64,000 nucleotides of DNA, taken from NCBI RefSeq assembly GCF_013426915.1, contig NZ_AP023180.1:2542001-2606000 (forward strand). Reading direction: 5' to 3'. The DNA comes from Paraburkholderia sp. PGU19. GTDB lineage: Bacteria; Pseudomonadota; Gammaproteobacteria; Burkholderiales; Burkholderiaceae. The notes below the pieces were generated by a model. The model worked only from the letters and a program-made list of their open reading frames with translations. It searched no databases and was not told the origin of the DNA. The position numbers and the translations under genes were made by a program. Positions within the stretch are counted from its first letter, which is position 1, and each line of letters begins with the position of its first letter. Positions 1 through 64,000 of the stretch are shown in pieces.

Positions 1-1650
1 CGTCTTTGCGCTTTTACTGCGCTGTCTGTCTTCTCATCGTATTGTTTCTCCGCTGGCGCGGACATGGGCCAGACGGTGAAACAGCCGACCAACTGGACGG
101 CAATTTCGATGTTCGTCGTCTTCGTGGTCGCGACGCTTTTCATCACCAAATGGGCTGCGAGACGGACGCGCTCCGCCGCCGAGTTTTACACTGCGGGTGG
201 CGGAATCACGGGTTTCCAGAACGGACTGGCAATCGCCGGAGATTTCATGTCGGCAGCTTCGTTCCTGGGCATCTCGGCAGCCGTCTATGCAAACGGCTAT
301 GACGGTCTCATCTATTCGATCGGTTTTCTGGTTGGCTGGCCGATCATCACGTTTCTGATGGCCGAAAGACTGCGCAATCTCGGCCGTTTCACGTTCGCCG
401 ACGTGGCTGGATATCGCTTCAAGCAGGCGCCGATCCGCGCATTCGCCGCATCGGGTACGCTCGTGGTCGTGGCGTTCTATCTGATCGCGCAGATGGTCGG
501 TGCCGGACAGTTGATCAAATTGCTGTTTGGACTCGAGTATTGGGTCGCGGTGGTGATCGTGGGTGCGCTCATGATGGTTTACGTGCTGTTTGGCGGTATG
601 ACGGCAACAACCTGGGTGCAAATCATCAAGGCGTGTCTGCTGCTTGCGGGCGCCTCGTTCATGGCATTTATGGTGCTGTGGCAATTTCATTTCAGCCCTG
701 AAGCGCTCTTTGCGAAAGCCGTCGAAGTGCATGAGAAGAAGGCGTCCATCATGGGTCCGGGCAATTTCATCAAGGACCCGATCTCGGCAATTTCATTCGG
801 CATTGCACTGATGTTCGGCACGGCTGGGCTGCCGCACATCCTGATGCGATTCTTTACCGTGCCTAACGCCAAGGAAGCACGCAAGTCGGTGTTCTGGGCA
901 ACGACATGGATCGGTTACTTCTACATCCTGACCTTCATCATCGGCTTTGGCGCCATCGTTCTTGTCAGCACGAACCCCGTGTTCAAGGATGCAGCGGGCA
1001 AGCTGCTGGGCGGCACGAACATGGCTGCCGTGCATCTTGCGAGTGCGGTGGGTGGCAACGTGTTTCTCGGGTTCATTTCAGCGGTGGCGTTCGCAACGAT
1101 CCTGGCCGTCGTCGCGGGTCTCACGTTGGCCGGGGCATCGGCTGTGTCGCATGATTTGTATGCGACCGTCTTCAAGCATGGCAAGGCAGCGAGTGTGAAC
1201 GAGCTGTTTGTTTCGCGCGTTACGACTGTCGTGCTGGGTATTGTCGCCGTCGTGCTCGGGATCGTATTCGAGAAGCAGAACATTGCATTCATGGTGTCGC
1301 TGGCGTTTGCCGTGGCGGCGTCGGCCAACTTTCCAGTGCTGTTCATGTCGGTTCTGTGGCGCGGTTGTACCACACGTGGTGCGACGATCGGCGGCTTTCT
1401 CGGATTGGTTTCCGCTGTATTGCTGACGGTTCTCTCGAAAGCGGTGTGGGTGGACGTGTTCCACTTTGCGACGGCGCCATTCCCCTACGCATCGCCCGCA
1501 CTCTTTTCGATGGCGATCGGCTTCGCTGGCATCTGGCTTTTCTCGTTGACAGATAGATCCGCTCGTGCGCGCATCGATCAGGCCGGGTTCGAGGCGCAGT
1601 CGGTACGCTCGGAAACCGGGATTGGCGCGGTGGAGGGCGCAAGTCACTAA
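1..1650 (+). CDS. actP: Cation/acetate symporter ActP, 5' end outside window
   Basis: This is a sodium:solute symporter of the ActP branch, which takes up acetate and other short carboxylates across the inner membrane. The reading frame is open from base 1, and the residues before the first internal Met (base 64) look like the end of a signal peptide ([15 protein letters not shown]), which ActP proteins carry. The true start is therefore upstream of the window. The mature part begins with the family's [15 protein letters not shown] segment, followed by the conserved [20 protein letters not shown] stretch and about a dozen hydrophobic segments up to about residue 500. ActP usually follows a small DUF485 membrane protein and acetyl-CoA synthetase; neither can be checked here. 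Family assignment is firm; acetate as substrate comes from the family. Confidence 0.93.
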
Positions 1651-1793
1651 GCCGCGAATTGGGAGAGGCTTTGAGGCGACCTGAATGCGCAGCTAGAGGA
1701 TGTTGGCCGACTCTAGCTGCTGCATGGGTTATATCCGGGTCGCCATACAACGGAGATCTGGCTTCGCGATCAACTGCGGTCACCCGCCCAATA

Positions 1794-3860
1794 TCAGGCA
1801 GCCGCAGGGTCACTGACGAGGTCATAGCCGTTTTCCATCCGCCCCGCGAAGCGCCGCAGAAATGCGGGTTGAACATCAACCGTCACGCTAAGGTCATACC
1901 AGTTGCCACTTGCCGACACTGACCATAGGGTATCGACCGAGTGGCCGGCACGAACAGAAAATTTCCATGGGCCGTCCGCACGATATGCGTTCGACGAGAT
2001 CGAAAATTCGCAGACTGCATTCCCGCGATTGATCAGCGTCAGGCATAAGGTATTGTTCTTCCTGTCGTTGGTCGCTCGAACCTCGGGGTTGGCGTGTGCC
2101 AGATCGCGTACAGATGCGACATCGCCCGCGAAAAGCCGCAGAAAGCCGTTCGGTCCGTGTATCGAGAGATGGTATCGGGTCGCGGCTGGCGGGGCATGGC
2201 CCCAACGTTCAGATAATTGCGTGCCGGACGCCAGCGCATACCGACGCGGCCGATTGGTGCCGATCGCGAGGTCGTAGCCAGAGAGTGCGACACCGGCTGG
2301 CCCAGCATTGATCATATCGAGCCACAACGTTCCACTGACTGCGTCCACATGTGCGTTGACGTGAATCTCATAGGGCAGCGCCCGTGACGCACGAATACCG
2401 GGTTCCTGCTTCGGGAGCGATTGCACAGTCGGCACAGTAGGCTCCGGCAGAGTACTGCATTGCCGGTTGGCATCGGAGACATAGGTGCTTGTAGCGGGTA
2501 GCAGCGGCCAGGTCGTGTCCCGTGTCCTGAAGTCGAATGCCGATGTGAGGTCGCCGCAAATCGCACGACGCCACGGGCTGATGTTCGGGCAATGCACGCC
2601 AAAACGTCGCTCGATGAATTGAATGATCGAGGTGTGATCAAAGACCTCCGAGCATACATAGCCGCCTTTGGACCACGGTGAGATCACTGTCATTGGCACC
2701 CGAAAACCCAGACCGAGTGGCAGCCCTTCGAAGATTTCGCCCGTCGTAGCGACTGTCGAGCGGCCTTCCGCGTCGGACGCGGGTGGCGTCGGTGGAGGCT
2801 CGTGGTCGAAGAAGCCGCCCTGTTCATCGTAGTTCAGCAGGAATACGGTCCTGGACCAAACCTCGGGGTTCGCGAAAAGTGCTGCAAGCAGACGCGCGGT
2901 AAGGTCCTCTCCGGCTTGCGGGTGATAATTCGCATGCTCCGACAACGCGGCTGGCGCGATGATCCACGATACCTGTGGGAGCGCACCCGCTGCGACATCC
3001 GCAGCGAATGCCCGTGCTACATTATCGACTCTCGCCATGCCGTTACGGTAGAGTGCGCTCGACGCTGAAGCGGATCGGAAGTTGCGAAACAGTGCAAGCG
3101 CGTTATCGTCGAAGTTATCTGCCTGCTGGTAGACGCGCCAGTGCACGCCGGCAGTCTCGAGCGTTTCAGCGACCGTTGGCCACGTGAAGCCCGCCACGGG
3201 CTCGACGTTATCGAGCGTGGGAAGAAAGCCTGCCGACAAACCGCTGCTGCCGCTGAATAGATGCAATCTGTTTGGATTGGTCTGGGTCAGCGTCGAGGCA
3301 TAGTATTGGTCGCAGACGGTAAAGGCGTCGGCCAGCGCGTAATAGAACGGCAGATCGTTTCGGGAAAAGTAGCTCATGCCGAGTCCCGCGAAACGCGCTT
3401 TGTTCCATTCGTCGCAAAGGCCGTGGTCCCACATCGCTATGTCGACGGGATAGTTCATCGTTGGCGCCCGCGCACATGTCGCACGTGTGACAGTCATATC
3501 CGCGTGGAACGGCAGAATATAGCCAGTATCCGTAGGCTGCTTCCATATGGGGTCGCCATTGGGTAAGGCGATTGCCATCCGGTCATTGAATCCGCGCACC
3601 CCGCGCAGCGTGCCGAAGTAATGGTCGAACGAACGGTTTTCTTGCGTGAAGATCACGATATGGCCGACATCGTCAATCGTTCCCGTCATGCGATGCGCCC
3701 GAGTTGCCAGTGCCTTACGAATCATCTGAGGCATTAGGCCAGTAACCGCTGACGCTGCAAGCGCACCCGCAGCAATACATAGGAACTTTCGACGCGGCGA
3801 GCGAAACGGACGTTTGGCGGTGTCGCCGGTTCCTCCATTGGATGCGCGATTGATTTTCAT
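1794..3860 (-). CDS. Tat-exported phospholipase C (non-haemolytic type)
   Basis: A 688-residue acidic-phosphatase-superfamily phospholipase C, predicted to hydrolyse phosphatidylcholine outside the cytoplasm. The N-terminus has a twin-arginine signal (SPRRKFLCIAAGALAAS, about residues 22-38). The family signature IVIFTQENRSFDHYFGTLRG follows, then YDEQGGFFDHEPPPTPP and a C-terminal part with the two repeats that follow the catalytic domain in bacterial PlcN/PlcC proteins. Length matches the family. It stands alone. An OmpR-type direct repeat lies about 100 bases upstream (3959-3975), so control by a two-component system is possible. Family confidence is high; the exact lipid preference cannot be read from the sequence. 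Confidence 0.93.
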   Translation of the reverse strand: MKINRASNGGTGDTAKRPFRSPRRKFLCIAAGALAASAVTGLMPQMIRKALATRAHRMTGTIDDVGHIVIFTQENRSFDHYFGTLRGVRGFNDRMAIALPNGDPIWKQPTDTGYILPFHADMTVTRATCARAPTMNYPVDIAMWDHGLCDEWNKARFAGLGMSYFSRNDLPFYYALADAFTVCDQYYASTLTQTNPNRLHLFSGSSGLSAGFLPTLDNVEPVAGFTWPTVAETLETAGVHWRVYQQADNFDDNALALFRNFRSASASSALYRNGMARVDNVARAFAADVAAGALPQVSWIIAPAALSEHANYHPQAGEDLTARLLAALFANPEVWSRTVFLLNYDEQGGFFDHEPPPTPPASDAEGRSTVATTGEIFEGLPLGLGFRVPMTVISPWSKGGYVCSEVFDHTSIIQFIERRFGVHCPNISPWRRAICGDLTSAFDFRTRDTTWPLLPATSTYVSDANRQCSTLPEPTVPTVQSLPKQEPGIRASRALPYEIHVNAHVDAVSGTLWLDMINAGPAGVALSGYDLAIGTNRPRRYALASGTQLSERWGHAPPAATRYHLSIHGPNGFLRLFAGDVASVRDLAHANPEVRATNDRKNNTLCLTLINRGNAVCEFSISSNAYRADGPWKFSVRAGHSVDTLWSVSASGNWYDLSVTVDVQPAFLRRFAGRMENGYDLVSDPAAA

Positions 3861-3958
3861 TGCCGGGACCGCTCCTCGTACATAGATGAAGACGCACGCC
3901 GGGAATACGATTGCTTGCTTCTAAACAGGTCGATATTTCCCAATCTACGTGAGCGCAC

Positions 3959-3975
3959 CTTAACGAGACATTAAG
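3959..3975. promoter_or_regulatory. PmrA/QseB-like direct repeat upstream of phospholipase C
   Basis: On the minus strand the sequence reads CTTAAT-GTCTC-GTTAAG, two hexamers with an 11-base period. This is the form of box bound by OmpR-family regulators such as PmrA and QseB. It lies about 100 bases before the phospholipase C start. The same pattern recurs at 4085-4101, 24632-24682 and 62087-62103. Confidence 0.5.
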
Positions 3976-4084
3976 AAATCGCAGGCTGCGTGAACCTGTT
4001 AATCAAGGCACTTCTTATTTCCTTTCAGGAATAGGACGATCGCTGACGGCTTTCGAAAGTGTCAGTAACACTGGGTAACGCGAC

Positions 4085-4101
4085 CTTAACGTCTTCTTAA
4101 G
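4085..4101 (+). promoter_or_regulatory. PmrA/QseB-like direct repeat
   Basis: CTTAAC-GTCTT-CTTAAG, two hexamers with an 11-base period, about 105 bases before the small membrane protein at 4208. Together with the opposite-facing box at 3959-3975 it suggests that one response regulator controls both diverging genes. The regulator is not in the window. Confidence 0.5.
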
Positions 4102-4207
4102 ATTGGTCCCGTTAGGATCGTTGGTGCCAGTTGGCCTCGATGTCGAAGCCGTCAGCGTTGTTATCCGAAGGCGCGGATCGGCGACCACCACAGAGCAGGG
4201 GACACCG

Positions 4208-4567
4208 ATGAACAGCACAACGGTCATATCCATCCGAACGTATCTCGTGACAGCATCGATCGCGGCAACGGCCATCGATGCGATCGTGCTTGTAGCCATC
4301 GAGCTGTTCGGTATCCGCGAATCGGCATTCGAGACGCTGGATTTCAGGTTAGCCGTTGTCACGCTGATCGCCATCGCGTTGGCGTCGACGCGGCTGTTAG
4401 CGTTCGCCGCGTACCGTCGTGCGCTAGCGCAGCGGCGCACTTCCGTTCGCACGAACGGTGTTGTCCATCCACAGGATGGATGCAGGCTGCGCTTGCTCGT
4501 TCTGCTGCATCTTCGTTTTTCCGGAATGAATGCCGAACGTTACGCCCAGGATGGTCTTCTGATTTGA
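4208..4567 (+). CDS. Small two-helix membrane protein, unknown function
   Basis: I do not recognise this 119-residue protein. The chosen ATG follows a purine-rich stretch (GAGCAGGGG). The first half has two hydrophobic helices (about residues 11-31 and 42-64), separated by a short acidic loop, followed by a basic segment with AYRRALAQRR. This predicts an inner-membrane hairpin with a cytoplasmic tail. The last 40 residues, after codon 80, look less constrained and may be read-through from an older stop. A CTTAA-type response-regulator box lies upstream at 4085-4101. Moderate confidence that it is expressed. Confidence 0.5.
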   Translation: MNSTTVISIRTYLVTASIAATAIDAIVLVAIELFGIRESAFETLDFRLAVVTLIAIALASTRLLAFAAYRRALAQRRTSVRTNGVVHPQDGCRLRLLVLLHLRFSGMNAERYAQDGLLI

Positions 4568-4709
4568 GTCACCATCAATGGATGGGGTATCCGGAATCGT
4601 TTATACGATTCTCGCCACCTGTAACCGCAGGGCCTTTTTCCGAACGATGCTCGCCCGTATGCGAGCGGTAGACCCGTGACTGTCCTGAAGCCGCTTAGGT
4701 AACATCGGT

Positions 4710-4899
4710 GTGCTCGAAGGCGGCTTCGTTGTGATCGGTGGCATACTGGGCATCGTTGCGCCCACCGGCCTCGCGTTGGCAGGCGCTCGGAGATCTATTG
4801 TTCTTCGTACCCGGACTCATTTTCTGGCAGGTGGCTGAACGTTCGTTTGGCCTCCCGCGCTCGATGGATGCGAGGCCCGGCAACGCGAATGTGAAGTGA
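4710..4899 (+). pseudogene. Remnant of a small membrane protein gene (frameshifted)
   Basis: Two adjacent frames together look like one small membrane protein. The first reads VLEGGFVVIGGILGIVAPTG and continues to the LALAG around 4785. The second then continues as GDLLFFVPGLIFWQVAERS and ends with a stop at 4897-4899. No single frame spans both parts and there is no clear start with a ribosome site. I read this as a decayed gene; no function can be given. Confidence 0.35.
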
Positions 4900-5023
4900 T
4901 CTCGTAGAAATGGGTACTGCGGTCGTGATTGAATCGAAGCGGCATGCGGCGAAGTCAGATTGGGTCATTGGCGACCGGATGTCGTAATTTTGTGGCGTTG
5001 CGTTCAACCTGGAGACATCCAGA

Positions 5024-6034
5024 ATGAATCAACCTCCTTTTGACGGATTCCTTGTTGAACAACTGATACAAGGCTTTCGCCCTCCTGTTTTGCCGCAGCG
5101 CAAGCCCGACCAGATGGCCATCGAAGCCGCAGATCGCAACTTCAGGCACTGGACAAGCAATGTTGAGGGCGCGCTGAAGCCGGGCTCCGATGCGCATCGG
5201 AGCGAGATGTGCCGAATGTTTCGCGAGACCTTTAATCCGTACCGCCCATCGGTCCTCGACTGGCCGCAGCTTGGGCCCGACGCACTTGCGAGGATTGTTT
5301 CCCTGCCGATCTGGGACATCGCGGTGCAGACGGAGGGCAGGGCTCGGCTGCGAATGGCGGCGTATGCAAACATCATCAGCGAGCCAGACGTACGTGAAGC
5401 GCTCGCGCTGAACGCGTGGGAAGAGAGCCGTCATAAAGAAGTGCTTTCGCGGATGGTGGCTGCGTACGATATTCCACTCGCGAGTGAAGCGCCCTATGTT
5501 CACCCCAAGGATGCCGAATGGGCTTACCTGGTCACAGGTTACAGCGAGTGTATCGACAGCTTCTTCGCTTTCGGTCTGTTCGAGATTGCACGCCGCTCAG
5601 GCCTGTTTCCGCCCGAGTTGATCGACACTTTCGAGCCGGTCATTCAAGAGGAGTGTCGCCATATACTGCTTTTTGCAAACTGGGTCGCATGGCATCGTGC
5701 AAAGCTCTCCTGGTGGCGGCGCATCCTCTTCGAGGGGAAGGTGGCCGCTGTGTGGGCGTTTTTAGGCTGGGAGCGGATGAGGCTTGCGCGGACGCTCGAT
5801 GCCGACGGCAACGAGCACAAGCAGGATAACAATTTCACCGTCAACGGTGCGCAGTCTCTTTCGTCGGTGCAGGTCGGGGTGCGCGAACTCATCACGCTGT
5901 GTCTTGCCGAGAACGAGCGACGCTTTGCTGGCTATGACCGGCGACTGCTGCGCCCCGAAACGGTCCCGAAGCTCGCCGGTTTTGCGCTGCGCTTCATGCG
6001 TGCAGGGAAGCGCAACGAACATGCACCTGAATGA
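5024..6034 (+). CDS. Ferritin-like di-iron protein
   Basis: A 336-residue helical protein with two ExxH-type metal sites: EESRH at about residue 137 and EECRH at about residue 210, spaced as in ferritin-like four-helix di-iron proteins. The second half contains tryptophan-rich amphipathic helices. No signal peptide is present, so it should be cytoplasmic. The start was chosen at the first ATG, 10 bases after a GGAG (CTGGAGACATCCAGAATG). Such proteins include oxidases, hydroxylases and iron-handling proteins, and the substrate is unknown. It stands alone, convergent with the lipoprotein gene at 6058. Confidence 0.75.
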   Translation: MNQPPFDGFLVEQLIQGFRPPVLPQRKPDQMAIEAADRNFRHWTSNVEGALKPGSDAHRSEMCRMFRETFNPYRPSVLDWPQLGPDALARIVSLPIWDIAVQTEGRARLRMAAYANIISEPDVREALALNAWEESRHKEVLSRMVAAYDIPLASEAPYVHPKDAEWAYLVTGYSECIDSFFAFGLFEIARRSGLFPPELIDTFEPVIQEECRHILLFANWVAWHRAKLSWWRRILFEGKVAAVWAFLGWERMRLARTLDADGNEHKQDNNFTVNGAQSLSSVQVGVRELITLCLAENERRFAGYDRRLLRPETVPKLAGFALRFMRAGKRNEHAPE

Positions 6035-6057
6035 GACGGCCCAGCAGGCCATCCAGA

Positions 6058-6687
6058 TTAATCAGCCAAAAGAGATCGCACTGCCAGTTCGCCGCGTTCT
6101 TCCGACGTCCGCGCGTTGTTGAGGGGGACATCCAAGCCACCGTCGTCGGGCACCGGCAAGAAGAGTGAGAAGTGAAGCAGCGCGCTTTTTGCGGACAGTT
6201 CAATATTGCAGAGTTTCGTGCCACGATCCGGATTGGTGAAAAGGATGCCCGCGCGGACCGTGCCCGGTGGAATTGGATTCCTGAAGGCAAGTTTGTAGAA
6301 CGGGTCATCGACTCGCGCGTTAGCTGGTCCACCGCGTAACGGATGCAGGACCCAAACAACTTCGAAAGGTAAAAAGTGGCCGCTGTCAGCGTCTGTCCGA
6401 AACAACCATAACGATTGCGCGGTTCTATTCGTTACCTCAAGCCATACAGGCTGCACGTTGACAGCGTATAGATCGGCGCCGAACATGCGCTTGCTTTCCC
6501 TCGCGCTGAGTACTGCGGCACTCACGCGTACGCTGTGACTCTCCTCCGTCACGGCACGAGCGCGCAGCGGTGCATCGTCATCAGTCGTTGGGTCATGCCA
6601 CGACGCGCAAGTGGCTAATGTGAACATTAGGCACACCAAACATAGTGGGTATCCGAGCGAACGCGTCAATCGTTTTGAAGAAAGCAT
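6058..6687 (-). CDS. Putative lipoprotein, possibly a shortened LssY-type protein
   Basis: A 209-residue exported protein. The signal peptide ends in a lipobox (LMFTLATC, Cys about residue 27), so it should be a lipoprotein. The body (ARAVTEESHSVRVSAAVLSA, then RESKRMFG, then PVWLEVTNRTAQSLWLF) resembles, from memory, the N-terminal module of envelope proteins that continue into an LssY C-terminal domain. That second domain is absent: the frame stops shortly after FLPVPDDGGLDVPLNNARTS, directly against the ferritin-like gene. It may be a truncated copy or a natural short form. Role unknown. Confidence 0.6.
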   Translation of the reverse strand: MLSSKRLTRSLGYPLCLVCLMFTLATCASWHDPTTDDDAPLRARAVTEESHSVRVSAAVLSARESKRMFGADLYAVNVQPVWLEVTNRTAQSLWLFRTDADSGHFLPFEVVWVLHPLRGGPANARVDDPFYKLAFRNPIPPGTVRAGILFTNPDRGTKLCNIELSAKSALLHFSLFLPVPDDGGLDVPLNNARTSEERGELAVRSLLAD

Positions 6688-7019
6688 CGTGAGCCGCCCA
6701 GCACTCAGTCATGGTGGGTTGTCAAAATCTTCCCGGCGAAAGAAACCGCTCACACTCGCGGCGATGAGATTGGCCGTGACTTGTGATCGCCCGGTCATTT
6801 GTATCGCCCTGTGACTAGTAGTCGGCGTTCATGTGACGCGACGACATCGGTTCCGGTGTGCGGTCTTCACGATGTCGTCGGCGTCGAAGGCGTGAGCAGA
6901 AGTAGATTGAATTTCACCGATGCGCTCATGAGTAGACCCCGTGGTCCGCGAATAGAGTCCACCGGAGTCGCATCGCGGATCACTGCCACAAGCGGCTATT
7001 CGGTCTAGAGATTTAGGGC
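6688..7019. other. Intergenic, no gene seen
   Basis: 332 bases between two minus-strand genes. No convincing coding frame, RNA or repeat was found. It presumably carries the promoter of the lipoprotein gene. Confidence 0.4.
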
Positions 7020-7490
7020 CTAGTGCATCGTATACCCTCGGCCACTCATGCAGGCGGAATATGCCTGATTGAATGCCGCCATTGCATTCTGATTCTGAGC
7101 CTGGGCCGATGCCTGGGCATTACGCTGGTTCTGACGCGCGCGCATTCCTCCACCCATTGTCCCGGCAACCGCGCCAACTGCAGCGCCCTTTCCGGCGTCG
7201 CCAGCTATCGCCCCAATGACTGCACCTCCGGCAGCGCCGCGAGCAGCGCCGCCGACTCGCTCCCCGCCGCCTACGGCGGGACCGGACGGTGGCGGAGGTG
7301 TGGCAGCTACCGCTGCAGGATCAACGCCAGTTTGCGATTTGGCCCACGATGCGCATGATGACTGATCCTGCTGCTGTTTCTGCGCACTTTGACCTTTGGC
7401 CGGATAGGCTACGGGCTGCGCGACTGCTGCAGCCTGCCAGCAGAGCAGCACAGCAATTGCAAAAATTTGACGCTTGCTGAACGTGTGCAT
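7020..7490 (-). CDS. Exported glycine-zipper protein
   Basis: 156 residues. The signal peptide (IFAIAVLLCWQAAAVAQ) is followed by a Gln-rich linker and a 50-residue glycine-zipper block with AAGGAVIGAIAGDAGKGAAV repeated in GxxxG register (about residues 80-115). A Gln/Asn/Ala-rich tail ends in YSACMSGRGYTMH. This architecture is typical of YMGG-like periplasmic or outer-membrane-associated proteins whose GxxxG helices insert in membranes. Single-gene unit. Function beyond envelope association is unknown. Confidence 0.8.
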   Translation of the reverse strand: MHTFSKRQIFAIAVLLCWQAAAVAQPVAYPAKGQSAQKQQQDQSSCASWAKSQTGVDPAAVAATPPPPSGPAVGGGERVGGAARGAAGGAVIGAIAGDAGKGAAVGAVAGTMGGGMRARQNQRNAQASAQAQNQNAMAAFNQAYSACMSGRGYTMH

Positions 7491-8038
7491 GAGAGCCCCC
7501 TTGTTTGCGTGCTCCCATTCAGTCTATTCGCTGCGTGGCGCCAGCGAAAGTAGTCGTTACGTCAATCGTAAGCCCGTTGAATCCCGTGAAGGGCAGCGGA
7601 GGAACTGCGCACGCCCTGAAAGACAGTGTGACCGCTCCTCAGATTCGAGAGTCGAACTGGCGACCGACGATTTGAAAGTAATTGATTCATTTACTGCCGC
7701 TAGTCGCTCGAATTCGCGGTCCAGATGAGCCGGCTCTGTTGCGGATAATGAAGCCATTAACGAATAACACACTCAGTGTCGGGCCTTCGGTTTTCGTCCG
7801 GTCCGGTTCCGTTGTGCTTCGTGCGGTTCGTCCAGTCGGGAGCACGAACTGTCGATAGTCCCGGTCTTGACCGGCGCGAGACTATTCTTTAAAAGTCATG
7901 GGGTTAGACGGATTTCCAGGCAAGATGATGGACTCATCATCCGGTGATCCGTCATTCTTCACTTTATTCAGCGAACTGCGGCATCGCTGCGACCGTTGCT
8001 GCGTAAGGCGTTCCGCCTGAGTGACCCGTCTGCGACGC
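7491..8038. other. Intergenic, no gene supported
   Basis: About 550 bases. Short frames exist on both strands but lack ribosome sites, and I recognise no protein pattern. No repeat or RNA was identified. Confidence 0.4.
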
Positions 8039-8404
8039 TCAGAACATCGTATTGGTGTTGTTGGCCGTTTCTGGCACCGGCTGCAAAACATCCCAGTGCT
8101 CGACGATCTTTCCATCGGCATCGAAACGGAAGATGTCGACGCCCGCCGTTTCCTTGCCGCCCCAGTCCAGATAGCGCACGTGAATGAAAGCGAGGTCACC
8201 GTCGATCGCAGTGCGCTTGACCTCGCACGACACCTTGCCGACCTGCTTGATATAGCCGGAGATGAAATCGGTGCCATCCGGAAACATCGGGTTGTGCTGA
8301 ATATACGGACCAGCGACGAGGCCCGGTAGCAGTTCGGACTCGCCCTTGTTGAAAACGCGCGCGTAAATGGTATCGATTGCGGCTTGAATCTGTTCTCGGT
8401 TCAT
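8039..8404 (-). CDS. SnoaL-like / NTF2-fold protein
   Basis: 121 residues with the NTF2-fold pattern of SnoaL-like polyketide-cyclase relatives: an N-terminal helix (IQAAIDTIYARVFNKGE), YIQHNPMFPDGTDFI, then WGGKETAGVDIFRFDADGKI and VEHWDVLQPVPE. The start at 8404 was chosen because it follows AAAGGCGAGACC; an upstream in-frame ATG at 8500 lacks a ribosome site. It diverges from the AraC-type regulator at 8518, its likely controller. Proteins of this fold are usually small cytoplasmic enzymes or binding proteins; the ligand is unknown. Confidence 0.8.
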   Translation of the reverse strand: MNREQIQAAIDTIYARVFNKGESELLPGLVAGPYIQHNPMFPDGTDFISGYIKQVGKVSCEVKRTAIDGDLAFIHVRYLDWGGKETAGVDIFRFDADGKIVEHWDVLQPVPETANNTNTMF

Positions 8405-8517
8405 GGTCTCGCCTTTGGGGGTTGCCTCTCTTCCATTAAAGTCGCTCCGATGAAGACGATCAATATCAGTCCATCCAGATTGCATGTCGATTCGTCTCAT
8501 TCTGCTATGGTGAAGTC

Positions 8518-9465
8518 ATGGAAGCATTGAACGGGTGGTTGAAAGCGGTCCGCGCTGATGGCCTTGTGCTGGTACGGACGCGCGTGGCTGGGCCGTGGGG
8601 ATTCGCGGTGAAATCTCGCGATGCCGTGGTGTTCCATTTCGCGGCGGAAGGTCATGCTTTCGTTCGTCAATCTGGCGCGGAAGCGATGGAATTACGCGCA
8701 GGTGAATTAGTCCTGTTCCCGCGTGGCAGTGCGCATGAAGTCGTGCATTCGAAGCGAGGCAAGGCCATTCCGCTCGATACGTTTCTGGCCAGGCACGATG
8801 GTGTGGTTGACCCTGATCCCAAAGCCACCACGCTCATTTGCGGCCAGTTCAACCTGGATCAGCATTTGGCGCTCCCCGCATTGCGGGCGCTTCCGCAGGC
8901 TGTAGTGCTCCGCGCCGGGATGGAACCTGGACATTCCCCACTGAGCGATACGCTGCGCTTGCTACGTAATGAAGTTGAGACACCGAACTTTGGCAACCAT
9001 ATCGTAGTGCGGAATCTGCTGTCTTCCCTGTTCGTCTACTTGATGCGCGAATGGGCGGATGCTGCTTCCCCTGCAGATAATGATTGGTTTTCGGCGTTAC
9101 GATCGCCGCAAATGACGAGGGTCCTTGCGCGGATACACGAATCACCCGAACGTGCCTGGACACTGGCGGAACTTGCCAAAGAAGCCACGTTGTCGCGCGC
9201 TGCATTCGCTCGCAATTTCTGCGCCTTGGTGGGCGAACCGCCTCATCAGTATCTGACGCGTTGGCGCATGGGCATTGCTGCACAGTTGCTGGAGGAAACC
9301 GAACTACGCCTTGGTGAAGTCGCGTCGCGCGTTGGCTATGGGTCGGAATTCTCTTTCAGCCGCGCATTCAAGTTGGCACGTGGTGTCTCGCCGATCCAAT
9401 ACCGCCGTGAACGGCACGGCTACATGGCAACTGGCGAGCGCGAGCTTGGATCGGTTGCGCCGTAG
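8518..9465 (+). CDS. AraC-family regulator with cupin sensor
   Basis: 315 residues. The N-terminal half is a cupin_6-type sensor (AVVFHFAAEGHAFVRQSGAE, then ELRAGELVLFPRGSAHEV). The C-terminal half is an AraC double helix-turn-helix: LAELAKEATLSRAAFARNF in the first HTH and the signature EVASRVGYGSEFSFSRAFK in the second (about residues 260-300). It is transcribed divergently from the SnoaL-like gene (8404), with about 110 bases between them, so that gene is the natural target. The inducer is unknown. Confidence 0.92.
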   Translation: MEALNGWLKAVRADGLVLVRTRVAGPWGFAVKSRDAVVFHFAAEGHAFVRQSGAEAMELRAGELVLFPRGSAHEVVHSKRGKAIPLDTFLARHDGVVDPDPKATTLICGQFNLDQHLALPALRALPQAVVLRAGMEPGHSPLSDTLRLLRNEVETPNFGNHIVVRNLLSSLFVYLMREWADAASPADNDWFSALRSPQMTRVLARIHESPERAWTLAELAKEATLSRAAFARNFCALVGEPPHQYLTRWRMGIAAQLLEETELRLGEVASRVGYGSEFSFSRAFKLARGVSPIQYRRERHGYMATGERELGSVAP

Positions 9466-9521
9466 TTGATTGGCGCAACGATTGAGTCTCGGTCTTTCAG
9501 GCAAAATCAGCAGAAGGTGCC

Positions 9522-10541
9522 CTACTTGTTTTGCCCCTCCGCCTTTTCGTCGATCCCGTAGTTATCCATGGGTATCGTCAAAGTCTCGACTCGTCGCATG
9601 CTGGTCTTGTTGATCAAAAGGCGCGTGACATCCGGGCGGGAATAATGACCGGCAGGATCGGCGGCATTCTTGGCCACGACAATGACACCAAGATCGATGT
9701 CCGCGTACAGAATGCCTTCGCTGTCTTCTGGCAGCTTCGGGACCAGAGCGCGGCCGTCAGGCCCATAGATGACCGCATGCCCACCACCGACATGGTTGAG
9801 TGCATGCTTATCCGGGGTGTCGCACAGCGCGTCGATCATCGCTTCGGACACGACAGCACACGGCGCCAGGACGAAACACGACCCTTCCACTGCATATATT
9901 CTGCTTGCGGCATTGTTGACCTCCCATCCGAGCGCCGGGGCGAAAGGTTCATAGTTAGAAAAGCTTGGCCACGCAGCGATATGCACCTCTTCATTCTGCG
10001 CATACATCGCGTATTTGGACAGCGGCTGCAAATGCTCCCAGCAGCACAACGCGCCTATTCTTCCAAGTCCTTCGACCTGATGCACCGCCAGGTCGGAGCC
10101 GTCGCCTTCGCCGAATGTGGACCTCTCCACGTGAGTCGGGCGCAGCTTGCGGCGTGCAGCGATGGTCGTCCCCTCGGCGCTGATGATCCACTGCCCCATA
10201 TAGAGACTGCCGCCGCTTCGCTCAGAAAGACCAATGACCGCCGTGATTCCGGCCTGCCGGACGGCCGAACTGAGTCTTGCAGCCTCCGGGCTGTTGTAGT
10301 CCAGCGAGTTATCGAAGTAGCGCTGTACAAAGCCACGGCTTACCTGCCACGCGTGTGCGCCCATCCAGATATGCCAGGGATAGCCAGGTAACCAGGTTTC
10401 CGGAAAGGCGATCAGGCTGGCGCCTCGGTCGGCGGCTTCGTTAATCAGCTCAATGGTCTTGTCGATACCGGCATCAAGATCGAGCCAGACGGGAGCAGCC
10501 TGAACAACCGCGACTTTGTATTTAGGATGAACAAGGGACAT
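9522..10541 (-). CDS. Nitrilase (carbon-nitrogen hydrolase)
   Basis: 339 residues. It hydrolyses a nitrile to the acid and ammonia in the cytoplasm. The catalytic triad is visible: Glu in FPETWLPGYPW, Lys in RRKLRPTHVERSTFGEGDGS and Cys in GALCCWEHLQPL. These flanks are those of true nitrilases rather than amidases. The ATG at 10541 follows AAGAGATTCCC, and the next residues MSLVHPKYKVAVVQAAPVWL are the canonical nitrilase N-terminus. It lies 101 bases after the alpha/beta-hydrolase gene and is probably co-transcribed with it. The LysR gene at 11916 is the likely regulator. Substrate class (aliphatic or aromatic) cannot be decided. Confidence 0.92.
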   Translation of the reverse strand: MSLVHPKYKVAVVQAAPVWLDLDAGIDKTIELINEAADRGASLIAFPETWLPGYPWHIWMGAHAWQVSRGFVQRYFDNSLDYNSPEAARLSSAVRQAGITAVIGLSERSGGSLYMGQWIISAEGTTIAARRKLRPTHVERSTFGEGDGSDLAVHQVEGLGRIGALCCWEHLQPLSKYAMYAQNEEVHIAAWPSFSNYEPFAPALGWEVNNAASRIYAVEGSCFVLAPCAVVSEAMIDALCDTPDKHALNHVGGGHAVIYGPDGRALVPKLPEDSEGILYADIDLGVIVVAKNAADPAGHYSRPDVTRLLINKTSMRRVETLTIPMDNYGIDEKAEGQNK

Positions 10542-10642
10542 GGGAATCTCTTCCAGAAGGTAGCGAAGCAAACTGATTTCAATTTTTTCAGCGGCTACGG
10601 CGGGTCGGAGTCGACCATGCCGGACAGCAGCCCCAGTACCGC

Positions 10643-11803
10643 TCAATTCAACCCAGACGGATTGGAGACAAGCAGCCTCCACCCACCGTCGCGGCCCTTT
10701 TCCATCACCTGCGTAGCGGTGCCGCGTTCCTCGTGCGGCTGGCCGTCCGGTAGCGTCACGTTCAAGGTCCAGTCGAGCAGGACGAGCGCTGTATTGCCGC
10801 TCGTCAACACACGACGCACCTGGTTGTGGATGTGTGGGCGCAGTGCCAGCAAGCGAGCGAGGCCGTTGCGCAATGCGGCGGGGCCTTGCACTACCTCGCC
10901 GTCCGTCATCCGCATCGTGGCTTGATTGCTAAACGTACCGAGCAGGGCATCGAGATCGCCGGCGTTCAGCGCTGCGTCGAAAGCGGCGGGGACCTGTTCG
11001 GGCGTGCTGCACACCGCTGACTTGTCTTCAATCCCTGCGACGAATCGCGCGATGATGTGCGCCAGCTCAACGGGTGCCTCCAGCGGTGACAGGTGCCCCG
11101 TTCCGGGCAGGATATGCATCGCCGCGTGTGGAATACGAGGCATCAGCTCCGCCTGCAGCGTTGCGATGCGATCTACCTGATCGAACTCACCGGAGATGAC
11201 GATGGTGGGCACATCGATTGACGCGACCGCCGCGGTGATGTCTTCTCCCATGGCCACATTGGGCCAGGCTGCCTTGGCCTGCGGTGCGGCCTTCAGGCTG
11301 TCCTCGATCACTTGCTCGCGTCGTGCGGCGTCGAGCGACTTTGCGGTCAGAACGTTATCGATGACGAATTCGACCGATTCGCGCGACTGATATGCGCCCG
11401 TCAACGTCGCGCGTTGCTCGTCGGAGAGGAGCATGGGCGACGGAGGCGACGGCGCGACCAGCACAAGGCCTTCAAGTCCGGCCGGCCGGCGCGATGCGAT
11501 GAGTTGGGCCACCTTGCCGCCCATCGAATGACCGACAAGAACGTAGCGCGCGAGACCCAGCGTCTGGATGACGCCTTCGGCGTCGGCGGCAAGATCGGCG
11601 CTACCGTAGCCATCGACGGGGGCCTCGGACTCGCCCCAGCCGCGATGATCGGTGGCGACGATCCGATACCGGTCGGATAACTCGCTCGCTACTCCGTCCC
11701 ATGTGCGGGACGAGCCACCGTAGTAATGCAGAAATACCACTGCCAGTTCGCCGCTGCCCCGCTGCGCGACGTGAATCCGCGTGCCATTCGTCTCGATTTC
11801 CAT
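10643..11803 (-). CDS. Alpha/beta hydrolase fused to a SnoaL-like domain
   Basis: 386 residues in two parts. Residues 1 to about 255 are an alpha/beta hydrolase: VVFLHYYGGSSRTWDGVAS with the oxyanion region, nucleophile elbow VGHSMGGKVAQ (Ser about 93), acid SGEFDQVDR and His in PGTGHLSPLEAP. Residues about 265-386 form an NTF2-fold SnoaL-like domain (FDAALNAGDLDALLGTFSNQ and GGWRLLVSNPSG). The two are usually separate proteins, so this is a fusion. It is the first gene of the pair with nitrilase and diverges from LysR at 11916. Possible roles are ester or lactone hydrolysis in a catabolic route; the substrate is unknown. Confidence 0.88.
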   Translation of the reverse strand: MEIETNGTRIHVAQRGSGELAVVFLHYYGGSSRTWDGVASELSDRYRIVATDHRGWGESEAPVDGYGSADLAADAEGVIQTLGLARYVLVGHSMGGKVAQLIASRRPAGLEGLVLVAPSPPSPMLLSDEQRATLTGAYQSRESVEFVIDNVLTAKSLDAARREQVIEDSLKAAPQAKAAWPNVAMGEDITAAVASIDVPTIVISGEFDQVDRIATLQAELMPRIPHAAMHILPGTGHLSPLEAPVELAHIIARFVAGIEDKSAVCSTPEQVPAAFDAALNAGDLDALLGTFSNQATMRMTDGEVVQGPAALRNGLARLLALRPHIHNQVRRVLTSGNTALVLLDWTLNVTLPDGQPHEERGTATQVMEKGRDGGWRLLVSNPSGLN

Positions 11804-11849
11804 TTCCGTGCCCTTTCCGTGAGGTCATGGCTGGATGGTAGATTCATGT

Positions 11850-11902
11850 CGCCAGTTTGATAATTGGCGGGATAGTGTATGGAGTCGATAATGTTGTTAT
11901 CG
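11850..11902. promoter_or_regulatory. Two inverted repeats, probable LysR operators
   Basis: In the 112-base gap between the hydrolase and LysR genes lie CGCCA-N10-TGGCG (11850-11869) and the perfect dyad CGATAA-TGTTG-TTATCG (11886-11902). The second ends 13 bases before the LysR ATG. Their position between divergent genes is what is expected of recognition and activation sites of a LysR regulator. Confidence 0.55.
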
Positions 11903-11915
11903 AATTGGAGGGCAA

Positions 11916-12833
11916 ATGGACCGATTGACGAGCCTTGGCGTGTTTGTCGCGGCTGTCGATGAAGGCAGCTTTGCCGCTGCGGCGCGACGGTTTGGGCTAT
12001 CGGCAGCGATGGCCGGCAAGCATGTGAGCGCAATCGAGGCTGACCTGAATGTGCGGCTGCTCCAGCGCACAACGCGGCGCCTGAGTCTGACCGAGGCGGG
12101 CCAGATTTACTATGAGCGCGCCAGGCGGATTCTCGAAGCGTTCGATGAAGCGAACCGGGAAGCGGGCGATTCGCAAGGTACGGCGCGCGGCGTACTGCGC
12201 GTCGCGGCGCCCGTCACGTTCGGCGCGATGCACTTGGGCAATGTTGTTGCCCGCTATCTGGAGGACCATCCGCACGTGAACGTGGAAGTGCAGCTCGCGG
12301 ATCGCTATGTCGACCTCGTGGATGCCGGCGTTGACGTCGCAATCCGGATCGGACGGTTGCAGGATCCAGGCGTGGTGATGCGCTGGCTTGCGCCGTGCCG
12401 AATGGTCGTGTGCGCATCTCCCGCGTATCTGGCGCGCCATGGAACGCCGCGCAAGCCCGAAGACTTACGACGCGCGCCGCGACTTGCCTTCAGCGAGGCT
12501 GTGTCGGGCGGCGACTGGACGTTGCTGGATGCGAGAAATCGCGCGCACGTTATCGATGGACCGTGTCGGATGGCAGTCAACAATACTCAAATGCTTCTTG
12601 CCGCTGCCCTCGCTGGCGCCGGCATCACGTACGGTCCGACGTTCGTGTTCGGCGAGCACCTCAGGCGGGGTGAACTTGTGGCGCTGCTGCCCGCTTATCG
12701 TGCGACTGATCTGGCGATTCAGGCGGTTTATCCGAGCGCGCAACGCATACCGCTCAAAGTGCGCCGCTTCGTCGATTACCTTGCCGAGACGTTTGGCGAT
12801 CAACCGCCTTGGGATCAGAACACAAGCTCTTAA
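11916..12833 (+). CDS. LysR-family transcriptional regulator
   Basis: 305 residues. N-terminal winged HTH: MDRLTSLGVFVAAVDEGSFA, then AARRFGLSAAMAGKHVSAIE and RLLQRTTRRLSLTEAG. The rest is a periplasmic-binding-like effector domain of the CrgA/DsdC-like group. It is divergent from the hydrolase-nitrilase pair, with two dyads in the gap, and so probably controls that pair and itself. A GGAG lies seven bases before the ATG. The effector is unknown. Confidence 0.93.
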   Translation: MDRLTSLGVFVAAVDEGSFAAAARRFGLSAAMAGKHVSAIEADLNVRLLQRTTRRLSLTEAGQIYYERARRILEAFDEANREAGDSQGTARGVLRVAAPVTFGAMHLGNVVARYLEDHPHVNVEVQLADRYVDLVDAGVDVAIRIGRLQDPGVVMRWLAPCRMVVCASPAYLARHGTPRKPEDLRRAPRLAFSEAVSGGDWTLLDARNRAHVIDGPCRMAVNNTQMLLAAALAGAGITYGPTFVFGEHLRRGELVALLPAYRATDLAIQAVYPSAQRIPLKVRRFVDYLAETFGDQPPWDQNTSS

Positions 12834-13110
12834 AGAAGCAGATGGTCGGGCCGTCATTCGCGGCTGCAAACGAAGGCCTGGGGGAAAGGTGTCTGTTATC
12901 GATATGGGGCAACTTGTAATCTCGCGTCGCGTGAAGCCAGTCAGTTTTTCCTTACGTCTGAATCAGTAAAGACTGACATCGCGCGGGCTTCAGCTACTTT
13001 CGAAAAAACCGTAAACAGGAGCAAAGAAGAACAAGAGGTACATCCGGGGCCACACACGTCGGCTATCGATTTGATGCCGTTTCAGGTACCGCGGAGATTC
13101 TGGAAGCAGC
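12834..13110. other. Intergenic before the chemoreceptor
   Basis: 277 bases with no supported gene. It presumably carries the promoter of the chemoreceptor; no clear operator was seen. Confidence 0.35.
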
Positions 13111-14826
13111 ATGCACACGTTCATACAAAGCATCAAGTTTAAGATTATCCTCGCGTTCAGTCTTTGCCTTGCGCTCATCATAGCGATCGGTATTTTCGGT
13201 CTGTTCGGACTTTCGAGGTTGAATTCGAACATGAACGATTCCTATGCGGGGAACATGGTTCCCGTCATCGTGCTGGGTGACGTGCGCGCAGCGCAGCTCG
13301 AGATCCGGCTTCAGATCCGTCGCGCCCAGTCTCTTCATGATCCGGCTCGGACAAAAGCGAGCGTTGACCTGATTCGCGCGGACCAGGACCGCATTAACAA
13401 GAGCTGGAACGACTACTATCCGAACCGGGTGTCGAGTGACGCTGAGCGAAAAATTGCCGACGGCGTCAAGACTATCCTGCCGCAGTTCAAAACGGGCGTT
13501 GACGAGCAGGTAGCGGCACTGGAGTCCGGTAACTACGATCTTGTCTCGTCGCTCGTTGACAGGAACAGTCAGATGACCAGCGCGCTCAACAAATTGCTGG
13601 ATGAGGATCTTGCCGAAAATGAGGCGCAGGCCCAGCAATTCGTCAATATCAGCGAGGCTACCTTTGGCACCATTCGCTGGATCGCCATCACGCTGATAGG
13701 CGTTGGCATCGTCGGGGCCACTGGTGCGATGTTCTTTCTGTCAGGCGCGATCACGAAGCCGCTCTGCGAAGCTGTGGGCGTTGCTAACCAGATTGCCGGA
13801 GGCCAGCTTGACAACGGCATTGCGATCCGGAAGCGCGACGAATTCGGTCAATTGCTCGAAGCCTTGAAGAAAATGGACGGGCAATTGAGCAGCACCGTGC
13901 GAGGTATCAAGTCAAGCGCCGAGTCGGTGACCGTGGCGTCCCGGGAAATCGCTGCCGGCAACACCGACCTGTCGGCACGCACCGAAGAGCAGGCAGCGTC
14001 GCTTGAGGAAACGGCGTCGAGCATGACCGAGTTGACGGAAACGGTGAAGCAGAATGCCGACAACGCACGGCAAGCCAATGCGTTGGCAAGTCAGGCCACG
14101 GATGTGGCCGATGCGGGCAATGATGCCGTGCAAGGCATGGTCGGCACAATCGAGCGGATCAGCGGCAGTTCGACGAAGATCTCGGAGATCACTGGTGTCA
14201 TTGAAGGCATTGCATTCCAGACAAATATTCTTGCGCTTAATGCTGCCGTGGAAGCTGCGCGTGCCGGTGAGCAGGGGCGAGGTTTTGCGGTCGTTGCCAG
14301 TGAAGTGCGCAGCCTGGCACAGCGTTCTGCCGCGGCTGCAAAGGAGATCAAGGAACTGATCGGCTCGTCGGTGGCGATGATCCAGGATGGCGCGAAGCAG
14401 GCTACTGAAGTTGGCGCGACAATGGGCGATGTCAAGCGGGCAATCAGGCAGGTGTCCGACATCGTCGGCGAGATTGCTGCGGCATCGGAGGAGCAAAGCC
14501 GTGGCATCGAGCAGGTCAATCTGGCTGTTACGCAGATGGATGAAGTTACCCAGCAGAACGCGGCACTCGTCGAGCAGGCAGCAGCGGCCGCGCATTCGCT
14601 CGAAGAGCAGGCGATGAGCCTGAAGGAGGCCGTGTCTGTGTTCCGGCTCACCGATACGGGTTTATCGACGTCGCGCTCCTTAGCCTCTCAGAGCACGTTA
14701 CGCGCACCAAGCGTTACTGCAACTCCAGCAAAGCCGAATGCGCTCATACAATCGGCGAGTTCGCAGAGGCGGACTACCTCGGTGAGATCAGGCTCTGCCG
14801 CCGTGGATGCATGGGAGACCTTCTGA
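13111..14826 (+). CDS. Methyl-accepting chemotaxis protein
   Basis: 571-residue transmembrane chemoreceptor. First membrane helix at residues about 10-32 ([20 protein letters not shown]), a four-helix-bundle periplasmic sensor to about 185, and a second membrane helix near 190-212 ([20 protein letters not shown]). HAMP follows, then the cytoplasmic signalling domain with the hairpin tip [20 protein letters not shown] and [20 protein letters not shown]. The Glu-rich methylation segments [17 protein letters not shown] are present. There is no C-terminal NWETF pentapeptide; the protein ends in DAWETF, a close variant that may bind the adaptation enzymes. Stand-alone gene; ligand unknown. Confidence 0.95.
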
Positions 14827-15180
14827 TCCTGATAATGATCCCGCCGATGTTTCGATATCCATACAATGGGTTGCCGACAACTAGGTCGTGTCAGTCCGGA
14901 TATGAAAAGGACTGTTTTTACCACGACCGAATAGAATTGGTCGGCAGGATTTCGAGCGATGCCATCGTCTCGCATCGAGAATTCTCTGGGCAAGCGTTGA
15001 AGAACCAGGCAGGTGCATGGTGCCGCTGGCAGAAGGGATCAAAGCGAGGCAGCGGCGCTGTCAGGTTAGCGGACGGGCGGCGTGTGGATCTGGCACGCTT
15101 GCGCTTTTACGATTTGCTGTGTCAGGATATCTGTGGCGTTGGCCCCTCTTCGGAGCATCACCACTATAGGAGTGCGTTTC

Positions 15181-15570
15181 ATGGAAGCACAGCAACTGGT
15201 CTCTGAATTCCTCGCGTCTGAGCACGGAAACCAGGCCGCTCAGGCACTTGCCGATCAAGGCGTCAGTCCCGATGCTGCACAGCAGATGTTGAGTCAGGTG
15301 GCGGAGACTGCACATGCTCACGTTGAAGAGCAAAGCGCGGGTCTCCTGGGCGACCATCCGGGAAGGAGCTTTTTTGCTGCATTCGCAGCCGGTCTCGTGA
15401 AAGGCGATGGAGTTTTCAAGTCCCTCGAGGAGGGGGGAGAGGGCGTACTAACCGGTCGTGTGGCTGAATCGCTAGCCGAGAAAATGGGCATTGACCCCGC
15501 CACTGCGTCAACGGTAGCGGCCGCCGCTACCCCTTACGTGGTTTCCTTTCTCAAAGAAAGATTCGGCTGA
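15181..15570 (+). CDS. Small helical protein, unknown function
   Basis: 129 residues, not recognised. It starts at an ATG preceded by AGGAG (ATAGGAGTGCGTTTC). It is alanine-rich with predicted amphipathic helices (LVSEFLASEHGNQAAQALAD) and ends in AAAATPYVVSFLKERFG. No Cys, no signal peptide and no membrane segment. The general look recalls small DUF937-like helical proteins, but I cannot assign it. It sits between the chemoreceptor and a stretch of decayed genes. Confidence 0.65.
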   Translation: MEAQQLVSEFLASEHGNQAAQALADQGVSPDAAQQMLSQVAETAHAHVEEQSAGLLGDHPGRSFFAAFAAGLVKGDGVFKSLEEGGEGVLTGRVAESLAEKMGIDPATASTVAAAATPYVVSFLKERFG

Positions 15571-15907
15571 GAACGGTGCAGCCGGAAACAGGGGCCTTGC
15601 CGAAGCACGGAAGCCCGGACAGTTTTCAAAAGACTTGCAGGAAGCGGTGGCGAGGAAGGCACCCGCAAAGCGGGCGCCGCAGAACCCGGTAGTAGTCGCA
15701 CCAACCAGGGATAGCGCCTCGGCACCCGTCGCCGCCTGATTGACGCAGCCTGATAGAAGGTGGGGTGACTGGCCATGAGCAGGACTTGTCCGTCCTGCTC
15801 GAACCAGTCCACCGCAATGCCATCCAATGCATGGACTCCTGACATGGTAAGCCAAAAAATTTGACCCGCACAACGCAGGTCACCTGTCAGGACGATGTGC
15901 GCGCCAG
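15571..15907. other. Intergenic, possible decayed coding
   Basis: About 340 bases. On the minus strand a fragment reading MSGVHALDGIAVDWFEQDG and on to MASHPTFYQAAS (15845 downward) looks protein-like, but it loses its frame and lacks a ribosome site. It may be a gene remnant. Nothing else was seen. Confidence 0.3.
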
Positions 15908-15985
15908 TTAGACTGGCTTGATATTCGCGGCCTGTTTACCCTTCGGTCCCATCTTCACGTCGAAGCTGACTTTCTGATTTTCCTG
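15908..15985 (-). pseudogene. C-terminal remnant of a cold-shock protein gene
   Basis: The last 25 codons and stop of a CspA-type gene: QENQKVSFDVKMGPKGKQAA, then NIKPV and TAA. This is the conserved final strand and loop of cold-shock domains. Immediately upstream the expected GFKTL and the RNP motifs are missing and the frame reads unrelated residues (SGLADW), so the rest has been lost. A deletion joint probably lies near 15986. Confidence 0.8.
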
Positions 15986-16027
15986 CCAATCGGCAAGTCC
16001 ACTCACTGGCGAGCAACAACCCATCAC

Positions 16028-16747
16028 TCATCGAGCAGGCGCTTCACTTGTATCGACAACGCGTGCGGCGCCGACAATATCGCCATCATTGTCCTCAAGA
16101 AGAACCACTTGATGTTCGCCGGCGACGGCGTCGGCACGCAACATGAGCGCCGTACCTGACCACTGGCCGATTGCCACCATGCTACGCACGACATTCGATT
16201 CAGTGAGCGTATGGCCTGCGTTCTCACCGCGCCCGATCGCCGTGACGTGACGTGCGTCGTAGCCGACCAGCAGCACATGCGCGCGTCCGGTGCCCGGGCC
16301 AATCGATACCGAAACACCGCCGTCTACACGCGTAGCGCTAACTGTAGCGGCCGTCACACCGGCGGACCTGGCGTGGTCGATGGCCGCGCTGGCTGCAATG
16401 CGATTAGAGCCCACCACCTCGGCCTTGCCGTCGATTACCATTTCCGGCGTGTACTCGAAGTCGCGAAACCGTTGCGCGTACCGGGCCTGACGCGCATCGG
16501 CGCCGTCGAACGAAAACGGATCTTTCCAGCCGAGCTGATTCCAGTATGTGACATGAAACGCCAAGGGCAGAACGTCGGCGCGTGAGTCGCTCAGCTCGGA
16601 CAGAAAGCGATCCGCCGGCGGGCACGACGAACAGCCCTGCGATGTGAACAGTTCAACGACAACCGGGCGCGGCGCGGCAGCGAACGCATGCGAGGTGAGC
16701 AGCGCCGCAGCGCTCGCAACGATGGCAGTGATGTAACGGGGCAGCAT
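16028..16747 (-). CDS. Exported DUF1223 protein
   Basis: About 239 residues. The signal peptide YITAIVASAAALLTSHAFA is followed by a thioredoxin-like fold with the DUF1223 signature: VVELFTSQGCSSCPPADRFL (CxxC-type Cys pair), LAFHVTYWNQLGWKDPFS and RYAQRFRDFEYTPEMVIDG. The start at 16747 follows CTGGAGTCAGGAC; an alternative ATG at 16774 is in frame. It is expected in the periplasm with a redox or copper-related role inferred from the family; no substrate is known. Downstream lies the cspA remnant, upstream a truncated YkgJ-type gene. Confidence 0.88.
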   Translation of the reverse strand: MLPRYITAIVASAAALLTSHAFAAAPRPVVVELFTSQGCSSCPPADRFLSELSDSRADVLPLAFHVTYWNQLGWKDPFSFDGADARQARYAQRFRDFEYTPEMVIDGKAEVVGSNRIAASAAIDHARSAGVTAATVSATRVDGGVSVSIGPGTGRAHVLLVGYDARHVTAIGRGENAGHTLTESNVVRSMVAIGQWSGTALMLRADAVAGEHQVVLLEDNDGDIVGAARVVDTSEAPAR

Positions 16748-16836
16748 GTCCTGACTCCAGATAACGACACTCATGGTAATTCGCTCGCCAGCACGATCGG
16801 GTTACAGTTGAAGCGGACCCGGCGCGTGCGGTGAGT

Positions 16837-17193
16837 TCAGTCGATCGCTGTCGCTGATGTCCTCGTCAAAGAAGCCCAGGTATGCCGGGGTGTGCGCCGC
16901 GCCGGATGGGTCTTCAGGCCGCCCAACGCTAGCGCCGATCCCGCGAACGCGGCCACCAGCGTCACGGTTACACGTACTGGCAACGTCCCACTATGTGCAG
17001 CGAATGAGCGGCGCCTTCGGTGTTGGGCGAACTGGTCAGTGTGTAGCGGCTCTTGGGGCCAGACGATCGCATCGCACAGCAGTTGTACTTCACCACCGTG
17101 GGCGATCCAATCGAGCGCTTCATCAATAGTGAGTGGCAGGCGCAGATCATGGCAGCAACGGCCGCACATGGTGCATGAAAAGTGAGTCGACAT
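16837..17193 (-). pseudogene. Truncated YkgJ-type cysteine-cluster protein
   Basis: The frame opens with MSTHFSCTMCGRCCHDLRLP, the first cysteine cluster of the YkgJ family (zinc- or iron-binding CxxC..CC). It keeps family-like sequence to RRRSFAAHSGTLPVRVTVTL and VAAFAG (about residue 85). After that it reads GSALALGGLKTHPARRTPRH, without the later conserved cysteines. The adjacent frame contains HTPAYLGFFDEDISDSDRLN and runs to a stop near 16806, suggesting the join of an internal deletion. I read it as broken, although a short product could still be made. Confidence 0.6.
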
Positions 17194-17739
17194 TAGCAGG
17201 ATCGACGAACGGTTATTGGCTGGTTAAGTTAGTTCGTCGGGCAGGTGGTGCCGGTTACACGTCGATGGCCTGCCAGGTGAAAATGGGTTGTTCACGGCTT
17301 ACAAAGTCGACGTCTGAGCAACTTCGGCCAATTTCATTCAATCGACATCATCTCGTGAAACAAGACAATCGAGGTTGTGAATGCAGGCAGCAACCCGGCC
17401 GCCGCCTTTTGACGGGACTTGCCGATGGGCCGTGATGAAATGACTCGTTTGCCGTACCGACGTGGCCGACAAGATGCAAAGAGAGGAAGCTTCGAGGGGA
17501 CGAGGGTGTTACTGAGCGTTTCACGACAGATTCGGAACTGCGGGCGCCTAACGCAATGACCAGGGACCGACAACGCTGGAACTTTCAATTCTATCCGCTT
17601 TGCTGCGGCTAGCAAGCCATCCGTTGTTTTGAACCCAACGCTTGCCTTCGTCGCCCTGCAGGTTTGCTCTGGATATGCAACGATGGTCGTGCAACTCGCA
17701 CCGGTTTGAAGACGCCAGTCAACCCAACGGGGAGGGTAG
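17194..17739. other. Intergenic, nothing supported
   Basis: About 545 bases. Frames on the minus strand here are antisense to the 17740 gene and show no protein pattern. No repeats were recognised. Confidence 0.35.
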
Positions 17740-18039
17740 ATGAGAGAAAATGCCGAGACGTTATTCGTTGCATCCGAGGACATTGCAACGGCGTTGAACC
17801 TGCTGGAGAGCATTGAGGTCGAGATCGGGTTCGATAGCGATGATCCGGAGAGCGTCGAGCAGGCGATTCTTGCTGTCGAGGAGGCGATCAATGCTCGACT
17901 GAGCGGGCATCGCGGCGATGCACGCATCGAATCCGCCATCCTTCGCGTCAAATTGGACTTCCGGTGCGCGATCCTCGATCAAGCCTCATCCGACGAAGAC
18001 GACGATGGGCCCATCAGCAGCATCCAAACCGTGCATTGA
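17740..18039 (+). CDS. Small acidic protein, unknown function
   Basis: 99 residues, strongly acidic, preceded by GGGGAGGGTAG, a very good ribosome site directly before the ATG. The sequence is predicted helical (AETLFVASEDIATALNLLES, then QAILAVEEAINARL) and ends in an Asp/Glu cluster (SSDEDDDG). Not recognised. No signal or membrane segment. The ribosome site and amino-acid composition favour a real gene. Confidence 0.6.
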   Translation: MRENAETLFVASEDIATALNLLESIEVEIGFDSDDPESVEQAILAVEEAINARLSGHRGDARIESAILRVKLDFRCAILDQASSDEDDDGPISSIQTVH

Positions 18040-18285
18040 AATGTTCGGGTCCATATCACCCGATCGCCGATTGGGATCGGGTGTAGCGGATAAACTGATC
18101 CGTCAGTGATGTCGCGAATGTCGTACGTTTAAGTGGTTGGATGTCATGGGCGTGCAAAACACGCGTGAGAGTCTGTCGAAGGATTTGAAAGGCTAGCGTC
18201 GTCGGCGCCGCTAGCAGAATTGCACCGAGCTCGTTGCTGCATCATGTCGACTTGATAAGCTGGCCACCCTGTACAGGAGAATGAT

Positions 18286-18570
18286 TTGACCGAGCGCTCA
18301 TCTGAATCTCGCGTTACTGGATATCCCGGTGACTCGTTCGAAAGATTGTTTATCGACCTGGGCGAACATTCGGCACACAAAGCGCTTCTTCTACTCACAG
18401 ACGCGATTCATTGCCAGCAGCGCGACATGAACGCGTACGACTGGCTTTCGGGTGCACTCCCCGGCGCGACCTTGAAACCAGCATTCGCGTTCGGTACCGT
18501 TGGCGAGCTTTATCGCTCCTTTGTGAGGCCGACGGAGTTTGCACGTCTGAACGCTCTGCGACGCTCGTAG
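18286..18570 (+). CDS. Possible small protein with TTG start
   Basis: 94 residues if begun at TTG 18286, which sits after ACAGGAGAATGAT. An ATG five bases earlier is followed almost at once by a stop. The sequence contains GDSFERLFIDLGEHSAHKAL and QQRDMNAYDWLSGALPGATL and is not recognised. Without a homology search this is a tentative gene. Confidence 0.35.
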   Translation: MTERSSESRVTGYPGDSFERLFIDLGEHSAHKALLLLTDAIHCQQRDMNAYDWLSGALPGATLKPAFAFGTVGELYRSFVRPTEFARLNALRRS

Positions 18571-18951
18571 CAGATTTTCGACCACGGTGGCGCGGTCAAA
18601 ATTCACGCTTCGATCGTGAATACGACTCGACGGCTTATCCGATCTACGCGATGTGGGCACCCGGTCGCTCAGCGATGCTGACGCTCAACTTTTACCAGTA
18701 ACGACGTAGAAGTGTAAAACTGGCGGCATCGAAATCGCTCGCTTGCCGCACATAAAAAACGGGCCCGGCATGATAGCCGGGCCTCATAAAGGCAGTCGTG
18801 GCAAGCGATCGAACGTATTGATGTACCGTCGATGCCCGCAATTCAACCACCTGCGTGGCTGGTATGCCGCCGAGACAAGGCAAGCTTAACGGTCTATCGC
18901 TTAGGGGACTCTTAAGCGTGCGATTCGAACGGTTTCGTATACATCCCTGTT
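18571..18951. other. Intergenic with the efflux operon terminator
   Basis: No gene supported. It contains the minus-strand terminator at 18755-18784 and isolated CTTAAG-like words (around 18909). Confidence 0.4.
18755..18784 (-). terminator. Rho-independent terminator of the RND operon
   Basis: On the minus strand an 8-bp GC stem, GGCCCGGC-TATCAT-GCCGGGCC, is followed after CG by TTTTTT (18755-18760). It lies about 170 bases after the stop of the efflux permease, the last gene of the minus-strand operon. Confidence 0.85.
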
Positions 18952-21900
18952 TCAGGTGCTTCGCCCTGATCGCTGCTTCATCAGAACCTGCAGCAGTACG
19001 GGCAACAGCAACAGCACAAGCGGGAACTGCACGATGAGTCCGGAGATGATGGCAATCGCGAGCGGCTGTTGCATTGCCGAGCCTTGTCCCAATGCGAAGG
19101 CAAGCGGCAGCAGTGCAAGGATCGCAGCGATGGTCGTCATGGCGATGGGGCGCAGACGGTTCCTGCCTGCATCGATAAGCGCGCGCTCGAACGGCAAGCC
19201 GTCATCGCGCACGAGACCTTGCAACTCCGACACGTAGAAGATGGCAACCTCCGTTACGATGCCGATGATCATCGTCATGCCCATCATCGCGGAGATGTTC
19301 AGTTCGATCCCCGTGAGCCACAACCCAATAAATACAGCGCCCGTCGCGAGCAGTGGCATCGCCATCACCGCGAGCGCGACCCGAAAGCGCTCGTAAAGAA
19401 AAAGCAGCAGACCGAAAACGAGCGCGACGGCCGCGCCGAACACAGTAAGCAGACCCTTGAAGGCAATTTGCTGCTGCTGATACAGACCGCCCAGTTCGTA
19501 GTAGACGCTCGAAGGCAACAATTGAGGTGCTCCAAGTGCTTTCTGGACTTCCGCGACGGTAGAGCCCAGATCACGCCCGTCGATACGTGCCGTCACGGCG
19601 ACCATGCGCTTCAGATTGTCGCGGCTGATCTCAGGCTGACCCGTGACCTTGACCATGTCAGCCACGCGTGCAACAGGAAACAGATGACCGTCTGGCGCCC
19701 GCACGAGCAACTGGCCGAGTTGCGTGTCGGTGAGACTCAGCGCATCGGCGACACGTACACGCACGCCGATGGTTTTCGGTCCCGTCTGGAATTGTGTCGC
19801 GACGCTGCCTTGCACCATGTCGGAAACGGCCTGCGCAACGGACTGTACGTCCATTCCTTCAGCTGCCGCCGCGTCAGGACGGATACGCAGTTCCAGCGCA
19901 TCACCGGCGGGATTGATGCCATCGTTCACATCGACAATCCCGGGAATTTTGCCGATGCGCGCCGCGACCTTGCGCGCGGTGCTGTCGAGTGTGACCTGAT
20001 CGTCGGAGTAGATCTTTATCTGAACAGGCTGCGGCACAGCAGTCAGATCGCCAATCAGATCCTCCATCAGCTGGGCGAGTTCGACGCTTACGCCGGGGAC
20101 CTGGCGCTCGATCTGTGATCGGATTTCCTCCATGACGGTCTCTATCGGCTCGCGATTGCCGGACTTGAGACGCACGAAGAAATCTCCGCGATTCGGTTCG
20201 TTGAGGTCGCCGCCCAAGCCCGCACCTGTGCGACGCGAATACGTGGAGACATTCGGATTGGCCTGCACGATGACTTCGATCTGTTGCATCAACCGGTCTG
20301 TCTCGGCCACCGATGTGCCAGGCGCGGTGTGATAGTCGAGCACAAAGCCGCCTTCGTCCATGGTTGGCATGAATCCGCTGCCGACCTGCGTGAACGCGAA
20401 CGCGGCAACGGCAACAAGAGGCACGACGCCGACGAGGACGAGCAAGGGTTTCGAAGTCACATGTACGATCAGATACGCATAGCGACTGTTCATCCAGGTG
20501 GCGAGCCGCGTTTCCTTATGTTCTTCCGCATCCTTCGCCTTGAGCCATCGATCGCACAGAATCGGGACGGCCAGCCATGTGATGATGAATGAAATGAGTA
20601 GCGCGCTCGCCATCGTCACGGAAAGGGCCTTGAAGAAAGCCCCCGTCACGCCGGAAAGAAACGCGAGCGGCACAAAGATGATCAACGTTGCAGCAGAGGA
20701 GCCCGCGAGCGGCCGGGTGAATTCCAGGGCTGCCGCCATCACGCGACCATGAAACCCTTGCGCGCCAGCCTCGCGCATGCGTCGAACGATGTGCTCGATC
20801 ATGACGATTGCATCGTCGATGACCAGACCGACGGCGGCAGCCATGCCACCTAGTGTCATGATGTTGAAGCCCATGCCAAACACATCGAGCAGGAGGATCG
20901 TCGCGGCCATGACAACAGGCACTAGCGCGACTGCGATGGCCGTTATCTTCCAGTTACGCAGAAATACGAACAGCGTGATCGCGGCGAGCACGACACCGAT
21001 CATGATCGCATCGCGCACGCTTGACGCAGATGCGACCACCAGTTCGCTTTGGTCGTACCAGTTGGCGAGGTGAACGCCGGCGGGGATTTTATGCTGAAAA
21101 TCCGCAAGCTTCGTATGTATGGCGCGCGCCATCGCGACGCTGTTCGCGCCGGGTTGCTGATAGATGTTGACGAGTACGGCGTCCTTGCCGTCGGCTGTCA
21201 CGCGCATCCACTGAGGCACAACGCCCTGCTGTACTGTGGCAACGTCACCGAGCAGAACCTGAGTAGAACCAGCAGACGAAACCACTACGTGCTTCAGTTC
21301 GGCGATGCGCGTGATTGTCGAGTTCGCGATGACCAGATAAAGCTTGTAGTGATCTTCGATACGACCCGTCGCCATCAGCACATTGCTCGCGCCGATTGCC
21401 TTGGACACGTCGGCGAGTGATAGTTTGTATGCCGCGAGACGCGCGGAATCGATGGCAACTTCAAACTCGTCCTGTGCGCCGCCCATTACGTCGACTCGCG
21501 CCACGCCTTCAACCGACGACAGCAGGGGACGCAACTGAAATTGCGCGAGATCGCGCAATGCAGTTTGAGACTGCTGCTGCGAGGTGAGGCTATAGGCGAG
21601 CACAGGGAACACCGTGGGGTCCATGCGGCGCACCTGCATCGTGGTGCCCTGCGGCAGCGTCGCAAGGATTTCGCTGATGGCCGATTGTGCCTGTAGCGTC
21701 GCCTGCGACATGTCCGTACCCCAATCGAAATTGATCGATATTTCTGCGGCGCCACGGCTCGTTTTCGACTCGACGTCGCGCACGTTCGGCACTCGTCGCA
21801 GGGCTTCCTCTACGGGCATCGTGACGAGGGTCGTCATCTGTTCGGCCGGACGGTCGCCCGCATCCAGCGAAACAACCGCGCGGGGGAACGCTACGTTCGG

Positions 21901-22011
21901 AAACAGGGAAATCGGCATGCGAAACGCGGTGAGTGCGCCCGCAATGGCGAGTAACCCGACGACGAACAGCAAGGAACGGCGATGCCTTTGCATCCATTGA
22001 CCAAAGTTCAT
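18952..22011 (-). CDS. RND efflux permease
   Basis: 1019 residues, the inner-membrane proton-driven pump of a tripartite efflux system. It has the usual N-terminal helix (LLFVVGLLAIAGALTAFRMP), two large periplasmic loops and twelve membrane helices. The substrate-domain start SLFPNVAFPRAVVSLDAGDR is present, and the conserved GMAAAVGLVIDDAIVMIEHI in TM4 carries the paired Asp residues of the proton relay. Its ATG overlaps the stop of the adaptor gene (ATGA), so the two are translationally coupled. The loops lack the Met clusters of Cus metal pumps, so an organic substrate is more likely. Third and last gene of the operon. Confidence 0.93.
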   Translation of the reverse strand: MNFGQWMQRHRRSLLFVVGLLAIAGALTAFRMPISLFPNVAFPRAVVSLDAGDRPAEQMTTLVTMPVEEALRRVPNVRDVESKTSRGAAEISINFDWGTDMSQATLQAQSAISEILATLPQGTTMQVRRMDPTVFPVLAYSLTSQQQSQTALRDLAQFQLRPLLSSVEGVARVDVMGGAQDEFEVAIDSARLAAYKLSLADVSKAIGASNVLMATGRIEDHYKLYLVIANSTITRIAELKHVVVSSAGSTQVLLGDVATVQQGVVPQWMRVTADGKDAVLVNIYQQPGANSVAMARAIHTKLADFQHKIPAGVHLANWYDQSELVVASASSVRDAIMIGVVLAAITLFVFLRNWKITAIAVALVPVVMAATILLLDVFGMGFNIMTLGGMAAAVGLVIDDAIVMIEHIVRRMREAGAQGFHGRVMAAALEFTRPLAGSSAATLIIFVPLAFLSGVTGAFFKALSVTMASALLISFIITWLAVPILCDRWLKAKDAEEHKETRLATWMNSRYAYLIVHVTSKPLLVLVGVVPLVAVAAFAFTQVGSGFMPTMDEGGFVLDYHTAPGTSVAETDRLMQQIEVIVQANPNVSTYSRRTGAGLGGDLNEPNRGDFFVRLKSGNREPIETVMEEIRSQIERQVPGVSVELAQLMEDLIGDLTAVPQPVQIKIYSDDQVTLDSTARKVAARIGKIPGIVDVNDGINPAGDALELRIRPDAAAAEGMDVQSVAQAVSDMVQGSVATQFQTGPKTIGVRVRVADALSLTDTQLGQLLVRAPDGHLFPVARVADMVKVTGQPEISRDNLKRMVAVTARIDGRDLGSTVAEVQKALGAPQLLPSSVYYELGGLYQQQQIAFKGLLTVFGAAVALVFGLLLFLYERFRVALAVMAMPLLATGAVFIGLWLTGIELNISAMMGMTMIIGIVTEVAIFYVSELQGLVRDDGLPFERALIDAGRNRLRPIAMTTIAAILALLPLAFALGQGSAMQQPLAIAIISGLIVQFPLVLLLLPVLLQVLMKQRSGRST

Positions 22012-23135
22012 CGCGATGTTCCCTGGTCTGGTGTCTGTGCTGCAGGCTGGCTCGCGCCACCCATCCGGATCTGTGCGCCGTCATGTAACTCATAGTTTCC
22101 GACGACGACGAGCGGCCGTGTCGCGTCGAGAGCGCCATCGACACCATAGCGGTCGCTGTCTTCGACGACAGTCTTGACGTTCACCCGATGCGCCCGGTTG
22201 TCGCTGCCGGTTTGATATACGAAGTCGCCGTGTGCGTCGGTCAGGACGGCGCTGCGAGGAACGATCCAGTGCGTGCCCGATTGAGTTGCGATGTCGGCCT
22301 TTACGCGCGTACCCGGAATGAAGGCACTTTGCCCAAATGGCACGCTGGCGCCGATATTCACGAGCTGGCTTTGCGAATCGACAGACGCACCGACCATCGT
22401 GATGCGGCCGCTCACATGCGCTGTCTGAAGCGCGGTCGACAGACCGCTGACGGTGATGACGTCGCCGGCACGAATACCTGCCGCATCAGAAGGCTCGACG
22501 CCCAGTGTGACGTTAGGCCTTGCATTGTCGCCACGCGTTTCCGACGATAGCTGAAGGACGGGCGCGCCTGCTTGTACCTGATCGCCCTGGGCCGCCGATA
22601 CTTGCGTGACGACACCATCGTGCGGCGCTACGATTGTTTTGCGTCCGCTGCTGTTTCCGATGCCGAGTTGCAGTTGCGCCTCCAGTGCCTGCGCGGCGTC
22701 GAGGGCGGCTTTGCGGGCGGTGGCGAGCTGCGATTGCGTTGCGAGTGACTTCTCGTAGAGCGATTGCGTGCGGGCAAGTTCATCCTTTGCGAGCTGTGCG
22801 GCGCTTTTCGCCTGTGCGGCCGCGACGACAGCCGCAGGATCGGCCAGAACCACAAAGAGCGGCGTGCCGCGCGAAACGGCCTGACCGGCCTGCACACGCA
22901 TCTGCTCTATGCGCGCTATGTAAGGCAAATCTATGGTCGATACATTGGACGCCGAGGCGGCGACCACGCCGTATGCATGCACCGGGCGCGCGATCACGCC
23001 GCGGGCGGGCGTAACTGTCTGAACCGTAGTGACAGGCGCATCGTCCGCACTCGCATGCATGCAGACGAGAGCCATGGCAACTGCGATGGATCCGACTGCG
23101 GTGTGTCGGAATAGGGGCGTGCGGTTATTTCGCAT
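22008..23135 (-). CDS. RND periplasmic adaptor
   Basis: About 375 residues from the ATG at 23135, which overlaps the end of the outer-membrane-factor gene by 11 bases. The signal peptide AVGSIAVAMALVCMHASA is followed by the barrel-sandwich half-motif (ARIEQMRVQAGQAVSRGTPL), a helical hairpin rich in Ala and Gln (AQAKSAAQLAKDELARTQSL) and the second lipoyl half (IVAPHDGVVTQVSAAQGDQV). A beta-barrel and membrane-proximal domain complete it. The adaptor bridges permease and outer-membrane channel. Upstream in-frame codons to 23408 belong to the preceding gene and are not part of it. Confidence 0.9.
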   Translation of the reverse strand: MRNNRTPLFRHTAVGSIAVAMALVCMHASADDAPVTTVQTVTPARGVIARPVHAYGVVAASASNVSTIDLPYIARIEQMRVQAGQAVSRGTPLFVVLADPAAVVAAAQAKSAAQLAKDELARTQSLYEKSLATQSQLATARKAALDAAQALEAQLQLGIGNSSGRKTIVAPHDGVVTQVSAAQGDQVQAGAPVLQLSSETRGDNARPNVTLGVEPSDAAGIRAGDVITVSGLSTALQTAHVSGRITMVGASVDSQSQLVNIGASVPFGQSAFIPGTRVKADIATQSGTHWIVPRSAVLTDAHGDFVYQTGSDNRAHRVNVKTVVEDSDRYGVDGALDATRPLVVVGNYELHDGAQIRMGGASQPAAQTPDQGTSR

Positions 23136-24558
23136 GGGCTTCAGTAAAGGTTCGTGCGGATGAGAAGGCGTCGGGGATCGTGCTACCAAGCAGCGCCTGT
23201 AAGCCGACACGCTGTTCGGCAAGCGACTCCCGTAGCGTCGCGGCGTCAAGACGTTTGGTGACTGCTGCGCTCTGTGCGTCAACATAGGCGCCGAGTGCGA
23301 GGTCGTGCTGCATGTAAGCGTCAGCAGCGTGCCGTGCGGCACCGTCGACATCCGGAAGCGCCTGCCTGGTGGTTTGCAACTGGTGGGAGAGAATTGCAGT
23401 GTCGGCACGCAGCTGCGCGACGTCTGCGTAGGCCGTGTTCAGTCGATCCTGATACTCGTCGCGCAGACGCTGCCGAGTCGCACGCTCGATTGCTACGTTG
23501 CCCTGGTTGCGGTTGAAGATCGGCAGGCTCAGGTTGATCTGGAATCCGCTGGTGTAGATGTTGGAAGTGTCACGCGCGCGCACGAATCCGACAGACAGGC
23601 TTGGGAACTGGCTGATGATCGCTGCGCGATATTTCTGTTCCTGCGCCTCGTAGCCCGCCTTAAGCGCGAGCAAATCCGGGCGACGTTCGGGTAAGGCCCG
23701 CAGAGCTTCGTCGATCGCTGCGTCCTCGATCGCGACGTCGCTGTCCTCGCCTGTCAACGGAAGTTGCACGTCCTGTGCGAGCCCGAGCAGCGCGTTCAGA
23801 TCGTGATGCGTCTGCTGTGCAGCACGTTGTGCGTCTGTGTACTGACGGTTTGCATCCGAGTAGGCAGTGAGTGCGGCAGTCGTGGCGTCCTCCGTCAGAT
23901 TGCCGTCGTGTTGCGCCTGGGCCATCCTCTCGTAACGTACGCGAGTCAGGTCGCGCTGCTGCTGCAAAAGTGGCAACGTCTCCTGCTGAAAGCGCGATTT
24001 GATGAAGAGTTGCTTGGCTTGCGCTACGGTCTGCCATTCCTGCCAGAGCAAGCCCAGGTCAGTTTTGGCGACGGTGGCATCGGCCGATTGCCGGTTCGCG
24101 CTGCGCGTGACGATCGCCATCACGTCCATGCTGATGCCATAGTTGAACGCGCGTGTTGTGCCGAGCTGGCCCGGATAGTCGCTCGAAATGCTCAATTGCG
24201 GATCAGGCAAAAGGCCCGCGGAATATGCCTGTGCGCAGGCGATATGGAGATCGTCCCGCGCGAGCTTCAAGGCAGGATTGTTTGCTACCGCGAGCATCGC
24301 GACTTCTTCGATATCAAAACCATCGGATGGGTCGAAGCGATGCGATGCGAGCTCCGGCAATGGCATGCGCGATGTATCGATCTGGATGCGTTCAACCTGC
24401 GTGGCTGATGTACTTGTCGAAGATGGGGAGAGCGGGTCGCTGTGGTACCACGCGCAGCCTGAGAGGGAAAGGGTGCAGGTGCCCAGTAGTATGGCGAAGC
24501 GCTCTCGCCGTGAACGCGTGTGTTCGCGTGCGTAGCGGATGGCAGAATGAACGGACAA
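23125..24558 (-). CDS. TolC-like outer-membrane efflux lipoprotein
   Basis: 477 residues. The signal sequence ends in a lipobox (LLGTCTLSLSGC), so the N-terminus is probably lipid-anchored. The body shows the two OEP repeats of long Ala/Gln-rich helices (QQQRDLTRVRYERMAQAQHD and EYQDRLNTAYADVAQLRADT) and NPALKLARDDLHIACAQAYS near the start, as in NodT/CusC relatives. First gene of the three-gene RND operon. Two OmpR-type boxes at 24632-24682 lie 75-125 bases upstream. Confidence 0.9.
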   Translation of the reverse strand: MSVHSAIRYAREHTRSRRERFAILLGTCTLSLSGCAWYHSDPLSPSSTSTSATQVERIQIDTSRMPLPELASHRFDPSDGFDIEEVAMLAVANNPALKLARDDLHIACAQAYSAGLLPDPQLSISSDYPGQLGTTRAFNYGISMDVMAIVTRSANRQSADATVAKTDLGLLWQEWQTVAQAKQLFIKSRFQQETLPLLQQQRDLTRVRYERMAQAQHDGNLTEDATTAALTAYSDANRQYTDAQRAAQQTHHDLNALLGLAQDVQLPLTGEDSDVAIEDAAIDEALRALPERRPDLLALKAGYEAQEQKYRAAIISQFPSLSVGFVRARDTSNIYTSGFQINLSLPIFNRNQGNVAIERATRQRLRDEYQDRLNTAYADVAQLRADTAILSHQLQTTRQALPDVDGAARHAADAYMQHDLALGAYVDAQSAAVTKRLDAATLRESLAEQRVGLQALLGSTIPDAFSSARTFTEAHAK

Positions 24559-24631
24559 GGTGTGCTCCTGGACAATAGGGCGCTCGTGTGCAGATTGCTT
24601 ACGAAAGTCGCTGGATTGTCCGGAGCGGGCG

Positions 24632-24682
24632 CTTAAGACACGCTTAAAGCTATGCGCCTGACGCGCTTAAGCGCGTGTTAAG
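24632..24682. promoter_or_regulatory. Two tandem CTTAA-type response-regulator boxes
   Basis: CTTAAG-ACACG-CTTAAA (24632-24648) and CTTAAG-CGCGT-GTTAAG (24666-24682). Each is a pair of hexamers with an 11-base period, and the two pairs are 34 bases apart. They lie 75-125 bases upstream of the RND operon, the position expected of an OmpR-family activator. The regulator itself is not encoded in the window. Confidence 0.65.
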
Positions 24683-25006
24683 GAAATGGTCTCCACAATG
24701 CGTGGACGTTCGGGAGACGTAGAGCGATACGCTGTCGACTGGTGGCGGATGACGCAATGTAAGAGTGGCGACACGTTATCGATGCGGACAGGCGATCACG
24801 TCGCTATCGACGCTCACCAGCACGCGCTCACCAACGTTTGGAGATCGGTGCCCCGGCGCTCTTGCGCGAATGGTAAATTGCGCGGCGCTGGATAGTTGAA
24901 GGCAGATATCCGCGTCTCTTTCGTTGTACGTGACGCTCGTGACCAGCGCGTCCTGAACAGTGCTATGGTCCGCGGTCGTTTCGGACGCGGACAGAAGATG
25001 ATGGTG
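24683..25006. other. Intergenic, no gene supported
   Basis: About 320 bases with no convincing frame, repeat or RNA. Confidence 0.35.
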
Positions 25007-25699
25007 TCAGGTGTTTAACGCCTCGTTGAGTCCCGGTACGTCAGCTCGCCGACTGGTCACGGACTCCGCTCGACGCTGAAGCGACGTCTTGCGTTCTTCC
25101 TCAGCGTGCTTGATGAAGTCAGACAGTTCACGCTCCATGGCTGAATCCTTGGCGCCAGGTTTCCACGTTGCGGCGCCGTGCCGTCGGCGCGTGGTCCGGG
25201 CAAGTGCTAGCGCAGCCATTGCAGTCTTTGCACATTCGTATTGAACCAGACCGCAAAGGTCGGTGGGCTCGCCGAATTCCCGGAACGCTTCCACATACTC
25301 TCGAGTGGCGTGCACCGCGGCCGGATACTCGCGTAGTTCAGAAACGACTTTGCGGCTCAGGACGTTCCATCGAAGCTTGTCTGGATAGGCAAAGGCCGCG
25401 ACGGACACGGTCGTGATCGCTTCACGGTTCATCGAGCCGGTCGGCACCGCCGCCGCCCAGGCGGCTTTATGCATCATCGTCCGGCATGTTCGGGCATAGC
25501 TCTCCAGCGACAGCGCCAGTTCTAGCGCAGTATCGCGTCGTTGGGACCTGTATTCCCGGACATCTCTTGCATAGATCCATGCGAGCGTGATGACGGAACC
25601 GATCGCGCTTGACGCCAACGCCGAAGCAATCGGGGAGTTCCAGCTAAGTCGCTGAAGATATACGAGCCATTCCTGCGGCATACCATGCGCTTCGGACAA
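25007..25699 (-). CDS. Single-pass membrane protein, unknown function
   Basis: 230 residues, not recognised. One membrane helix near residues 22-43 (SPIASALASSAIGSVITLAW), then a long helical cytoplasmic domain (YRSQRRDTALELALSLESYA, VVSELREYPAAVHATREYVE) with a charged C-terminus. The layout resembles small phage- or plasmid-type helical membrane proteins, but I cannot name a family. It is a single gene, with an AT-richer stretch just before it. Confidence 0.6.
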   Translation of the reverse strand: MSEAHGMPQEWLVYLQRLSWNSPIASALASSAIGSVITLAWIYARDVREYRSQRRDTALELALSLESYARTCRTMMHKAAWAAAVPTGSMNREAITTVSVAAFAYPDKLRWNVLSRKVVSELREYPAAVHATREYVEAFREFGEPTDLCGLVQYECAKTAMAALALARTTRRRHGAATWKPGAKDSAMERELSDFIKHAEEERKTSLQRRAESVTSRRADVPGLNEALNT

Positions 25700-25939
25700 C
25701 GAGGTGCAGAGAGTATAAGCAATCGTTTGCGGACTATTTTGAGCAAAAAAATACGGATTGTGTTTTTGCCACGATTAAGTCGATCTGGCGAGGTTTGCCT
25801 TGACAAACCCAGCCGAAACGGGACGTGCGCTCGCACAGCAAAGGGGGAAGAGTGAAGTCAGAGTTCGATCGCACTCGAACCAATTCGCAACCAGACGATT
25901 GAATTCTCCTACCTGGGCAACCCCGGAGGCGACCGTTAA

Positions 25940-26827
25940 TCAGTGCTCTTCCAGAACGGAAAGCAACGAATGCACGCCGGCGGAAAGATTGTCACCACGC
26001 CACGCCGCGGCAATCTTGAGTTCGAGGTGCTCGGAATCGTTCTCGAGATCCTTGTACACCACTCCCGGATGCGGGCTGTTTCGCACCTGAGCGGGCAGCA
26101 ACGCTACCCCCATCCCTGCAGCCACCAGACTGACCATACTCGCCATTTGCCACGCCTCGTGGGCAATCCGTGGGCTGAACCCGGCATCGTCGCAGGCCAG
26201 CAGAAATTTTGCGTGGAGGCTCGGACTCTTGTCCGCCGGAAAAATCATGAAAGGCGCTTCCGCGAGGTCCTCCAGGCGCAATGATCGGGAAGCCGCAAGC
26301 CGATGATCTCGCGGCAGGACCGCGATGAAACGCTCGACCTCGATGGTGCGCATGTTGAGGTCGGCCGCGTTGACGAGTGGCACCCGGACAAGGCCGAGAT
26401 CGAGCTTGCCGGCGTGCAGGCTCTCTATCTGTTCCACCGAGGTTTGTTCGCGCAGATCCACGTGAATCGCCGGGAACCGGGTCCGGAACTCGCGCAGGAT
26501 TCGCGGCAGTAGCTCATAGCTCACCGATCCCATAAAACCAATCGCGATTCTGCCCGTGAGCCCTTCGCTTGCGCGCCGGGCGATATCGATCGCCCGCTGT
26601 CCTTGCGCGATCAACTCCCGTGCTTCGTCCAGGAATGCTCTCCCAGCCGGTGTCAGCGCAACAGCGTGTTTCGAGCGGGCGAAAAGTTGCACCCCGACCA
26701 TTTCTTCCAGATTCTTGATCGCCTGACTGAGGGGAGGCTGTGCCATGTGCAGCCGCGCGGCGGCGCGCCCGAAGTGCATCTCTTCGGCGACGGCAATGAA
26801 CTGGTTGAGCAGGCGGCCAGGAATCAT
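25940..26827 (-). CDS. LysR-family regulator of the CoA-catabolic operon
   Basis: 295 residues. N-terminal HTH: LLNQFIAVAEEMHFGRAAAR, then MAQPPLSQAIKNLEEMVGVQ and LFARSKHAVALTPAGRAFL. The effector domain follows. It resembles the BenM/CatM branch of LysR regulators of aromatic and acid catabolism. It is divergent from the CoA-transferase operon, with about 210 bases between, so it most likely senses a substrate or CoA intermediate of that operon. Confidence 0.93.
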   Translation of the reverse strand: MIPGRLLNQFIAVAEEMHFGRAAARLHMAQPPLSQAIKNLEEMVGVQLFARSKHAVALTPAGRAFLDEARELIAQGQRAIDIARRASEGLTGRIAIGFMGSVSYELLPRILREFRTRFPAIHVDLREQTSVEQIESLHAGKLDLGLVRVPLVNAADLNMRTIEVERFIAVLPRDHRLAASRSLRLEDLAEAPFMIFPADKSPSLHAKFLLACDDAGFSPRIAHEAWQMASMVSLVAAGMGVALLPAQVRNSPHPGVVYKDLENDSEHLELKIAAAWRGDNLSAGVHSLLSVLEEH

Positions 26828-27037
26828 GGTGAGACAAGAATAATATTAAAAACGACAAATTCCATATTGGACGAATCTTACCAGCTATCCCACACTGCAG
26901 TTCATCGAAACCCCATCAACGCTTCAAGACGCTTCCCGCACCTTGAGCCAAGGCAGCCGGAAACGACGCGAGCAAAGGAGAGCGTCCATGACATGCAGTT
27001 CCATCACCCAGCAATGCATCGAACGGGGGATCAGGCC

Positions 27038-28294
27038 ATGAAGACCGGGCGCGGCGGTCCGCTCGCCGGCATCAGGATTCTCGACCTCACCACGGTGATC
27101 ATGGGCCCATTCGCCACCCAGATCCTCGCGGCGCTCGGTGCCGATGTCATCAAGATCGAGTCCCCCGAAGGCGACAACATGCGTCATGTCGGGCCGATGA
27201 ATCACGCGGGCATGGGGCACATCTTCGTGCACGCCAACCAGGGCAAACGCAGCGTCGTGCTGGATCTCAAGCAGCCAGCGGCGCACGAAGCGATGATGAG
27301 GCTGATCGATGGCTGCGATGTACTGATCTCGAACATTCGCCCCAAGGCGCTGGCGCGTCTCGGCCTCGACTACGAGTCGGTGCGCGCACACAACCCGCGC
27401 CTGATCCACGTGTCGTGCTGCGGCTTCGGGCAGGACGGTCCGTATGCCGCCAGGTCTGCGTATGACGACCTGATACAGGGCGCGACAGGGTTGCCCTGGC
27501 TGATGAGCCAGTATGGCGCCGACACGCCTTGCTATGCGCCCGTGACACTGGCGGACCGCGTGACCGGCTTGCATGCCGTCTATGCAGTGACTGCTGCGCT
27601 GTACGAGCGCGAACGCTCGGGCATCGGACAGTCGATCGTGGTGCCGATGTTCGAGGCCATGGCGCAGTTCGTACTCGGTGACCACCTTGGAGGGCTCAGC
27701 TTCGATCCGTCGAACGGCGACCCCGGTTACGCCAGGCTGCTCACAGCACATCGTCGACCCTACGAGACGAAGGATGGGCATCTTTGCGTGCTGATCTACA
27801 ACGACAAGCACTGGAAAGCCTTCTTCGCTGCAATCGGCCAGAGTGAACGTTTCGAGCGCGACACCCGTTTCTCGAATCACACGAATCGGGCGCAGCACAT
27901 CGACGAGATCTATGCGCAGGTGGCCCAGCTGATGCGTACGCGCACGACGGGCGAGTGGCGGCAACTGCTCGACGCCGCGGATATTCCCAACATGCCGATG
28001 AATACGCCGCTCGACCTGCTGGACGATCCGCACCTGAACGCGGTGGGATTCATCAAGCGAGTTGAGCATCCGACGGAGGGATGCTTGCGCACCCCCGGCA
28101 ATCCGACGGCATGGTCGCGCAGCGCGTGCCCCGATGCGTCACCGTCGCCACGCCTTGGCGAGCACTCGATCGAGGTGCTCGAGGAACTGGGCTACTCAGC
28201 CGCACAGATTGCCGAGCTTCAGGCCTCCGGAGTGACGGGAGAGCCGACCTCAACCAGGACCTTGGCGTTTGCTGAATCACAGGAACAGAAATGA
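27038..28294 (+). CDS. Class III (CaiB-type) CoA-transferase
   Basis: 418 residues from the ATG at 27038 (preceded by GGGGGATCAGGCC; an ATG at 26993 is also in frame). It moves CoA from a donor acyl-CoA to a carboxylic acid in the cytoplasm. Family features: GPLAGIRILDLTTVIMGPFA, ALGADVIKIESPEGDNMR and, after YDDLIQGATG, the usual layout. The catalytic Asp of CaiB proteins corresponds to GGLSFDPSNGD or the preceding segment; I cannot fix it. First gene of a six-gene operon; it would activate the pathway acid. The stop overlaps the next start (ATGA). Confidence 0.92.
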   Translation: MKTGRGGPLAGIRILDLTTVIMGPFATQILAALGADVIKIESPEGDNMRHVGPMNHAGMGHIFVHANQGKRSVVLDLKQPAAHEAMMRLIDGCDVLISNIRPKALARLGLDYESVRAHNPRLIHVSCCGFGQDGPYAARSAYDDLIQGATGLPWLMSQYGADTPCYAPVTLADRVTGLHAVYAVTAALYERERSGIGQSIVVPMFEAMAQFVLGDHLGGLSFDPSNGDPGYARLLTAHRRPYETKDGHLCVLIYNDKHWKAFFAAIGQSERFERDTRFSNHTNRAQHIDEIYAQVAQLMRTRTTGEWRQLLDAADIPNMPMNTPLDLLDDPHLNAVGFIKRVEHPTEGCLRTPGNPTAWSRSACPDASPSPRLGEHSIEVLEELGYSAAQIAELQASGVTGEPTSTRTLAFAESQEQK

Positions 28295-29454
28295 ACTTCG
28301 AACTGAATGAAGATCAGGAACAGATCTGCGACGCAGTTCTGCGCGTGTGTGCCCCCTTCGACGCCGACTACTGGCTGCGCAAGGACCGTGAAGGCGGATT
28401 CCCCGAAGATTTTCATCGCGCGCTGGCCGAAGCCGGTTGGCTCGGCATCGCGATGCCGCAAGAGTATGGCGGCGCCGGGCTTGGCATCACGGAAGCAGCA
28501 CTGATGATGCAGACCATCTCGGCGACGGGTGCCGGCCTGTCTGGCGCATCAGCCGTCCATATGAACATCTTCGGCTTGCACCCTGTCGTCGTGTTCGGCA
28601 CGGACGAGCAGAAGCAGCGCTGGTTGCCGCCACTCATCGAAGGCAGGGACAAGGCCTGCTTTGCGGTGACGGAACCGAACACCGGCCTGAACACGCTCAA
28701 GCTCAAGACACGAGCGACGCGGCGCGGCGACCACTATGTCGTGTCCGGTCAAAAGGTGTGGATCTCCACCGCGCAGGTGGCCAACAAGATATTGCTGCTG
28801 GCGCGCACGACCCCGATCGAGGAAGCGAGTGGGACACACGGCCTGTCGCTTTTCTATACCGATCTCGATCGTTCTCGCATCGAGGTTCGGGAAATCGAGA
28901 AGATGGGCCGCAAGTGCGTCGATTCGAACCAGGTGTTCATCGATGAACTGATCATCCCGGTCGCCGACCGGATCGGCGAGGAAGGCAAGGGATTCGAGTA
29001 CATCCTGCACGGCATGAATCCCGAGCGCATCCTGATCGCTTCCGAAGCGGTGGGACTCGGCCGTGCCGCTCTTCAGCGGGCGGCGCAGTATGCGAACGAA
29101 CGCGTTGTGTTCGACCGTCCGATCGGCAAGAACCAGGGCATCCAGCATCCGCTCGCGCGCTCGTGGATCGAGCTTGAAGCAGCGAACCTGATGGTGCTGA
29201 AGGCCGCGTCGCGATACGACGCTCACAGGAGCTGCGCCGCCGAAGCTAACGCCGCGAAATTTCTCGCCGGGGAAGCCTGCTTCGACGCTTGCCAGAACGC
29301 GATCCTCACGCACGGCGGCATGGGATACGCGAAGGAATATCACGTCGAACGATACATGCGCGAAGCCTGGATTCCGCGCCTTGCGCCCGTCAGCCCGCAA
29401 CTGATCTTGTGCTTCATTGCCGAGAAGGCATTGGGGCTGCCGAAATCCTACTGA
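28291..29454 (+). CDS. Acyl-CoA dehydrogenase
   Basis: 387 residues, a flavoprotein that oxidises an acyl-CoA to the 2-enoyl-CoA and passes electrons to ETF. Family signatures: CFAVTEPNTGLNTLKLKTRA (first ACAD signature) and the C-terminal LTHGGMGYAKEYHVERYMRE (second). The catalytic Glu position is not certain by eye. The ATG overlaps the CoA-transferase stop. Its placement before enoyl-CoA hydratase and etfBA fits a short beta-oxidation-like sequence. Confidence 0.93.
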   Translation: MNFELNEDQEQICDAVLRVCAPFDADYWLRKDREGGFPEDFHRALAEAGWLGIAMPQEYGGAGLGITEAALMMQTISATGAGLSGASAVHMNIFGLHPVVVFGTDEQKQRWLPPLIEGRDKACFAVTEPNTGLNTLKLKTRATRRGDHYVVSGQKVWISTAQVANKILLLARTTPIEEASGTHGLSLFYTDLDRSRIEVREIEKMGRKCVDSNQVFIDELIIPVADRIGEEGKGFEYILHGMNPERILIASEAVGLGRAALQRAAQYANERVVFDRPIGKNQGIQHPLARSWIELEAANLMVLKAASRYDAHRSCAAEANAAKFLAGEACFDACQNAILTHGGMGYAKEYHVERYMREAWIPRLAPVSPQLILCFIAEKALGLPKSY

Positions 29455-29463
29455 GACCGAATC

Positions 29464-30252
29464 ATGAGCTATAGAACCATCGAAGTGGTAACCCGCGACC
29501 GGGTCGCAACTATCTGGCTGAACCGTCCGGAGGTGCGCAACGCACTCAATGAGACCGTGATTGCGGAACTCGACGAGAGTTTGACCGCGCTCGGCGCGAA
29601 CAGCGATATCCGGGTCGTCGTGTTGGCAGGTCGCGGCAAGGCGTTCTGTGCAGGTGCCGACCTGCAGTGGATGCAGCGCATGGCGACGTATGGCAAACGC
29701 GAGAACGAGGCCGATGCAATGCGTCTGGCGACCATGCTTCGGACGCTATACCAGTGTCCGAAGCCGACGGTCGCACGTGTGCACGGTGCCGCGTATGCCG
29801 GTGGGATGGGCCTCGCCGCGGCGTGCGACATGGTGGTGGCGGCGAAGCGTGCGGAATTCTGCCTCTCGGAAGTCAGGATCGGGCTCGTGCCCGCAACGAT
29901 TTCGCCATATGTGGTGCAAGCGCTCGGCGTTCAGGCGGCACGTCGATACATGCTGACGGCGGAGCGCCTTTCTGCGGCCGAAGCCCATCGGATTGGGTTT
30001 GTTCACGAGGTTCGTGAACTCGACGAGATTGATTCGGCGATCGACGAGTTTGCTTCGTCGCTGTGTATGGCCGGCCCCGCCGCGCTGGCGCAAAGCAAGG
30101 CGCTGATTGACCAGGTGTCGAACCGGCCTATCGAAACCGGCCTGATCGCAGATACGGCCGCACTCATCGCGCGCGTGCGTGCGTCCGCGGAAGGACGCGA
30201 GGGCGTCGACGCATTCCTCCAGAAGCGCAGCGCCGAATGGGCTTGTCATTGA
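29464..30252 (+). CDS. Enoyl-CoA hydratase/isomerase
   Basis: 262 residues of the crotonase family. It shows IWLNRPEVRNALNETVIAEL, the oxyanion-hole loop GKAFCAGADLQWMQRMA and the second loop AAYAGGMGLAAACDMVVAAK. The GADLQWM segment is also common in methylglutaconyl-CoA hydratases of the leucine route (an impression). In this operon it would hydrate the product of the dehydrogenase. It starts 10 bases after the dehydrogenase stop. Confidence 0.92.
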   Translation: MSYRTIEVVTRDRVATIWLNRPEVRNALNETVIAELDESLTALGANSDIRVVVLAGRGKAFCAGADLQWMQRMATYGKRENEADAMRLATMLRTLYQCPKPTVARVHGAAYAGGMGLAAACDMVVAAKRAEFCLSEVRIGLVPATISPYVVQALGVQAARRYMLTAERLSAAEAHRIGFVHEVRELDEIDSAIDEFASSLCMAGPAALAQSKALIDQVSNRPIETGLIADTAALIARVRASAEGREGVDAFLQKRSAEWACH

Positions 30253-30273
30253 ACTGGAAGAAAAGGAAATCAA

Positions 30274-31023
30274 ATGAAAGTGTTAGTTCCCGTAAAGCGG
30301 GTTGTCGACTTCAGCGTGAAAGTCCGCGTGAAATCGGACAACACGGGTGTCGATATTGCGAGCGTGAAGATGTCGATGAATCCGTTCGACGAAATCGCCG
30401 TTGAAGAAGCCGTGCGCCTGAAGGAAACGGGCGTGGCGACGGAAGTGGTCGCTGTGTCGGCGGGCGTCGCGCAATGTCAGGAAACGCTGCGCACGGCGCT
30501 GGCGATCGGCGCGGATCGTGCGATCCTGATCGAATCGAACGAAGATCTGCAGCCGCTGGCTGTCGCGAAGCTTTTGAAAGCGATGGTCGACAAGGAACAG
30601 CCGCAACTGGTCATTCTCGGCAAACAGGCCATCGACGATGACTCGAACCAGACGGGCCAGATGCTGGCTGCTTTGGCTGGTTTGCCACAGGCGACGTTTG
30701 CATCGAAGGTTGTCGTGGCGGACGGCAAGGCGACTGTGTCGCGTGAGGTGGATGGCGGCGCGGAAACGCTGTCGCTGAAGCTGCCCGCCGTCATCACGAC
30801 CGATCTGCGCCTGAACGAACCGCGCTACGTGACGCTGCCGAACATCATGAAGGCGAAGAAGAAGCCACTCGAAACCGTGAAGCCCGAAGACCTGGGCGTC
30901 GATGTCACGCCGCGTCTGAGGACGCTAAAGGTCAGCGAGCCGCCGAAGCGCTCGGCTGGTGTGAAGGTGGCCGACGTGAAGACGCTGGTCGAGAAGCTGA
31001 AGGCCGAAGCCAAAGTGCTTTGA
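30274..31023 (+). CDS. etfB: Electron transfer flavoprotein subunit beta
   Basis: 249 residues, the AMP-binding beta subunit of ETF. The N-terminus [20 protein letters not shown] is typical, followed by [20 protein letters not shown] and [20 protein letters not shown]. It accepts electrons from acyl-CoA dehydrogenases and passes them to ETF-ubiquinone oxidoreductase. It is preceded by GGAAGAAAAGGAAATCAA. A dedicated etf pair inside a catabolic operon suggests a high flux through the local dehydrogenase. Confidence 0.96.
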
Positions 31024-31041
31024 TCTACGGAGACGAACGAA

Positions 31042-31980
31042 ATGAAGATTCTGGTAATTGCTGAACACGACAACGCGTCGATCAAGGCTGCGACGCTGAA
31101 TACGGTAGCTGCCGCGCAGAAGATCGGTGGCGACGTTCATGTGCTGGTGGCAGGACACAACGCGCAAGGCGCGGCCGATGCGGCAGCGAAAGTTGCCGGT
31201 GTCAGCAAAGTCCTGCTGGCCGATGCGCCACAACTGGCCGAACAGCTGGCGGAGAACGTTGCGGCGACGGTGCTGACCATCGCGGGAAACTATTCGCACA
31301 TCCTCGCGCCGGCGACCGCCTTCGGCAAGAACGTGGCGCCGCGTGTGGCGGCCATGCTGGATGTCGCGCAGATTAGCGAGATCACGGCGGTCGTGTCCGC
31401 CGACACATTCGAGCGGCCAATTTACGCGGGCAACGCAATCGCGACCGTGCAATCAGCCGACCCGATCAAGGTGATGACGGTCCGTGGCACGGCGTTCGAG
31501 GCGGCATCGGCCGAGGGCGGCAGCGCTCAACTCGAGCTGATCGAGGCGGCGCCTGACGCGGGCATGGCGCAGTTTGTGAGACGAGAGATAACGAAGCTTG
31601 ACCGGCCCGAGCTGACGTCGGCGTCGATCGTGGTTTCGGGCGGCCGGGGCCTGGGCAGCGGAGAGAACTTCACGCGGGTTCTCGATCCACTGGCAGACAG
31701 GCTGGGCGCAGCACTGGGCGCCTCGCGCGCGGCGGTGGACGCAGGCTACGTGCCGAACGACTACCAGGTCGGACAGACGGGCAAGATCGTGGCGCCGCAG
31801 CTCTATGTGGCAGTCGGCATCTCGGGCGCGATCCAGCATCTTGCAGGCATGAAGGACAGCAAAGTCATCGCGGCGATCAACAAGGACGCCGACGCGCCGA
31901 TCTTCAGCGTGGCCGATTATGGGCTGGTAGGCGACCTGTTTGCCGTGGTCCCTGAACTGACTGCGGCACTCGGGGAGTAA
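31042..31980 (+). CDS. etfA: Electron transfer flavoprotein subunit alpha
   Basis: 312 residues, the FAD-binding alpha subunit. The C-terminal FAD domain is clear: [60 protein letters not shown] and the end [11 protein letters not shown]. It follows etfB by 18 bases and precedes the lyase gene by 4 bases. Confidence 0.96.
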
Positions 31981-31984
31981 CAGG

Positions 31985-32896
31985 ATGCACACGAACGAGA
32001 CAGTACGGATCGTGGAAGTGGGTCCCCGCGATGGACTGCAGAACGAGCAGCATCGCGTTGATACGGCGATCAAGCTCGAATTGATCGAGCGACTTGGAAA
32101 CGCGGGCCTGACGTGCATCGAGGCCACGTCGTTCGTATCCCCGAAGTGGGTCCCGCAGATGGCGGACCACGCCGAGCTCATGTTGCGCCTGAAGCGTAAA
32201 AGCGGGACGCGATACCCGGTCCTCGTACCCAACATGGAAGGATTCGATGCGGCGCTTGCATGCGGGGCGAAAGAAGTTTCGGTGTTTGCCGCTGCGTCAG
32301 AGACATTTTCCCAGCGTAATACCAACTGTTCGACGACCGAATCCTTAAGACGCTTTGGGCCCGTCCTCGACGCCGCCATGCGCGAAGGCGTGCGGGTGCG
32401 CGGCTACGTTTCGTGCGTCGTCGGTTGCCCTTACGAGGGCGCGATTGATCCGCTGCGTGTCAGTGAGGTCGCCGGAGAACTCTTTGCGCTGGGCTGTTAT
32501 GAAGTGTCACTCGGTGACACCATCGGCGTGGGCACGCCGGATTCCGTCGCGCGCATGCTGGAGGCGGTGTCCAGGCGAGTACCCGTGGCGCATCTGGCTG
32601 GCCACTACCACGACACCTACGGCATGGCGATCGCTAATGTGCACGCCTCCTATGCGTTTGGCGTGCGCGTCTTCGATGCTTCGATTGCTGGCCTGGGCGG
32701 ATGCCCCTATGCGACCGGCGCATCAGGCAACGTTGCGACAGAGGACGTGGTTTATCTGATGCAAGGGCTCGGTGTGAGCACCGGGGTTGATCTCGACCGG
32801 TTAGTCGAGACCTCCGACTGGATTTCGGGCGTACTGGGCAGGAAACCGGCGTCGAAGGTCGCGCGTGCGGTACTTGCGAAACGCACATCTCACTGA
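31985..32896 (+). CDS. Hydroxymethylglutaryl-CoA lyase
   Basis: 303 residues of the HMGL-like DRE-TIM family. It cleaves 3-hydroxy-3-methylglutaryl-CoA to acetyl-CoA and acetoacetate. Evidence: VEVGPRDGLQNE (DRE-type metal and CoA site) at the N-terminus, then IEATSFVSPKWVPQMADHAE. The catalytic Cys loop near the C-terminus reads SIAGLGGCPYATGASGNVAT. Length matches bacterial HMG-CoA lyases. Last gene of the operon, where it would complete the pathway. Confidence 0.93.
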   Translation: MHTNETVRIVEVGPRDGLQNEQHRVDTAIKLELIERLGNAGLTCIEATSFVSPKWVPQMADHAELMLRLKRKSGTRYPVLVPNMEGFDAALACGAKEVSVFAAASETFSQRNTNCSTTESLRRFGPVLDAAMREGVRVRGYVSCVVGCPYEGAIDPLRVSEVAGELFALGCYEVSLGDTIGVGTPDSVARMLEAVSRRVPVAHLAGHYHDTYGMAIANVHASYAFGVRVFDASIAGLGGCPYATGASGNVATEDVVYLMQGLGVSTGVDLDRLVETSDWISGVLGRKPASKVARAVLAKRTSH

Positions 32897-33077
32897 GTGG
32901 TTGCGACCTGGGTTCTGAAGTGGTCGCTGTGTGGCAAGTCGTCGCGCCTGCACTCAGATCAATCAACTGAAGCCTCGATCGAGACGAGCTATCGCGGATT
33001 GATCGCGACGCGGCGCTTCACCCGCTGATTTAATGGGTGAAACATGGTCCTGAGTTCTGTTCACAATGGAGCAAACT

Positions 33078-33608
33078 ATGTCTGCCCCGCAAAACCGTCC
33101 AACGGTTTTCACCAAGGAAGAAAACGACACCCTGTCGATCCGCTCGGCCCAATATTCGGCCGGTCTCAACGGTTCGGGCCCGATAAACAGGTTTCATCAC
33201 GCTAAGGGGCGCGACCTGACCTGGACCAGGGCGGGCTTGCGAGACTTTTTCCGCTACGCTGATCCGGGCATCCGGGCAGCGACAGGCAACCGGCTCGACG
33301 TCCATCTCGTCCGGGCCAACGAGGCGCCGCAATACGGCACCGGCTGGCATCGCCACAAACTCGCCTTCCACGCAATCTACATGGTAAGCGGCTGGGCTCG
33401 CTTCATGTACGAGGGCAAGCCAGCGTTGGTGGAGAACGGTGATTTCGTCAATATGCCACCCGGCGTCAACCATTACCTCTACGACTACAGTCCGGACATG
33501 TGCTTCCTGGAGATCGCCATGGCCGGCACGCCGGACGGCATGATCCCGGAAGAGGCGGTGGAGCCATTCTGCGAGACCCCGGCACCTATGGCTTGGGAGA
33601 CGAATTGA
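33078..33608 (+). CDS. Cupin-domain protein
   Basis: 176 residues with a single cupin barrel. Motif 1 region GTGWHRHKLAFHAIYMVSGW carries the His residues, and motif 2 region is ENGDFVNMPPGVNHYLYDYS. Both sets of metal-binding residues seem present. The start at 33078 has GGAG seven bases upstream; an ATG at 33066 is also in frame. It could be a small dioxygenase, isomerase or sensor. It is not obviously part of the preceding operon (about 180 bases apart). Confidence 0.82.
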   Translation: MSAPQNRPTVFTKEENDTLSIRSAQYSAGLNGSGPINRFHHAKGRDLTWTRAGLRDFFRYADPGIRAATGNRLDVHLVRANEAPQYGTGWHRHKLAFHAIYMVSGWARFMYEGKPALVENGDFVNMPPGVNHYLYDYSPDMCFLEIAMAGTPDGMIPEEAVEPFCETPAPMAWETN

Positions 33609-33639
33609 TTCGCCGGCGCCTATCCGGGGCTGGCGGAAC

Positions 33640-34799
33640 TCAGAACAGAGCGGGCCGCTGCTTGCGCCGGGCGCCCCCCTGGCCCTGCGCCAGCATGCGG
33701 GCCTGCTCGATCTTGCGTGCGGTCTGAGTGAGCTCCGTGGTCGCCTTCGTGTTCAATTCGAAGATGAACTTGCCCTTGTCGATGTCGGCGAAATCGACCA
33801 TGACGATGTTGGGCATGAAGACCTTCAGCGCGATACCGTTCGTGTAGTCGGTCGACAAGACGTAGGTCGGCAGCCGCGATTCGATCGCCTCGCCGAAGCC
33901 GGCCATCCACAGCTCGGTGAGCGCGGTCGGACGGTTGTCCGGCCCCCACATGGTCGAGTTGCGCTCGCGGATGCTCCGCTTCAGGCCGGTGGTCGTCCAG
34001 TACATCATCCCCATCACCTCGGGGCGGAGTTGCGGGCGCCGATCTTCATCAGCCCACTCTGCTTCTCGATGTTGGACGCGATCTTGCCGATGTCGCTGTC
34101 GCCGTTGAGGGCGTTCGTGCCGCCCTTGCCGACGAATTGCAGGCCGTCGTAGCCGCTGTTGTAGCCAGTGCCGTCCTCAAGACGCTTGCAACCCCAGATC
34201 CCGGCCGTCGAAAGGTAGCCTTGGCCGGCAACTTCGTCGATGCCCTTCGGGGTGAAAAGCACGACGACGTGCTTCTTCAACTGGTCGAGCGTTTTCTCGT
34301 TGAGGCTGCCCGTTCCCGTGAAGAGAAAGGTGCCAAGCTCCCGCACGCAAATCTCAGCGATGATGGCCCAGTTCGTGCATTTGTCGAACTTCAGGAGCAG
34401 GAATTCGCTGGTGTTGTATTTCACGAAATCCTTCGCCTGTTGCAGCATGTCCACGAGCCGCATGCCGAACGCGCCGTCCAGCGGCAGCTTGGTGGTGGTG
34501 ACGTCAGTCTGCCTGCCGCCCAGGTCGAAGACGGCCTTGTTCTTCTTTTCCTTCAGGTGCGTCAGCTTCGGGTCGGCATGGAAGGCCTTCAGCGTCACCG
34601 GCGCGGAGGACTTGGTCGAATCCTTGGTTCCCGCGATCCGCAGATCGAACAGCCGCACGCCGGCCTTGGCCTGCGCGAAGATGTCGAGGTCCTGGGTCTG
34701 GACGTTGGCGTCGCCGCCCGTGATGCCCGCGTCGTGGCTGCCGGCGAAGACGATGTCGCAGAGCCGCTTGCCACCGCCCAACGTGTAGTAAAGGATCAT
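33640..34799 (-). pseudogene. PI-PLC X-domain-like protein, frameshifted
   Basis: Two overlapping frames encode successive parts of one phosphodiesterase. The first (34799 to 34014, 261 residues) starts MILYYTLGGGKRLCDIVFAG and has the two catalytic-type His residues in GSHDAGITGG and KAFHADP, with RLFDLRIAGTK between. It stops at TGA in 34014-34016. The second (about 34020 to 33640) begins EVMGMMYWTTTGLKRSIRER, a typical last strand of the barrel, and ends RKQRPALF. One extra C in the C4 run at 34021-34024 (minus strand) would fuse them. The stop overlaps GTG and ATG codons, so re-initiation is also conceivable. No signal peptide is seen. Confidence 0.7.
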
Positions 34800-34842
34800 G
34801 GCCGTCGTACCTCCGATAGAGAGAGTGCGTATTCCGCGCAAA

Positions 34843-34915
34843 CCGAACGCTCATTCCATGTGTAAGCGATCATGCAATCCACGGTTTTCCGAACGCGCAT
34901 TCCACGCGTAAGCGA
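34843..34915. repeat. Two 27-base direct repeats next to an integrase remnant
   Basis: 34843-34869 and 34889-34915 are nearly identical (three differences), each containing CATTCCA..........AAGCGA after CCGAACGC. The period is 46 bases. A weaker relative (ATTCCGCGC) lies at about 34831. Such repeats near a recombinase remnant often mark the end of an integrated or transposed element. Confidence 0.5.
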
Positions 34916-34966
34916 ACGCTGCCGACGTGGCGATGCGGGTCTGAACGTTTTTACTCCGACACTTCC

Positions 34967-35272
34967 TTGCTGGTCAAACCATTTCGGCGTTTGCGCATCG
35001 ACTCGCCGGCTGTGCTGAGATATACCTGCGCACTGACGGTTTTGCAGGCGACAAAAGACTTGCGGAACGTCTCTCTATGGCTCGGCCATGCGGGCATGCA
35101 GACCACGGAAAATTACACTCGCAACGACCATTCCGTGAAGTTGGAAGCGCTCGAATCTGTCGCGGCGCCAAAGCTGCGTTCCGGCCGCATCAAAGCCACG
35201 GACAAGCTGGTTGCGGCGCGGACCTCTGCAACGAACGCGGACACGAGACGAAGCTTCATTGCGAAATTGTGA
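34967..35272 (+). pseudogene. C-terminal remnant of a tyrosine recombinase
   Basis: The segment CALTVLQATKDLRNVSLWLG, followed by HAGMQTTENYTR, is the end of a phage-type integrase. It includes the GH of the active site (LGHA) and the catalytic Tyr (ENYTR). The C-terminal tail KLEALESVAAPKLRSGRIKA follows. The N-terminal and core domains with the catalytic Arg are missing, and residues before about 35020 do not fit, so the gene is a fragment. It marks mobile DNA at the left edge of the peptide-export region. Confidence 0.7.
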
Positions 35273-35830
35273 AAGGAGGTGACATAGACAAACTCTCCGT
35301 GCTCCGAGCCGACAGGCGGGCACGCGATGATTCGGTCGATTCCATTACAAGCTCCCTCAGCTCTCTGTATTGCCCGCGCGAAATGCGGGCACGAACCTCG
35401 GCTCGCTTAGCGCAGCCGGGGTGTCGTGCCGAATGTTGCGGTTCGCCTTGCCATCGCGCCAGCTGCTTTCTAGTCTGAGCATATAGCCGGGCAGAGCGGA
35501 TTTTGCGCTGCCGAATCCGTTGACCCGCGCGAGGCCCACGGCGCCAGCCGGCCTCACGGCATTTCAGGGAACCGATCATGCAGACACTCGACGATTACGT
35601 GGACGACATCATCGCCGACTCCACGATGCCCACGCCCCGTAAGATTCTCGTGTTGTCTCGTGCGTTTATCGGGTGTAGTTGCTCGGGGTATAAAGCCACC
35701 ACTCCCTGGTGCGCCTTTTTCGGTATTTCGTCCACGCGCCTGTTTTTGTGGGCTCAATTATTGTAGCGTTGCCGGTGGGTACGCCTTCCTGGTGGCTAGT
35801 CCCCACAGCCCGTTCGCGCGAGGTTTTGTC
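35273..35830. other. Intergenic scar region
   Basis: About 560 bases without a supported gene. A possible gene start at 35578 (MQTLDDYVDDIIADSTMPTP) loses protein character near 35670. The sequence from about 35660 reads GIKPPLPGAPFSVFRPRACF in frame with the acetyltransferase downstream, but has no start signal. It looks like remains of mobile DNA. Confidence 0.35.
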
Positions 35831-36331
35831 ATGACTACCTCTGAGTTCGCGATTAGATGCCTGCAGCCAGAAGAATGGCATTTGTTAAAGGCTCTTCGTC
35901 TGAGAGCGCTTGGCTGCGATCCTCAGTCGTACTGGGAGACTGTGGATGAAGCCAGCGCTCGCGACGACGTGTACTGGAAAAATTTCACGAGCAAAGTGAC
36001 AACGCCGGACGGGTCCCAAATGTTCATCGTTGAGCATTCTGAAAGCGTTGCCGCTTTTGTATTCGGTGTTAAGAAGGATGATGACGAATATAGCGTCGGG
36101 GGCCTTTGGGTCGATCCAGTGCACCGACGAAAAGGATTTGGGAGCTTGCTGGTGCAGCAAGTCATAACATGGGCAAGAGCCGATTCGCATACTGCCGTAA
36201 TCCGCCTGTGGTGCCATACAGGGCAGGCACTGTCGTTCTATCAGCGAAACGGCTTTCAATCTTTGGATAAATTTCGGACCAACGACGTTGATGGCCGTCA
36301 GATAGTTGAGATGATGTGGCGGGGCACTTGA
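35831..36331 (+). CDS. GNAT-family N-acetyltransferase
   Basis: 166 residues with the GNAT fold: SVGGLWVDPVHRRKGFGSLL (motif A, the acetyl-CoA pyrophosphate loop RRKGFG) and VIRLWCHTGQALSFYQRNGF (motif B with the Tyr). The ATG at 35831 was chosen because conserved sequence starts there, although the frame is open further upstream. The sequence is visibly AT-richer than its neighbours, which suits recent acquisition. Acceptor substrate unknown. Confidence 0.88.
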   Translation: MTTSEFAIRCLQPEEWHLLKALRLRALGCDPQSYWETVDEASARDDVYWKNFTSKVTTPDGSQMFIVEHSESVAAFVFGVKKDDDEYSVGGLWVDPVHRRKGFGSLLVQQVITWARADSHTAVIRLWCHTGQALSFYQRNGFQSLDKFRTNDVDGRQIVEMMWRGT

Positions 36332-36506
36332 TGGTTGTGCGGGCAGTCTGTCTGTTGTCTGAGCGAAGCCGACATCTGAATGTCGACCTAAGCCGGGTCG
36401 AAGGACTGGTTCTGGCCGATAACCAATTCGAGACCGCGCTGCAGAGCGGTCGTTGAGATCCTCAGTGGCTGCTCATCCGGTCGCGACTACCCCTCCACAA
36501 ACAAGA

Positions 36507-36539
36507 AGGCCCGCCAGCGGGGAACGGACTGGCGGGCCT
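36507..36539 (-). terminator. Terminator of peptide array 1
   Basis: On the minus strand an 11-bp stem, AGGCCCGCCAG / CTGGCGGGCCT with an 11-base loop, is followed by TCTTGTTTG. It lies about 170 bases after the last precursor gene of the array. An identical copy is at 39380-39412. Confidence 0.8.
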
Positions 36540-36708
36540 GAAGCCGGCAAGGGACAAGACCTGACGGCATTCCTCTCAGAACGAGCTTCTAGAGCACATC
36601 TTCTCGCAATGCTTACCCCGTGCTGTGGTGCTGTCTTGAACTGTTCGACGGGGTCTGGCGAACCCGGCAAACGTTGTTATATGGGGACGGCCGTTTCCTG
36701 CCCGGGAC

Positions 36709-36942
36709 TTACAGCAGTCCCTTGAGAAACTGCAGTCCGCCGAAATTCTGCAGCGTCGGCATATCGATCTTCGTGTCGGTCTGGATGACGGGCGCCACCA
36801 CGATAGCCGGGCTGGCAAAACCACCGCCGAACGCCGCGTTCACGTTGCCAAAATTGAAGTTGCTGCCGCCGCGCACGGCCGACAGCGCGTCGTTGGACAG
36901 TGCCTGATGATGCGAAAGATCCGTGATCGTCAGCGAGGCCAT
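36709..36942 (-). CDS. Double-glycine peptide precursor, array 1 gene 6
   Basis: 77 residues, the most divergent member of array 1 and the last one transcribed. Leader MASLTITDLSHHQALSNDAL then SAVRGG; predicted cleavage after Gly26 by the C39 peptidase encoded at 54864. The 51-residue core starts SNFNFGNVNAAFGGGFASPA and ends QNFGGLQFLKGLL. It has no Cys and few charges and is rich in Gly, Asn, Val and Phe. The extra C-terminal FLKGLL distinguishes it. It is preceded by AGGAGCGTTACC. It lies 91 bases after gene 5, a wider gap than elsewhere in the array. A copy with the same protein sequence is at 39582-39815. Confidence 0.85.
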   Translation of the reverse strand: MASLTITDLSHHQALSNDALSAVRGGSNFNFGNVNAAFGGGFASPAIVVAPVIQTDTKIDMPTLQNFGGLQFLKGLL

Positions 36943-37033
36943 GGTAACGCTCCTGGTTTGGCGTGTGGCGGGACGGGAGAGCACGCACTGCCTGCGATCC
37001 GGCAGACGCGGCGCGACTCTCCCGTGTGTGGCT

Positions 37034-37258
37034 TTACTTGACCAGCTGCAGGCCGCCGAAGTTCTGGATCGTCGGGATGATGACCTGCGTGTCGGTCTGG
37101 GTGACGGGCGCCACCACGATCGACGGGCTGGCGAAGCCACCGCCGAATGCGGCATTCGTGTTGTAGGCGTTGTAGTTGCTGCCGCCACGCACGGCGGAGA
37201 GCGCTGCAACGGAAAGTTCTTCGTTATGCGAAAGGTCTTTGATGGTCAGCGAGCTCAT
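37034..37258 (-). CDS. Double-glycine peptide precursor, array 1 gene 5
   Basis: 74 residues. Leader MSSLTIKDLSHNEELSVAAL then SAVRGG; core SNYNAYNTNAAFGGGFASPS and on to VAPVTQTDTQVIIPTIQNFG and GLQLVK. It differs from genes 1-4 at several core positions (NAYNTN, TQVII, LVK end). The ribosome site AGGAG lies seven bases before the ATG. The copy at 39907-40131 encodes the same protein. Confidence 0.87.
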   Translation of the reverse strand: MSSLTIKDLSHNEELSVAALSAVRGGSNYNAYNTNAAFGGGFASPSIVVAPVTQTDTQVIIPTIQNFGGLQLVK

Positions 37259-37307
37259 GATCAATCTCCTGGATACGGTATGGGAAAAAGGGCGATGCGT
37301 TTGCGAT

Positions 37308-37532
37308 TTACAGCACGGCCTGCAGGCCGCCGAAGTTCTGGATCGTCGGGATGACGACCTTCGTGTCGGTCTGGGTGACGGGTGCCACCACCACGCCCGG
37401 GCTGGCGAAGCCGCCACCGAATGCGGCGTTCACGTTACCGACGTTGTAGTTGCTGCCGCCACGCACCGAGGCGAGTGCTTCGACGGAGAGGTCCGCGTTA
37501 TGCGAAAGGTCTTTGATGGTCAGCGAGGCCAT
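37308..37532 (-). CDS. Double-glycine peptide precursor, array 1 gene 4
   Basis: 74 residues. Leader MASLTIKDLSHNADLSVEAL then ASVRGG, core SNYNVGNVNAAFGGGFASPG and on to GLQAVL. The start at 37532 follows CCAGGAGATTGACC; an in-frame TTG two codons upstream is not needed. One leader difference (SVEAL) from the others. It is one unit of the 273-base repeat. Confidence 0.87.
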   Translation of the reverse strand: MASLTIKDLSHNADLSVEALASVRGGSNYNVGNVNAAFGGGFASPGVVVAPVTQTDTKVVIPTIQNFGGLQAVL

Positions 37533-37580
37533 GGTCAATCTCCTGGATAGGGTATGGGAAAAGGGCGATGCGTTTGCGAT

Positions 37581-37805
37581 TTACAGCACGGCCTGCAGGC
37601 CGCCGAAGTTCTGGTTCGTCGGGATGACGACCTTCGTGTCGGTCTGCGTGACGGGTGCCACCACAATGCCCGGGCTGGCGAAGCCGCCACCGAATGCGGC
37701 GTTCGTGTTGCCGACGTTGTAGTTGCTGCCGCCACGCACCGAGGCGAGTGCTGCGACGGAGAGGTCTTCGTTACGCGAAAGGTCTTTGATGGTCAGCGAG
37801 GCCAT
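37581..37805 (-). CDS. Double-glycine peptide precursor, array 1 gene 3
   Basis: 74 residues. Leader MASLTIKDLSRNEDLSVAAL then ASVRGG (Arg replaces the usual His at position 11). The core carries two changes from its neighbours: NVGNTNAAF and KVVIPTNQNFG. The small changes in otherwise identical units suggest the copies are kept similar by recombination while single substitutions accumulate. Strong AGGAG ribosome site. Confidence 0.87.
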   Translation of the reverse strand: MASLTIKDLSRNEDLSVAALASVRGGSNYNVGNTNAAFGGGFASPGIVVAPVTQTDTKVVIPTNQNFGGLQAVL

Positions 37806-37853
37806 GGTCAATCTCCTGGATAGGGTGTGGTAAGAGGACGATGTGTTTGCGAT

Positions 37854-38078
37854 TTACAGCACAGCCTGCAGGCCGCCGAAGTTCTGGATCGTCGGGATGA
37901 CGACCTTCGTGTCGGTCTGGGTGACGGGTGCCACCACCACGCCCGGGCTGGCGAAGCCGCCACCGAATGCGGCGTTCACGTTGCCCACGTTGTAGTTGCT
38001 GCCGCCACGCACTGAAGCAAGTGCTGCGACGGAGAGGTCTGCGTTATGCGAAAGGTCTTTGATGGTCAGCGAGCTCAT
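37854..38078 (-). CDS. Double-glycine peptide precursor, array 1 gene 2
   Basis: 74 residues. Leader MSSLTIKDLSHNADLSVAAL then ASVRGG, core SNYNVGNVNAAFGGGFASPG and on to KVVIPTIQNFGGLQAVL. The protein matches the promoter-proximal gene of array 2 (40181-40405) except at residue 2. Gap of 48 bases to gene 1 with the same CCAGGAGATTGACC leader. Confidence 0.87.
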   Translation of the reverse strand: MSSLTIKDLSHNADLSVAALASVRGGSNYNVGNVNAAFGGGFASPGVVVAPVTQTDTKVVIPTIQNFGGLQAVL

Positions 38079-38126
38079 GGTCAATCTCCTGGATAGGGTG
38101 TGGTAAGAGGACGATGTGTTTGCGAT

Positions 38127-38351
38127 TTACAGCACAGCCTGCACGCCGCCGAAGTTCTGGATCGTCGGGATGACGACCTTCGTGTCGGTCTGGGTGACGG
38201 GCGCCACCACAATGCCCGGGCTGGCGAAGCCGCCACCGAATGCGGCGTTCACGTTGCCGACGTTGTAGTTGCTGCCGCCACGCACTGAAGCGAGCGCTGC
38301 GACGGAAAGGTCTTCGTTATGCGAAAGGTCTTTGATGGTCAGCGAGGCCAT
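38127..38351 (-). CDS. Double-glycine peptide precursor, array 1 gene 1
   Basis: 74 residues, the promoter-proximal gene. Leader MASLTIKDLSHNEDLSVAAL then ASVRGG, core SNYNVGNVNAAFGGGFASPG, ending QNFGGVQAVL. The ATG follows CCAAGGAGATTGACC. The 5' untranslated region from the predicted sigma-54 start near 38408 is about 57 bases. Function as an exported peptide is inferred from the leader and from the C39 transporter in the same region. No cysteine and no similarity I know to characterised bacteriocins. Confidence 0.87.
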   Translation of the reverse strand: MASLTIKDLSHNEDLSVAALASVRGGSNYNVGNVNAAFGGGFASPGIVVAPVTQTDTKVVIPTIQNFGGVQAVL

Positions 38352-38419
38352 GGTCAATCTCCTTGGATCAGTTGTTTCGGGTTGGAAGAGCACGATTTGT
38401 TTGCGCTCGCTGCTACATA

Positions 38420-38436
38420 CGCATAGGGTGTGCCAG
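38420..38436 (-). promoter_or_regulatory. Sigma-54 promoter of peptide array 1
   Basis: On the minus strand CTGGCACACCCTATGCG. GG and GC are in the required -24/-12 register and the -24 box (CTGGCAC) is perfect. It sits about 70 bases before the first precursor start. It nearly matches the element at 47746-47762, and an identical one is at 40474-40490. Confidence 0.85.
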
Positions 38437-38572
38437 TCGCCTGCAGAACTCCGAAGCATCACGATAACCGTTTGAAAATAAAAGAGATTCGGTCATAGAG
38501 ATGTCTCTGGAAGCGATTTTTCAAGCGACCCGGTGATAAATGAGGTCTGTTGCCAGCGAACAGAAAACCGTT

Positions 38573-38599
38573 TAGCTGTCGGTTTCAACCGAACAGCTA
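38573..38599. promoter_or_regulatory. Upstream dyad, likely activator site of array 1
   Basis: Imperfect palindrome AGCTGTCGGTT-TCA-ACCGAACAGCT. It begins 137 bases from the end of the -24 element. The same dyad at the same distance occurs before array 2, and a related one 139 bases before the promoter at 47746. This suits an enhancer for a sigma-54 activator, probably that at 57920. Confidence 0.7.
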
Positions 38600-38818
38600 C
38601 GCAATGCAGCCATCTCCATGACGAACACGCTTCGCGCGACGGATCGCAACTTCCCGCAGTGCGTGAGCGCGGCAAACATCGCAAGTGCTGAAAAGAAGCA
38701 GCAACCTTGGAAAAGCGCAGCGCGCGTCCGCTGATACGTTGTGTTCTTGCGCACCGAAAAATCGGCGTTACTTCATCTGCTGCTTTAGCTCATCGACGTC
38801 GCGCGCAAGCCGGCCGCG

Positions 38819-39310
38819 TTGGTGCGCGGCCCCAGCCACGCCACGAAAAAGGGAAGAACTCCGGTGCTCGATGCGACCACGGCGCGGCTGCTGCTCGACC
38901 ACATCGATATGACGACGCTGATCGGTCTCAGGGATCGCGCGCTGATTGCGCTGATGGAGCTTTTCGTTCGCGCGGTTCGGTGCGGCGCTCGCGATGCGGG
39001 TCGAGGAGGTTGACGTGCAGCAGCGTCGCCTGTGCGTGCGGCTGCGCGAGAAAGGTGGCAAGGCGCACGAGATGCCGTGTCGCCGTACGTTCGAGGCAGA
39101 CCTGCACGCGTAACTCGACGGAACCAGCATCGGCATGGCGACCGGTAACCACACGTTCCGCGCCACGGGCATCACCGCCTATCCGAAAAACGGTGGCACG
39201 CTCGGAACGCCGCGGCAATGGCCGATCACGCGTGGACGCACATCACGCAGCTGTATGACCGGCGCCATGCCGACATCAGCCTCGACGAGGTCAGGCGGAT
39301 TCACCTGTAG
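38819..39310 (+). pseudogene. Decayed tyrosine recombinase
   Basis: Scattered frames reconstruct an integrase. First comes VLDATTARLLLDHIDMTTLI and GLRDRALIALM. After a frameshift the sequence reads ALAMRVEEVDVQQRRLCVRL and REKGGKAHEMP. Then come an in-frame stop (about 39112), an internal deletion, GNHTFRATGITAYPKNGG, and in yet another frame AAAMADHAWTHITQLYDRRH with the catalytic Tyr, ending ISLDEVRRIHL at 39308-39310. At least two frameshifts and one deletion make it inactive. It lies between the two peptide arrays, so an integration event may have accompanied the array duplication. Confidence 0.8.
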
Positions 39311-39379
39311 ACCCGAGCGCGGATGGGCATGTTAATCCCGCGCGTGGCTCCGGTCGCGGTCAACGCTCCGCAAACAAGA

Positions 39380-39412
39380 AGGCCCGCCAGCGGGGAACGG
39401 ACTGGCGGGCCT
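39380..39412 (-). terminator. Terminator of peptide array 2
   Basis: Same hairpin as at 36507-36539 (AGGCCCGCCAG / CTGGCGGGCCT on the minus strand, then TCTTGTTTG), about 170 bases after the last gene of array 2. Confidence 0.8.
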
Positions 39413-39581
39413 GAAGCCGGCAAGGGACAAGACCTGACGGCATTCCTCTCAGAACGAACTTCTAGAGCACATCTTCTCGCAATGCTTACCCCGTGCTGTG
39501 GTGCTGTCTTGAACTGTTCGACGGGGTCTGGCGAACCCGGCAAACGTTCTTATATGGGGACGGCCGTTTCCTGCCCGGGAC

Positions 39582-39815
39582 TTACAGCAGTCCCTTGAGA
39601 AACTGCAGTCCGCCGAAATTCTGCAGCGTCGGCATATCGATCTTCGTGTCGGTCTGGATGACGGGCGCCACCACGATAGCCGGGCTGGCAAAACCACCGC
39701 CGAACGCCGCGTTCACGTTGCCAAAATTGAAGTTGCTGCCGCCGCGCACGGCCGACAGCGCGTCGTTGGACAGTGCCTGATGATGCGAAAGATCCGTGAT
39801 CGTCAGCGAGGCCAT
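39582..39815 (-). CDS. Double-glycine peptide precursor, array 2 gene 3
   Basis: 77 residues, same protein as array 1 gene 6 (36709-36942): leader MASLTITDLSHHQALSNDAL then SAVRGG, core SNFNFGNVNAAFGGGFASPA, ending QFLKGLL. The identity extends into the 91-base gap before it, so the duplication is recent or is homogenised by gene conversion. Confidence 0.85.
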   Translation of the reverse strand: MASLTITDLSHHQALSNDALSAVRGGSNFNFGNVNAAFGGGFASPAIVVAPVIQTDTKIDMPTLQNFGGLQFLKGLL

Positions 39816-39906
39816 GGTAACGCTCCTGGTTTGGCGTGTGGCGGGACGGGAGAGCATGCACTGCCTGCTATCCGGCAGACGCGGCGCGACTCTCCCGTGT
39901 GTGGCT

Positions 39907-40131
39907 TTACTTGACCAGCTGCAGGCCGCCGAAGTTCTGGATCGTCGGGATGATGACCTGCGTGTCGGTCTGTGTGACGGGCGCCACCACGATGGACGGG
40001 CTGGCGAAGCCACCGCCGAATGCGGCATTCGTGTTGTAGGCGTTGTAGTTGCTGCCGCCGCGCACGGCGGAGAGCGCCGCAACGGAAAGTTCTTCGTTAT
40101 GCGAAAGGTCTTTGATGGTCAGCGAGCTCAT
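39907..40131 (-). CDS. Double-glycine peptide precursor, array 2 gene 2
   Basis: 74 residues, same protein as array 1 gene 5: leader MSSLTIKDLSHNEELSVAAL then SAVRGG, core SNYNAYNTNAAFGGGFASPS, ending GGLQLVK. Only silent differences from the copy at 37034-37258 were noticed. AGGAG seven bases before the ATG. Confidence 0.87.
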   Translation of the reverse strand: MSSLTIKDLSHNEELSVAALSAVRGGSNYNAYNTNAAFGGGFASPSIVVAPVTQTDTQVIIPTIQNFGGLQLVK

Positions 40132-40180
40132 GATCAATCTCCTGGATACGGTGTGGGAAAAAGTGCGATGCGTTTGCGAC

Positions 40181-40405
40181 TTACAGCACAGCCTGCAGGC
40201 CGCCGAAGTTCTGGATCGTCGGGATGACGACCTTCGTGTCGGTCTGGGTGACGGGTGCCACCACCACGCCCGGGCTGGCGAAGCCGCCACCGAATGCGGC
40301 GTTCACGTTGCCCACGTTGTAGTTGCTGCCGCCACGCACTGAAGCAAGTGCTGCGACGGAGAGGTCTGCGTTATGCGAAAGGTCTTTGATGGTCAGCGAG
40401 GCCAT
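40181..40405 (-). CDS. Double-glycine peptide precursor, array 2 gene 1
   Basis: 74 residues, promoter-proximal gene of array 2: leader MASLTIKDLSHNADLSVAAL then ASVRGG, core SNYNVGNVNAAFGGGFASPG, ending GGLQAVL. Its 3' part matches unit 2 of array 1, while its 5' region and upstream sequence match gene 1 of array 1. It is therefore the crossover product expected from loss of repeat units. Confidence 0.87.
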   Translation of the reverse strand: MASLTIKDLSHNADLSVAALASVRGGSNYNVGNVNAAFGGGFASPGVVVAPVTQTDTKVVIPTIQNFGGLQAVL

Positions 40406-40473
40406 GGTCAATCTCCTTGGATCAGTTGTTCCGGGTTGGAAGAGCACGATTTGTTTGCGCTCGCTGCTACATA

Positions 40474-40490
40474 CGCATAGGGTGTGCCAG
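40474..40490 (-). promoter_or_regulatory. Sigma-54 promoter of peptide array 2
   Basis: Minus strand CTGGCACACCCTATGCG, identical to the array 1 element, about 70 bases before the first precursor start of array 2. Confidence 0.85.
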
Positions 40491-40626
40491 TCGCCTGCAG
40501 AACTCCGAGGTATCACGGTAACCATATGAAAATAAAAGAGATTCGGTCGTGGAGATTCTCTTGAGAGCACGTTTTCAAGCGACCAGGTGATAAATGAGGT
40601 CTGCTGCCAGCGAACAGAAAGCCGCA

Positions 40627-40652
40627 TAGCTGTCGGTTTGAACCGAACAGCA
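40627..40652. promoter_or_regulatory. Upstream dyad, likely activator site of array 2
   Basis: AGCTGTCGGTT-TG-AACCGAACAGC. It starts 137 bases from the promoter, exactly as in array 1, although the sequence between shows several substitutions and indels. Conservation of the dyad and its distance supports function. Confidence 0.7.
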
Positions 40653-41294
40653 CGCGCGGCCATCTGCATGGGTTCTGCGACCGGCACACGGAGGCGACAC
40701 TCGAGCCGATCAGTTTGGCCGTTCACGAGCACGCCGCGGAGTAGTCAATTGCGGGCACGGGCGGGGATGTTCCGCGACCACACCACCGGATGTCCGTCGG
40801 GAAATCGCCCGGCACGCCCGCCCTGAATGCACCGCTCGCTGAGCGAAGAACGTTTTCCGTCGATGTGCCTTCGTCGCGCGGGATGACGCGCCGGGGAAGT
40901 GCGTTCGACGGTCAGGAAAAGACCCTATCGCTCAATGAATCGCGCCTACTGGAAGACGCCTGCGACCGCCCGCAATCCCGAGAAGGTGGCGCTTGTCTAC
41001 ACGTCGGGACGGCCAAGGCGTTCGAAATAGAGTGATGCAGTGGCCTCGCACAGAGGGCCGGTCAGCTCAAGGGAATAACTGGCGACGTTCACGCGTATAC
41101 GACCGGTTGACCATCGGGTGAACGAAAAAGTGTTAGCGAAGGCCTTACCGTCAAGCACGGAAAGTTGGCGGAATAAACCAGGCGGCCGGAGCGCGGCAGA
41201 CAAGCAGACACACACGCGCCGAGACGTGCCGCAAGCCAGCCGGCAAGCAGCACGTCAAGAGAAGGAAGGGACTGGAATACCTTGAAGGCAAGCG
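40653..41294. other. Intergenic, no gene supported
   Basis: About 640 bases between array 2 and the single precursor at 41295. Short plus-strand frames (for example one from 40936 reading MNRAYWKTPATARNPEKVAL) have no ribosome site. No repeat or RNA was seen. Confidence 0.35.
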
Positions 41295-41519
41295 CTATTT
41301 GCGCAACAGACTCTGCGGCGGTATGCGTTCGTCGACAGGTTGGCGCGCGGCCGTCGGGAATCCCACGGGATAGTCGACGACGCGCGTCGCCGCCGGCAGC
41401 GCCTGCGCGGTGACGCCGAAGAAGCGCCCTCCCGTTCGCGCCCCGCCGACGATCGCGGTCATCGCCGCGCGATCGAGTTGGACGCTTTCGGGGAGATCCT
41501 TGATGACGAGCTTGGACAT
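41295..41519 (-). CDS. Double-glycine peptide precursor with an Arg/Pro-rich core
   Basis: 74 residues. Leader MSKLVIKDLPESVQLDRAAM then TAIVGG is the same leader family as the arrays and the precursors at 47845 and 60067. The 48-residue core starts ARTGGRFFGVTAQALPAATR and continues VVDYPVGFPTAARQPVDERI; it is basic and unrelated to the array cores. A weak GGAA precedes the ATG. No convincing sigma-54 element was found within about 180 bases upstream, so regulation may differ. A cargo of the C39 exporter by leader similarity. Confidence 0.75.
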   Translation of the reverse strand: MSKLVIKDLPESVQLDRAAMTAIVGGARTGGRFFGVTAQALPAATRVVDYPVGFPTAARQPVDERIPPQSLLRK

Positions 41520-41795
41520 GGCAGTTCCAGTAGAAATGTCGCGTGGCGCCGTCGCGACGGGTGTTCGCTTCGGTCGATGACGGCAACGCGTATGTCTCGA
41601 ACAACCAGTATAGGTAATTCAGGCCCGATGCGGTGTGCGCTGGCGAGCATTGCGGGAGGAGGCCCGCGATGCTTTGCGGCGGCACATCACAGTCGTCATA
41701 CCGGCCCAGAGCTTCGGGCTGTCATCGGGAGAGGAGTGTTGCACTGTTGCCCGGGAGCGCGAGACAAATGGCGCTTCCGGTCCCCGTCGACTGTG

Positions 41796-41954
41796 TTAGT
41801 AGACGTTGTTGTTGTCGCTCGCGTTGCTGATGTTCAAGCATTGCTTTACAAGCTGCGGGGCATTGACCGTCTTGCTGTTGTCGAAGTCGAGCTTGATGCT
41901 GGGGAAAGGCGACGAAGCCGTCGCGTGCAGGTTGTTGATCATCAGTGGGCGGAT
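41796..41954 (-). pseudogene. Decayed double-glycine peptide precursor
   Basis: A broken paralogue of the gene at 47845. The shared 5' region (CTTCGCTTCCCTCTTAGGAG) is intact, but the start ATG has become ATC. Translation could only begin at the next Met (MINNLHATASSPFPSIKLDF). Most of the leader, including the Gly-Gly, is deleted. The tail QCLNISNASDNNNVY still resembles the MNISNVSGGNAF part of the intact gene. The upstream sigma-54 element has also lost its -12 GC (reads GGGCACAGCCCATACG near 42060). Confidence 0.75.
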
Positions 41955-42300
41955 GACCGCTCTCCTAAGAGGGAAGCGAAGATCGCTAAAAGGGTGTTTC
42001 GGCTTGGGTTCGAGCATCTTGTTTGCCCAGGCCTAACTACGTATGGGCTGTGCCCGCCGTGCAGACGCAGCGGTGAAAAAACGCTCGGGCCTTTACGTAC
42101 AGGGCTTCGCGCCAAATGGAGTGAGCGACGAGACACTGTCGGGCCGGACCGGGCGGCCAGGAACCACAGATCGCCCGACGTCTCGCGGGCCAATCCTGGT
42201 TTGCGAAAGGCATACGTGCGGGCTACTATCGAACGAGCACATGTAATTGGTTACGACAGGGAAATCCTTAGACCTTCGGGAGCTGCAGCGCTTTGAACAC
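41955..42300. other. Intergenic before the kinase gene
   Basis: About 345 bases holding the decayed promoter region of the broken precursor and the presumed promoter of the kinase. No gene supported. Confidence 0.4.
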
Positions 42301-44433
42301 ATGGCTAGCCTTGCGCACGTGATTCGGGATTTTCAGAGCGGCGCGCTTACGCAGGACGCGTTCGTCGCTCAACTCGACAGCACGCTCACAACGGAAGGCG
42401 TCGGTTCGGCTCGTCTGCTCGAAATACTCGGCGAAGCGCACATCAGGAAGCCGCTGCCTCCTGCCCTCTACGCGGAAGTGCGCCGCCGCATCGAACAGAT
42501 GCCCGTTTCGAACCTTGCCGCGGCGGGCGGCGAGGAAACGCGCATGCAAACGGTGGCCGAGCCCCCACCCGTGCCGCCGCCGCCCGCGCGTAGCAGCGAC
42601 GCAGGCGCATCCGGACTCGATCAGGTGAAGGGTACGGGCGACACGCTGAACAACCGCTTCGTGCTCGAAGAGTGTCTTGGCGTAGGCGGCATGGGCACCG
42701 TCTACAAGGCGCTCGATATGCGCAAGCTCGAAGCGTCGGACCGCAAGCCATATCTCGCGATCAAGGTGCTGAACACGCAGTTCCGCGGCAACCCGAAGTC
42801 GCTGATCGCGTTGCAGCGCGAAGCGCGCAAGGCGCAGGTACTCGCGCACCGCAATATCGTCACCGTCTACGATTTCGACCGCGATGGCGCCATCGTCTAT
42901 CTGACGATGGAGTATCTCTCCGGCAAGCCGCTCAGCCAGATTCTGCGCACGCAGGATTTCAAAGGCATGCCCGTTCAGTCCGCGTTGCCGATCGTGCGCG
43001 GCATGTCGAGCGCGCTGGCGTACGCACATGAGCGCGGCTTCGTGCATTGCGACTTCAAGCCCGCCAACGTGTTTCTGACCGATACGGGCGAAGTCAAGGT
43101 GATCGACTTCGGCATCGCGCGCGTCTTTCAGCGCCCCGAAGAAGAAAGCGACGCGACCGTGTTCGATCCCGGCAGCCTCGGCGCATTGACGCCCGCCTAT
43201 GCAAGCCCGGAGATGCTCGAACATCTCGAACCCGATCCACGCGACGACATCTACGCGCTAGGCTGCATCACGTACGAGCTATTGACGGGCCGTCATCCGT
43301 TCGACCGTCAGTCGGCCACCCAGGCGCGCGCATCGAACCGGCAACCGCAGCGGCCCGAGAACCTGAGCAACCGTCAATGGCGCGCATTGCGTGCGACGCT
43401 CGCCTTCGACCGCAAGTCGCGCACGCCGACTGTGTCGCGCTTCGTCGAAGAGTTCGGCGCGCAGGAGCGCGCGTCGGCGTCGAAGTCGCAAGGGAGCAAT
43501 ATTGATCGCACCGGCATGCTGATGAAGTCGGGTGTTGCGGGACTCGCGCTCGCTTGCGCGGCAGGCGGCGCGCTGTACTTCTATCGTGCTTCGCGGACGC
43601 TGGAGCAGGAAAATGCGGCGCTACAGGTGAGCCCGGCGTCCGAGGCGGGCAGCGCGCGGCCTTTGGCCAGCGCCGCCTCGCCCGTTCTGCCCATCACGCC
43701 TGCTACTCCGTCGGCGCCTGCCGTTGCCTCCGCGCCGTCAGCGCCCGTCACGCCGGCCCCGCCGACGCTCGCCGCCGTCACCTCGGCGCTCGCGACGTTG
43801 CCGTGCTCGGCGATTGCCGCTTCGATTCAGGATCGCGCGGTACAGGTGCGCGGATTCGTGCCGCAACACGGCGAGGCGCAGGTCAACGAGCGACTTTCAA
43901 CATTGCCTGGCGTGGCGTCGACCAAGGTCGACGTGCAGCACGTGAGCAGCGACAAATGTGAGGTGCTGAAGGAACTCGGTTCTTACTGGACGCGCAACTG
44001 GCAGGCGGGGCATATCGCGTCGCTGACGGCGCGCATGCCGAACGGGGTGCTGACGGAAGGCGATCCTCTCGTCGTCGACGTGCGGACGCCCGGCTACGAC
44101 TCCTATGTGAACATCGACTACTACGTGCTCGACGGCAGCGTCGTGCACATGGTCCCGGGGCCGCGTGCGAAAGATAACCAGGCGCCCGCGCACTACTCGG
44201 CGACCATCGGCAGCGGCGGCGACTGGGTCGTCTCGAAGCCGTTCGGTCAGGAGCTGGTCGTTCTGCTGATCACGCCCGCGCCGCTCTTCGATACACCGCG
44301 GCCCGAAAGCGAATCGCGCGCAGACTATCTGCGCGCGCTCGATACGCGGCTCAAGCAGCTTGCCGCGAAATATGGGCAAGACCATATCGTCGCGGACTTC
44401 GCTCAGATCACGAGCAAGGCGCGCGCGCATTGA
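42301..44433 (+). CDS. Membrane Ser/Thr protein kinase with DUF4384 domain
   Basis: 710 residues from the ATG at 42301 (a TTG at 42247 is also in frame; neither has a clear ribosome site). The Hanks-type kinase domain spans about 120-385: ATP loop LGVGGMGTVYK, Lys155 in AIKVL, catalytic HCDFKPANVFL (Cys replaces the usual Arg of HRD), metal-binding DFGIAR, activation segment end YASPEML. One membrane helix follows (about 407-428). The periplasmic part has an Ala/Pro linker, a BON-like piece (VQVRGFVPQHGEAQVNERLS) and a DUF4384-type domain. The non-RD catalytic loop is notable. It probably phosphorylates components of the peptide exporter such as the FHA protein. Confidence 0.88.
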   Translation: MASLAHVIRDFQSGALTQDAFVAQLDSTLTTEGVGSARLLEILGEAHIRKPLPPALYAEVRRRIEQMPVSNLAAAGGEETRMQTVAEPPPVPPPPARSSDAGASGLDQVKGTGDTLNNRFVLEECLGVGGMGTVYKALDMRKLEASDRKPYLAIKVLNTQFRGNPKSLIALQREARKAQVLAHRNIVTVYDFDRDGAIVYLTMEYLSGKPLSQILRTQDFKGMPVQSALPIVRGMSSALAYAHERGFVHCDFKPANVFLTDTGEVKVIDFGIARVFQRPEEESDATVFDPGSLGALTPAYASPEMLEHLEPDPRDDIYALGCITYELLTGRHPFDRQSATQARASNRQPQRPENLSNRQWRALRATLAFDRKSRTPTVSRFVEEFGAQERASASKSQGSNIDRTGMLMKSGVAGLALACAAGGALYFYRASRTLEQENAALQVSPASEAGSARPLASAASPVLPITPATPSAPAVASAPSAPVTPAPPTLAAVTSALATLPCSAIAASIQDRAVQVRGFVPQHGEAQVNERLSTLPGVASTKVDVQHVSSDKCEVLKELGSYWTRNWQAGHIASLTARMPNGVLTEGDPLVVDVRTPGYDSYVNIDYYVLDGSVVHMVPGPRAKDNQAPAHYSATIGSGGDWVVSKPFGQELVVLLITPAPLFDTPRPESESRADYLRALDTRLKQLAAKYGQDHIVADFAQITSKARAH

Positions 44434-44447
44434 AGCGCGCGCGCTTT
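44421..44447. terminator. Possible bidirectional hairpin between kinase and caspase/FGE genes
   Basis: GCGCGCGC-ATTGAA-GCGCGCGC, then GCTTT, overlaps the kinase stop. The two flanking genes converge here. The T-tract is short, so termination is uncertain. Confidence 0.4.
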
Positions 44448-44460
44448 GCTGCATGTCAGA

Positions 44461-46371
44461 TCACTTGAGTTCCTTCACCACGCGAAAGCCATCTTGCGAC
44501 TGGCGCACGCTCTGGCTGTACTTGAAGCGCGTCGAACTCAGCATGTAGTCGTTGCCTTCGCGCCATGAGCCGCCGCGAATCACGCGCGTGTTGCAGGTGG
44601 GTGAATCCCACGTGCGTCCGTCGTTCGGCGCGCCCTGGTACGAGTTATGCCAGCAGTCGCTGACCCACTCCCAGACGCCGCCGTTCATGTCGTACAAGCC
44701 GTTCGGGTTCGCCGCGAACGCGCCGACGGGCTCGGGCGCTTCCTTGTGATACGGATCGCCGCAGTCCTTGCAGTTCGCCATGCCTTTGCGCATCTGTTCG
44801 CCCCACCAGTATTTCGTTGTGGTGCCCGCGCGGTCCGCGTATTCCCATTCGGCTTCAGTAGGCAGTCGGTACGCTTTGCCTGTGACCTTGCTCAGCCACT
44901 TCACGTACGCCTGAGCATCGTCCCAACTCAGATCGCGTGCGGGCGCGTTCTTTACGGAATTGCTTTCGGGCGACAGCTTCGGGCATCCGTTGACGTCGGC
45001 GCATGCGTTCCATTGCTCGACCGTCACCTCGTATTTACCGATCGCGAATGGCGCTGAAATGGTCACGTGATGCGGCGGCTTTTCGGACGGGTCGAAATTG
45101 CTGCCCATCGTGAACGAGCCTGCGGGCAGTGAAATCATCACGGGGCATGCCGCGCAGTCCTTGCTCTCGCTGCCTGTCGCGACATGCACGGGTGCGGGCG
45201 TGGGGGCAGGTGATGGTGCAGGCGTTGCGGCTGCTTTCGGCGCGGGCGCAGGTGCAGGCGCAGGTTGCGGCGCAGGCGCGGCAGCGGCGGCAGGACGCGA
45301 CGGCGCTGCTGGTGGCGCTGCATGCGTGCCGGCGGGCGGCGCTGTCTGCCCGGAAGCCTTGAGCCTGTCGATCCGAGCCTTCGCGAGCGTCGCAAAGCGG
45401 CCATTCGGATACGCCTTCAGATAGGCCTCGTAATCGCTCGCGTAATTGCTGTCCTTGATCGATTCCCAGAACGTCAGCTCGTATTGCTCGTTGCTATCCT
45501 TCGGCAGAATGCCGCGGCTATTCAATGCGACGACTACGTTCGGCTCATCTTCCACCTGTTCCGATGCATGACGTGAAGCGAAAAGTCGCACCGGCTCCGT
45601 CAACGACGACAAGTGCCACGGCCTTTGCGCGCCATGCGTTGCGCCCGCGACCTGTCGTGCCACACGAGCGAACATCGTATCGACGGGCGCATCGGGCGCG
45701 CGGTGCATCTCGCGTAGCCACGCGCCCGTGAAGATGCCATGACGGGTGCCGTCGGCGGCTTGCGCGCCTTGCGTCGTCGCGTAGGCAATCATTGTTTGCG
45801 GGGGCAACGGCATCGCGAGACGGGCCGCCTCGAACGGTTGCGTGAGGCATGCATCCAGCACGACGAGGTTGAGCGCGTTCTTGCGCGGCGCCGCGAGCGT
45901 GTCGAGCACGTTCGACAGATCGATGCTCGCCGTCATCAAGGAAGCAGGCGCACGCGGATCGGCACCGGCGGAAGCGAGCAGCGTGGTGCGTCCCGCCTGC
46001 AGGCCGTGCCCAGCGAAATAGAACAGCGCTGTGCCGCCAGGCTGCAGGCGTCGGCCGAAATCGGCAAGCGCATCGCGCATCTGCGGCGCGGTCGCATCGG
46101 TGCGCAGGACGACATCGAAGCCTTGCGCGCGCAACAACCCTGCGACGCTCTGTGCATCGCGCGCGGCGTTCGGCAGCGAGCCGGCCGGATAGCTGGCGTT
46201 GCCGATCACGAGCGCGACCTTGCGGTTGGCCGTTTCGACGGGAAGCGCAAAGAGACTATTCGCGGCGGCTTGAGAAGTGGCATCGCTCGCGCCGCCCGGC
46301 ATCGGTTGAGCGTCGGCTTCTCGCATCTGGAGTGCCCCGATCATGCATACCAGCAGGAGTTTTCGCCACAT
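44461..46371 (-). CDS. Exported caspase-like protein fused to an FGE-type domain
   Basis: 636 residues. A signal peptide ([17 protein letters not shown]) is followed by a caspase/metacaspase p20 domain: [20 protein letters not shown], the His in [11 protein letters not shown] and the Cys in [13 protein letters not shown] Pro/Ala-rich linker (about 350-395) separates it from a formylglycine-generating-enzyme fold: [40 protein letters not shown] and [20 protein letters not shown]. It should act in the periplasm. Similar fusions often accompany bacterial kinase or secretion modules. It is oriented against the rest of the cluster. A target or activator is not known. Confidence 0.87.
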
Positions 46372-46395
46372 TTTCAGATCCTGGTTGTTCTGGAA

Positions 46396-46408
46396 GTTCT
46401 AATAGAAC
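46396..46408. promoter_or_regulatory. Perfect dyad before the caspase/FGE gene
   Basis: GTTCTA-A-TAGAAC, 25 bases upstream of the start codon on the minus strand. Possible operator; no known regulator is assigned. Confidence 0.35.
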
Positions 46409-46620
46409 CTCGTCATCGGACGAACCGGCCCGAGCAGGACAGTCGCCGCTCGCCATGCCGCCCGATACCCACGTAACGTATTTACCTGGACCACCCTTAC
46501 AAACGATAGCACGCAGTTAGAACGTCAGAACGTTAACGAGCGTGGCGTTTCTTTTTAACAAGTTACGTCCTAAGCTAAAACGGAAGCAAGCAGCACTGAC
46601 CCTCCCTGGGAGAATGCGCA

Positions 46621-47046
46621 ATGCAAAGAAGAATAAGGCTCGCGGCTATTGGCGCGCTCTTTCTGGCTTCCGCGCAGGTGTTCGCTGGACCGACGCCTGC
46701 GCCGCCCGGCGCCGAGGTCTACATCATCTGGCCGGCGGACGGCACCGTGATCACAGGCGGCAAGCTCTGGGTGCGAATGGGCTTGCGCAACATGGGCGTC
46801 TGCCCTAAAGGCGTCAATGTTCCGAACACAGGGCATCACCATCTGCTGATCGACACGGACCTGCCGTCGATGGATCAGGAAATTCCCTCTGACCGGAATC
46901 ACCTGCATTTTGGCGCAGGCGAAACGGATGCGCGCATCGAGCTGCCGCCCGGCAAGCACACGCTGCAACTGCTGCTCGGCGACTACAACCACGTGCCGCA
47001 CAATCCGCCCGTCTATTCGAAGAAGATCACCATCATCGTGAAGTGA
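46621..47046 (+). CDS. Exported DUF4399 protein, copy 1
   Basis: 141 residues. The signal peptide (LAAIGALFLASAQVFA) is followed by a compact beta-rich domain with GPTPAPPGAEVYIIWPADGT, PNTGHHHLLIDTDLPSMDQE and LHFGAGETDARIELPPGKHT, the His-rich DUF4399 signature. The His cluster (GHHHLLID) suggests metal binding, which is an inference. ATG preceded by GGGAGAATGCGCA. A paralogue follows at 47115 with only a short gap, so the two form a pair. Confidence 0.85.
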   Translation: MQRRIRLAAIGALFLASAQVFAGPTPAPPGAEVYIIWPADGTVITGGKLWVRMGLRNMGVCPKGVNVPNTGHHHLLIDTDLPSMDQEIPSDRNHLHFGAGETDARIELPPGKHTLQLLLGDYNHVPHNPPVYSKKITIIVK

Positions 47047-47114
47047 GCACGCGCGAGCGTTGCGCCGGCGCAAGGGCGCACCAGACGCACGACGCAAGAC
47101 GGAGAGCATCAGCC

Positions 47115-47552
47115 ATGATCAGGATCGTTGTTGCCGCTGCGGCACTTGCCGCCCTCACCGCCCTCACTTCGATGAACGTGGCATTCGCCGGGCCGACACC
47201 CGCGCCCAAGGATGCCTATGCGTACATCGGTTATCCGAACGACGGACAGGTCGTACCCGCCAACAAGCCGTTTCGCGTGTGGTTCGGCTTGCGCTACATG
47301 GGCGTCGCGCCCAAGGGCGTGAAGTATCCGAACACGGGGCATCATCATCTGCTGATCGACACCGACTTGCCTCCAGCGGATCAGGAGATTCCTTCCGACC
47401 GCCAGCACCTGCATTTCGGCGCGGGCGAAACGGAAACGATGGTCACCTTGCCGCCCGGCAAGCACACGCTCCAGTTGCTGATGGGCGACGAGAATCATAT
47501 TCCGCACAATCCGCCCGTCTACTCGAAGAAGATCACGGTGATCGCGAAGTGA
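47115..47552 (+). CDS. Exported DUF4399 protein, copy 2
   Basis: 145 residues, a clear paralogue of copy 1: signal peptide AALAALTALTSMNVAFA, then GPTPAPKDAYAYIGYPNDGQ, YPNTGHHHLLIDTDLPPADQ and FGAGETETMVTLPPGKHTLQ. Start chosen at 47115, where the signal peptide begins (GGAG 12 bases upstream); the frame is open from 47043. Both copies sit between the kinase/caspase genes and a peptide precursor, suggesting an envelope accessory role in the system. Confidence 0.85.
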   Translation: MIRIVVAAAALAALTALTSMNVAFAGPTPAPKDAYAYIGYPNDGQVVPANKPFRVWFGLRYMGVAPKGVKYPNTGHHHLLIDTDLPPADQEIPSDRQHLHFGAGETETMVTLPPGKHTLQLLMGDENHIPHNPPVYSKKITVIAK

Positions 47553-47583
47553 ACGAACGTGTGTGCTCAACTTTCTTCTTCAG

Positions 47584-47606
47584 TGCTGTCTTTTTCGAAC
47601 CAACAG
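47584..47606. promoter_or_regulatory. Upstream dyad, likely activator site
   Basis: TGCTGTC-N6-CGAACC-AACAG, related to the array dyads (GCTGTCGGTT...ACCGAACAGC). It ends 139 bases before the -24 element at 47746, close to the 136-base gap seen in both arrays. Confidence 0.6.
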
Positions 47607-47745
47607 TTTTTAGTCGAATGTTGGCCACGCAGCGGCACCCTGGAACGGGATCGACGCGCATCGAATTCGTATGCGCAAAATCGCTCTGATACGTCATCCA
47701 ATGGCAGCAAGGCTTTGCAGGTTTTTCGCGGCGCGGGCAGTGCAA

Positions 47746-47762
47746 TTGGCACAGCCTATGCG
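47746..47762 (+). promoter_or_regulatory. Sigma-54 promoter of the precursor at 47845
   Basis: TTGGCACAGCCTATGCG. The -24 box TTGGCAC is perfect and the -12 TGC is in register. The transcription start should be near 47773, about 70 bases before the ATG. Confidence 0.85.
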
Positions 47763-47844
47763 TTGTCAGGCTCGAGCAGACAAGATGCTTGAACCAAACC
47801 GAAACACCATGGCGAAGCTTCGCTTCCCTCTTAGGAGAACTGTC

Positions 47845-48108
47845 ATGAGCGCACTGATGATCAAAGACCTGCCCGTTGCCGAAGAACTCGACGGCAAGGC
47901 CATGAAGGCCCTTCGCGGCGGCTTCGCTGGCTTTCCGAACTTCCCGGGCATCAATTTCGACTTCAGCAAGCAGATCGGCGACGTGCAGCAGATGATCCAG
48001 CAGCAAATGAACATCAGCAACGTGAGCGGCGGCAACGCGTTCGCGTCGGGCCTGAGCACGACGATCACGCCGACGATGCTGGCCAACAACAGCGTCACCA
48101 TGCGCTAG
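47845..48108 (+). CDS. Double-glycine peptide precursor with a Phe/Asn-rich core
   Basis: 87 residues. Leader MSALMIKDLPVAEELDGKAM then KALRGG; 61-residue core FAGFPNFPGINFDFSKQIGD, then VQQMIQQQMNISNVSGGNAF and on to NNSVTMR. AGGAG precedes the ATG by eight bases. The core differs from the array cores but is also Cys-free and Asn/Gln/Gly-rich. It is sigma-54 controlled by sequence, and a decayed paralogue lies at 41796. It precedes the outer-membrane factor gene by about 260 bases. Confidence 0.83.
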   Translation: MSALMIKDLPVAEELDGKAMKALRGGFAGFPNFPGINFDFSKQIGDVQQMIQQQMNISNVSGGNAFASGLSTTITPTMLANNSVTMR

Positions 48109-48124
48109 CCACACGGCGATGCCC

Positions 48125-48146
48125 GCGGAGGCCGGACCGGCCTCTG
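48125..48146. terminator. Strong hairpin after the precursor, terminator or processing signal
   Basis: GAGGCCGG-A-CCGGCCTC with flanking GC pairs, 20 bases after the precursor stop. There is no T-run, so it could stabilise or attenuate the mRNA rather than end it fully. Confidence 0.4.
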
Positions 48147-48368
48147 CGCTCCGGGAAAATCCCGAAGCTCGCCGCGTAATCTGCTTCACCGCGCATCGTC
48201 AAAAAGATCCAGAAGCCAATCGTCCTGTCCACACGACCGCCGCGTCACCGCACGCACTCCACGCCGAACGAAATCCGCCGACATCGATAGAGATGCCGCG
48301 CTGGACGTGCTTTACTTGAAAGGCGCGCTCTGCACGTGCAGTACACCCGGGAATGATCGGAGAATATC

Positions 48369-49799
48369 GTGTCTGCGTTGCCTGATTCGTTCGTCGCCGT
48401 CGCTCGCGTCATCTCTGCCGCCGCTGTTTGCACAGCCATGCTGGCCGGTTGCGTCGATGTTCACATGGCCGACTACAAGCGCCCCGATACGCCCGCCAAG
48501 GCGTCGTGGTCCGACAAGACGGGTACGCTCGTTTCACCCGCCGACACCATCGTGCCCGACTGGTGGAAAGGCTTCCAGGACCCGTATCTGAATACGCTGA
48601 TCGCCAAAGCAATCGAAGGCAACTTCGACATCAAGGTGCTCGCCGCACGCATCGACGTAGCGGGCGCGCAGATCGGTGAAGCGAAGGCGGGTGCATTGCC
48701 GACGGCCGATCTCGGCGCAGGTGCGAATTTCCAGAAGACCACAGGGCAACCGTTCACGCGGCAGTACAACGTAGCCGCCCAGGTGAACTGGGACATCGAC
48801 ATCTGGGGCAAGGTCGAAAAGGGCGTGCAGGCGCAAAAGGCCGAGTTCCGCGCGACGGAAGCCGACTGGCGCGCGGGTTATCTTGAACTCGTGTCGAACG
48901 TGGCGACCACGTATTTCCAGATTCTCCAGTTCGACGATCAGATCGACGCGCAACAGAAGATGGTCGACGAAAACAAGACGATTCTCTCGATCTTCGAAGG
49001 CATGAGCCGCAATGGCCTCGTTCCAAAGACGCAGGTGATGCGTCAACAGGCAGAGGTCAATCGTCTAACCAAGGATCTGCTCGATCTGCGCCGTTCACGG
49101 AGCATTGCGAACAACGCGCTGTGCACGCTGATCGGTGTGCCGGCCGGTGAATTCACCGTGCCCGTCGGCCATCTGCAGCAGCGCGTGCAACAGCCGCCCG
49201 TGCCGGGCGGGCTGCCTTCGCAACTGCTGTCGCGCCGGCCTGATATCGTCGCATCGGAATTGCGCGTGCTCGAAGCGTATAACCTGGTCGGCGAAGCCAA
49301 GCTGGCGCAATTGCCGACCATCAGCCTGACGGGACATGGCGGCACCGCGAGCTTCGCGCTGTCCGATCTTTTGAAGTCGTTCACGTTCGGCTTCATGCCG
49401 AGCATCAACATTCCGCTACTCGATCCTGGCGTGCGCGCGCACGTCAAGACCACCGAGGCGCAAACCACCGTCGCCGAGCAGCAGTACCGGCAAACCGTGA
49501 TGGGCGCATTCGAGGAAGTGGAGAACGCACTCGTCAATCTGGATTCGCACAAGCAGCAGCGCGTCGAATTGCAACAGGAAGTGGAGCGTCTGAGCGTCGT
49601 CAACGTGCAGATGCAGTCGCAATTGCGCGAAGGCGTGGTGTCACAACTGGACGTGTTCGAAACGGACCGCACGCTGCTGCAGGCGCAACTCGATCTGCTG
49701 ACGAATCACCAGCAAATACTGTCCGACACGGTACTGCTTTACAAGGCGCTCGGCGGCGGCTGGCCGGCTGTCGACGTGCAGACACAAGTCAAGCAATGA
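48369..49799 (+). CDS. NodT-type outer-membrane factor (TolC-like lipoprotein)
   Basis: 476 residues from GTG 48369 (GGAGAATATC upstream). Signal peptide with lipobox (CTAMLAGC, Cys about 26), then two OEP repeats of long coiled helices: WWKGFQDPYLNTLIAKAIEG, ARIDVAGAQIGEAKAGALPT and, in the second half, LLSRRPDIVASELRVLEAYN. The end SDTVLLYKALGGGWPAVD is typical of NodT proteins. It would form the outer-membrane exit channel of the peptide exporter together with the HlyD adaptor at 52611 and the ABC transporter at 54864. No RND pump is adjacent, which favours this partnership. Confidence 0.9.
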   Translation: MSALPDSFVAVARVISAAAVCTAMLAGCVDVHMADYKRPDTPAKASWSDKTGTLVSPADTIVPDWWKGFQDPYLNTLIAKAIEGNFDIKVLAARIDVAGAQIGEAKAGALPTADLGAGANFQKTTGQPFTRQYNVAAQVNWDIDIWGKVEKGVQAQKAEFRATEADWRAGYLELVSNVATTYFQILQFDDQIDAQQKMVDENKTILSIFEGMSRNGLVPKTQVMRQQAEVNRLTKDLLDLRRSRSIANNALCTLIGVPAGEFTVPVGHLQQRVQQPPVPGGLPSQLLSRRPDIVASELRVLEAYNLVGEAKLAQLPTISLTGHGGTASFALSDLLKSFTFGFMPSINIPLLDPGVRAHVKTTEAQTTVAEQQYRQTVMGAFEEVENALVNLDSHKQQRVELQQEVERLSVVNVQMQSQLREGVVSQLDVFETDRTLLQAQLDLLTNHQQILSDTVLLYKALGGGWPAVDVQTQVKQ

Positions 49800-50062
49800 G
49801 CTGAAGCAATGAAGCGCTAGTGCTGCGTGCGCGACGCGGGCGAATAGAGGAATAGCTGGCACGGTTCTTAAAACGACGTCTGTGAAAATCGTTGCCTGAA
49901 TATAGACCGCATTAGCCGTACCCATAATTGACTAACACCATGCGTGACTTAAAATTCCTGATTAGCCGCTCATACGGTCAGCATGACGGCTGCGTCGAAT
50001 ATGCTTTAATCGCCGCGTCTGTCGAACGCTCCGTTCGTGTCCACGCTTAGTGATGCAAAGAG
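49800..50062. other. Intergenic before the FHA operon
   Basis: About 260 bases. CTGGCACGGTTCTTAAA at 49856 has a perfect sigma-54 -24 box but AA instead of GC at -12, so it is probably not a working promoter. The operon promoter should lie here. Confidence 0.35.
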
Positions 50063-52633
50063 ATGAATCCCGGCGAAGCTCCGATTGCTGAGATGCGGGC
50101 GGCTCTGGACAAGGAGTTCGACGTCCTGCTGCTGCCCGTCTCGCATCCTTCTCTAGGCCCCATTCGCATCGTCGACGATCTGTTTGCGATCGGCCGCAGC
50201 GAGGCGCCGTTCGTCGACTATCCGCGCGATCGGGTCATCAGGCTTTCGCGGCGTCATGCGCGCATCTTTAGCGAGCATGGTGCGGTGTATGTGGCGGATC
50301 TCGACAGCAAGAACGGCACGACCGTCAACGGCGTTGCCGTGCGGATGACCCCTTCGCGTGTGCGCGCCGGCGACGAACTGTGCTTTGGCGGTGATCTGAC
50401 GTATCGCGTCGCGATCGAGCCGCGTCCATTCAGTTCGGCATCCGCGCGCGGCGTGCAGCATCTGACTGTCACGCTGCAGCCGGAGCGCCCGGATCTGGGG
50501 CTCGAACCCATCGACCTCATTGCGTTTCCGTTTCTCGTCAGCAAGACGGACGAACTGTTCTCGCGCTACAAGGACCGTTATCCGCATCAGGTCAATTACA
50601 TTTCGCGGCGCCACGCTCATATCTTCATGAAGGGCGGCGAACCCTGGATTGAAGATCTCGGCAGCACGAACGGCACATTCCTCAATCGCAAGCGTCTCGG
50701 CGAATCGGCTGTCGCATTGCAAAACGGCGATGTCGTTGGATTCGGCGGCGATCATTTCGTCTATCAGGTAGCGCTGCAAAAGTCATTCGAAGTCGAGCCT
50801 ACCGTGACTCAGATGGTGCCGCCTGCCGCCGCGCTGGGTGTTCCCGCAGCGGCTGCGCCCGCGGCAACGACGCCCGCGGCTGCTGCGCCCGTGGCGGCAA
50901 TGCCTGCGGAAGATCCCGACAAGACTACCTTTGTCGGCGCGGCGCATTCGTTTCTCGACATCTTCTGCGTCGACCGCGCATTGCAGCGCGAAGACGAGGT
51001 GAATGAAAACGCTCCGCCCTTGACGCCGGACGAAGGGACGGAAGCCCAATCACGCCGTCCGCGCCGCCGCTGGCAACTGTTGATGCGCGAACTGACGCGC
51101 ACCTTCGCGGCCGGCGACGGCACGACGATGCGGCGTATCGGCTGGGGCGGTCTGGTGGTGCTGGTTGTCGTTGTGGGACTGGCCGTCACGCTGTACATGC
51201 GGGGCGCGGCGGAGCGCGATATCAAGAGCCTGCTTGCGGCGGGAGAATACGAAGCGGCGGCGGAAGTTGGCACGTCGTCCTTGCAGCGTCACCCCGCGAG
51301 CGATGCGATCCGCTCGCTTGCAAGTGAAGCGCTGATGAAAGCGCGTGTGCCCGGCTGGCTGTCGGCGTTGCAGGTGAAACAGTTCGATCGTGCCGATGCA
51401 TTGATCGAAGGCATGCGCGCGACGAGCCAGAACAATCCCGATGCGCTCGCGCTGGTCAATCAGTTGAAATGGGTTGGAGATCTGGAGCGTTTTGTCGTCG
51501 GCCGGGGCGGCCCCGATGCGCCGATTCGCATCTATAGCGACGAAAGCCATATCGGCAATCTGCTCAAGCGTTGGGAAGACGACGCAAAAGGGCATCAGCG
51601 GATTCTGGACCGCATTGCGTCGTACGTGCCTGAATTCACTGAGCCGTATGCGCTCGCGATGAGCCATCTGCGCAGGCTGCAAAGTGACGACTCCGTGTAC
51701 CTCGCGGCGATCGACCGGCTCAATTCGACCGTCGCGACGGAGCTGGGACGCGACAAGCCAGATGCGCTGCCCGCCGTGCTGGACGATTACGCGCAACGCT
51801 ATCCGCGGCTCGCCGGGCTGGATACCTTGCGTAGCGACTTGCGGCAGTACACGGACATCTTCAACGAAATGACGGCAAGGCGCCTCGTCCCGCTGCTCGC
51901 ATTGATGAAAAAGGCGAGCTTCAGGACGCCGCCGTTCAAGTCGCAGTACGCGCAATTGAGCGCGAGCCGTCTGCCTTCCGCGGAAGTCGTGGCGAAGCAC
52001 GACGCGGCAAGCGCCGCCTGGCAAAGCGGCGACAGCCAGCAGGCGCTGGCCGGCTTGCAGGCGATGCCCGCTGGCCCGTGGTCCGATGTGATCACAGCGG
52101 AGTTCGCGCACAAGAAGGCGTTGCTCGACCAGTTCGCCGATCTGCAGAAAAGCCGTGGTTCGGGAGATCGCAACGACAAGCTGCTGTCGTTTTACGCCAG
52201 TCTCGATCCCGTAGAAGACGTGTACTTCGTGCGGGCCGTTCAGGGCGACGTCAACGCGCTGCGCGACACGGCACTGGCGCGCGCGCAAGATCAGATCGAT
52301 CGCGCGCAGGGATTGTGGCGGCAGTATCGCGCGAATGGTTCGATCGGCGGCACGCAGCGGCTGGAATCCGGCATCTCGGGCGGCTTCCGCAGTCAGGCGC
52401 TGCTGTTGTCGGGCGCGAATACGGCGGCACAACAGGGCATGCGCGTTTATACGCAACTGAAGGCGCCGCATCCGGCAGGCTCGGACCAGTTGCTCGAAGA
52501 TATCGAAGCGGAAACGCAATTGCAGCGCCGCTCGCTGCAGGAATTGCGCATGGTGCTCGAACCCGGCTTGCTGAAATCGAAGCTTGCGTTGATTGGAGGC
52601 AGTGACGAAAGTGAAGCGCGACAATCACCCTAA
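50063..52633 (+). CDS. Double-FHA membrane protein
   Basis: 856 residues. FHA domain 1 at about 35-110 (FAIGRSE, LSRRHARIF, DSKNGTTVNG) and FHA domain 2 at about 150-235 (ISRRHAHIFMK, LGSTNGTFLN); both keep the Arg, Ser and Asn that bind phosphothreonine. An Ala/Pro linker leads to PDKTTFVG (about 285-292), a plausible phosphothreonine site. One membrane helix follows (about 360-378, WGGLVVLVVVVGLAVTLYMR), then a long periplasmic helical repeat domain resembling TPRs. It probably reads kinase output at the membrane and docks on the exporter. First gene of a five-gene operon; its 3' end overlaps hlyD. Confidence 0.9.
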   Translation: MNPGEAPIAEMRAALDKEFDVLLLPVSHPSLGPIRIVDDLFAIGRSEAPFVDYPRDRVIRLSRRHARIFSEHGAVYVADLDSKNGTTVNGVAVRMTPSRVRAGDELCFGGDLTYRVAIEPRPFSSASARGVQHLTVTLQPERPDLGLEPIDLIAFPFLVSKTDELFSRYKDRYPHQVNYISRRHAHIFMKGGEPWIEDLGSTNGTFLNRKRLGESAVALQNGDVVGFGGDHFVYQVALQKSFEVEPTVTQMVPPAAALGVPAAAAPAATTPAAAAPVAAMPAEDPDKTTFVGAAHSFLDIFCVDRALQREDEVNENAPPLTPDEGTEAQSRRPRRRWQLLMRELTRTFAAGDGTTMRRIGWGGLVVLVVVVGLAVTLYMRGAAERDIKSLLAAGEYEAAAEVGTSSLQRHPASDAIRSLASEALMKARVPGWLSALQVKQFDRADALIEGMRATSQNNPDALALVNQLKWVGDLERFVVGRGGPDAPIRIYSDESHIGNLLKRWEDDAKGHQRILDRIASYVPEFTEPYALAMSHLRRLQSDDSVYLAAIDRLNSTVATELGRDKPDALPAVLDDYAQRYPRLAGLDTLRSDLRQYTDIFNEMTARRLVPLLALMKKASFRTPPFKSQYAQLSASRLPSAEVVAKHDAASAAWQSGDSQQALAGLQAMPAGPWSDVITAEFAHKKALLDQFADLQKSRGSGDRNDKLLSFYASLDPVEDVYFVRAVQGDVNALRDTALARAQDQIDRAQGLWRQYRANGSIGGTQRLESGISGGFRSQALLLSGANTAAQQGMRVYTQLKAPHPAGSDQLLEDIEAETQLQRRSLQELRMVLEPGLLKSKLALIGGSDESEARQSP

Positions 52634-53984
52634 GCCGCTTTACGAAGCGCTCGAAGATCACAGCGCCGAAGGCGTTGCGATTCTCACATCGGAACCCGTG
52701 CGGATCGCGCAGGCGCTCGTGCTGACCATGGTCGCGCTCGTTGTCGCCGGCTTGATGTGGTCGTTCTTCGGGCGCGCTGACGTGATCGTCACGGCGCAAG
52801 GCACGCTCGCGCCGGAATCGGATGTGCGGCGCATTTATGCACCGATCGACGGCGAACTCACCGACCTCTATATCGCCGAAGGCCAACCCGTATCGAAGGG
52901 CGACGTGCTCGCGCGGCTCAATGCGCGCGGCGCAATCGAAGCGGCGACCAACGCCCTGCAGGCACAGTTGAAACTCGACGACGCCGAGCGCGAATGGAAA
53001 GAATTTCCGCAGAAGAAGGAATTGATGGAGCGCAAGGCGGCCGCGCTGAAAGATCAGCTCGAAGTGGAAGAGCGTCTGCACGAGAACCGCATTTCGGAAG
53101 GCACGAGCAAGCTTGCGGAAGGCCAGAAGGCGCAACTCGAAGAAGCGCGCAGCACGCTCGACAATGCACGCCGTGCTCGCGATGCGGCGCGCCAGGAAGC
53201 GGACAAGTACGCGCGCCTGTTCGCGCAGCCGGGTGGCGGCGGCGTCGCCGAGTTGCAGGTGGAAGCGAAGCGCAACACCTCGCTGGAAGCGGAAAATGCG
53301 TACCGTGTCGCGCAATCGCGGCTCGCCGAACTCGATTTCAAACTGAGTCACGAATACGCGGAAGCCAACGCGCAACTCGAAACGAGCGGCCAGCAGTCGA
53401 CGAACCTGCAGATTCAATACGACGATCTGATCCGCGACATCACCAGCACCGAAGAGAAGCTGCGCCTGCAATTGCAGACGGCGCGCCTCGTCGCCGACGC
53501 GGCTGCGCGCATCCGCTTCGAGAACATCGACAAGGACAACTTTTTGCTGATACTCGCGCCGACTTCTGGCGTGATTACCGACGTGACGTCGACGCAAACG
53601 GGCGACAAGATCCAGGCGAATGCGCCGCTCGGCGGCATCGCGCCGAAGGACGCGCGCCCCGTGCTGAAGATCGAGATCGCCGAGCGCGACCGCGCGTTCC
53701 TGCACGAAGGCATGGCCGTCAAGATGAAATTCAATGCGTTCCCGTATCAGCGTTATGGGCTGATCAACGGCACGCTCGCGTACATCTCGCCGGCAACCAA
53801 GCCGTCGGCGCAGGACAAGCAGCCTGTCTACGAAGGCCGCGTGCAACTCGACAGGAATTATTACCAGATCGCGGAAAACCGCTATCCGCTTCGGTACGGC
53901 ATGACGGCAAGCGCCGAAATCGTCGTACGCGAGCGGCGGCTGATCGATCTTGGTCTGGACCCGTTCAGGCAACTGGCCGGATAG
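52611..53984 (+). CDS. HlyD-family membrane fusion protein
   Basis: About 457 residues. Candidate starts are GTG 52611 (GGAGG 11 bases upstream), GTG 52602 and TTG 52593, all overlapping the FHA gene end. One membrane helix near residues 30-52 (LVLTMVALVVAGLMWSFFGR) is followed by the lipoyl half-motif (IYAPIDGELTDLYIAEGQPV), a long coiled coil (about 100-290) and the second half (ILAPTSGVITDVTSTQTGDK). A beta-barrel domain ends the protein. It bridges the ABC transporter and the outer-membrane factor. Confidence 0.9.
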   Translation: MKRDNHPKPLYEALEDHSAEGVAILTSEPVRIAQALVLTMVALVVAGLMWSFFGRADVIVTAQGTLAPESDVRRIYAPIDGELTDLYIAEGQPVSKGDVLARLNARGAIEAATNALQAQLKLDDAEREWKEFPQKKELMERKAAALKDQLEVEERLHENRISEGTSKLAEGQKAQLEEARSTLDNARRARDAARQEADKYARLFAQPGGGGVAELQVEAKRNTSLEAENAYRVAQSRLAELDFKLSHEYAEANAQLETSGQQSTNLQIQYDDLIRDITSTEEKLRLQLQTARLVADAAARIRFENIDKDNFLLILAPTSGVITDVTSTQTGDKIQANAPLGGIAPKDARPVLKIEIAERDRAFLHEGMAVKMKFNAFPYQRYGLINGTLAYISPATKPSAQDKQPVYEGRVQLDRNYYQIAENRYPLRYGMTASAEIVVRERRLIDLGLDPFRQLAG

Positions 53985-54076
53985 CTTCAAAAGAACTCAT
54001 TGCAACGCAAGCGTAGCCGAAAGTACAACCGCCAGCCCGCCCGTTTGTTCGGGCCGTCACTAGAGGAGCGGACGAG

Positions 54077-54829
54077 ATGACCGCGATCGTACGAATCGAT
54101 GATGAAGTCGTGGATGTCGGCGAATTCATACGTCTACTGAAACTCACAGGCCAGTTCGAAAGCCTGATCGAACAGATGGTGCGCGACAAGCTGACCGTGC
54201 ACGCCGCGAAGAAGCACGGCGTGACGGTGAGCGCCGACGAGATACAGGAGCGCGCCGACCAGTTCCGGCGGGTGCGCGGGCTGCATCGCGCCGCAGACAT
54301 GAACCAGTATCTCGACACACTGAAGGTCGGTCTCGACGAGTTCGAGACGTTTATCACCGACAGCCTGTATCAGGAAAAGATGCTCGACAAGGTGGGCAGC
54401 GAAGGCGAGATCGAAGAGTACTTTTCGCTGAATTCGCCGAAGTTCGATGCCATCGAGGTCAGCCACATTCTGCTCGACGACGAAGGCAAGGCGAAGGAAA
54501 TGATCTCGTATCTGCGCGACGATCCCGATGCGTTCGCGGAAATGGCGCGTGAGCATTCGATTGCCGATACGAAAGACTCGGGCGGCGTGATCGGAAAAGT
54601 ACTGCGCGGGTCGCTGAAGCCCGATATCGAGGCGAAGATCTTCAACGCGGCAGTCGGCGATCTGCTCGGGCCGTTCGCGTCGCTGGACCGCTCGTGCTTC
54701 GAGATCTTTGCGGTGACGGCGAAGTATCCGGCACAACTCGACGCGGACGTCGCGTCGGAAATCAAGCGGCTGTTGCGCGAACAGTGGCTGATAACGCGCG
54801 CGCAGGAACATATCATCGAAGCGCTCTGA
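54077..54829 (+). CDS. Parvulin-type peptidyl-prolyl isomerase without signal peptide
   Basis: 250 residues. The N-terminal part is SurA-like chaperone helices (FESLIEQMVRDKLTVHAAKK, GVTVSADEIQERADQFRR). The parvulin domain spans about 130-225 (VSHILLDDEGKAKEMISYLR, REHSIADTKDSGGVIGKVLR, LLGPFASLDRSCFEIFAV). There is no signal peptide or membrane helix, so it should be cytoplasmic, unlike most SurA/PpiC proteins. Position between hlyD and the ABC transporter suggests that it keeps precursor peptides or exporter parts in an export-competent form. ATG preceded by GAGGAGCGGACGAG. Confidence 0.87.
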   Translation: MTAIVRIDDEVVDVGEFIRLLKLTGQFESLIEQMVRDKLTVHAAKKHGVTVSADEIQERADQFRRVRGLHRAADMNQYLDTLKVGLDEFETFITDSLYQEKMLDKVGSEGEIEEYFSLNSPKFDAIEVSHILLDDEGKAKEMISYLRDDPDAFAEMAREHSIADTKDSGGVIGKVLRGSLKPDIEAKIFNAAVGDLLGPFASLDRSCFEIFAVTAKYPAQLDADVASEIKRLLREQWLITRAQEHIIEAL

Positions 54830-54863
54830 TTGACGCGCGCTGCTGACGGGGACCCCAAGCATC

Positions 54864-57800
54864 ATGGATGCACCGCAAACCACGCCTTCCATCGCCGACT
54901 TTCTTTCGACGGTCGAGATTCTGTCGCCGTTTACGCGCGAAGAACTCGAACGTCTCGCGGAGCACGTGCAATCGCGCTTCTATTCGTTTGGTGAGACGGT
55001 GTGCAACGCGGGCGATCCCGCCGATGGGCTCTGCGTGATCAAGTCCGGCTCGGTGCGCATCTTCACCGAAGAGCATGGCAAAGAGATCAGCATGGGCGTG
55101 CGCAAGGCGGGCGAAGTATTCGCCGACATTGCGATGCTGCGCGCGTACGCGCATGAATCGTCGGTACGCTCTTCGGGCAAGACCGAGTTGCTGTTCATTC
55201 CGCGCGCCACCACGGAGCCGATCATTGCCGGCAATCAGGCGGCGCTGGCGTTCGTCGCGAGTTATGTGGCAATCAATTCGGCGGGCGGTTTCGTCGCGCA
55301 GTTGTTCGATTTGCGCGGCAAGCTGAACAAGCAGGAACTCGAAGAATACGTGCGCAGCGTCGGTGTCAAGAAAGTCAGCGCGGGCAAGGAGATTCTCAAG
55401 CAGGACGCGCGCGACGACCGCCGGCTGTATGTCGTGCGGCAAGGCGAAGTGCGCATCGTACGCAATGAGGACGGTACCGACTACACGCTCGCCACGCTGC
55501 GTGAAGGCGAAATTTTCGGCGAGAAAGCCTGCCTGATGCGGCAGGAGCAGACGGCATCGGCCATTGCAACGACGGACACGCGGCTGCTCGTGATACCCGA
55601 GCGTACGGTGCATTTCATCCTCGAGCGCAATCCGAAATTGCGCGAGGTGCTCGACGATCGCATCAAATACGCCGACCGCGAACTCGACCGGCAAAAACGC
55701 ATCGAGCAGCGCCGCAAGCGGCCTCTGAGGCTCGACCTGCATACGAAGCCCGAACTCGGCGAGCGCGTGATCCGGCGCTTCGGACTAGTCGAGCAGGCCG
55801 AGGAAATGGATTGCGGCGCCGCGTGCCTTGCGATGATCTGCAAGCACTACGGCATTCCGATGACACTCGGCAAGCTGCGCGAACTCGCGAACGTCACGAC
55901 GCAGGGCGCGACGCTGGACAGTCTGGCGCGCGCGGGTGAGTCGCTCGGCTTCACGGCGCGCGGCGTGCAGTGCACGTTCGACTCGCTGCGCGGCTTCGAC
56001 CTGCCGTTCATCGTGCACTGGGAAGGCTATCACTACATCATCGTGTACGGCGTGTCGAAAGATCACGTATGGCTCGCCGATCCCGCGCTGGGGTTCCGCA
56101 AGCTGAATCTCGAAGACTTCGAGCGCGGCTGGAGCGGCACGTGCCTGCTGTTTGCGCCGGGGCCGAACCTCGTGCAGCTCTCCGCGTCGCGTTCGCCGTG
56201 GCTGCGTTTCGTCGGCTATCTGACGCCGTACAAAAAGATTCTCATGTACCTGTTCCTCGCGACCTTCGTGATCCAGGTACTGGGTGTGATTCCGCCATTG
56301 ATCATTCAGAACATCCTTGACGGCGTCATCGTGCATCAGAACATCAGTCTGCTGCATCTGCTGATACTCGGTCTGATCATTTCGAATGTGTTCTCGCAGT
56401 TGATGTCGATGGTGCGCGCGTATTTGTCGAACTTCATGGTGCGCAACATGGACTTCGCAATGATGTCGCAGTTCTTCAGGCACACGATGTCGCTGCCGTT
56501 CTCGTTCTTCGCCAAGCGCAAGACAGGCGACATTTTTGCGCGCTTCCAGGAGAACCAGACGATCCGCGCGTTCCTCACCGAATCGACGGTGACGACGGCA
56601 CTCAATCTGCTGATGGTGTTCATCTACTTCGCGATCATGTTCTTCTATAACGCGAAGATGACATTCGTACTGATCGCTTTCGTCATTCCCATCATGGCGC
56701 TCACGCTGATCGCTACGCCGAAGATCAAGAACTATGCGCGCGAATCGTTTGCGGCCGGGACAGATTCGAAATCGTTCCTGATGGAAGCGTTGTCCGGTGT
56801 CGAAACGGTGAAGGGCATGGGCATCGAGCGGCCCGTGCGCCTGCGCTGGGAAAAGAAATACGCCAAGGCACTCGAAGTCCAATACCGCGCACATGCATTC
56901 AATATCGTGATCGGCTTTATCAGCCAGTTGCTGAATGCCGCGACGACGATCGCGATTCTCTGGGTCGGTGCAAATCTCGTGCTCGCCCGCGAAATGACGA
57001 TCGGACAGCTGATCGCGTTCAACGCGTTCATGGGTAGCGTGCTGACGCCGTTGATGGGACTCGTCGGCTTGTGGAGCATGCTCAACGACGCGGGCGTGGC
57101 GATGGAACGTCTGGGCGACGTGCTCGATATCGAACCGGAGCAGAAGCCCCAGGACCTGCCGTCGCGCGTGATGCTGCCCGACCTGCAAGGCGCGATCAGC
57201 CTGAACGGCGTGTACTTCCGCTATGGCGAGGACGAGAGCGCCTATGTGCTGGAGAACATCAGCTTCGACATCAAACCGGGCGAGCTGGTGGCGATTGTCG
57301 GACGCAGCGGTTCGGGCAAGACCACGCTCGCGAAGCTGCTGGTCGGCTTTTATGCGCCGAGCGACGGCAAGATGACCGTTGACGGTTACGACATGAACGT
57401 GATCGACAAGGCATTCTTCCGCGCGCAGATCGGTTATGTGATGCAATCGAATCTCCTGTTTTCCGGCACGATCGCGGAGAACATCGCGAGCGGCGACGAT
57501 ACGCCGGATCGCCGCCGTATCGAAGAAGTGGCCAGGATGGCCGACGCGCACGCGTTCATCGCCAAGCTGCCGCTCGGCTACGAACAGGTGGTCGGCGAGC
57601 GCGGCATCGGGTTGTCGGGCGGGCAGATTCAGCGGCTGTGCATTGCCCGCGCGCTGTATCACGATCCGCGCCTGCTCGTATTCGACGAGGCGACTTCCGC
57701 ACTCGATACGCAATCGGAGAGCAATATTCTCGGCAACATGCAGGAAATCCTCAAGGGACGCACGGCCGTCATCATCGCGCACCGGCTGAGTACGATCATG

Positions 57801-57920
57801 CGCGCCGACAAGATTCTCGTGCTCTATGAAGGCGCGATCGTCGAGCAGGGGCGTCACGAGGAACTGGTCAACCGGAAGGGCATGTACTACCAGCTCGTCC
57901 AGAAACAGTTGAGCGCCTGA
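54864..57920 (+). CDS. C39-peptidase ABC exporter with two cyclic-nucleotide-binding domains
   Basis: 1018 residues. Two cNMP-binding-like beta-barrels come first (about 20-130 and 165-255, with FYSFGETVCNAGDPADGLCV and LATLREGEIFGEKACLMRQE). A C39 peptidase follows (about 305-435) with oxyanion Gln311, catalytic Cys317 in EEMDCGAACLAM, His390 in YHYIIVYG and Asp406 in DPALG. Six membrane helices (about 450-740) and an ATPase end it: Walker A GRSGSGKTT (813-821), signature LSGGQ (917-921), Walker B LLVFDEATSALD. The C39 domain cuts after Gly-Gly of leader peptides during export. The sensor domains suggest gating by a nucleotide or similar ligand. Confidence 0.95.
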   Translation: MDAPQTTPSIADFLSTVEILSPFTREELERLAEHVQSRFYSFGETVCNAGDPADGLCVIKSGSVRIFTEEHGKEISMGVRKAGEVFADIAMLRAYAHESSVRSSGKTELLFIPRATTEPIIAGNQAALAFVASYVAINSAGGFVAQLFDLRGKLNKQELEEYVRSVGVKKVSAGKEILKQDARDDRRLYVVRQGEVRIVRNEDGTDYTLATLREGEIFGEKACLMRQEQTASAIATTDTRLLVIPERTVHFILERNPKLREVLDDRIKYADRELDRQKRIEQRRKRPLRLDLHTKPELGERVIRRFGLVEQAEEMDCGAACLAMICKHYGIPMTLGKLRELANVTTQGATLDSLARAGESLGFTARGVQCTFDSLRGFDLPFIVHWEGYHYIIVYGVSKDHVWLADPALGFRKLNLEDFERGWSGTCLLFAPGPNLVQLSASRSPWLRFVGYLTPYKKILMYLFLATFVIQVLGVIPPLIIQNILDGVIVHQNISLLHLLILGLIISNVFSQLMSMVRAYLSNFMVRNMDFAMMSQFFRHTMSLPFSFFAKRKTGDIFARFQENQTIRAFLTESTVTTALNLLMVFIYFAIMFFYNAKMTFVLIAFVIPIMALTLIATPKIKNYARESFAAGTDSKSFLMEALSGVETVKGMGIERPVRLRWEKKYAKALEVQYRAHAFNIVIGFISQLLNAATTIAILWVGANLVLAREMTIGQLIAFNAFMGSVLTPLMGLVGLWSMLNDAGVAMERLGDVLDIEPEQKPQDLPSRVMLPDLQGAISLNGVYFRYGEDESAYVLENISFDIKPGELVAIVGRSGSGKTTLAKLLVGFYAPSDGKMTVDGYDMNVIDKAFFRAQIGYVMQSNLLFSGTIAENIASGDDTPDRRRIEEVARMADAHAFIAKLPLGYEQVVGERGIGLSGGQIQRLCIARALYHDPRLLVFDEATSALDTQSESNILGNMQEILKGRTAVIIAHRLSTIMRADKILVLYEGAIVEQGRHEELVNRKGMYYQLVQKQLSA

Positions 57921-59269
57921 TGAAAATACTTGACCAGCAACCTGACGAAGCCGGCTCCGCCATCTCTTACGCGGGGTTGATCGAGAAGATCGAAATCCTG
58001 CGCTCGACGCTGCGCTGGTCGTCGCGGCTCGAACGCGCGGATATCGAAAAACTCCTGAAACAGGCAAGTTCATTGCGCGACGAAGTGATGCAGATGTCGC
58101 ACAAGGAGCGCTTCGTGCAGGCGGCCGTGGTCGAGCCGATGCGCGGCGACCTGTCGCGCGGCGCGCGGCGGCAGGCGTTGCTCGCGCGAAGCTTCATTTT
58201 CGAGGGCACCTTCGGCGATAACCCGAAACTGCTGGAATCGCTCGAAATCGCGGAGAAAGCGGCGCCGACCGATCTGCCCGTTCTGATCGACGGCGAAAGC
58301 GGCACGGGCAAGGAGCTGATGGCGAAGGTCATCCATGCGAACGGCAGCCGCTCGGACAAGCCGTTCATCTCCGTGAACTGCGGTGCGATCCCCGACAACC
58401 TGCTGGAGTCGGAACTGTTCGGTCACAGAAAAGGCGCCTTCACGGGCGCGACAAATGACCGTAAAGGCAAATTCGAAAGCGCCCATACGGGGACGATCTT
58501 TCTCGATGAAATCGGCGAATTGCCTTTGACGGGGCAGGTAAAACTGCTGCGCGTGCTGGAGGCGCATGAAATACAGCGTGTGGGTTCGGACGAGCCGATC
58601 GGCGTCGATACGCGGATCGTCGCCGCGACCAACCGCAACCTGCGCAAGCTGAGCGAGCAGGGCACGTTCCGTGAAGATCTCTTTTACCGGCTGAGCGTCA
58701 TTCACGTGACCTTACCGCCGCTGCGCGAAAGGCGCGATGAAATTCCGCTTCTGATCCAGTACTTCGGCGACGAGGCGGCGGGCGCGCTCAAGCGCCGTCC
58801 CGTGAGAATCACCCCTAAATTGCGGGACTTTCTGCTGACGTATGCGTATCCGGGCAATATCCGCGAATTGCGCAACGTGATGTACCGCATCTCATGCCTG
58901 GCGGGCGACATCGCGGATGTAGATCATTTGCCGGTGGATATGCGGCCCACGGCACCCGTTTCGACGTCGATATTCGGCGTGGCGAACGAGGCCGCGAACG
59001 GCACGACGAGCGTGACCAATCTGTTGTCGCTCAGCGATGCGAAGCGCGCCGCCAGCGACGAAGCCGAAAAGGCGTTCTTGCAACGCGGCTTGCAGGAAGT
59101 GGGCGGCACGGTCGCCGAACTGGCGCGCCGCGTCGACATGAACCGGTCGCATCTTCAGATGTTGCTGAAGAAGCACGGACTGCATTCGAAGGACTTTCGC
59201 CGTGCACATGCGCAAGCGAATGCGCGCAAGGACGATACGGAAGAGGACGACGAAGCCGAGATGCATTGA
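57920..59269 (+). CDS. Sigma-54-dependent transcriptional activator
   Basis: 449 residues. The N-terminal segment (1-95) is a helical region of no known sensor family, without a receiver domain. The AAA+ core has Walker A GESGTGKE (125-132), the sigma-54 contact loop GAFTGA (172-177), Walker B GTIFLDEIGE and the Arg-finger region FREDLFYRLSVI. A Fis-type HTH lies near 405-425 (GGTVAELARRVDMNRSHLQM), and the C-terminus is acidic (DDTEEDDEAEMH). Its start overlaps the transporter stop by one base, so it is co-translated. It is the obvious activator of the -24/-12 promoters in this cluster. Confidence 0.94.
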   Translation: MKILDQQPDEAGSAISYAGLIEKIEILRSTLRWSSRLERADIEKLLKQASSLRDEVMQMSHKERFVQAAVVEPMRGDLSRGARRQALLARSFIFEGTFGDNPKLLESLEIAEKAAPTDLPVLIDGESGTGKELMAKVIHANGSRSDKPFISVNCGAIPDNLLESELFGHRKGAFTGATNDRKGKFESAHTGTIFLDEIGELPLTGQVKLLRVLEAHEIQRVGSDEPIGVDTRIVAATNRNLRKLSEQGTFREDLFYRLSVIHVTLPPLRERRDEIPLLIQYFGDEAAGALKRRPVRITPKLRDFLLTYAYPGNIRELRNVMYRISCLAGDIADVDHLPVDMRPTAPVSTSIFGVANEAANGTTSVTNLLSLSDAKRAASDEAEKAFLQRGLQEVGGTVAELARRVDMNRSHLQMLLKKHGLHSKDFRRAHAQANARKDDTEEDDEAEMH

Positions 59270-59290
59270 AGCAAGGGCTACGGGATTTTG

Positions 59291-60061
59291 TCAGGGCGAC
59301 GGGTTCAACAAGGTCTTGTCGGTTGCTTGCGGGTCCTCTGCCTGCACGACCACCGCCGTGATGTTGTCGCGGCCGCCGCGCGAGAGCGCGATATCGACGA
59401 GTTCATCGGGCGCATGCAGACAATCCACGCTCGCGAGCGTCTGCTGGATTTCTTCGTCGGTCAGTTCATTGCTGAGGCCGTCGCTGCACAACAGGAACAC
59501 GTCGCCGTCCGCGACTTCAATTGCGTCTTCGTCGAGTTCGAGTTGATCCGTTGCACCGACCGCACGCGTGATGATGTTGTGCGCGGGATGATGGCGGGCC
59601 TCTTCTTCCGTCAGATAACCGGACTGCCGAAGCGCTTCCACCTGGCTGTGGTCACGCGTCAACTGTCGCAATTGCCCTTGCCGCAGCAGATAAATGCGGC
59701 TGTCGCCCGCCCATAGATAGCCGCAGAAACGGTCGCACGCAAGCAGCACGACGACGGTCGTGCCGATGCGCTGCACCTGCCTGCGGCTCGCTTCGTCGCG
59801 CAACTGGCGGTTCGCATCCTGCAGACGCGTGCGCGCCTCGGCGATGCAATGCTTGATACCCGCCTGTTCCGGCAACTGGCCGAGCGTTTCGACCACGAGC
59901 TGGCTCGCGAGATCGCCGACGTCGTGCCCGCCCATGCCGTCGGCCACGGCCCAGCGGCCGCGCTGCGGTTGATCGAGACAGGCGTCCTCATTGATCTCGC
60001 GCACCCGGCCCGTGTCGGTGCGCGCCGCCGACGCCCACCGGAATTGACTGGTACAGGCCAC
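59291..60061 (-). CDS. PP2C-type protein phosphatase
   Basis: 256 residues from GTG 60061. PPM/PP2C motifs: TDTGRVREINEDA (first metal Asp region), AVADGMGGHDVGDLASQLVV, WAGDSRIYLLRQGQLRQLTR, FLLCSDGLSNELTDEEIQQT and SRGGRDNITAVVVQ. No membrane segment, so cytoplasmic. It would remove phosphate placed by the membrane kinase at 42301. It starts 5 bases after the stop of the peptide precursor at 60067, in the same direction, so it is probably expressed from the same sigma-54 promoter. Confidence 0.94.
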   Translation of the reverse strand: MACTSQFRWASAARTDTGRVREINEDACLDQPQRGRWAVADGMGGHDVGDLASQLVVETLGQLPEQAGIKHCIAEARTRLQDANRQLRDEASRRQVQRIGTTVVVLLACDRFCGYLWAGDSRIYLLRQGQLRQLTRDHSQVEALRQSGYLTEEEARHHPAHNIITRAVGATDQLELDEDAIEVADGDVFLLCSDGLSNELTDEEIQQTLASVDCLHAPDELVDIALSRGGRDNITAVVVQAEDPQATDKTLLNPSP

Positions 60062-60066
60062 GGCAT

Positions 60067-60351
60067 CTAAGCCCGGTTCGTACTGCGCGCGTCAGGAGAA
60101 ACGTTGATGTTCGAGTTGTTGCCCGTGTTGTTCACATCGACCGTCTGGAACTGATTGATCATCTGGTTAGCATAGAAGTTGTTCGTGACGTCGTACAGGT
60201 TTACGACGGGGCCGACGCTCGGTGTGTCGTGCACATACGGCGTGATCCAGCCGAATACCCACGGTGCACCGCCGCCGCCGCTGATCGCGGACATCGCCTT
60301 GCGATCGAGAGCGAGGTTGTGCGAAAGATCGCTGATGGTGATGGAAGCCAT
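60067..60351 (-). CDS. Double-glycine peptide precursor with an Asn-rich core
   Basis: 94 residues. Leader MASITISDLSHNLALDRKAM then SAISGG. The 68-residue core starts GGAPWVFGWITPYVHDTPSV and ends FQTVDVNNTGNNSNINVSPD then ARSTNRA. It is Asn-rich and Cys-free. The leader matches the array peptides at DLSHN and the GG site, while the core is unrelated. The ATG follows GGAGACACGCC. It shares an apparent transcript with the PP2C gene. Confidence 0.83.
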   Translation of the reverse strand: MASITISDLSHNLALDRKAMSAISGGGGAPWVFGWITPYVHDTPSVGPVVNLYDVTNNFYANQMINQFQTVDVNNTGNNSNINVSPDARSTNRA

Positions 60352-60416
60352 GGCGTGTCTCCAGAATGGCCGCCTGTCTCGCGCGGCCGGAAGTCAATGG
60401 AAGTTGCGACATGACG

Positions 60417-60433
60417 TGCAAGGGCTGTGCCAA
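60417..60433 (-). promoter_or_regulatory. Sigma-54 promoter of the precursor-PP2C unit
   Basis: Minus strand TTGGCACAGCCCTTGCA, a nearly perfect -24/-12 element about 65 bases before the precursor start at 60351. Shares TTGGCACAGCC with the element at 47746. Confidence 0.88.
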
Positions 60434-60652
60434 TGTTCGGCGGATCGGTGCGCTTTTTCCTGCGTCCTTGCTGGGCGCGGGATAGAGCGGATACGCGCGT
60501 GCGTGCGTCGCGCGCGAGCGCGTTGGGACGTTGGCGGTGGTCCAACAGCGGGCCGCAGCGAGAGACGGGCCAACCAACACATTTTCGCCGCGTGATGCAC
60601 CGGCGCGCGGAGTGAAAAGTGATGGTGTTCGTGCAACACAATGGCCTGAAAT

Positions 60653-60675
60653 TCTGTTGGGTGTGTCCCTACACA
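60653..60675. promoter_or_regulatory. Dyad between two divergent sigma-54-like promoters
   Basis: CTGTTGGGT-N5-CCCTACACAG resembles the CTGTCGGTT...ACCGAACAG dyads of the arrays. It lies 220 bases from the 60417 promoter and about 60 bases from the 60736 element, so it could serve both. The match is looser than elsewhere. Confidence 0.4.
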
Positions 60676-60735
60676 GGCTCCCGAAAAGTGCTTCGTCTAT
60701 GTGAAATATCGCTATAAATCAATGGCTTATATAGC

Positions 60736-60752
60736 CTGGTCCGAATGATGCG
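60736..60752 (+). promoter_or_regulatory. Possible sigma-54 promoter of the LRAT-like gene
   Basis: CTGGTCCGAATGATGCG: GG and GC are in register and the -12 part ATGCG is the same as in the array promoters, but the -24 box is CTGGTCC rather than CTGGCAC. It lies about 50 bases before the ATG at 60804. Confidence 0.5.
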
Positions 60753-60803
60753 AAAGAGCCAGCAACAGTGTTGGCCCTTTGAATCGGATACCAGAGCAAA
60801 GCC

Positions 60804-61334
60804 ATGAACCGCAACCTCCAACAATCTCGCAATGAACAAGGTGCAAACCGTGCGGCTGCTTACGCATCGGCGGATGTGGTGCTCGACGGTTCCAGCGACG
60901 AACCCGCCCTCGGTGCCCATCTGATCACCCAACGCCGCGGCTACGAACATCACGGCATTTACGTCGGTGGCGGCAAGGTCATTCACTACGCAGGTTTCGC
61001 GAAGTCCGCGCATCGCGGCCCCGTCGAAGAAGTGGCGCTCGAAGCCTTCGCCGACGGTCATGCCGTCGCCGTGCGCCCGCATCCGTTCCCGAAGTACACC
61101 GCCGAACAAACCGTGCTGCGCGCCCGTTCGCGCCTCGGCGAAAACCACTATCGCCTGCTGACGAACAACTGCGAGCACTTCTGCGCGTGGTGCCTGCTCG
61201 GCGAAAGCCGCAGCGAACAGGTCCATGCATGCCTTACGCATCCGCGCACCGGCATGCACGCGCTGCTGTGCCTCGCCAGCGCTTTTGTCGGTAACCGGAT
61301 GAAAATCGGCCGCTCCGTTGTTAACGCAGTATGA
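60804..61334 (+). CDS. LRAT/NlpC-P60-like (NC domain) protein
   Basis: 176 residues with the lecithin-retinol-acyltransferase fold: His in YEHHGIYVGGGKVIHYAGF and catalytic Cys in LLTNNCEHFCAWCLLGE, spaced as in bacterial LRAT-like proteins. No signal peptide. Such enzymes are thiol acyltransferases or hydrolases. Placed divergently from the peptide-PP2C unit with a sigma-54-like promoter, it may modify lipid or peptide partners of the system, which is inference. Its stop overlaps an ATG at 61331. Confidence 0.85.
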   Translation: MNRNLQQSRNEQGANRAAAYASADVVLDGSSDEPALGAHLITQRRGYEHHGIYVGGGKVIHYAGFAKSAHRGPVEEVALEAFADGHAVAVRPHPFPKYTAEQTVLRARSRLGENHYRLLTNNCEHFCAWCLLGESRSEQVHACLTHPRTGMHALLCLASAFVGNRMKIGRSVVNAV

Positions 61335-61414
61335 GCGTCGCAATTGAACAGCGACGATTGAAGTTCGAAACGTTTAGTGCCGTAAAAGCAGTCAGCAAAG
61401 CGAAGGAGACCATC

Positions 61415-61657
61415 ATGAGCCCGACCGGAAAAACACTGCACTGGGCCGTCGACAAATGGCTTGCACCGACACCCGCGATGCCCGCGCGCGTGGTGCGCTT
61501 CTGCCGCACCCAGATGCATCGCCGCTGCGTGTGCGTCGAGGCGGCGCGCCCCAACGGGCTGCTGTCGATCTTCTTTTTCCGTCACGACGATGGGTCGTGG
61601 AATGTGTTTCCGCCCGCCAAAACAGGGCCGGCGATGTCTGCGTGGAGGACTGCGTGA
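61415..61657 (+). CDS. Small protein, unknown function
   Basis: 80 residues, start at ATG 61415 with AAGGAGACCATC upstream; the frame is open back to an ATG at 61331 that overlaps the LRAT stop. Sequence MSPTGKTLHWAVDKWLAPTP, then RRCVCVEAARPNGLLSIFFF and GSWNVFPPAKTG; compact, basic, three Cys. It probably forms a unit with the LRAT-like gene. Not recognised. Confidence 0.6.
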   Translation: MSPTGKTLHWAVDKWLAPTPAMPARVVRFCRTQMHRRCVCVEAARPNGLLSIFFFRHDDGSWNVFPPAKTGPAMSAWRTA

Positions 61658-61729
61658 TGAAAAACGGCAACCCGGCGTCCAGCGCCCGCGGCAAGCGTAT
61701 CGAACGGCTTGCGCTGTGCGGCGCGCAAG

Positions 61730-61984
61730 CTATCCGCCAGGCTGGCAGAAGCGCCGCCCCGGCACGTGCGACATCACGGCTTCGGCAATCTGACGAGGCG
61801 TGCTCTCGGCAGGCACGACGCGCCGGAAGGATTCAACGTCGTGCCTGAAGGTCCATTCGACGAGCCGGAACGACCGGCCCCACGGGTGCTGCATCGGCGG
61901 CGAAACGGTGCAGCTGCGGATGGTCAGCGTCTGCGCATTGCCGTGCAGCGCGCGTAAATGTTCGAACACCGTGTCTTCAACCAT
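61730..61984 (-). CDS. Small protein, unknown function
   Basis: 84 residues from ATG 61984, preceded by CAGGAGACACACG. Sequence MVEDTVFEHLRALHGNAQTL, then VEWTFRHDVESFRRVVPAES and RQIAEAVMSHVPGRRF. Predicted alpha/beta, soluble. Not recognised. A CTTAAG-type box lies about 105 bases upstream (62087-62103). Confidence 0.6.
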   Translation of the reverse strand: MVEDTVFEHLRALHGNAQTLTIRSCTVSPPMQHPWGRSFRLVEWTFRHDVESFRRVVPAESTPRQIAEAVMSHVPGRRFCQPGG

Positions 61985-62254
61985 CGTGTGTCTCCTGTCG
62001 GGGAGGCCCCACTGGTGGATAAAAAAACGCCGCCGGTACGCAAGCGGCACAACAGGGGATGTCGAGCCGCATCATCACAGGCAAGTATTAAACGAGACTT
62101 AAGACACATAGCCCCGTGACTGGCGTTTAGTCAACGTGGCTCGCCGGGACCAACCCATCAGTGTTGCTGCTCGCCGTAACAGTCGGGTGCAAGGCGGCAT
62201 TAGTGAAGTTATTGACAGGTATCGCGGTGTTGCACCGCATCCGCCTTGAGAAGA
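61985..62254. other. Intergenic
   Basis: About 270 bases, no gene; contains the response-regulator-type box at 62087-62103. Confidence 0.4.
62087..62103 (-). promoter_or_regulatory. PmrA/QseB-like direct repeat
   Basis: Minus strand CTTAAG-TCTCG-TTTAAT, two hexamers with an 11-base period, about 105 bases before the small gene at 61984. Same form as the boxes before the phospholipase C and RND operon. Confidence 0.5.
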
Positions 62255-62594
62255 TCACTGCGCAGCGGGAACTGAAGACCCGTTCGCGGGCTGCCCCGTT
62301 CGCACCGATTCGACATGCACAGCAGGCAAGCGGACGCCCTGCGAATCGGCGCGCGTGATCGTGCCGTGCACAGTCACCTGCTGGTTCTGCAGCGACAGCG
62401 CGTCTTCGCGCGTGATGCCTTCGAGTTCGAATACGCCGCGGGCATCGTAGACGACGGGATAGATGAACGGCTCGTTGCCGCGCAGCGGGAGCCGCCCCGA
62501 CAGATCGACGGCGTCGCCGCTTTGCAGCGGCGCGGCGCAGGCCGCTTGTATCAGCGCGAGCGCGCATAGCGCGATGTTTCGTTTTGACGATCAC
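62255..62594 (-). pseudogene. Small exported protein gene broken near its start
   Basis: A clear coding frame without a start codon: NIALCALALIQAACAAPLQS (signal peptide), then GDAVDLSGRLPLRGNEPFIY, PVVYDARGVFELEGITREDA and QVTVHGTITRADSQGVRLPA, ending VPAAQ at the TGA in 62255-62257. A TGA lies directly before it in frame. The adjacent frame supplies GTG (62594) and VIVK. Removing one A from the A4 run at 62582-62585 (minus strand) would join them into one signal peptide. The protein resembles small periplasmic OB-fold-like proteins; no name is certain. Either a frameshift mutation, a slippage site or a sequencing error. Confidence 0.6.
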
Positions 62595-62636
62595 GGCCGC
62601 ACCTTGTGATGGACGCACTGCATTGAAGCACGCACT

Positions 62637-63998
62637 TCAGTCGACCACAACCGACAGCGTCGCGCCCACGGGCACGCGCACGGCCTCGCTATACGTGCCG
62701 CTCACGCGCGAACGCACGACGGGGAACGTGCCGGGCACGGCGAGCGTCGCGGGCACGGCGCCCGGCAGATCGCGCGTGACGCCGTTGTAGAGCGAAGTAG
62801 GATCGATCGCGGGCAGCGTAAAGCAGTTCTCGCTGCGCGCGGGCAACGAGAAGCCCGCGACATTCGTCGACAACGGAACCAGCCCACTTGCGGCCGCCGC
62901 GAAATCGCGCAGCATCGACGGCGCGGTAGCGCCTGCCTGCGCATTGCCGATCACTTCGTTGAGGATATCGATTGAAGCGGTGTGGTTCTTGTTGGTCAGC
63001 AGCGGCTGATAGAACGACATCCCGAACCGCCGGTTCAGATAGCCGCCAAACGAGCCGTTCACCGCATAGCTTTCGCAATCCGTGCTGTAGGGCGTCCACG
63101 TCGTCAGACCGCAGTTGTAGCTGCCGTGGCCCGCATACGTCATATACGTGACGAAGCGCGCGTCGCGGATCGTGTTGTAGCCGGGCACGATCGTGCCGCT
63201 TGCCCAGTCTTCCATCATCATCGCCGACATCTCTTCGAGCCAGGGCTCGAATGCGTATTGCGCGCCCATCTGCACCGAGCGGCGATAGAAGTTCTGCATG
63301 TGCATGCTCTCGTGCACCATCGTCGTCAGCATCTGGTTCATGCCATACGTGCCGCCCAGATAGAGCGTTTCGGAGTCGAGATAGAGCGAGATCGATTCGT
63401 TGCTGTACGCGAGTTCGCCTGCGCCTTTCTTGAAGTCGTTGAGCGCCCAGAAGTAACCGAGCAGGCCGTACGGCTGCCCGTTGTTGTCGAAGTTCATCAC
63501 GACGAGATCGATCGGCTGATGCGTGCCGTCGATCAGGCTCGACTGGCTATTCGGGCCATACAGTGGGCCGCCGACACGCACCAGCATGTGGTAGATCCCG
63601 CCCGCCTGCGCGTCCTGCGTAATCAACGAAGTGACGATCTGCGGCGAGATCTTCGTCGCGCCGAGTTCGCCTGATTCGACCCACAGGTTGACGACGGTGC
63701 CGTCGGACGTGGTTGCCGTCTGCGCGAGCGTCGTCGTGCGCGGCGAGTTGTCGGCGTAGTTGAACGTGCGCGTGTCGCCGATCCGATAGCTCGTCGTCGT
63801 CGCGCCGTTCGTCGAATAGCGAGCGATGGCGGCGACCTGGTTCGTCGCGAGCGACGTCCAGCCCTGATAGTTGAAGTCGCGGATGGCGGCGAGCGTAGGG
63901 CTTTCGCTGGTCACGGGAGATGCAGCGACTTGCGATTGCGCGCGCATGATCGACGCCGACCTGTTCGCGCTCAGCGCAATCGACGACATGGTTTGCGT
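62637..63998 (-). CDS. M30-like metallopeptidase / haemagglutinin, N-terminus outside window
   Basis: At least 450 residues; the frame stays open to the window edge and the first Met (63989) is not preceded by a ribosome site or followed by a signal peptide, so the true start is probably outside. A zinc site is seen in TTMVHESMHMQNFYRRSVQM (HExxH), with downstream Glu in PWLEEMSAMMMEDWASG. The other parts (NNGQPYGLLGYFWALNDFKK, RRFGMSFYQPLLTNKNHT) agree with hyicolysin-type M30 peptidases annotated as haemagglutinins in Burkholderia relatives. Expected to be exported. Confidence 0.8.
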   Translation of the reverse strand, partial: TQTMSSIALSANRSASIMRAQSQVAASPVTSESPTLAAIRDFNYQGWTSLATNQVAAIARYSTNGATTTSYRIGDTRTFNYADNSPRTTTLAQTATTSDGTVVNLWVESGELGATKISPQIVTSLITQDAQAGGIYHMLVRVGGPLYGPNSQSSLIDGTHQPIDLVVMNFDNNGQPYGLLGYFWALNDFKKGAGELAYSNESISLYLDSETLYLGGTYGMNQMLTTMVHESMHMQNFYRRSVQMGAQYAFEPWLEEMSAMMMEDWASGTIVPGYNTIRDARFVTYMTYAGHGSYNCGLTTWTPYSTDCESYAVNGSFGGYLNRRFGMSFYQPLLTNKNHTASIDILNEVIGNAQAGATAPSMLRDFAAAASGLVPLSTNVAGFSLPARSENCFTLPAIDPTSLYNGVTRDLPGAVPATLAVPGTFPVVRSRVSGTYSEAVRVPVGATLSVVVD

Positions 63999-64000
63999 GC

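What the first reader, a model, noticed from the sequence alone, without database searches (positions are those of the whole stretch)
36498..61334. A sigma-54-controlled, phosphorylation-linked export system for double-glycine peptides
Seen: twelve intact precursors with one leader family (I/L-x-DL[SP]...GG); a C39 ABC exporter, HlyD adaptor, NodT outer-membrane factor and parvulin; a double-FHA protein, Ser/Thr kinase and PP2C phosphatase; a sigma-54 activator and matching promoters. Known: C39 domains cut after GG during export; FHA/kinase/PP2C triads control type VI secretion. Inferred: here the same kind of triad gates a type I peptide exporter. I know of no described system with this full set.
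Basis: partly seen in the sequence, partly recalled or inferred. Interest (0 to 1): 0.96.

Follow-up and report, generated by a model that had tools for sequence, protein, structure and literature searches.

The report
Kinase-gated export of sigma-54 peptides
Some bacteria of the Burkholderia family carry a gene set for a peptide exporter that, in all 41 sampled genomes of the family that had it, came together with one particular protein kinase; the kinase is predicted to switch export on or off by phosphorylating a membrane scaffold, while the small peptides themselves are likely made under a separate sigma-54 switch, so production and release would each have a lock.

Summary
In detail: twelve double-glycine precursors, a C39 exporter with two cNMP domains, HlyD, NodT, parvulin, double-FHA protein, Ser/Thr kinase, PP2C and sigma-54 activator. 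It is no local accident: of the best 80 related loci, 80 keep the activator, 79 parvulin, 75 PP2C, 72 FHA. In 150 genomes of the window's family, exporter and kinase ortholog occur in the same 41 and in none of the other 109. FHA proteins also stand beside 10 of 12 distant cNMP-C39 exporters, against 0 of 20 ordinary C39 exporters. Sigma-54 sites lie 51-112 bp before 123 of 145 first precursor genes, not before the machinery genes tested: sigma-54 marks cargo, not exporter. New here: the FHA linker holds an invariant D-K-T-T-F-V-G block (Thr288, 75 of 75) resembling the self-binding phosphothreonine tails of GarA, OdhI and DgcB. Most likely the kinase phosphorylates this linker and FHA capture, reversed by PP2C, gates export. 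Phosphorylation, gating, export and peptide function are untested; the triad might act on the activator instead; the precursors were found only with close exporters. New variant of a known kind; no description found in the open-licence papers searched.

The parts
36709..38351 (-). tandem array of 6 GG-leader precursors (family C, cores SNYN/SNFN...; 36709-36942, 37034-37258, 37308-37532, 37581-37805, 37854-38078, 38127-38351)
38421..38435 (-). sigma-54-type site TGGCAC-N5-ATGC at the head of array 1
   Evidence: 9 of 10 positions
39582..40405 (-). second array, 3 precursors (39582-39815, 39907-40131, 40181-40405), partly a duplicate of array 1 at a spacing of 2873 bp
40475..40489 (-). sigma-54-type site at the head of array 2
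   Evidence: 9 of 10
41295..41519 (-). single precursor with basic core, no sigma-54 site found
42247..44433 (+). Ser/Thr protein kinase, activation loop D-A-T304-V-F-D; a weak hydrophobic stretch near residue 430 (by eye) and a DUF4384-like end, topology not tested
   Evidence: Pfam; orthologs and loop conservation
44461..46371 (-). caspase + FGE-sulfatase-like protein; caspase part in 60 of 80 related loci
   Evidence: role in the system not tested
46621..47046 (+). DUF4399 protein 1
   Evidence: role not tested
47043..47552 (+). DUF4399 protein 2 (ORF as listed; true start may lie further in)
   Evidence: role not tested
47747..47761 (+). sigma-54-type site of precursor B
   Evidence: 9 of 10
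47845..48108 (+). precursor B, single, upstream of the exporter operon
48369..49799 (+). NodT-type outer-membrane factor
   Evidence: TIGR01845 above cut-off
50063..52633 (+). membrane scaffold: FHA1, FHA2, disordered linker with DKT288TFVG (50918-50938), predicted TM, alpha-helical C-terminal domain
52593..53984 (+). HlyD adaptor; the listed ORF overlaps the FHA gene
54077..54829 (+). parvulin-type PPIase
54864..57920 (+). exporter: 2 x cNMP, C39 peptidase (Cys317), ABC
57920..59269 (+). sigma-54 activator without a sensor domain recognised by Pfam
59291..60061 (-). PP2C phosphatase
60067..60351 (-). precursor A, the best conserved cargo
60418..60432 (-). sigma-54-type site of precursor A, 10 of 10
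60804..61334 (+). LRAT/NC-domain protein; found in 64 of 80 related loci
   Evidence: role unknown

Best explanation
This locus encodes a peptide-cleaving type I exporter (C39-ABC, HlyD, NodT) with a dedicated kinase, FHA scaffold and phosphatase, and it most likely works with two locks: sigma-54 would switch on the peptide genes, and phosphorylation of the scaffold would license export. Shown by sequence: the gene set, its conservation, the co-occurrence of kinase and exporter, the sigma-54-type sites before the cargo genes and the conserved linker block. Inferred: the kinase phosphorylates Thr288 of the scaffold's linker; an FHA domain of the same or a neighbouring scaffold captures pThr288 (with Val/Ile at +3); this rearranges the scaffold, whose large alpha-helical domain is predicted to lie in the periplasm beside HlyD and the outer-membrane factor; PP2C resets it. 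The cNMP domains may add a nucleotide input (HetC precedent, ppGpp). The C39 domain would cut after GG and release unmodified peptides of about 40-70 residues, parvulin assisting. What the peptides do outside is open; a conserved surface or signalling role fits family A better than a toxin.
Against: No phosphorylation, secretion or expression datum. In 13 of 41 genomes the kinase lies farther off (5) or on another contig (8). Beside the 12 distant exporters a kinase was seen once and a PP2C once, so the full triad is not general there; that lone kinase lacks the loop motif (by eye). Seven to nine of 80 loci lack OMF, FHA or HlyD in the stretch held. FHA2 lacks the Gly-Arg. The tail Thr is missing in 2 of 18 distant FHA proteins. 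The motif pattern was written after both sites had been seen. No precursor of this leader family beside 2 intermediate and 12 distant exporters. Sites and activator are linked only by synteny.
Confidence: 0.57

Rival explanations
1. The kinase, FHA protein and PP2C control the sigma-54 activator (transcription of cargo) and not the transport step.
For: The activator has no receiver or sensor domain recognised by Pfam and lies in 80 of 80 loci, so something must switch it on.
Against: The FHA gene sits between the outer-membrane factor and HlyD, the HlyD ORF overlaps it, and it encodes a predicted membrane-spanning scaffold with a large helical domain; beside distant exporters FHA is found in 10 of 12, activator in 6 of 12 stretches held, several cut by contig ends.
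Confidence: 0.22
2. An ordinary class II microcin/bacteriocin system; the phospho-genes are chance neighbours.
For: GG leaders, C39 exporter and HlyD are the microcin V pattern (recalled); one array of near-identical copies.
Against: Kinase and exporter share the same 41 of 150 genomes; no immunity-type gene recognised among the proteins scanned, small ORFs not all tested; family A cores are conserved (dN/dS median 0.25) and present in 68 of 81 sources.
Confidence: 0.12
3. The GG peptides are accessory; the machine mainly exports another, larger cargo such as an adhesin, as CLD-type exporters do.
For: Distant members have lost the C39 cysteine in 4 of 12; where scanned, three of them stand beside two or three OEP proteins, two beside a ShlB-type protein, one of these also beside a LapD-like protein; no precursor of this leader family beside 2 intermediate and 12 distant exporters.
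Against: In the close loci the cysteine is kept in 80 of 80 rows and precursors lie in 77 of 81 sources.
Confidence: 0.09

Closest known systems
Type VI secretion threonine phosphorylation pathway (PpkA/PppA/Fha; PMC3953482, passages read)
   Same: Kinase, phosphatase and FHA protein act on a secretion machine; Fha1 Thr362 phosphorylation site needed for Hcp secretion in P. aeruginosa
   Different: Here the machine is a C39 type I peptide exporter; the scaffold is predicted to span the membrane; the linker motif is its own
GarA / OdhI / DgcB self-binding FHA proteins (PMC6733907, passages read)
   Same: FHA fold; conserved Thr in a disordered tail with hydrophobic +3 residue
   Different: Here the motif is in a linker of a membrane scaffold tied to an exporter; not shown to be phosphorylated
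M. tuberculosis Rv1747 (PMC5549992, passages read)
   Same: Putative ABC exporter with FHA domains, one binding a phosphothreonine partner
   Different: FHA domains fused to the ABC protein, lipid-type cargo proposed; no C39 peptidase (recalled)
HetC (PMC10986499, passages read)
   Same: cNMP-C39-ABC architecture; cNMP domain binds ppGpp in vitro
   Different: Of the terms searched, FHA 0 and parvulin 0, kinase once in a reference title
Peptidase-containing ABC transporters / class II microcins (PMC8277102, passages; first 300,000 of 747,799 characters held)
   Same: GG-type leader, C39 domain with catalytic Cys fused to an ABC exporter
   Different: The text held has no mention of FHA or of cyclic nucleotides

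Membership tests
Peptidase-containing ABC transporter (PCAT) of GG peptides | C39 domain with catalytic Cys fused to an ABC exporter | tested here: met
   Pfam PF03412, ABC_membrane, ABC_tran; DCG in 80 of 80 rows
Peptidase-containing ABC transporter (PCAT) of GG peptides | Genetically linked precursors with GG leader | tested here: met
   12 in window, 189 ORFs in 77 of 81 sources
Peptidase-containing ABC transporter (PCAT) of GG peptides | Cleavage after GG and export | not testable with these tools
   needs biochemistry
Type VI secretion phosphorylation pathway | Kinase, PP2C and FHA genes linked to the machine | tested here: met
Type VI secretion phosphorylation pathway | Machine is a type VI apparatus | tested here: not met
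   the conserved neighbours are OMF-HlyD-C39 ABC; so it works like, but is not, that pathway
GarA/OdhI-type self-binding FHA switch | FHA fold with pThr-binding residues | tested here: met
GarA/OdhI-type self-binding FHA switch | Conserved Thr with hydrophobic +3 in a disordered tail or linker | tested here: met
   Thr288, Val/Ile291 75 of 75; model disordered at 243-293
GarA/OdhI-type self-binding FHA switch | Phosphorylation and self-binding | not testable with these tools
   needs phosphoproteomics and binding assays
HetC-type exporter | cNMP-C39-ABC order | tested here: met
Class II microcin system | Dedicated immunity gene | tested here: inconclusive
   none recognised by Pfam/NCBIfam among the genes scanned; small unknown ORFs were not all tested

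The most novel reading that the evidence does not exclude
cNMP-C39 exporters of Pseudomonadota form an ancient class of phospho-licensed type I secretion machines: each carries its own membrane FHA scaffold with a built-in phosphothreonine latch (acidic-Thr-hydrophobic-hydrophobic), and in Burkholderiaceae a dedicated kinase and PP2C work the latch while sigma-54 separately commands a large, changing set of exported peptides.
Probability: 0.41. Interest if true: 0.87.

Novelty: new variant of a known kind. Interest (0 to 1): 0.77.

Why it matters
Post-translational gating by threonine phosphorylation is known for type VI secretion; a C39 type I peptide exporter with a kinase of its own would extend it to a second, far simpler machine and give a small system in which kinase signal, FHA capture and transport can be measured. 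It also uncovers a large set of unannotated, probably exported peptides in Paraburkholderia, Caballeronia and Cupriavidus: 923 database relatives of family A alone; in the 120 listed, the names given are 'hypothetical' or 'uncharacterized' and no Pfam domain is shown.

Tried and rejected
Structure of precursor A: AlphaFold2 on 43 sequences gave mean pLDDT 46.8, no fold to read; the amyloid/curlin idea that I had from the N/Q-rich cores found no Pfam support in the six precursors scanned and is not claimed. Fold of the scaffold's helical part: no solved chain stood out, only a weak TPR-like match (2y4u/3ieg, E about 0.02); the second look was filled by FHA chains and barely tests that part. Defence-system reading: PADLOC matches are to generic kinase, caspase, ABC, cNMP, AAA and PP2C domains; none for FHA, parvulin, LRAT or the two precursors given. 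Sigma-54 control of the exporter operon: not supported; upstream regions of OMF, FHA, HlyD, PPI, ABC, S54, PP2C and the DUF4399 genes in the 80 loci are at about background (sites of 9 or 10: 0 to 1 per gene of 66-80); the kinase's upstream region was looked at in the window only. Against this, 44 of 50 LRAT upstream regions hold a site of 8 or more (background about 9%), mostly TGGCCC-N5-ATGC, 7 of 10 positions in the window: left open. P. phymatum rpoN papers (PMC5979394, PMC5748707): six terms each searched in the main text, none found; supplements could not be read. Azoarcus paper PMC3262810: passages only, another C39-like protein with a poor E-value. No Rfam match at gathering scores and no tRNA in the window. 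Regex families A-E are crude: the window's 41298 precursor and five Cupriavidus A-like peptides fell into B. A wider leader profile (144 leaders) run on L060, L068, L071, L072, two intermediate and twelve distant loci found only a broken copy in L072.
Full report
WHAT IS THERE. The window is a stretch of the second contig of an 11.2-Mb genome whose nearest named relatives in the scan are Paraburkholderia. It holds twelve precursors whose leaders share I-x-D-L, a leucine, an A-[LM] pair and GG, and around them the genes listed under parts. The genome has one exporter that matches over its full length; a second, shorter C39 match lies on C1. A profile built from the twelve gives 16 places in the genome: the twelve, two more that read as leader peptides with proline-rich cores far from the locus, and two weak ones with stops. 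One exporter may therefore serve scattered cargo genes.

CONSERVATION AND CO-OCCURRENCE. A scan of named genome contigs with the exporter kept the best 80 of 256 related loci, in Paraburkholderia, Caballeronia, Cupriavidus, Noviherbaspirillum, Herbaspirillum, Aromatoleum and relatives. Profile counts in the stretch held (up to 10 kb either side, less at contig ends): activator 80, parvulin 79, PP2C 75, HlyD 73, FHA 72, OMF 71, DUF4399 66, LRAT 64, caspase part 60 of 80; the order OMF-FHA-HlyD-PPI-ABC-activator with convergent PP2C recurs through the table, with exceptions (Noviherbaspirillum and Herbaspirillum loci keep PPI-ABC-activator without OMF, FHA and HlyD). The kinase lies beyond the flank in most loci (2 of 80 within it), so it was sought in whole genomes: found in 35 of 35 genomes searched at E <= 1e-60 (36 of 80 loci given, one not held). 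In 150 evenly drawn genomes of the window's family (unnamed by the tool; Burkholderiaceae by my reading) the exporter's cNMP-C39 part was found in 41 and the kinase ortholog in 41; a script showed the two lists of 41 to be the same, with 28 pairs within 21 kb, 5 on one contig but farther, 8 on different contigs. The answers list 20 of the 109 genomes without a match, the same 20 in both calls. Exporters of this type were found at E <= 1e-30 in 3 of 399 genomes of the order, 8 of 274 of the class and 10 of 398 of the phylum (the window's genome is counted each time, two others of the ten repeat from the order draw, and only the best few candidates per genome were scored).

INTERMEDIATE AND DISTANT RELATIVES, AND CONTROL. 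Two exporters 62-68% identical over the cNMP-C39 part (L138, L139) keep activator, parvulin, HlyD, FHA and OMF but show no precursor of this leader family. Twelve distant loci (29-38% identical over that part, several on short contigs) carry HlyD 12, FHA 10, parvulin 8, activator 6, PP2C 1, kinase 1; twenty C39-ABC loci without cNMP, chosen by hand from the higher-scoring places in the same order, carry HlyD 19, FHA 0, parvulin 0, activator 0, PP2C 1, kinase 1. The association is therefore with the cNMP-C39 subfamily and not with C39 exporters at large. Limits: controls come from other families of the order, the profiles were built on the close loci, and the distant set includes fragmented assemblies. 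Against a simple story: none of the twelve shows this leader family, and 4 of 12 have lost the C39 cysteine.

SIGMA-54. Sites of the form TGGCAC-N5-TTGC were scored upstream of 188 of 189 precursors in window and 80 loci (one had too little upstream DNA). Of 145 first or single genes 123 have at least 9 of 10 positions and 143 at least 8; of 43 inner genes of tandem runs 1 has 9; all 123 sites lie 51-112 bp before the start codon; the -12 element is TTGC in 55, ATGC in 51 of the 123. Background is 49 of 5000 random windows and 32 of 1880 Markov sequences. In the window each tandem array has one site at its head. Upstream regions of seven machinery genes and the DUF4399 pair in the 80 loci are at about background, LRAT being the exception with a weaker element. 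So sigma-54 would command cargo supply while the machine is expressed otherwise. That the locus's activator works at these sites is inferred from synteny.

THE CANDIDATE LATCH. In 75 scaffold proteins (74 of 82 loci searched, and the window) FHA1 keeps Gly44-Arg45, Ser62, His65 (74 of 75), Asn84 and Asn89; FHA2 keeps Ser181, His184, Asn203 but has no Gly-Arg. The linker after FHA2 is poorly conserved (mean top-residue fraction 0.30 at 243-283, 0.55 at 305-357) apart from residues 284-304 (0.91), D-x-DKTTFVGAAHSFLDIFCVD, with Thr288, Phe290, Ser296, Phe297, Leu298, Ile300 and Phe301 in 75 of 75, and Val or Ile at position 291 (+3) in 75 of 75. Thr247 and Thr249 at the start of the linker are also nearly invariant (0.99, 0.97). 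AlphaFold2 (mean pLDDT 80.2, pTM 0.48) gives two FHA domains, a disordered stretch 243-293, a helix 356-392 that carries the hydrophobic segment 359-377, and an almost all-helical domain 396-844. The FHA1 model's top matches are GarA and OdhI, with other FHA chains within 1 Z. FHA domains of GarA, OdhI and DgcB bind their own threonine tail, DgcB with a +3 valine (PMC6733907). Among the twelve proteins of the locus tested with one acidic-Thr-hydrophobic pattern, which I wrote after seeing both sites, only two match: the scaffold linker (D-K-T-T-F-V) and the kinase activation loop (D-A-T304-V-F-D); Thr304, Phe306 and Asp307 are in 31 of 31 kinases (30 of the 35 genomes, and the window). In distant scaffolds a tail threonine and a linker threonine with like surroundings stand out in an otherwise variable sequence: invariant in 8 of 8 aligned (two of the ten distant FHA proteins, L133 of double-FHA type and L135 cut by its contig end, were left out). 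With ten more database proteins (of 19 found; three near-copies and six remote ones left out) the linker one is in 90% or more and the tail one is missing in two, P0012 and P0013.

CARGO. Of 189 precursor ORFs in 77 of 81 sources, family A (68, one per source) and family B (97 by a crude pattern) dominate; the arrays of the window (family C) recur only in L054 among these sources. Median core length by family is 40-69 residues and 14 of 189 cores contain cysteine. Median dN/dS among Paraburkholderia/Caballeronia pairs: A leader 0.17, A core 0.25, B leader 0.38, B core 0.71 (pairs are not independent and B cores align poorly). No peptide-modification enzyme was recognised among the locus proteins scanned. 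I take A as a conserved, functional exported peptide and B and C as faster-changing.

MECHANISM. Step 1 (supported by sites): sigma-54 transcription of cargo. Step 2 (inferred): the kinase, on an unknown signal, phosphorylates the linker. Step 3 (inferred): FHA capture changes the scaffold and licenses the exporter; PP2C reverses it. Step 4 (family knowledge): C39 cleavage after GG and export through HlyD and the outer-membrane factor. The cNMP domains suggest a nucleotide input, as HetC binds ppGpp in vitro (PMC10986499).

NOVELTY. Eight answered searches of the open-licence library that bear on the system listed no paper describing this gene set by title and abstract; three of them matched more papers than were listed (34, 711 and 180, with 12, 12 and 10 listed), and most subscription papers are not in that library, so this is not proof. 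Parallels exist for each piece (Closest known systems). I rate it a new variant of a known kind: a known exporter class under a control layer known from other machines, with a specific, testable latch.

Noticed in passing
window 36476-36775 and 39349-39648; 36693-40455: The precursor array is partly duplicated 2873 bp away (97% over a 300-bp, mostly non-coding stretch), nine 300-bp units in all; ORF fragments at about 34967-35272 and 38819-39300 read by eye like integrase remnants, so the array may have grown with a mobile element.
   Followed up: partly
window 41796-42017 (-): Short ORF resembling by eye the core of precursor B without a leader, perhaps a decayed copy.
   Followed up: no
L091 (about 3378-3461) and L092 (about 3183-3263), G000 C1 and C2: Two orphan leader peptides with proline-rich cores far from the exporter.
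   Followed up: partly
upstream of LRAT genes, e.g. L014, L033, L039: Conserved element TGGCCC-N5-ATGC about 58 bp before the LRAT start in many loci, sigma-54-like but weaker; 7 of 10 in the window.
   Followed up: partly
L133, L134, L136, L137: Distant cNMP-C39 loci carry several OEP-type proteins in a row (three in L133 and L136, two in L134); L134 and L137 add a ShlB/POTRA protein and L134 a LapD-like HAMP-GGDEF-EAL protein, hinting at other cargo.
   Followed up: partly
L151 7404-8900: A protein that joins a cNMP-like N-terminal part (read by eye) to a kinase domain sits just upstream of HlyD in a distant system.
   Followed up: no
L072 about 15601 (-): Precursor with a 10-of-10 sigma-54 site whose reading frame departs from the family within the leader, likely broken.
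   Followed up: no
window 44461-46371 (-): Caspase-like plus FGE-sulfatase-like protein; caspase part found in 60 of 80 related loci, role unknown.
   Followed up: no
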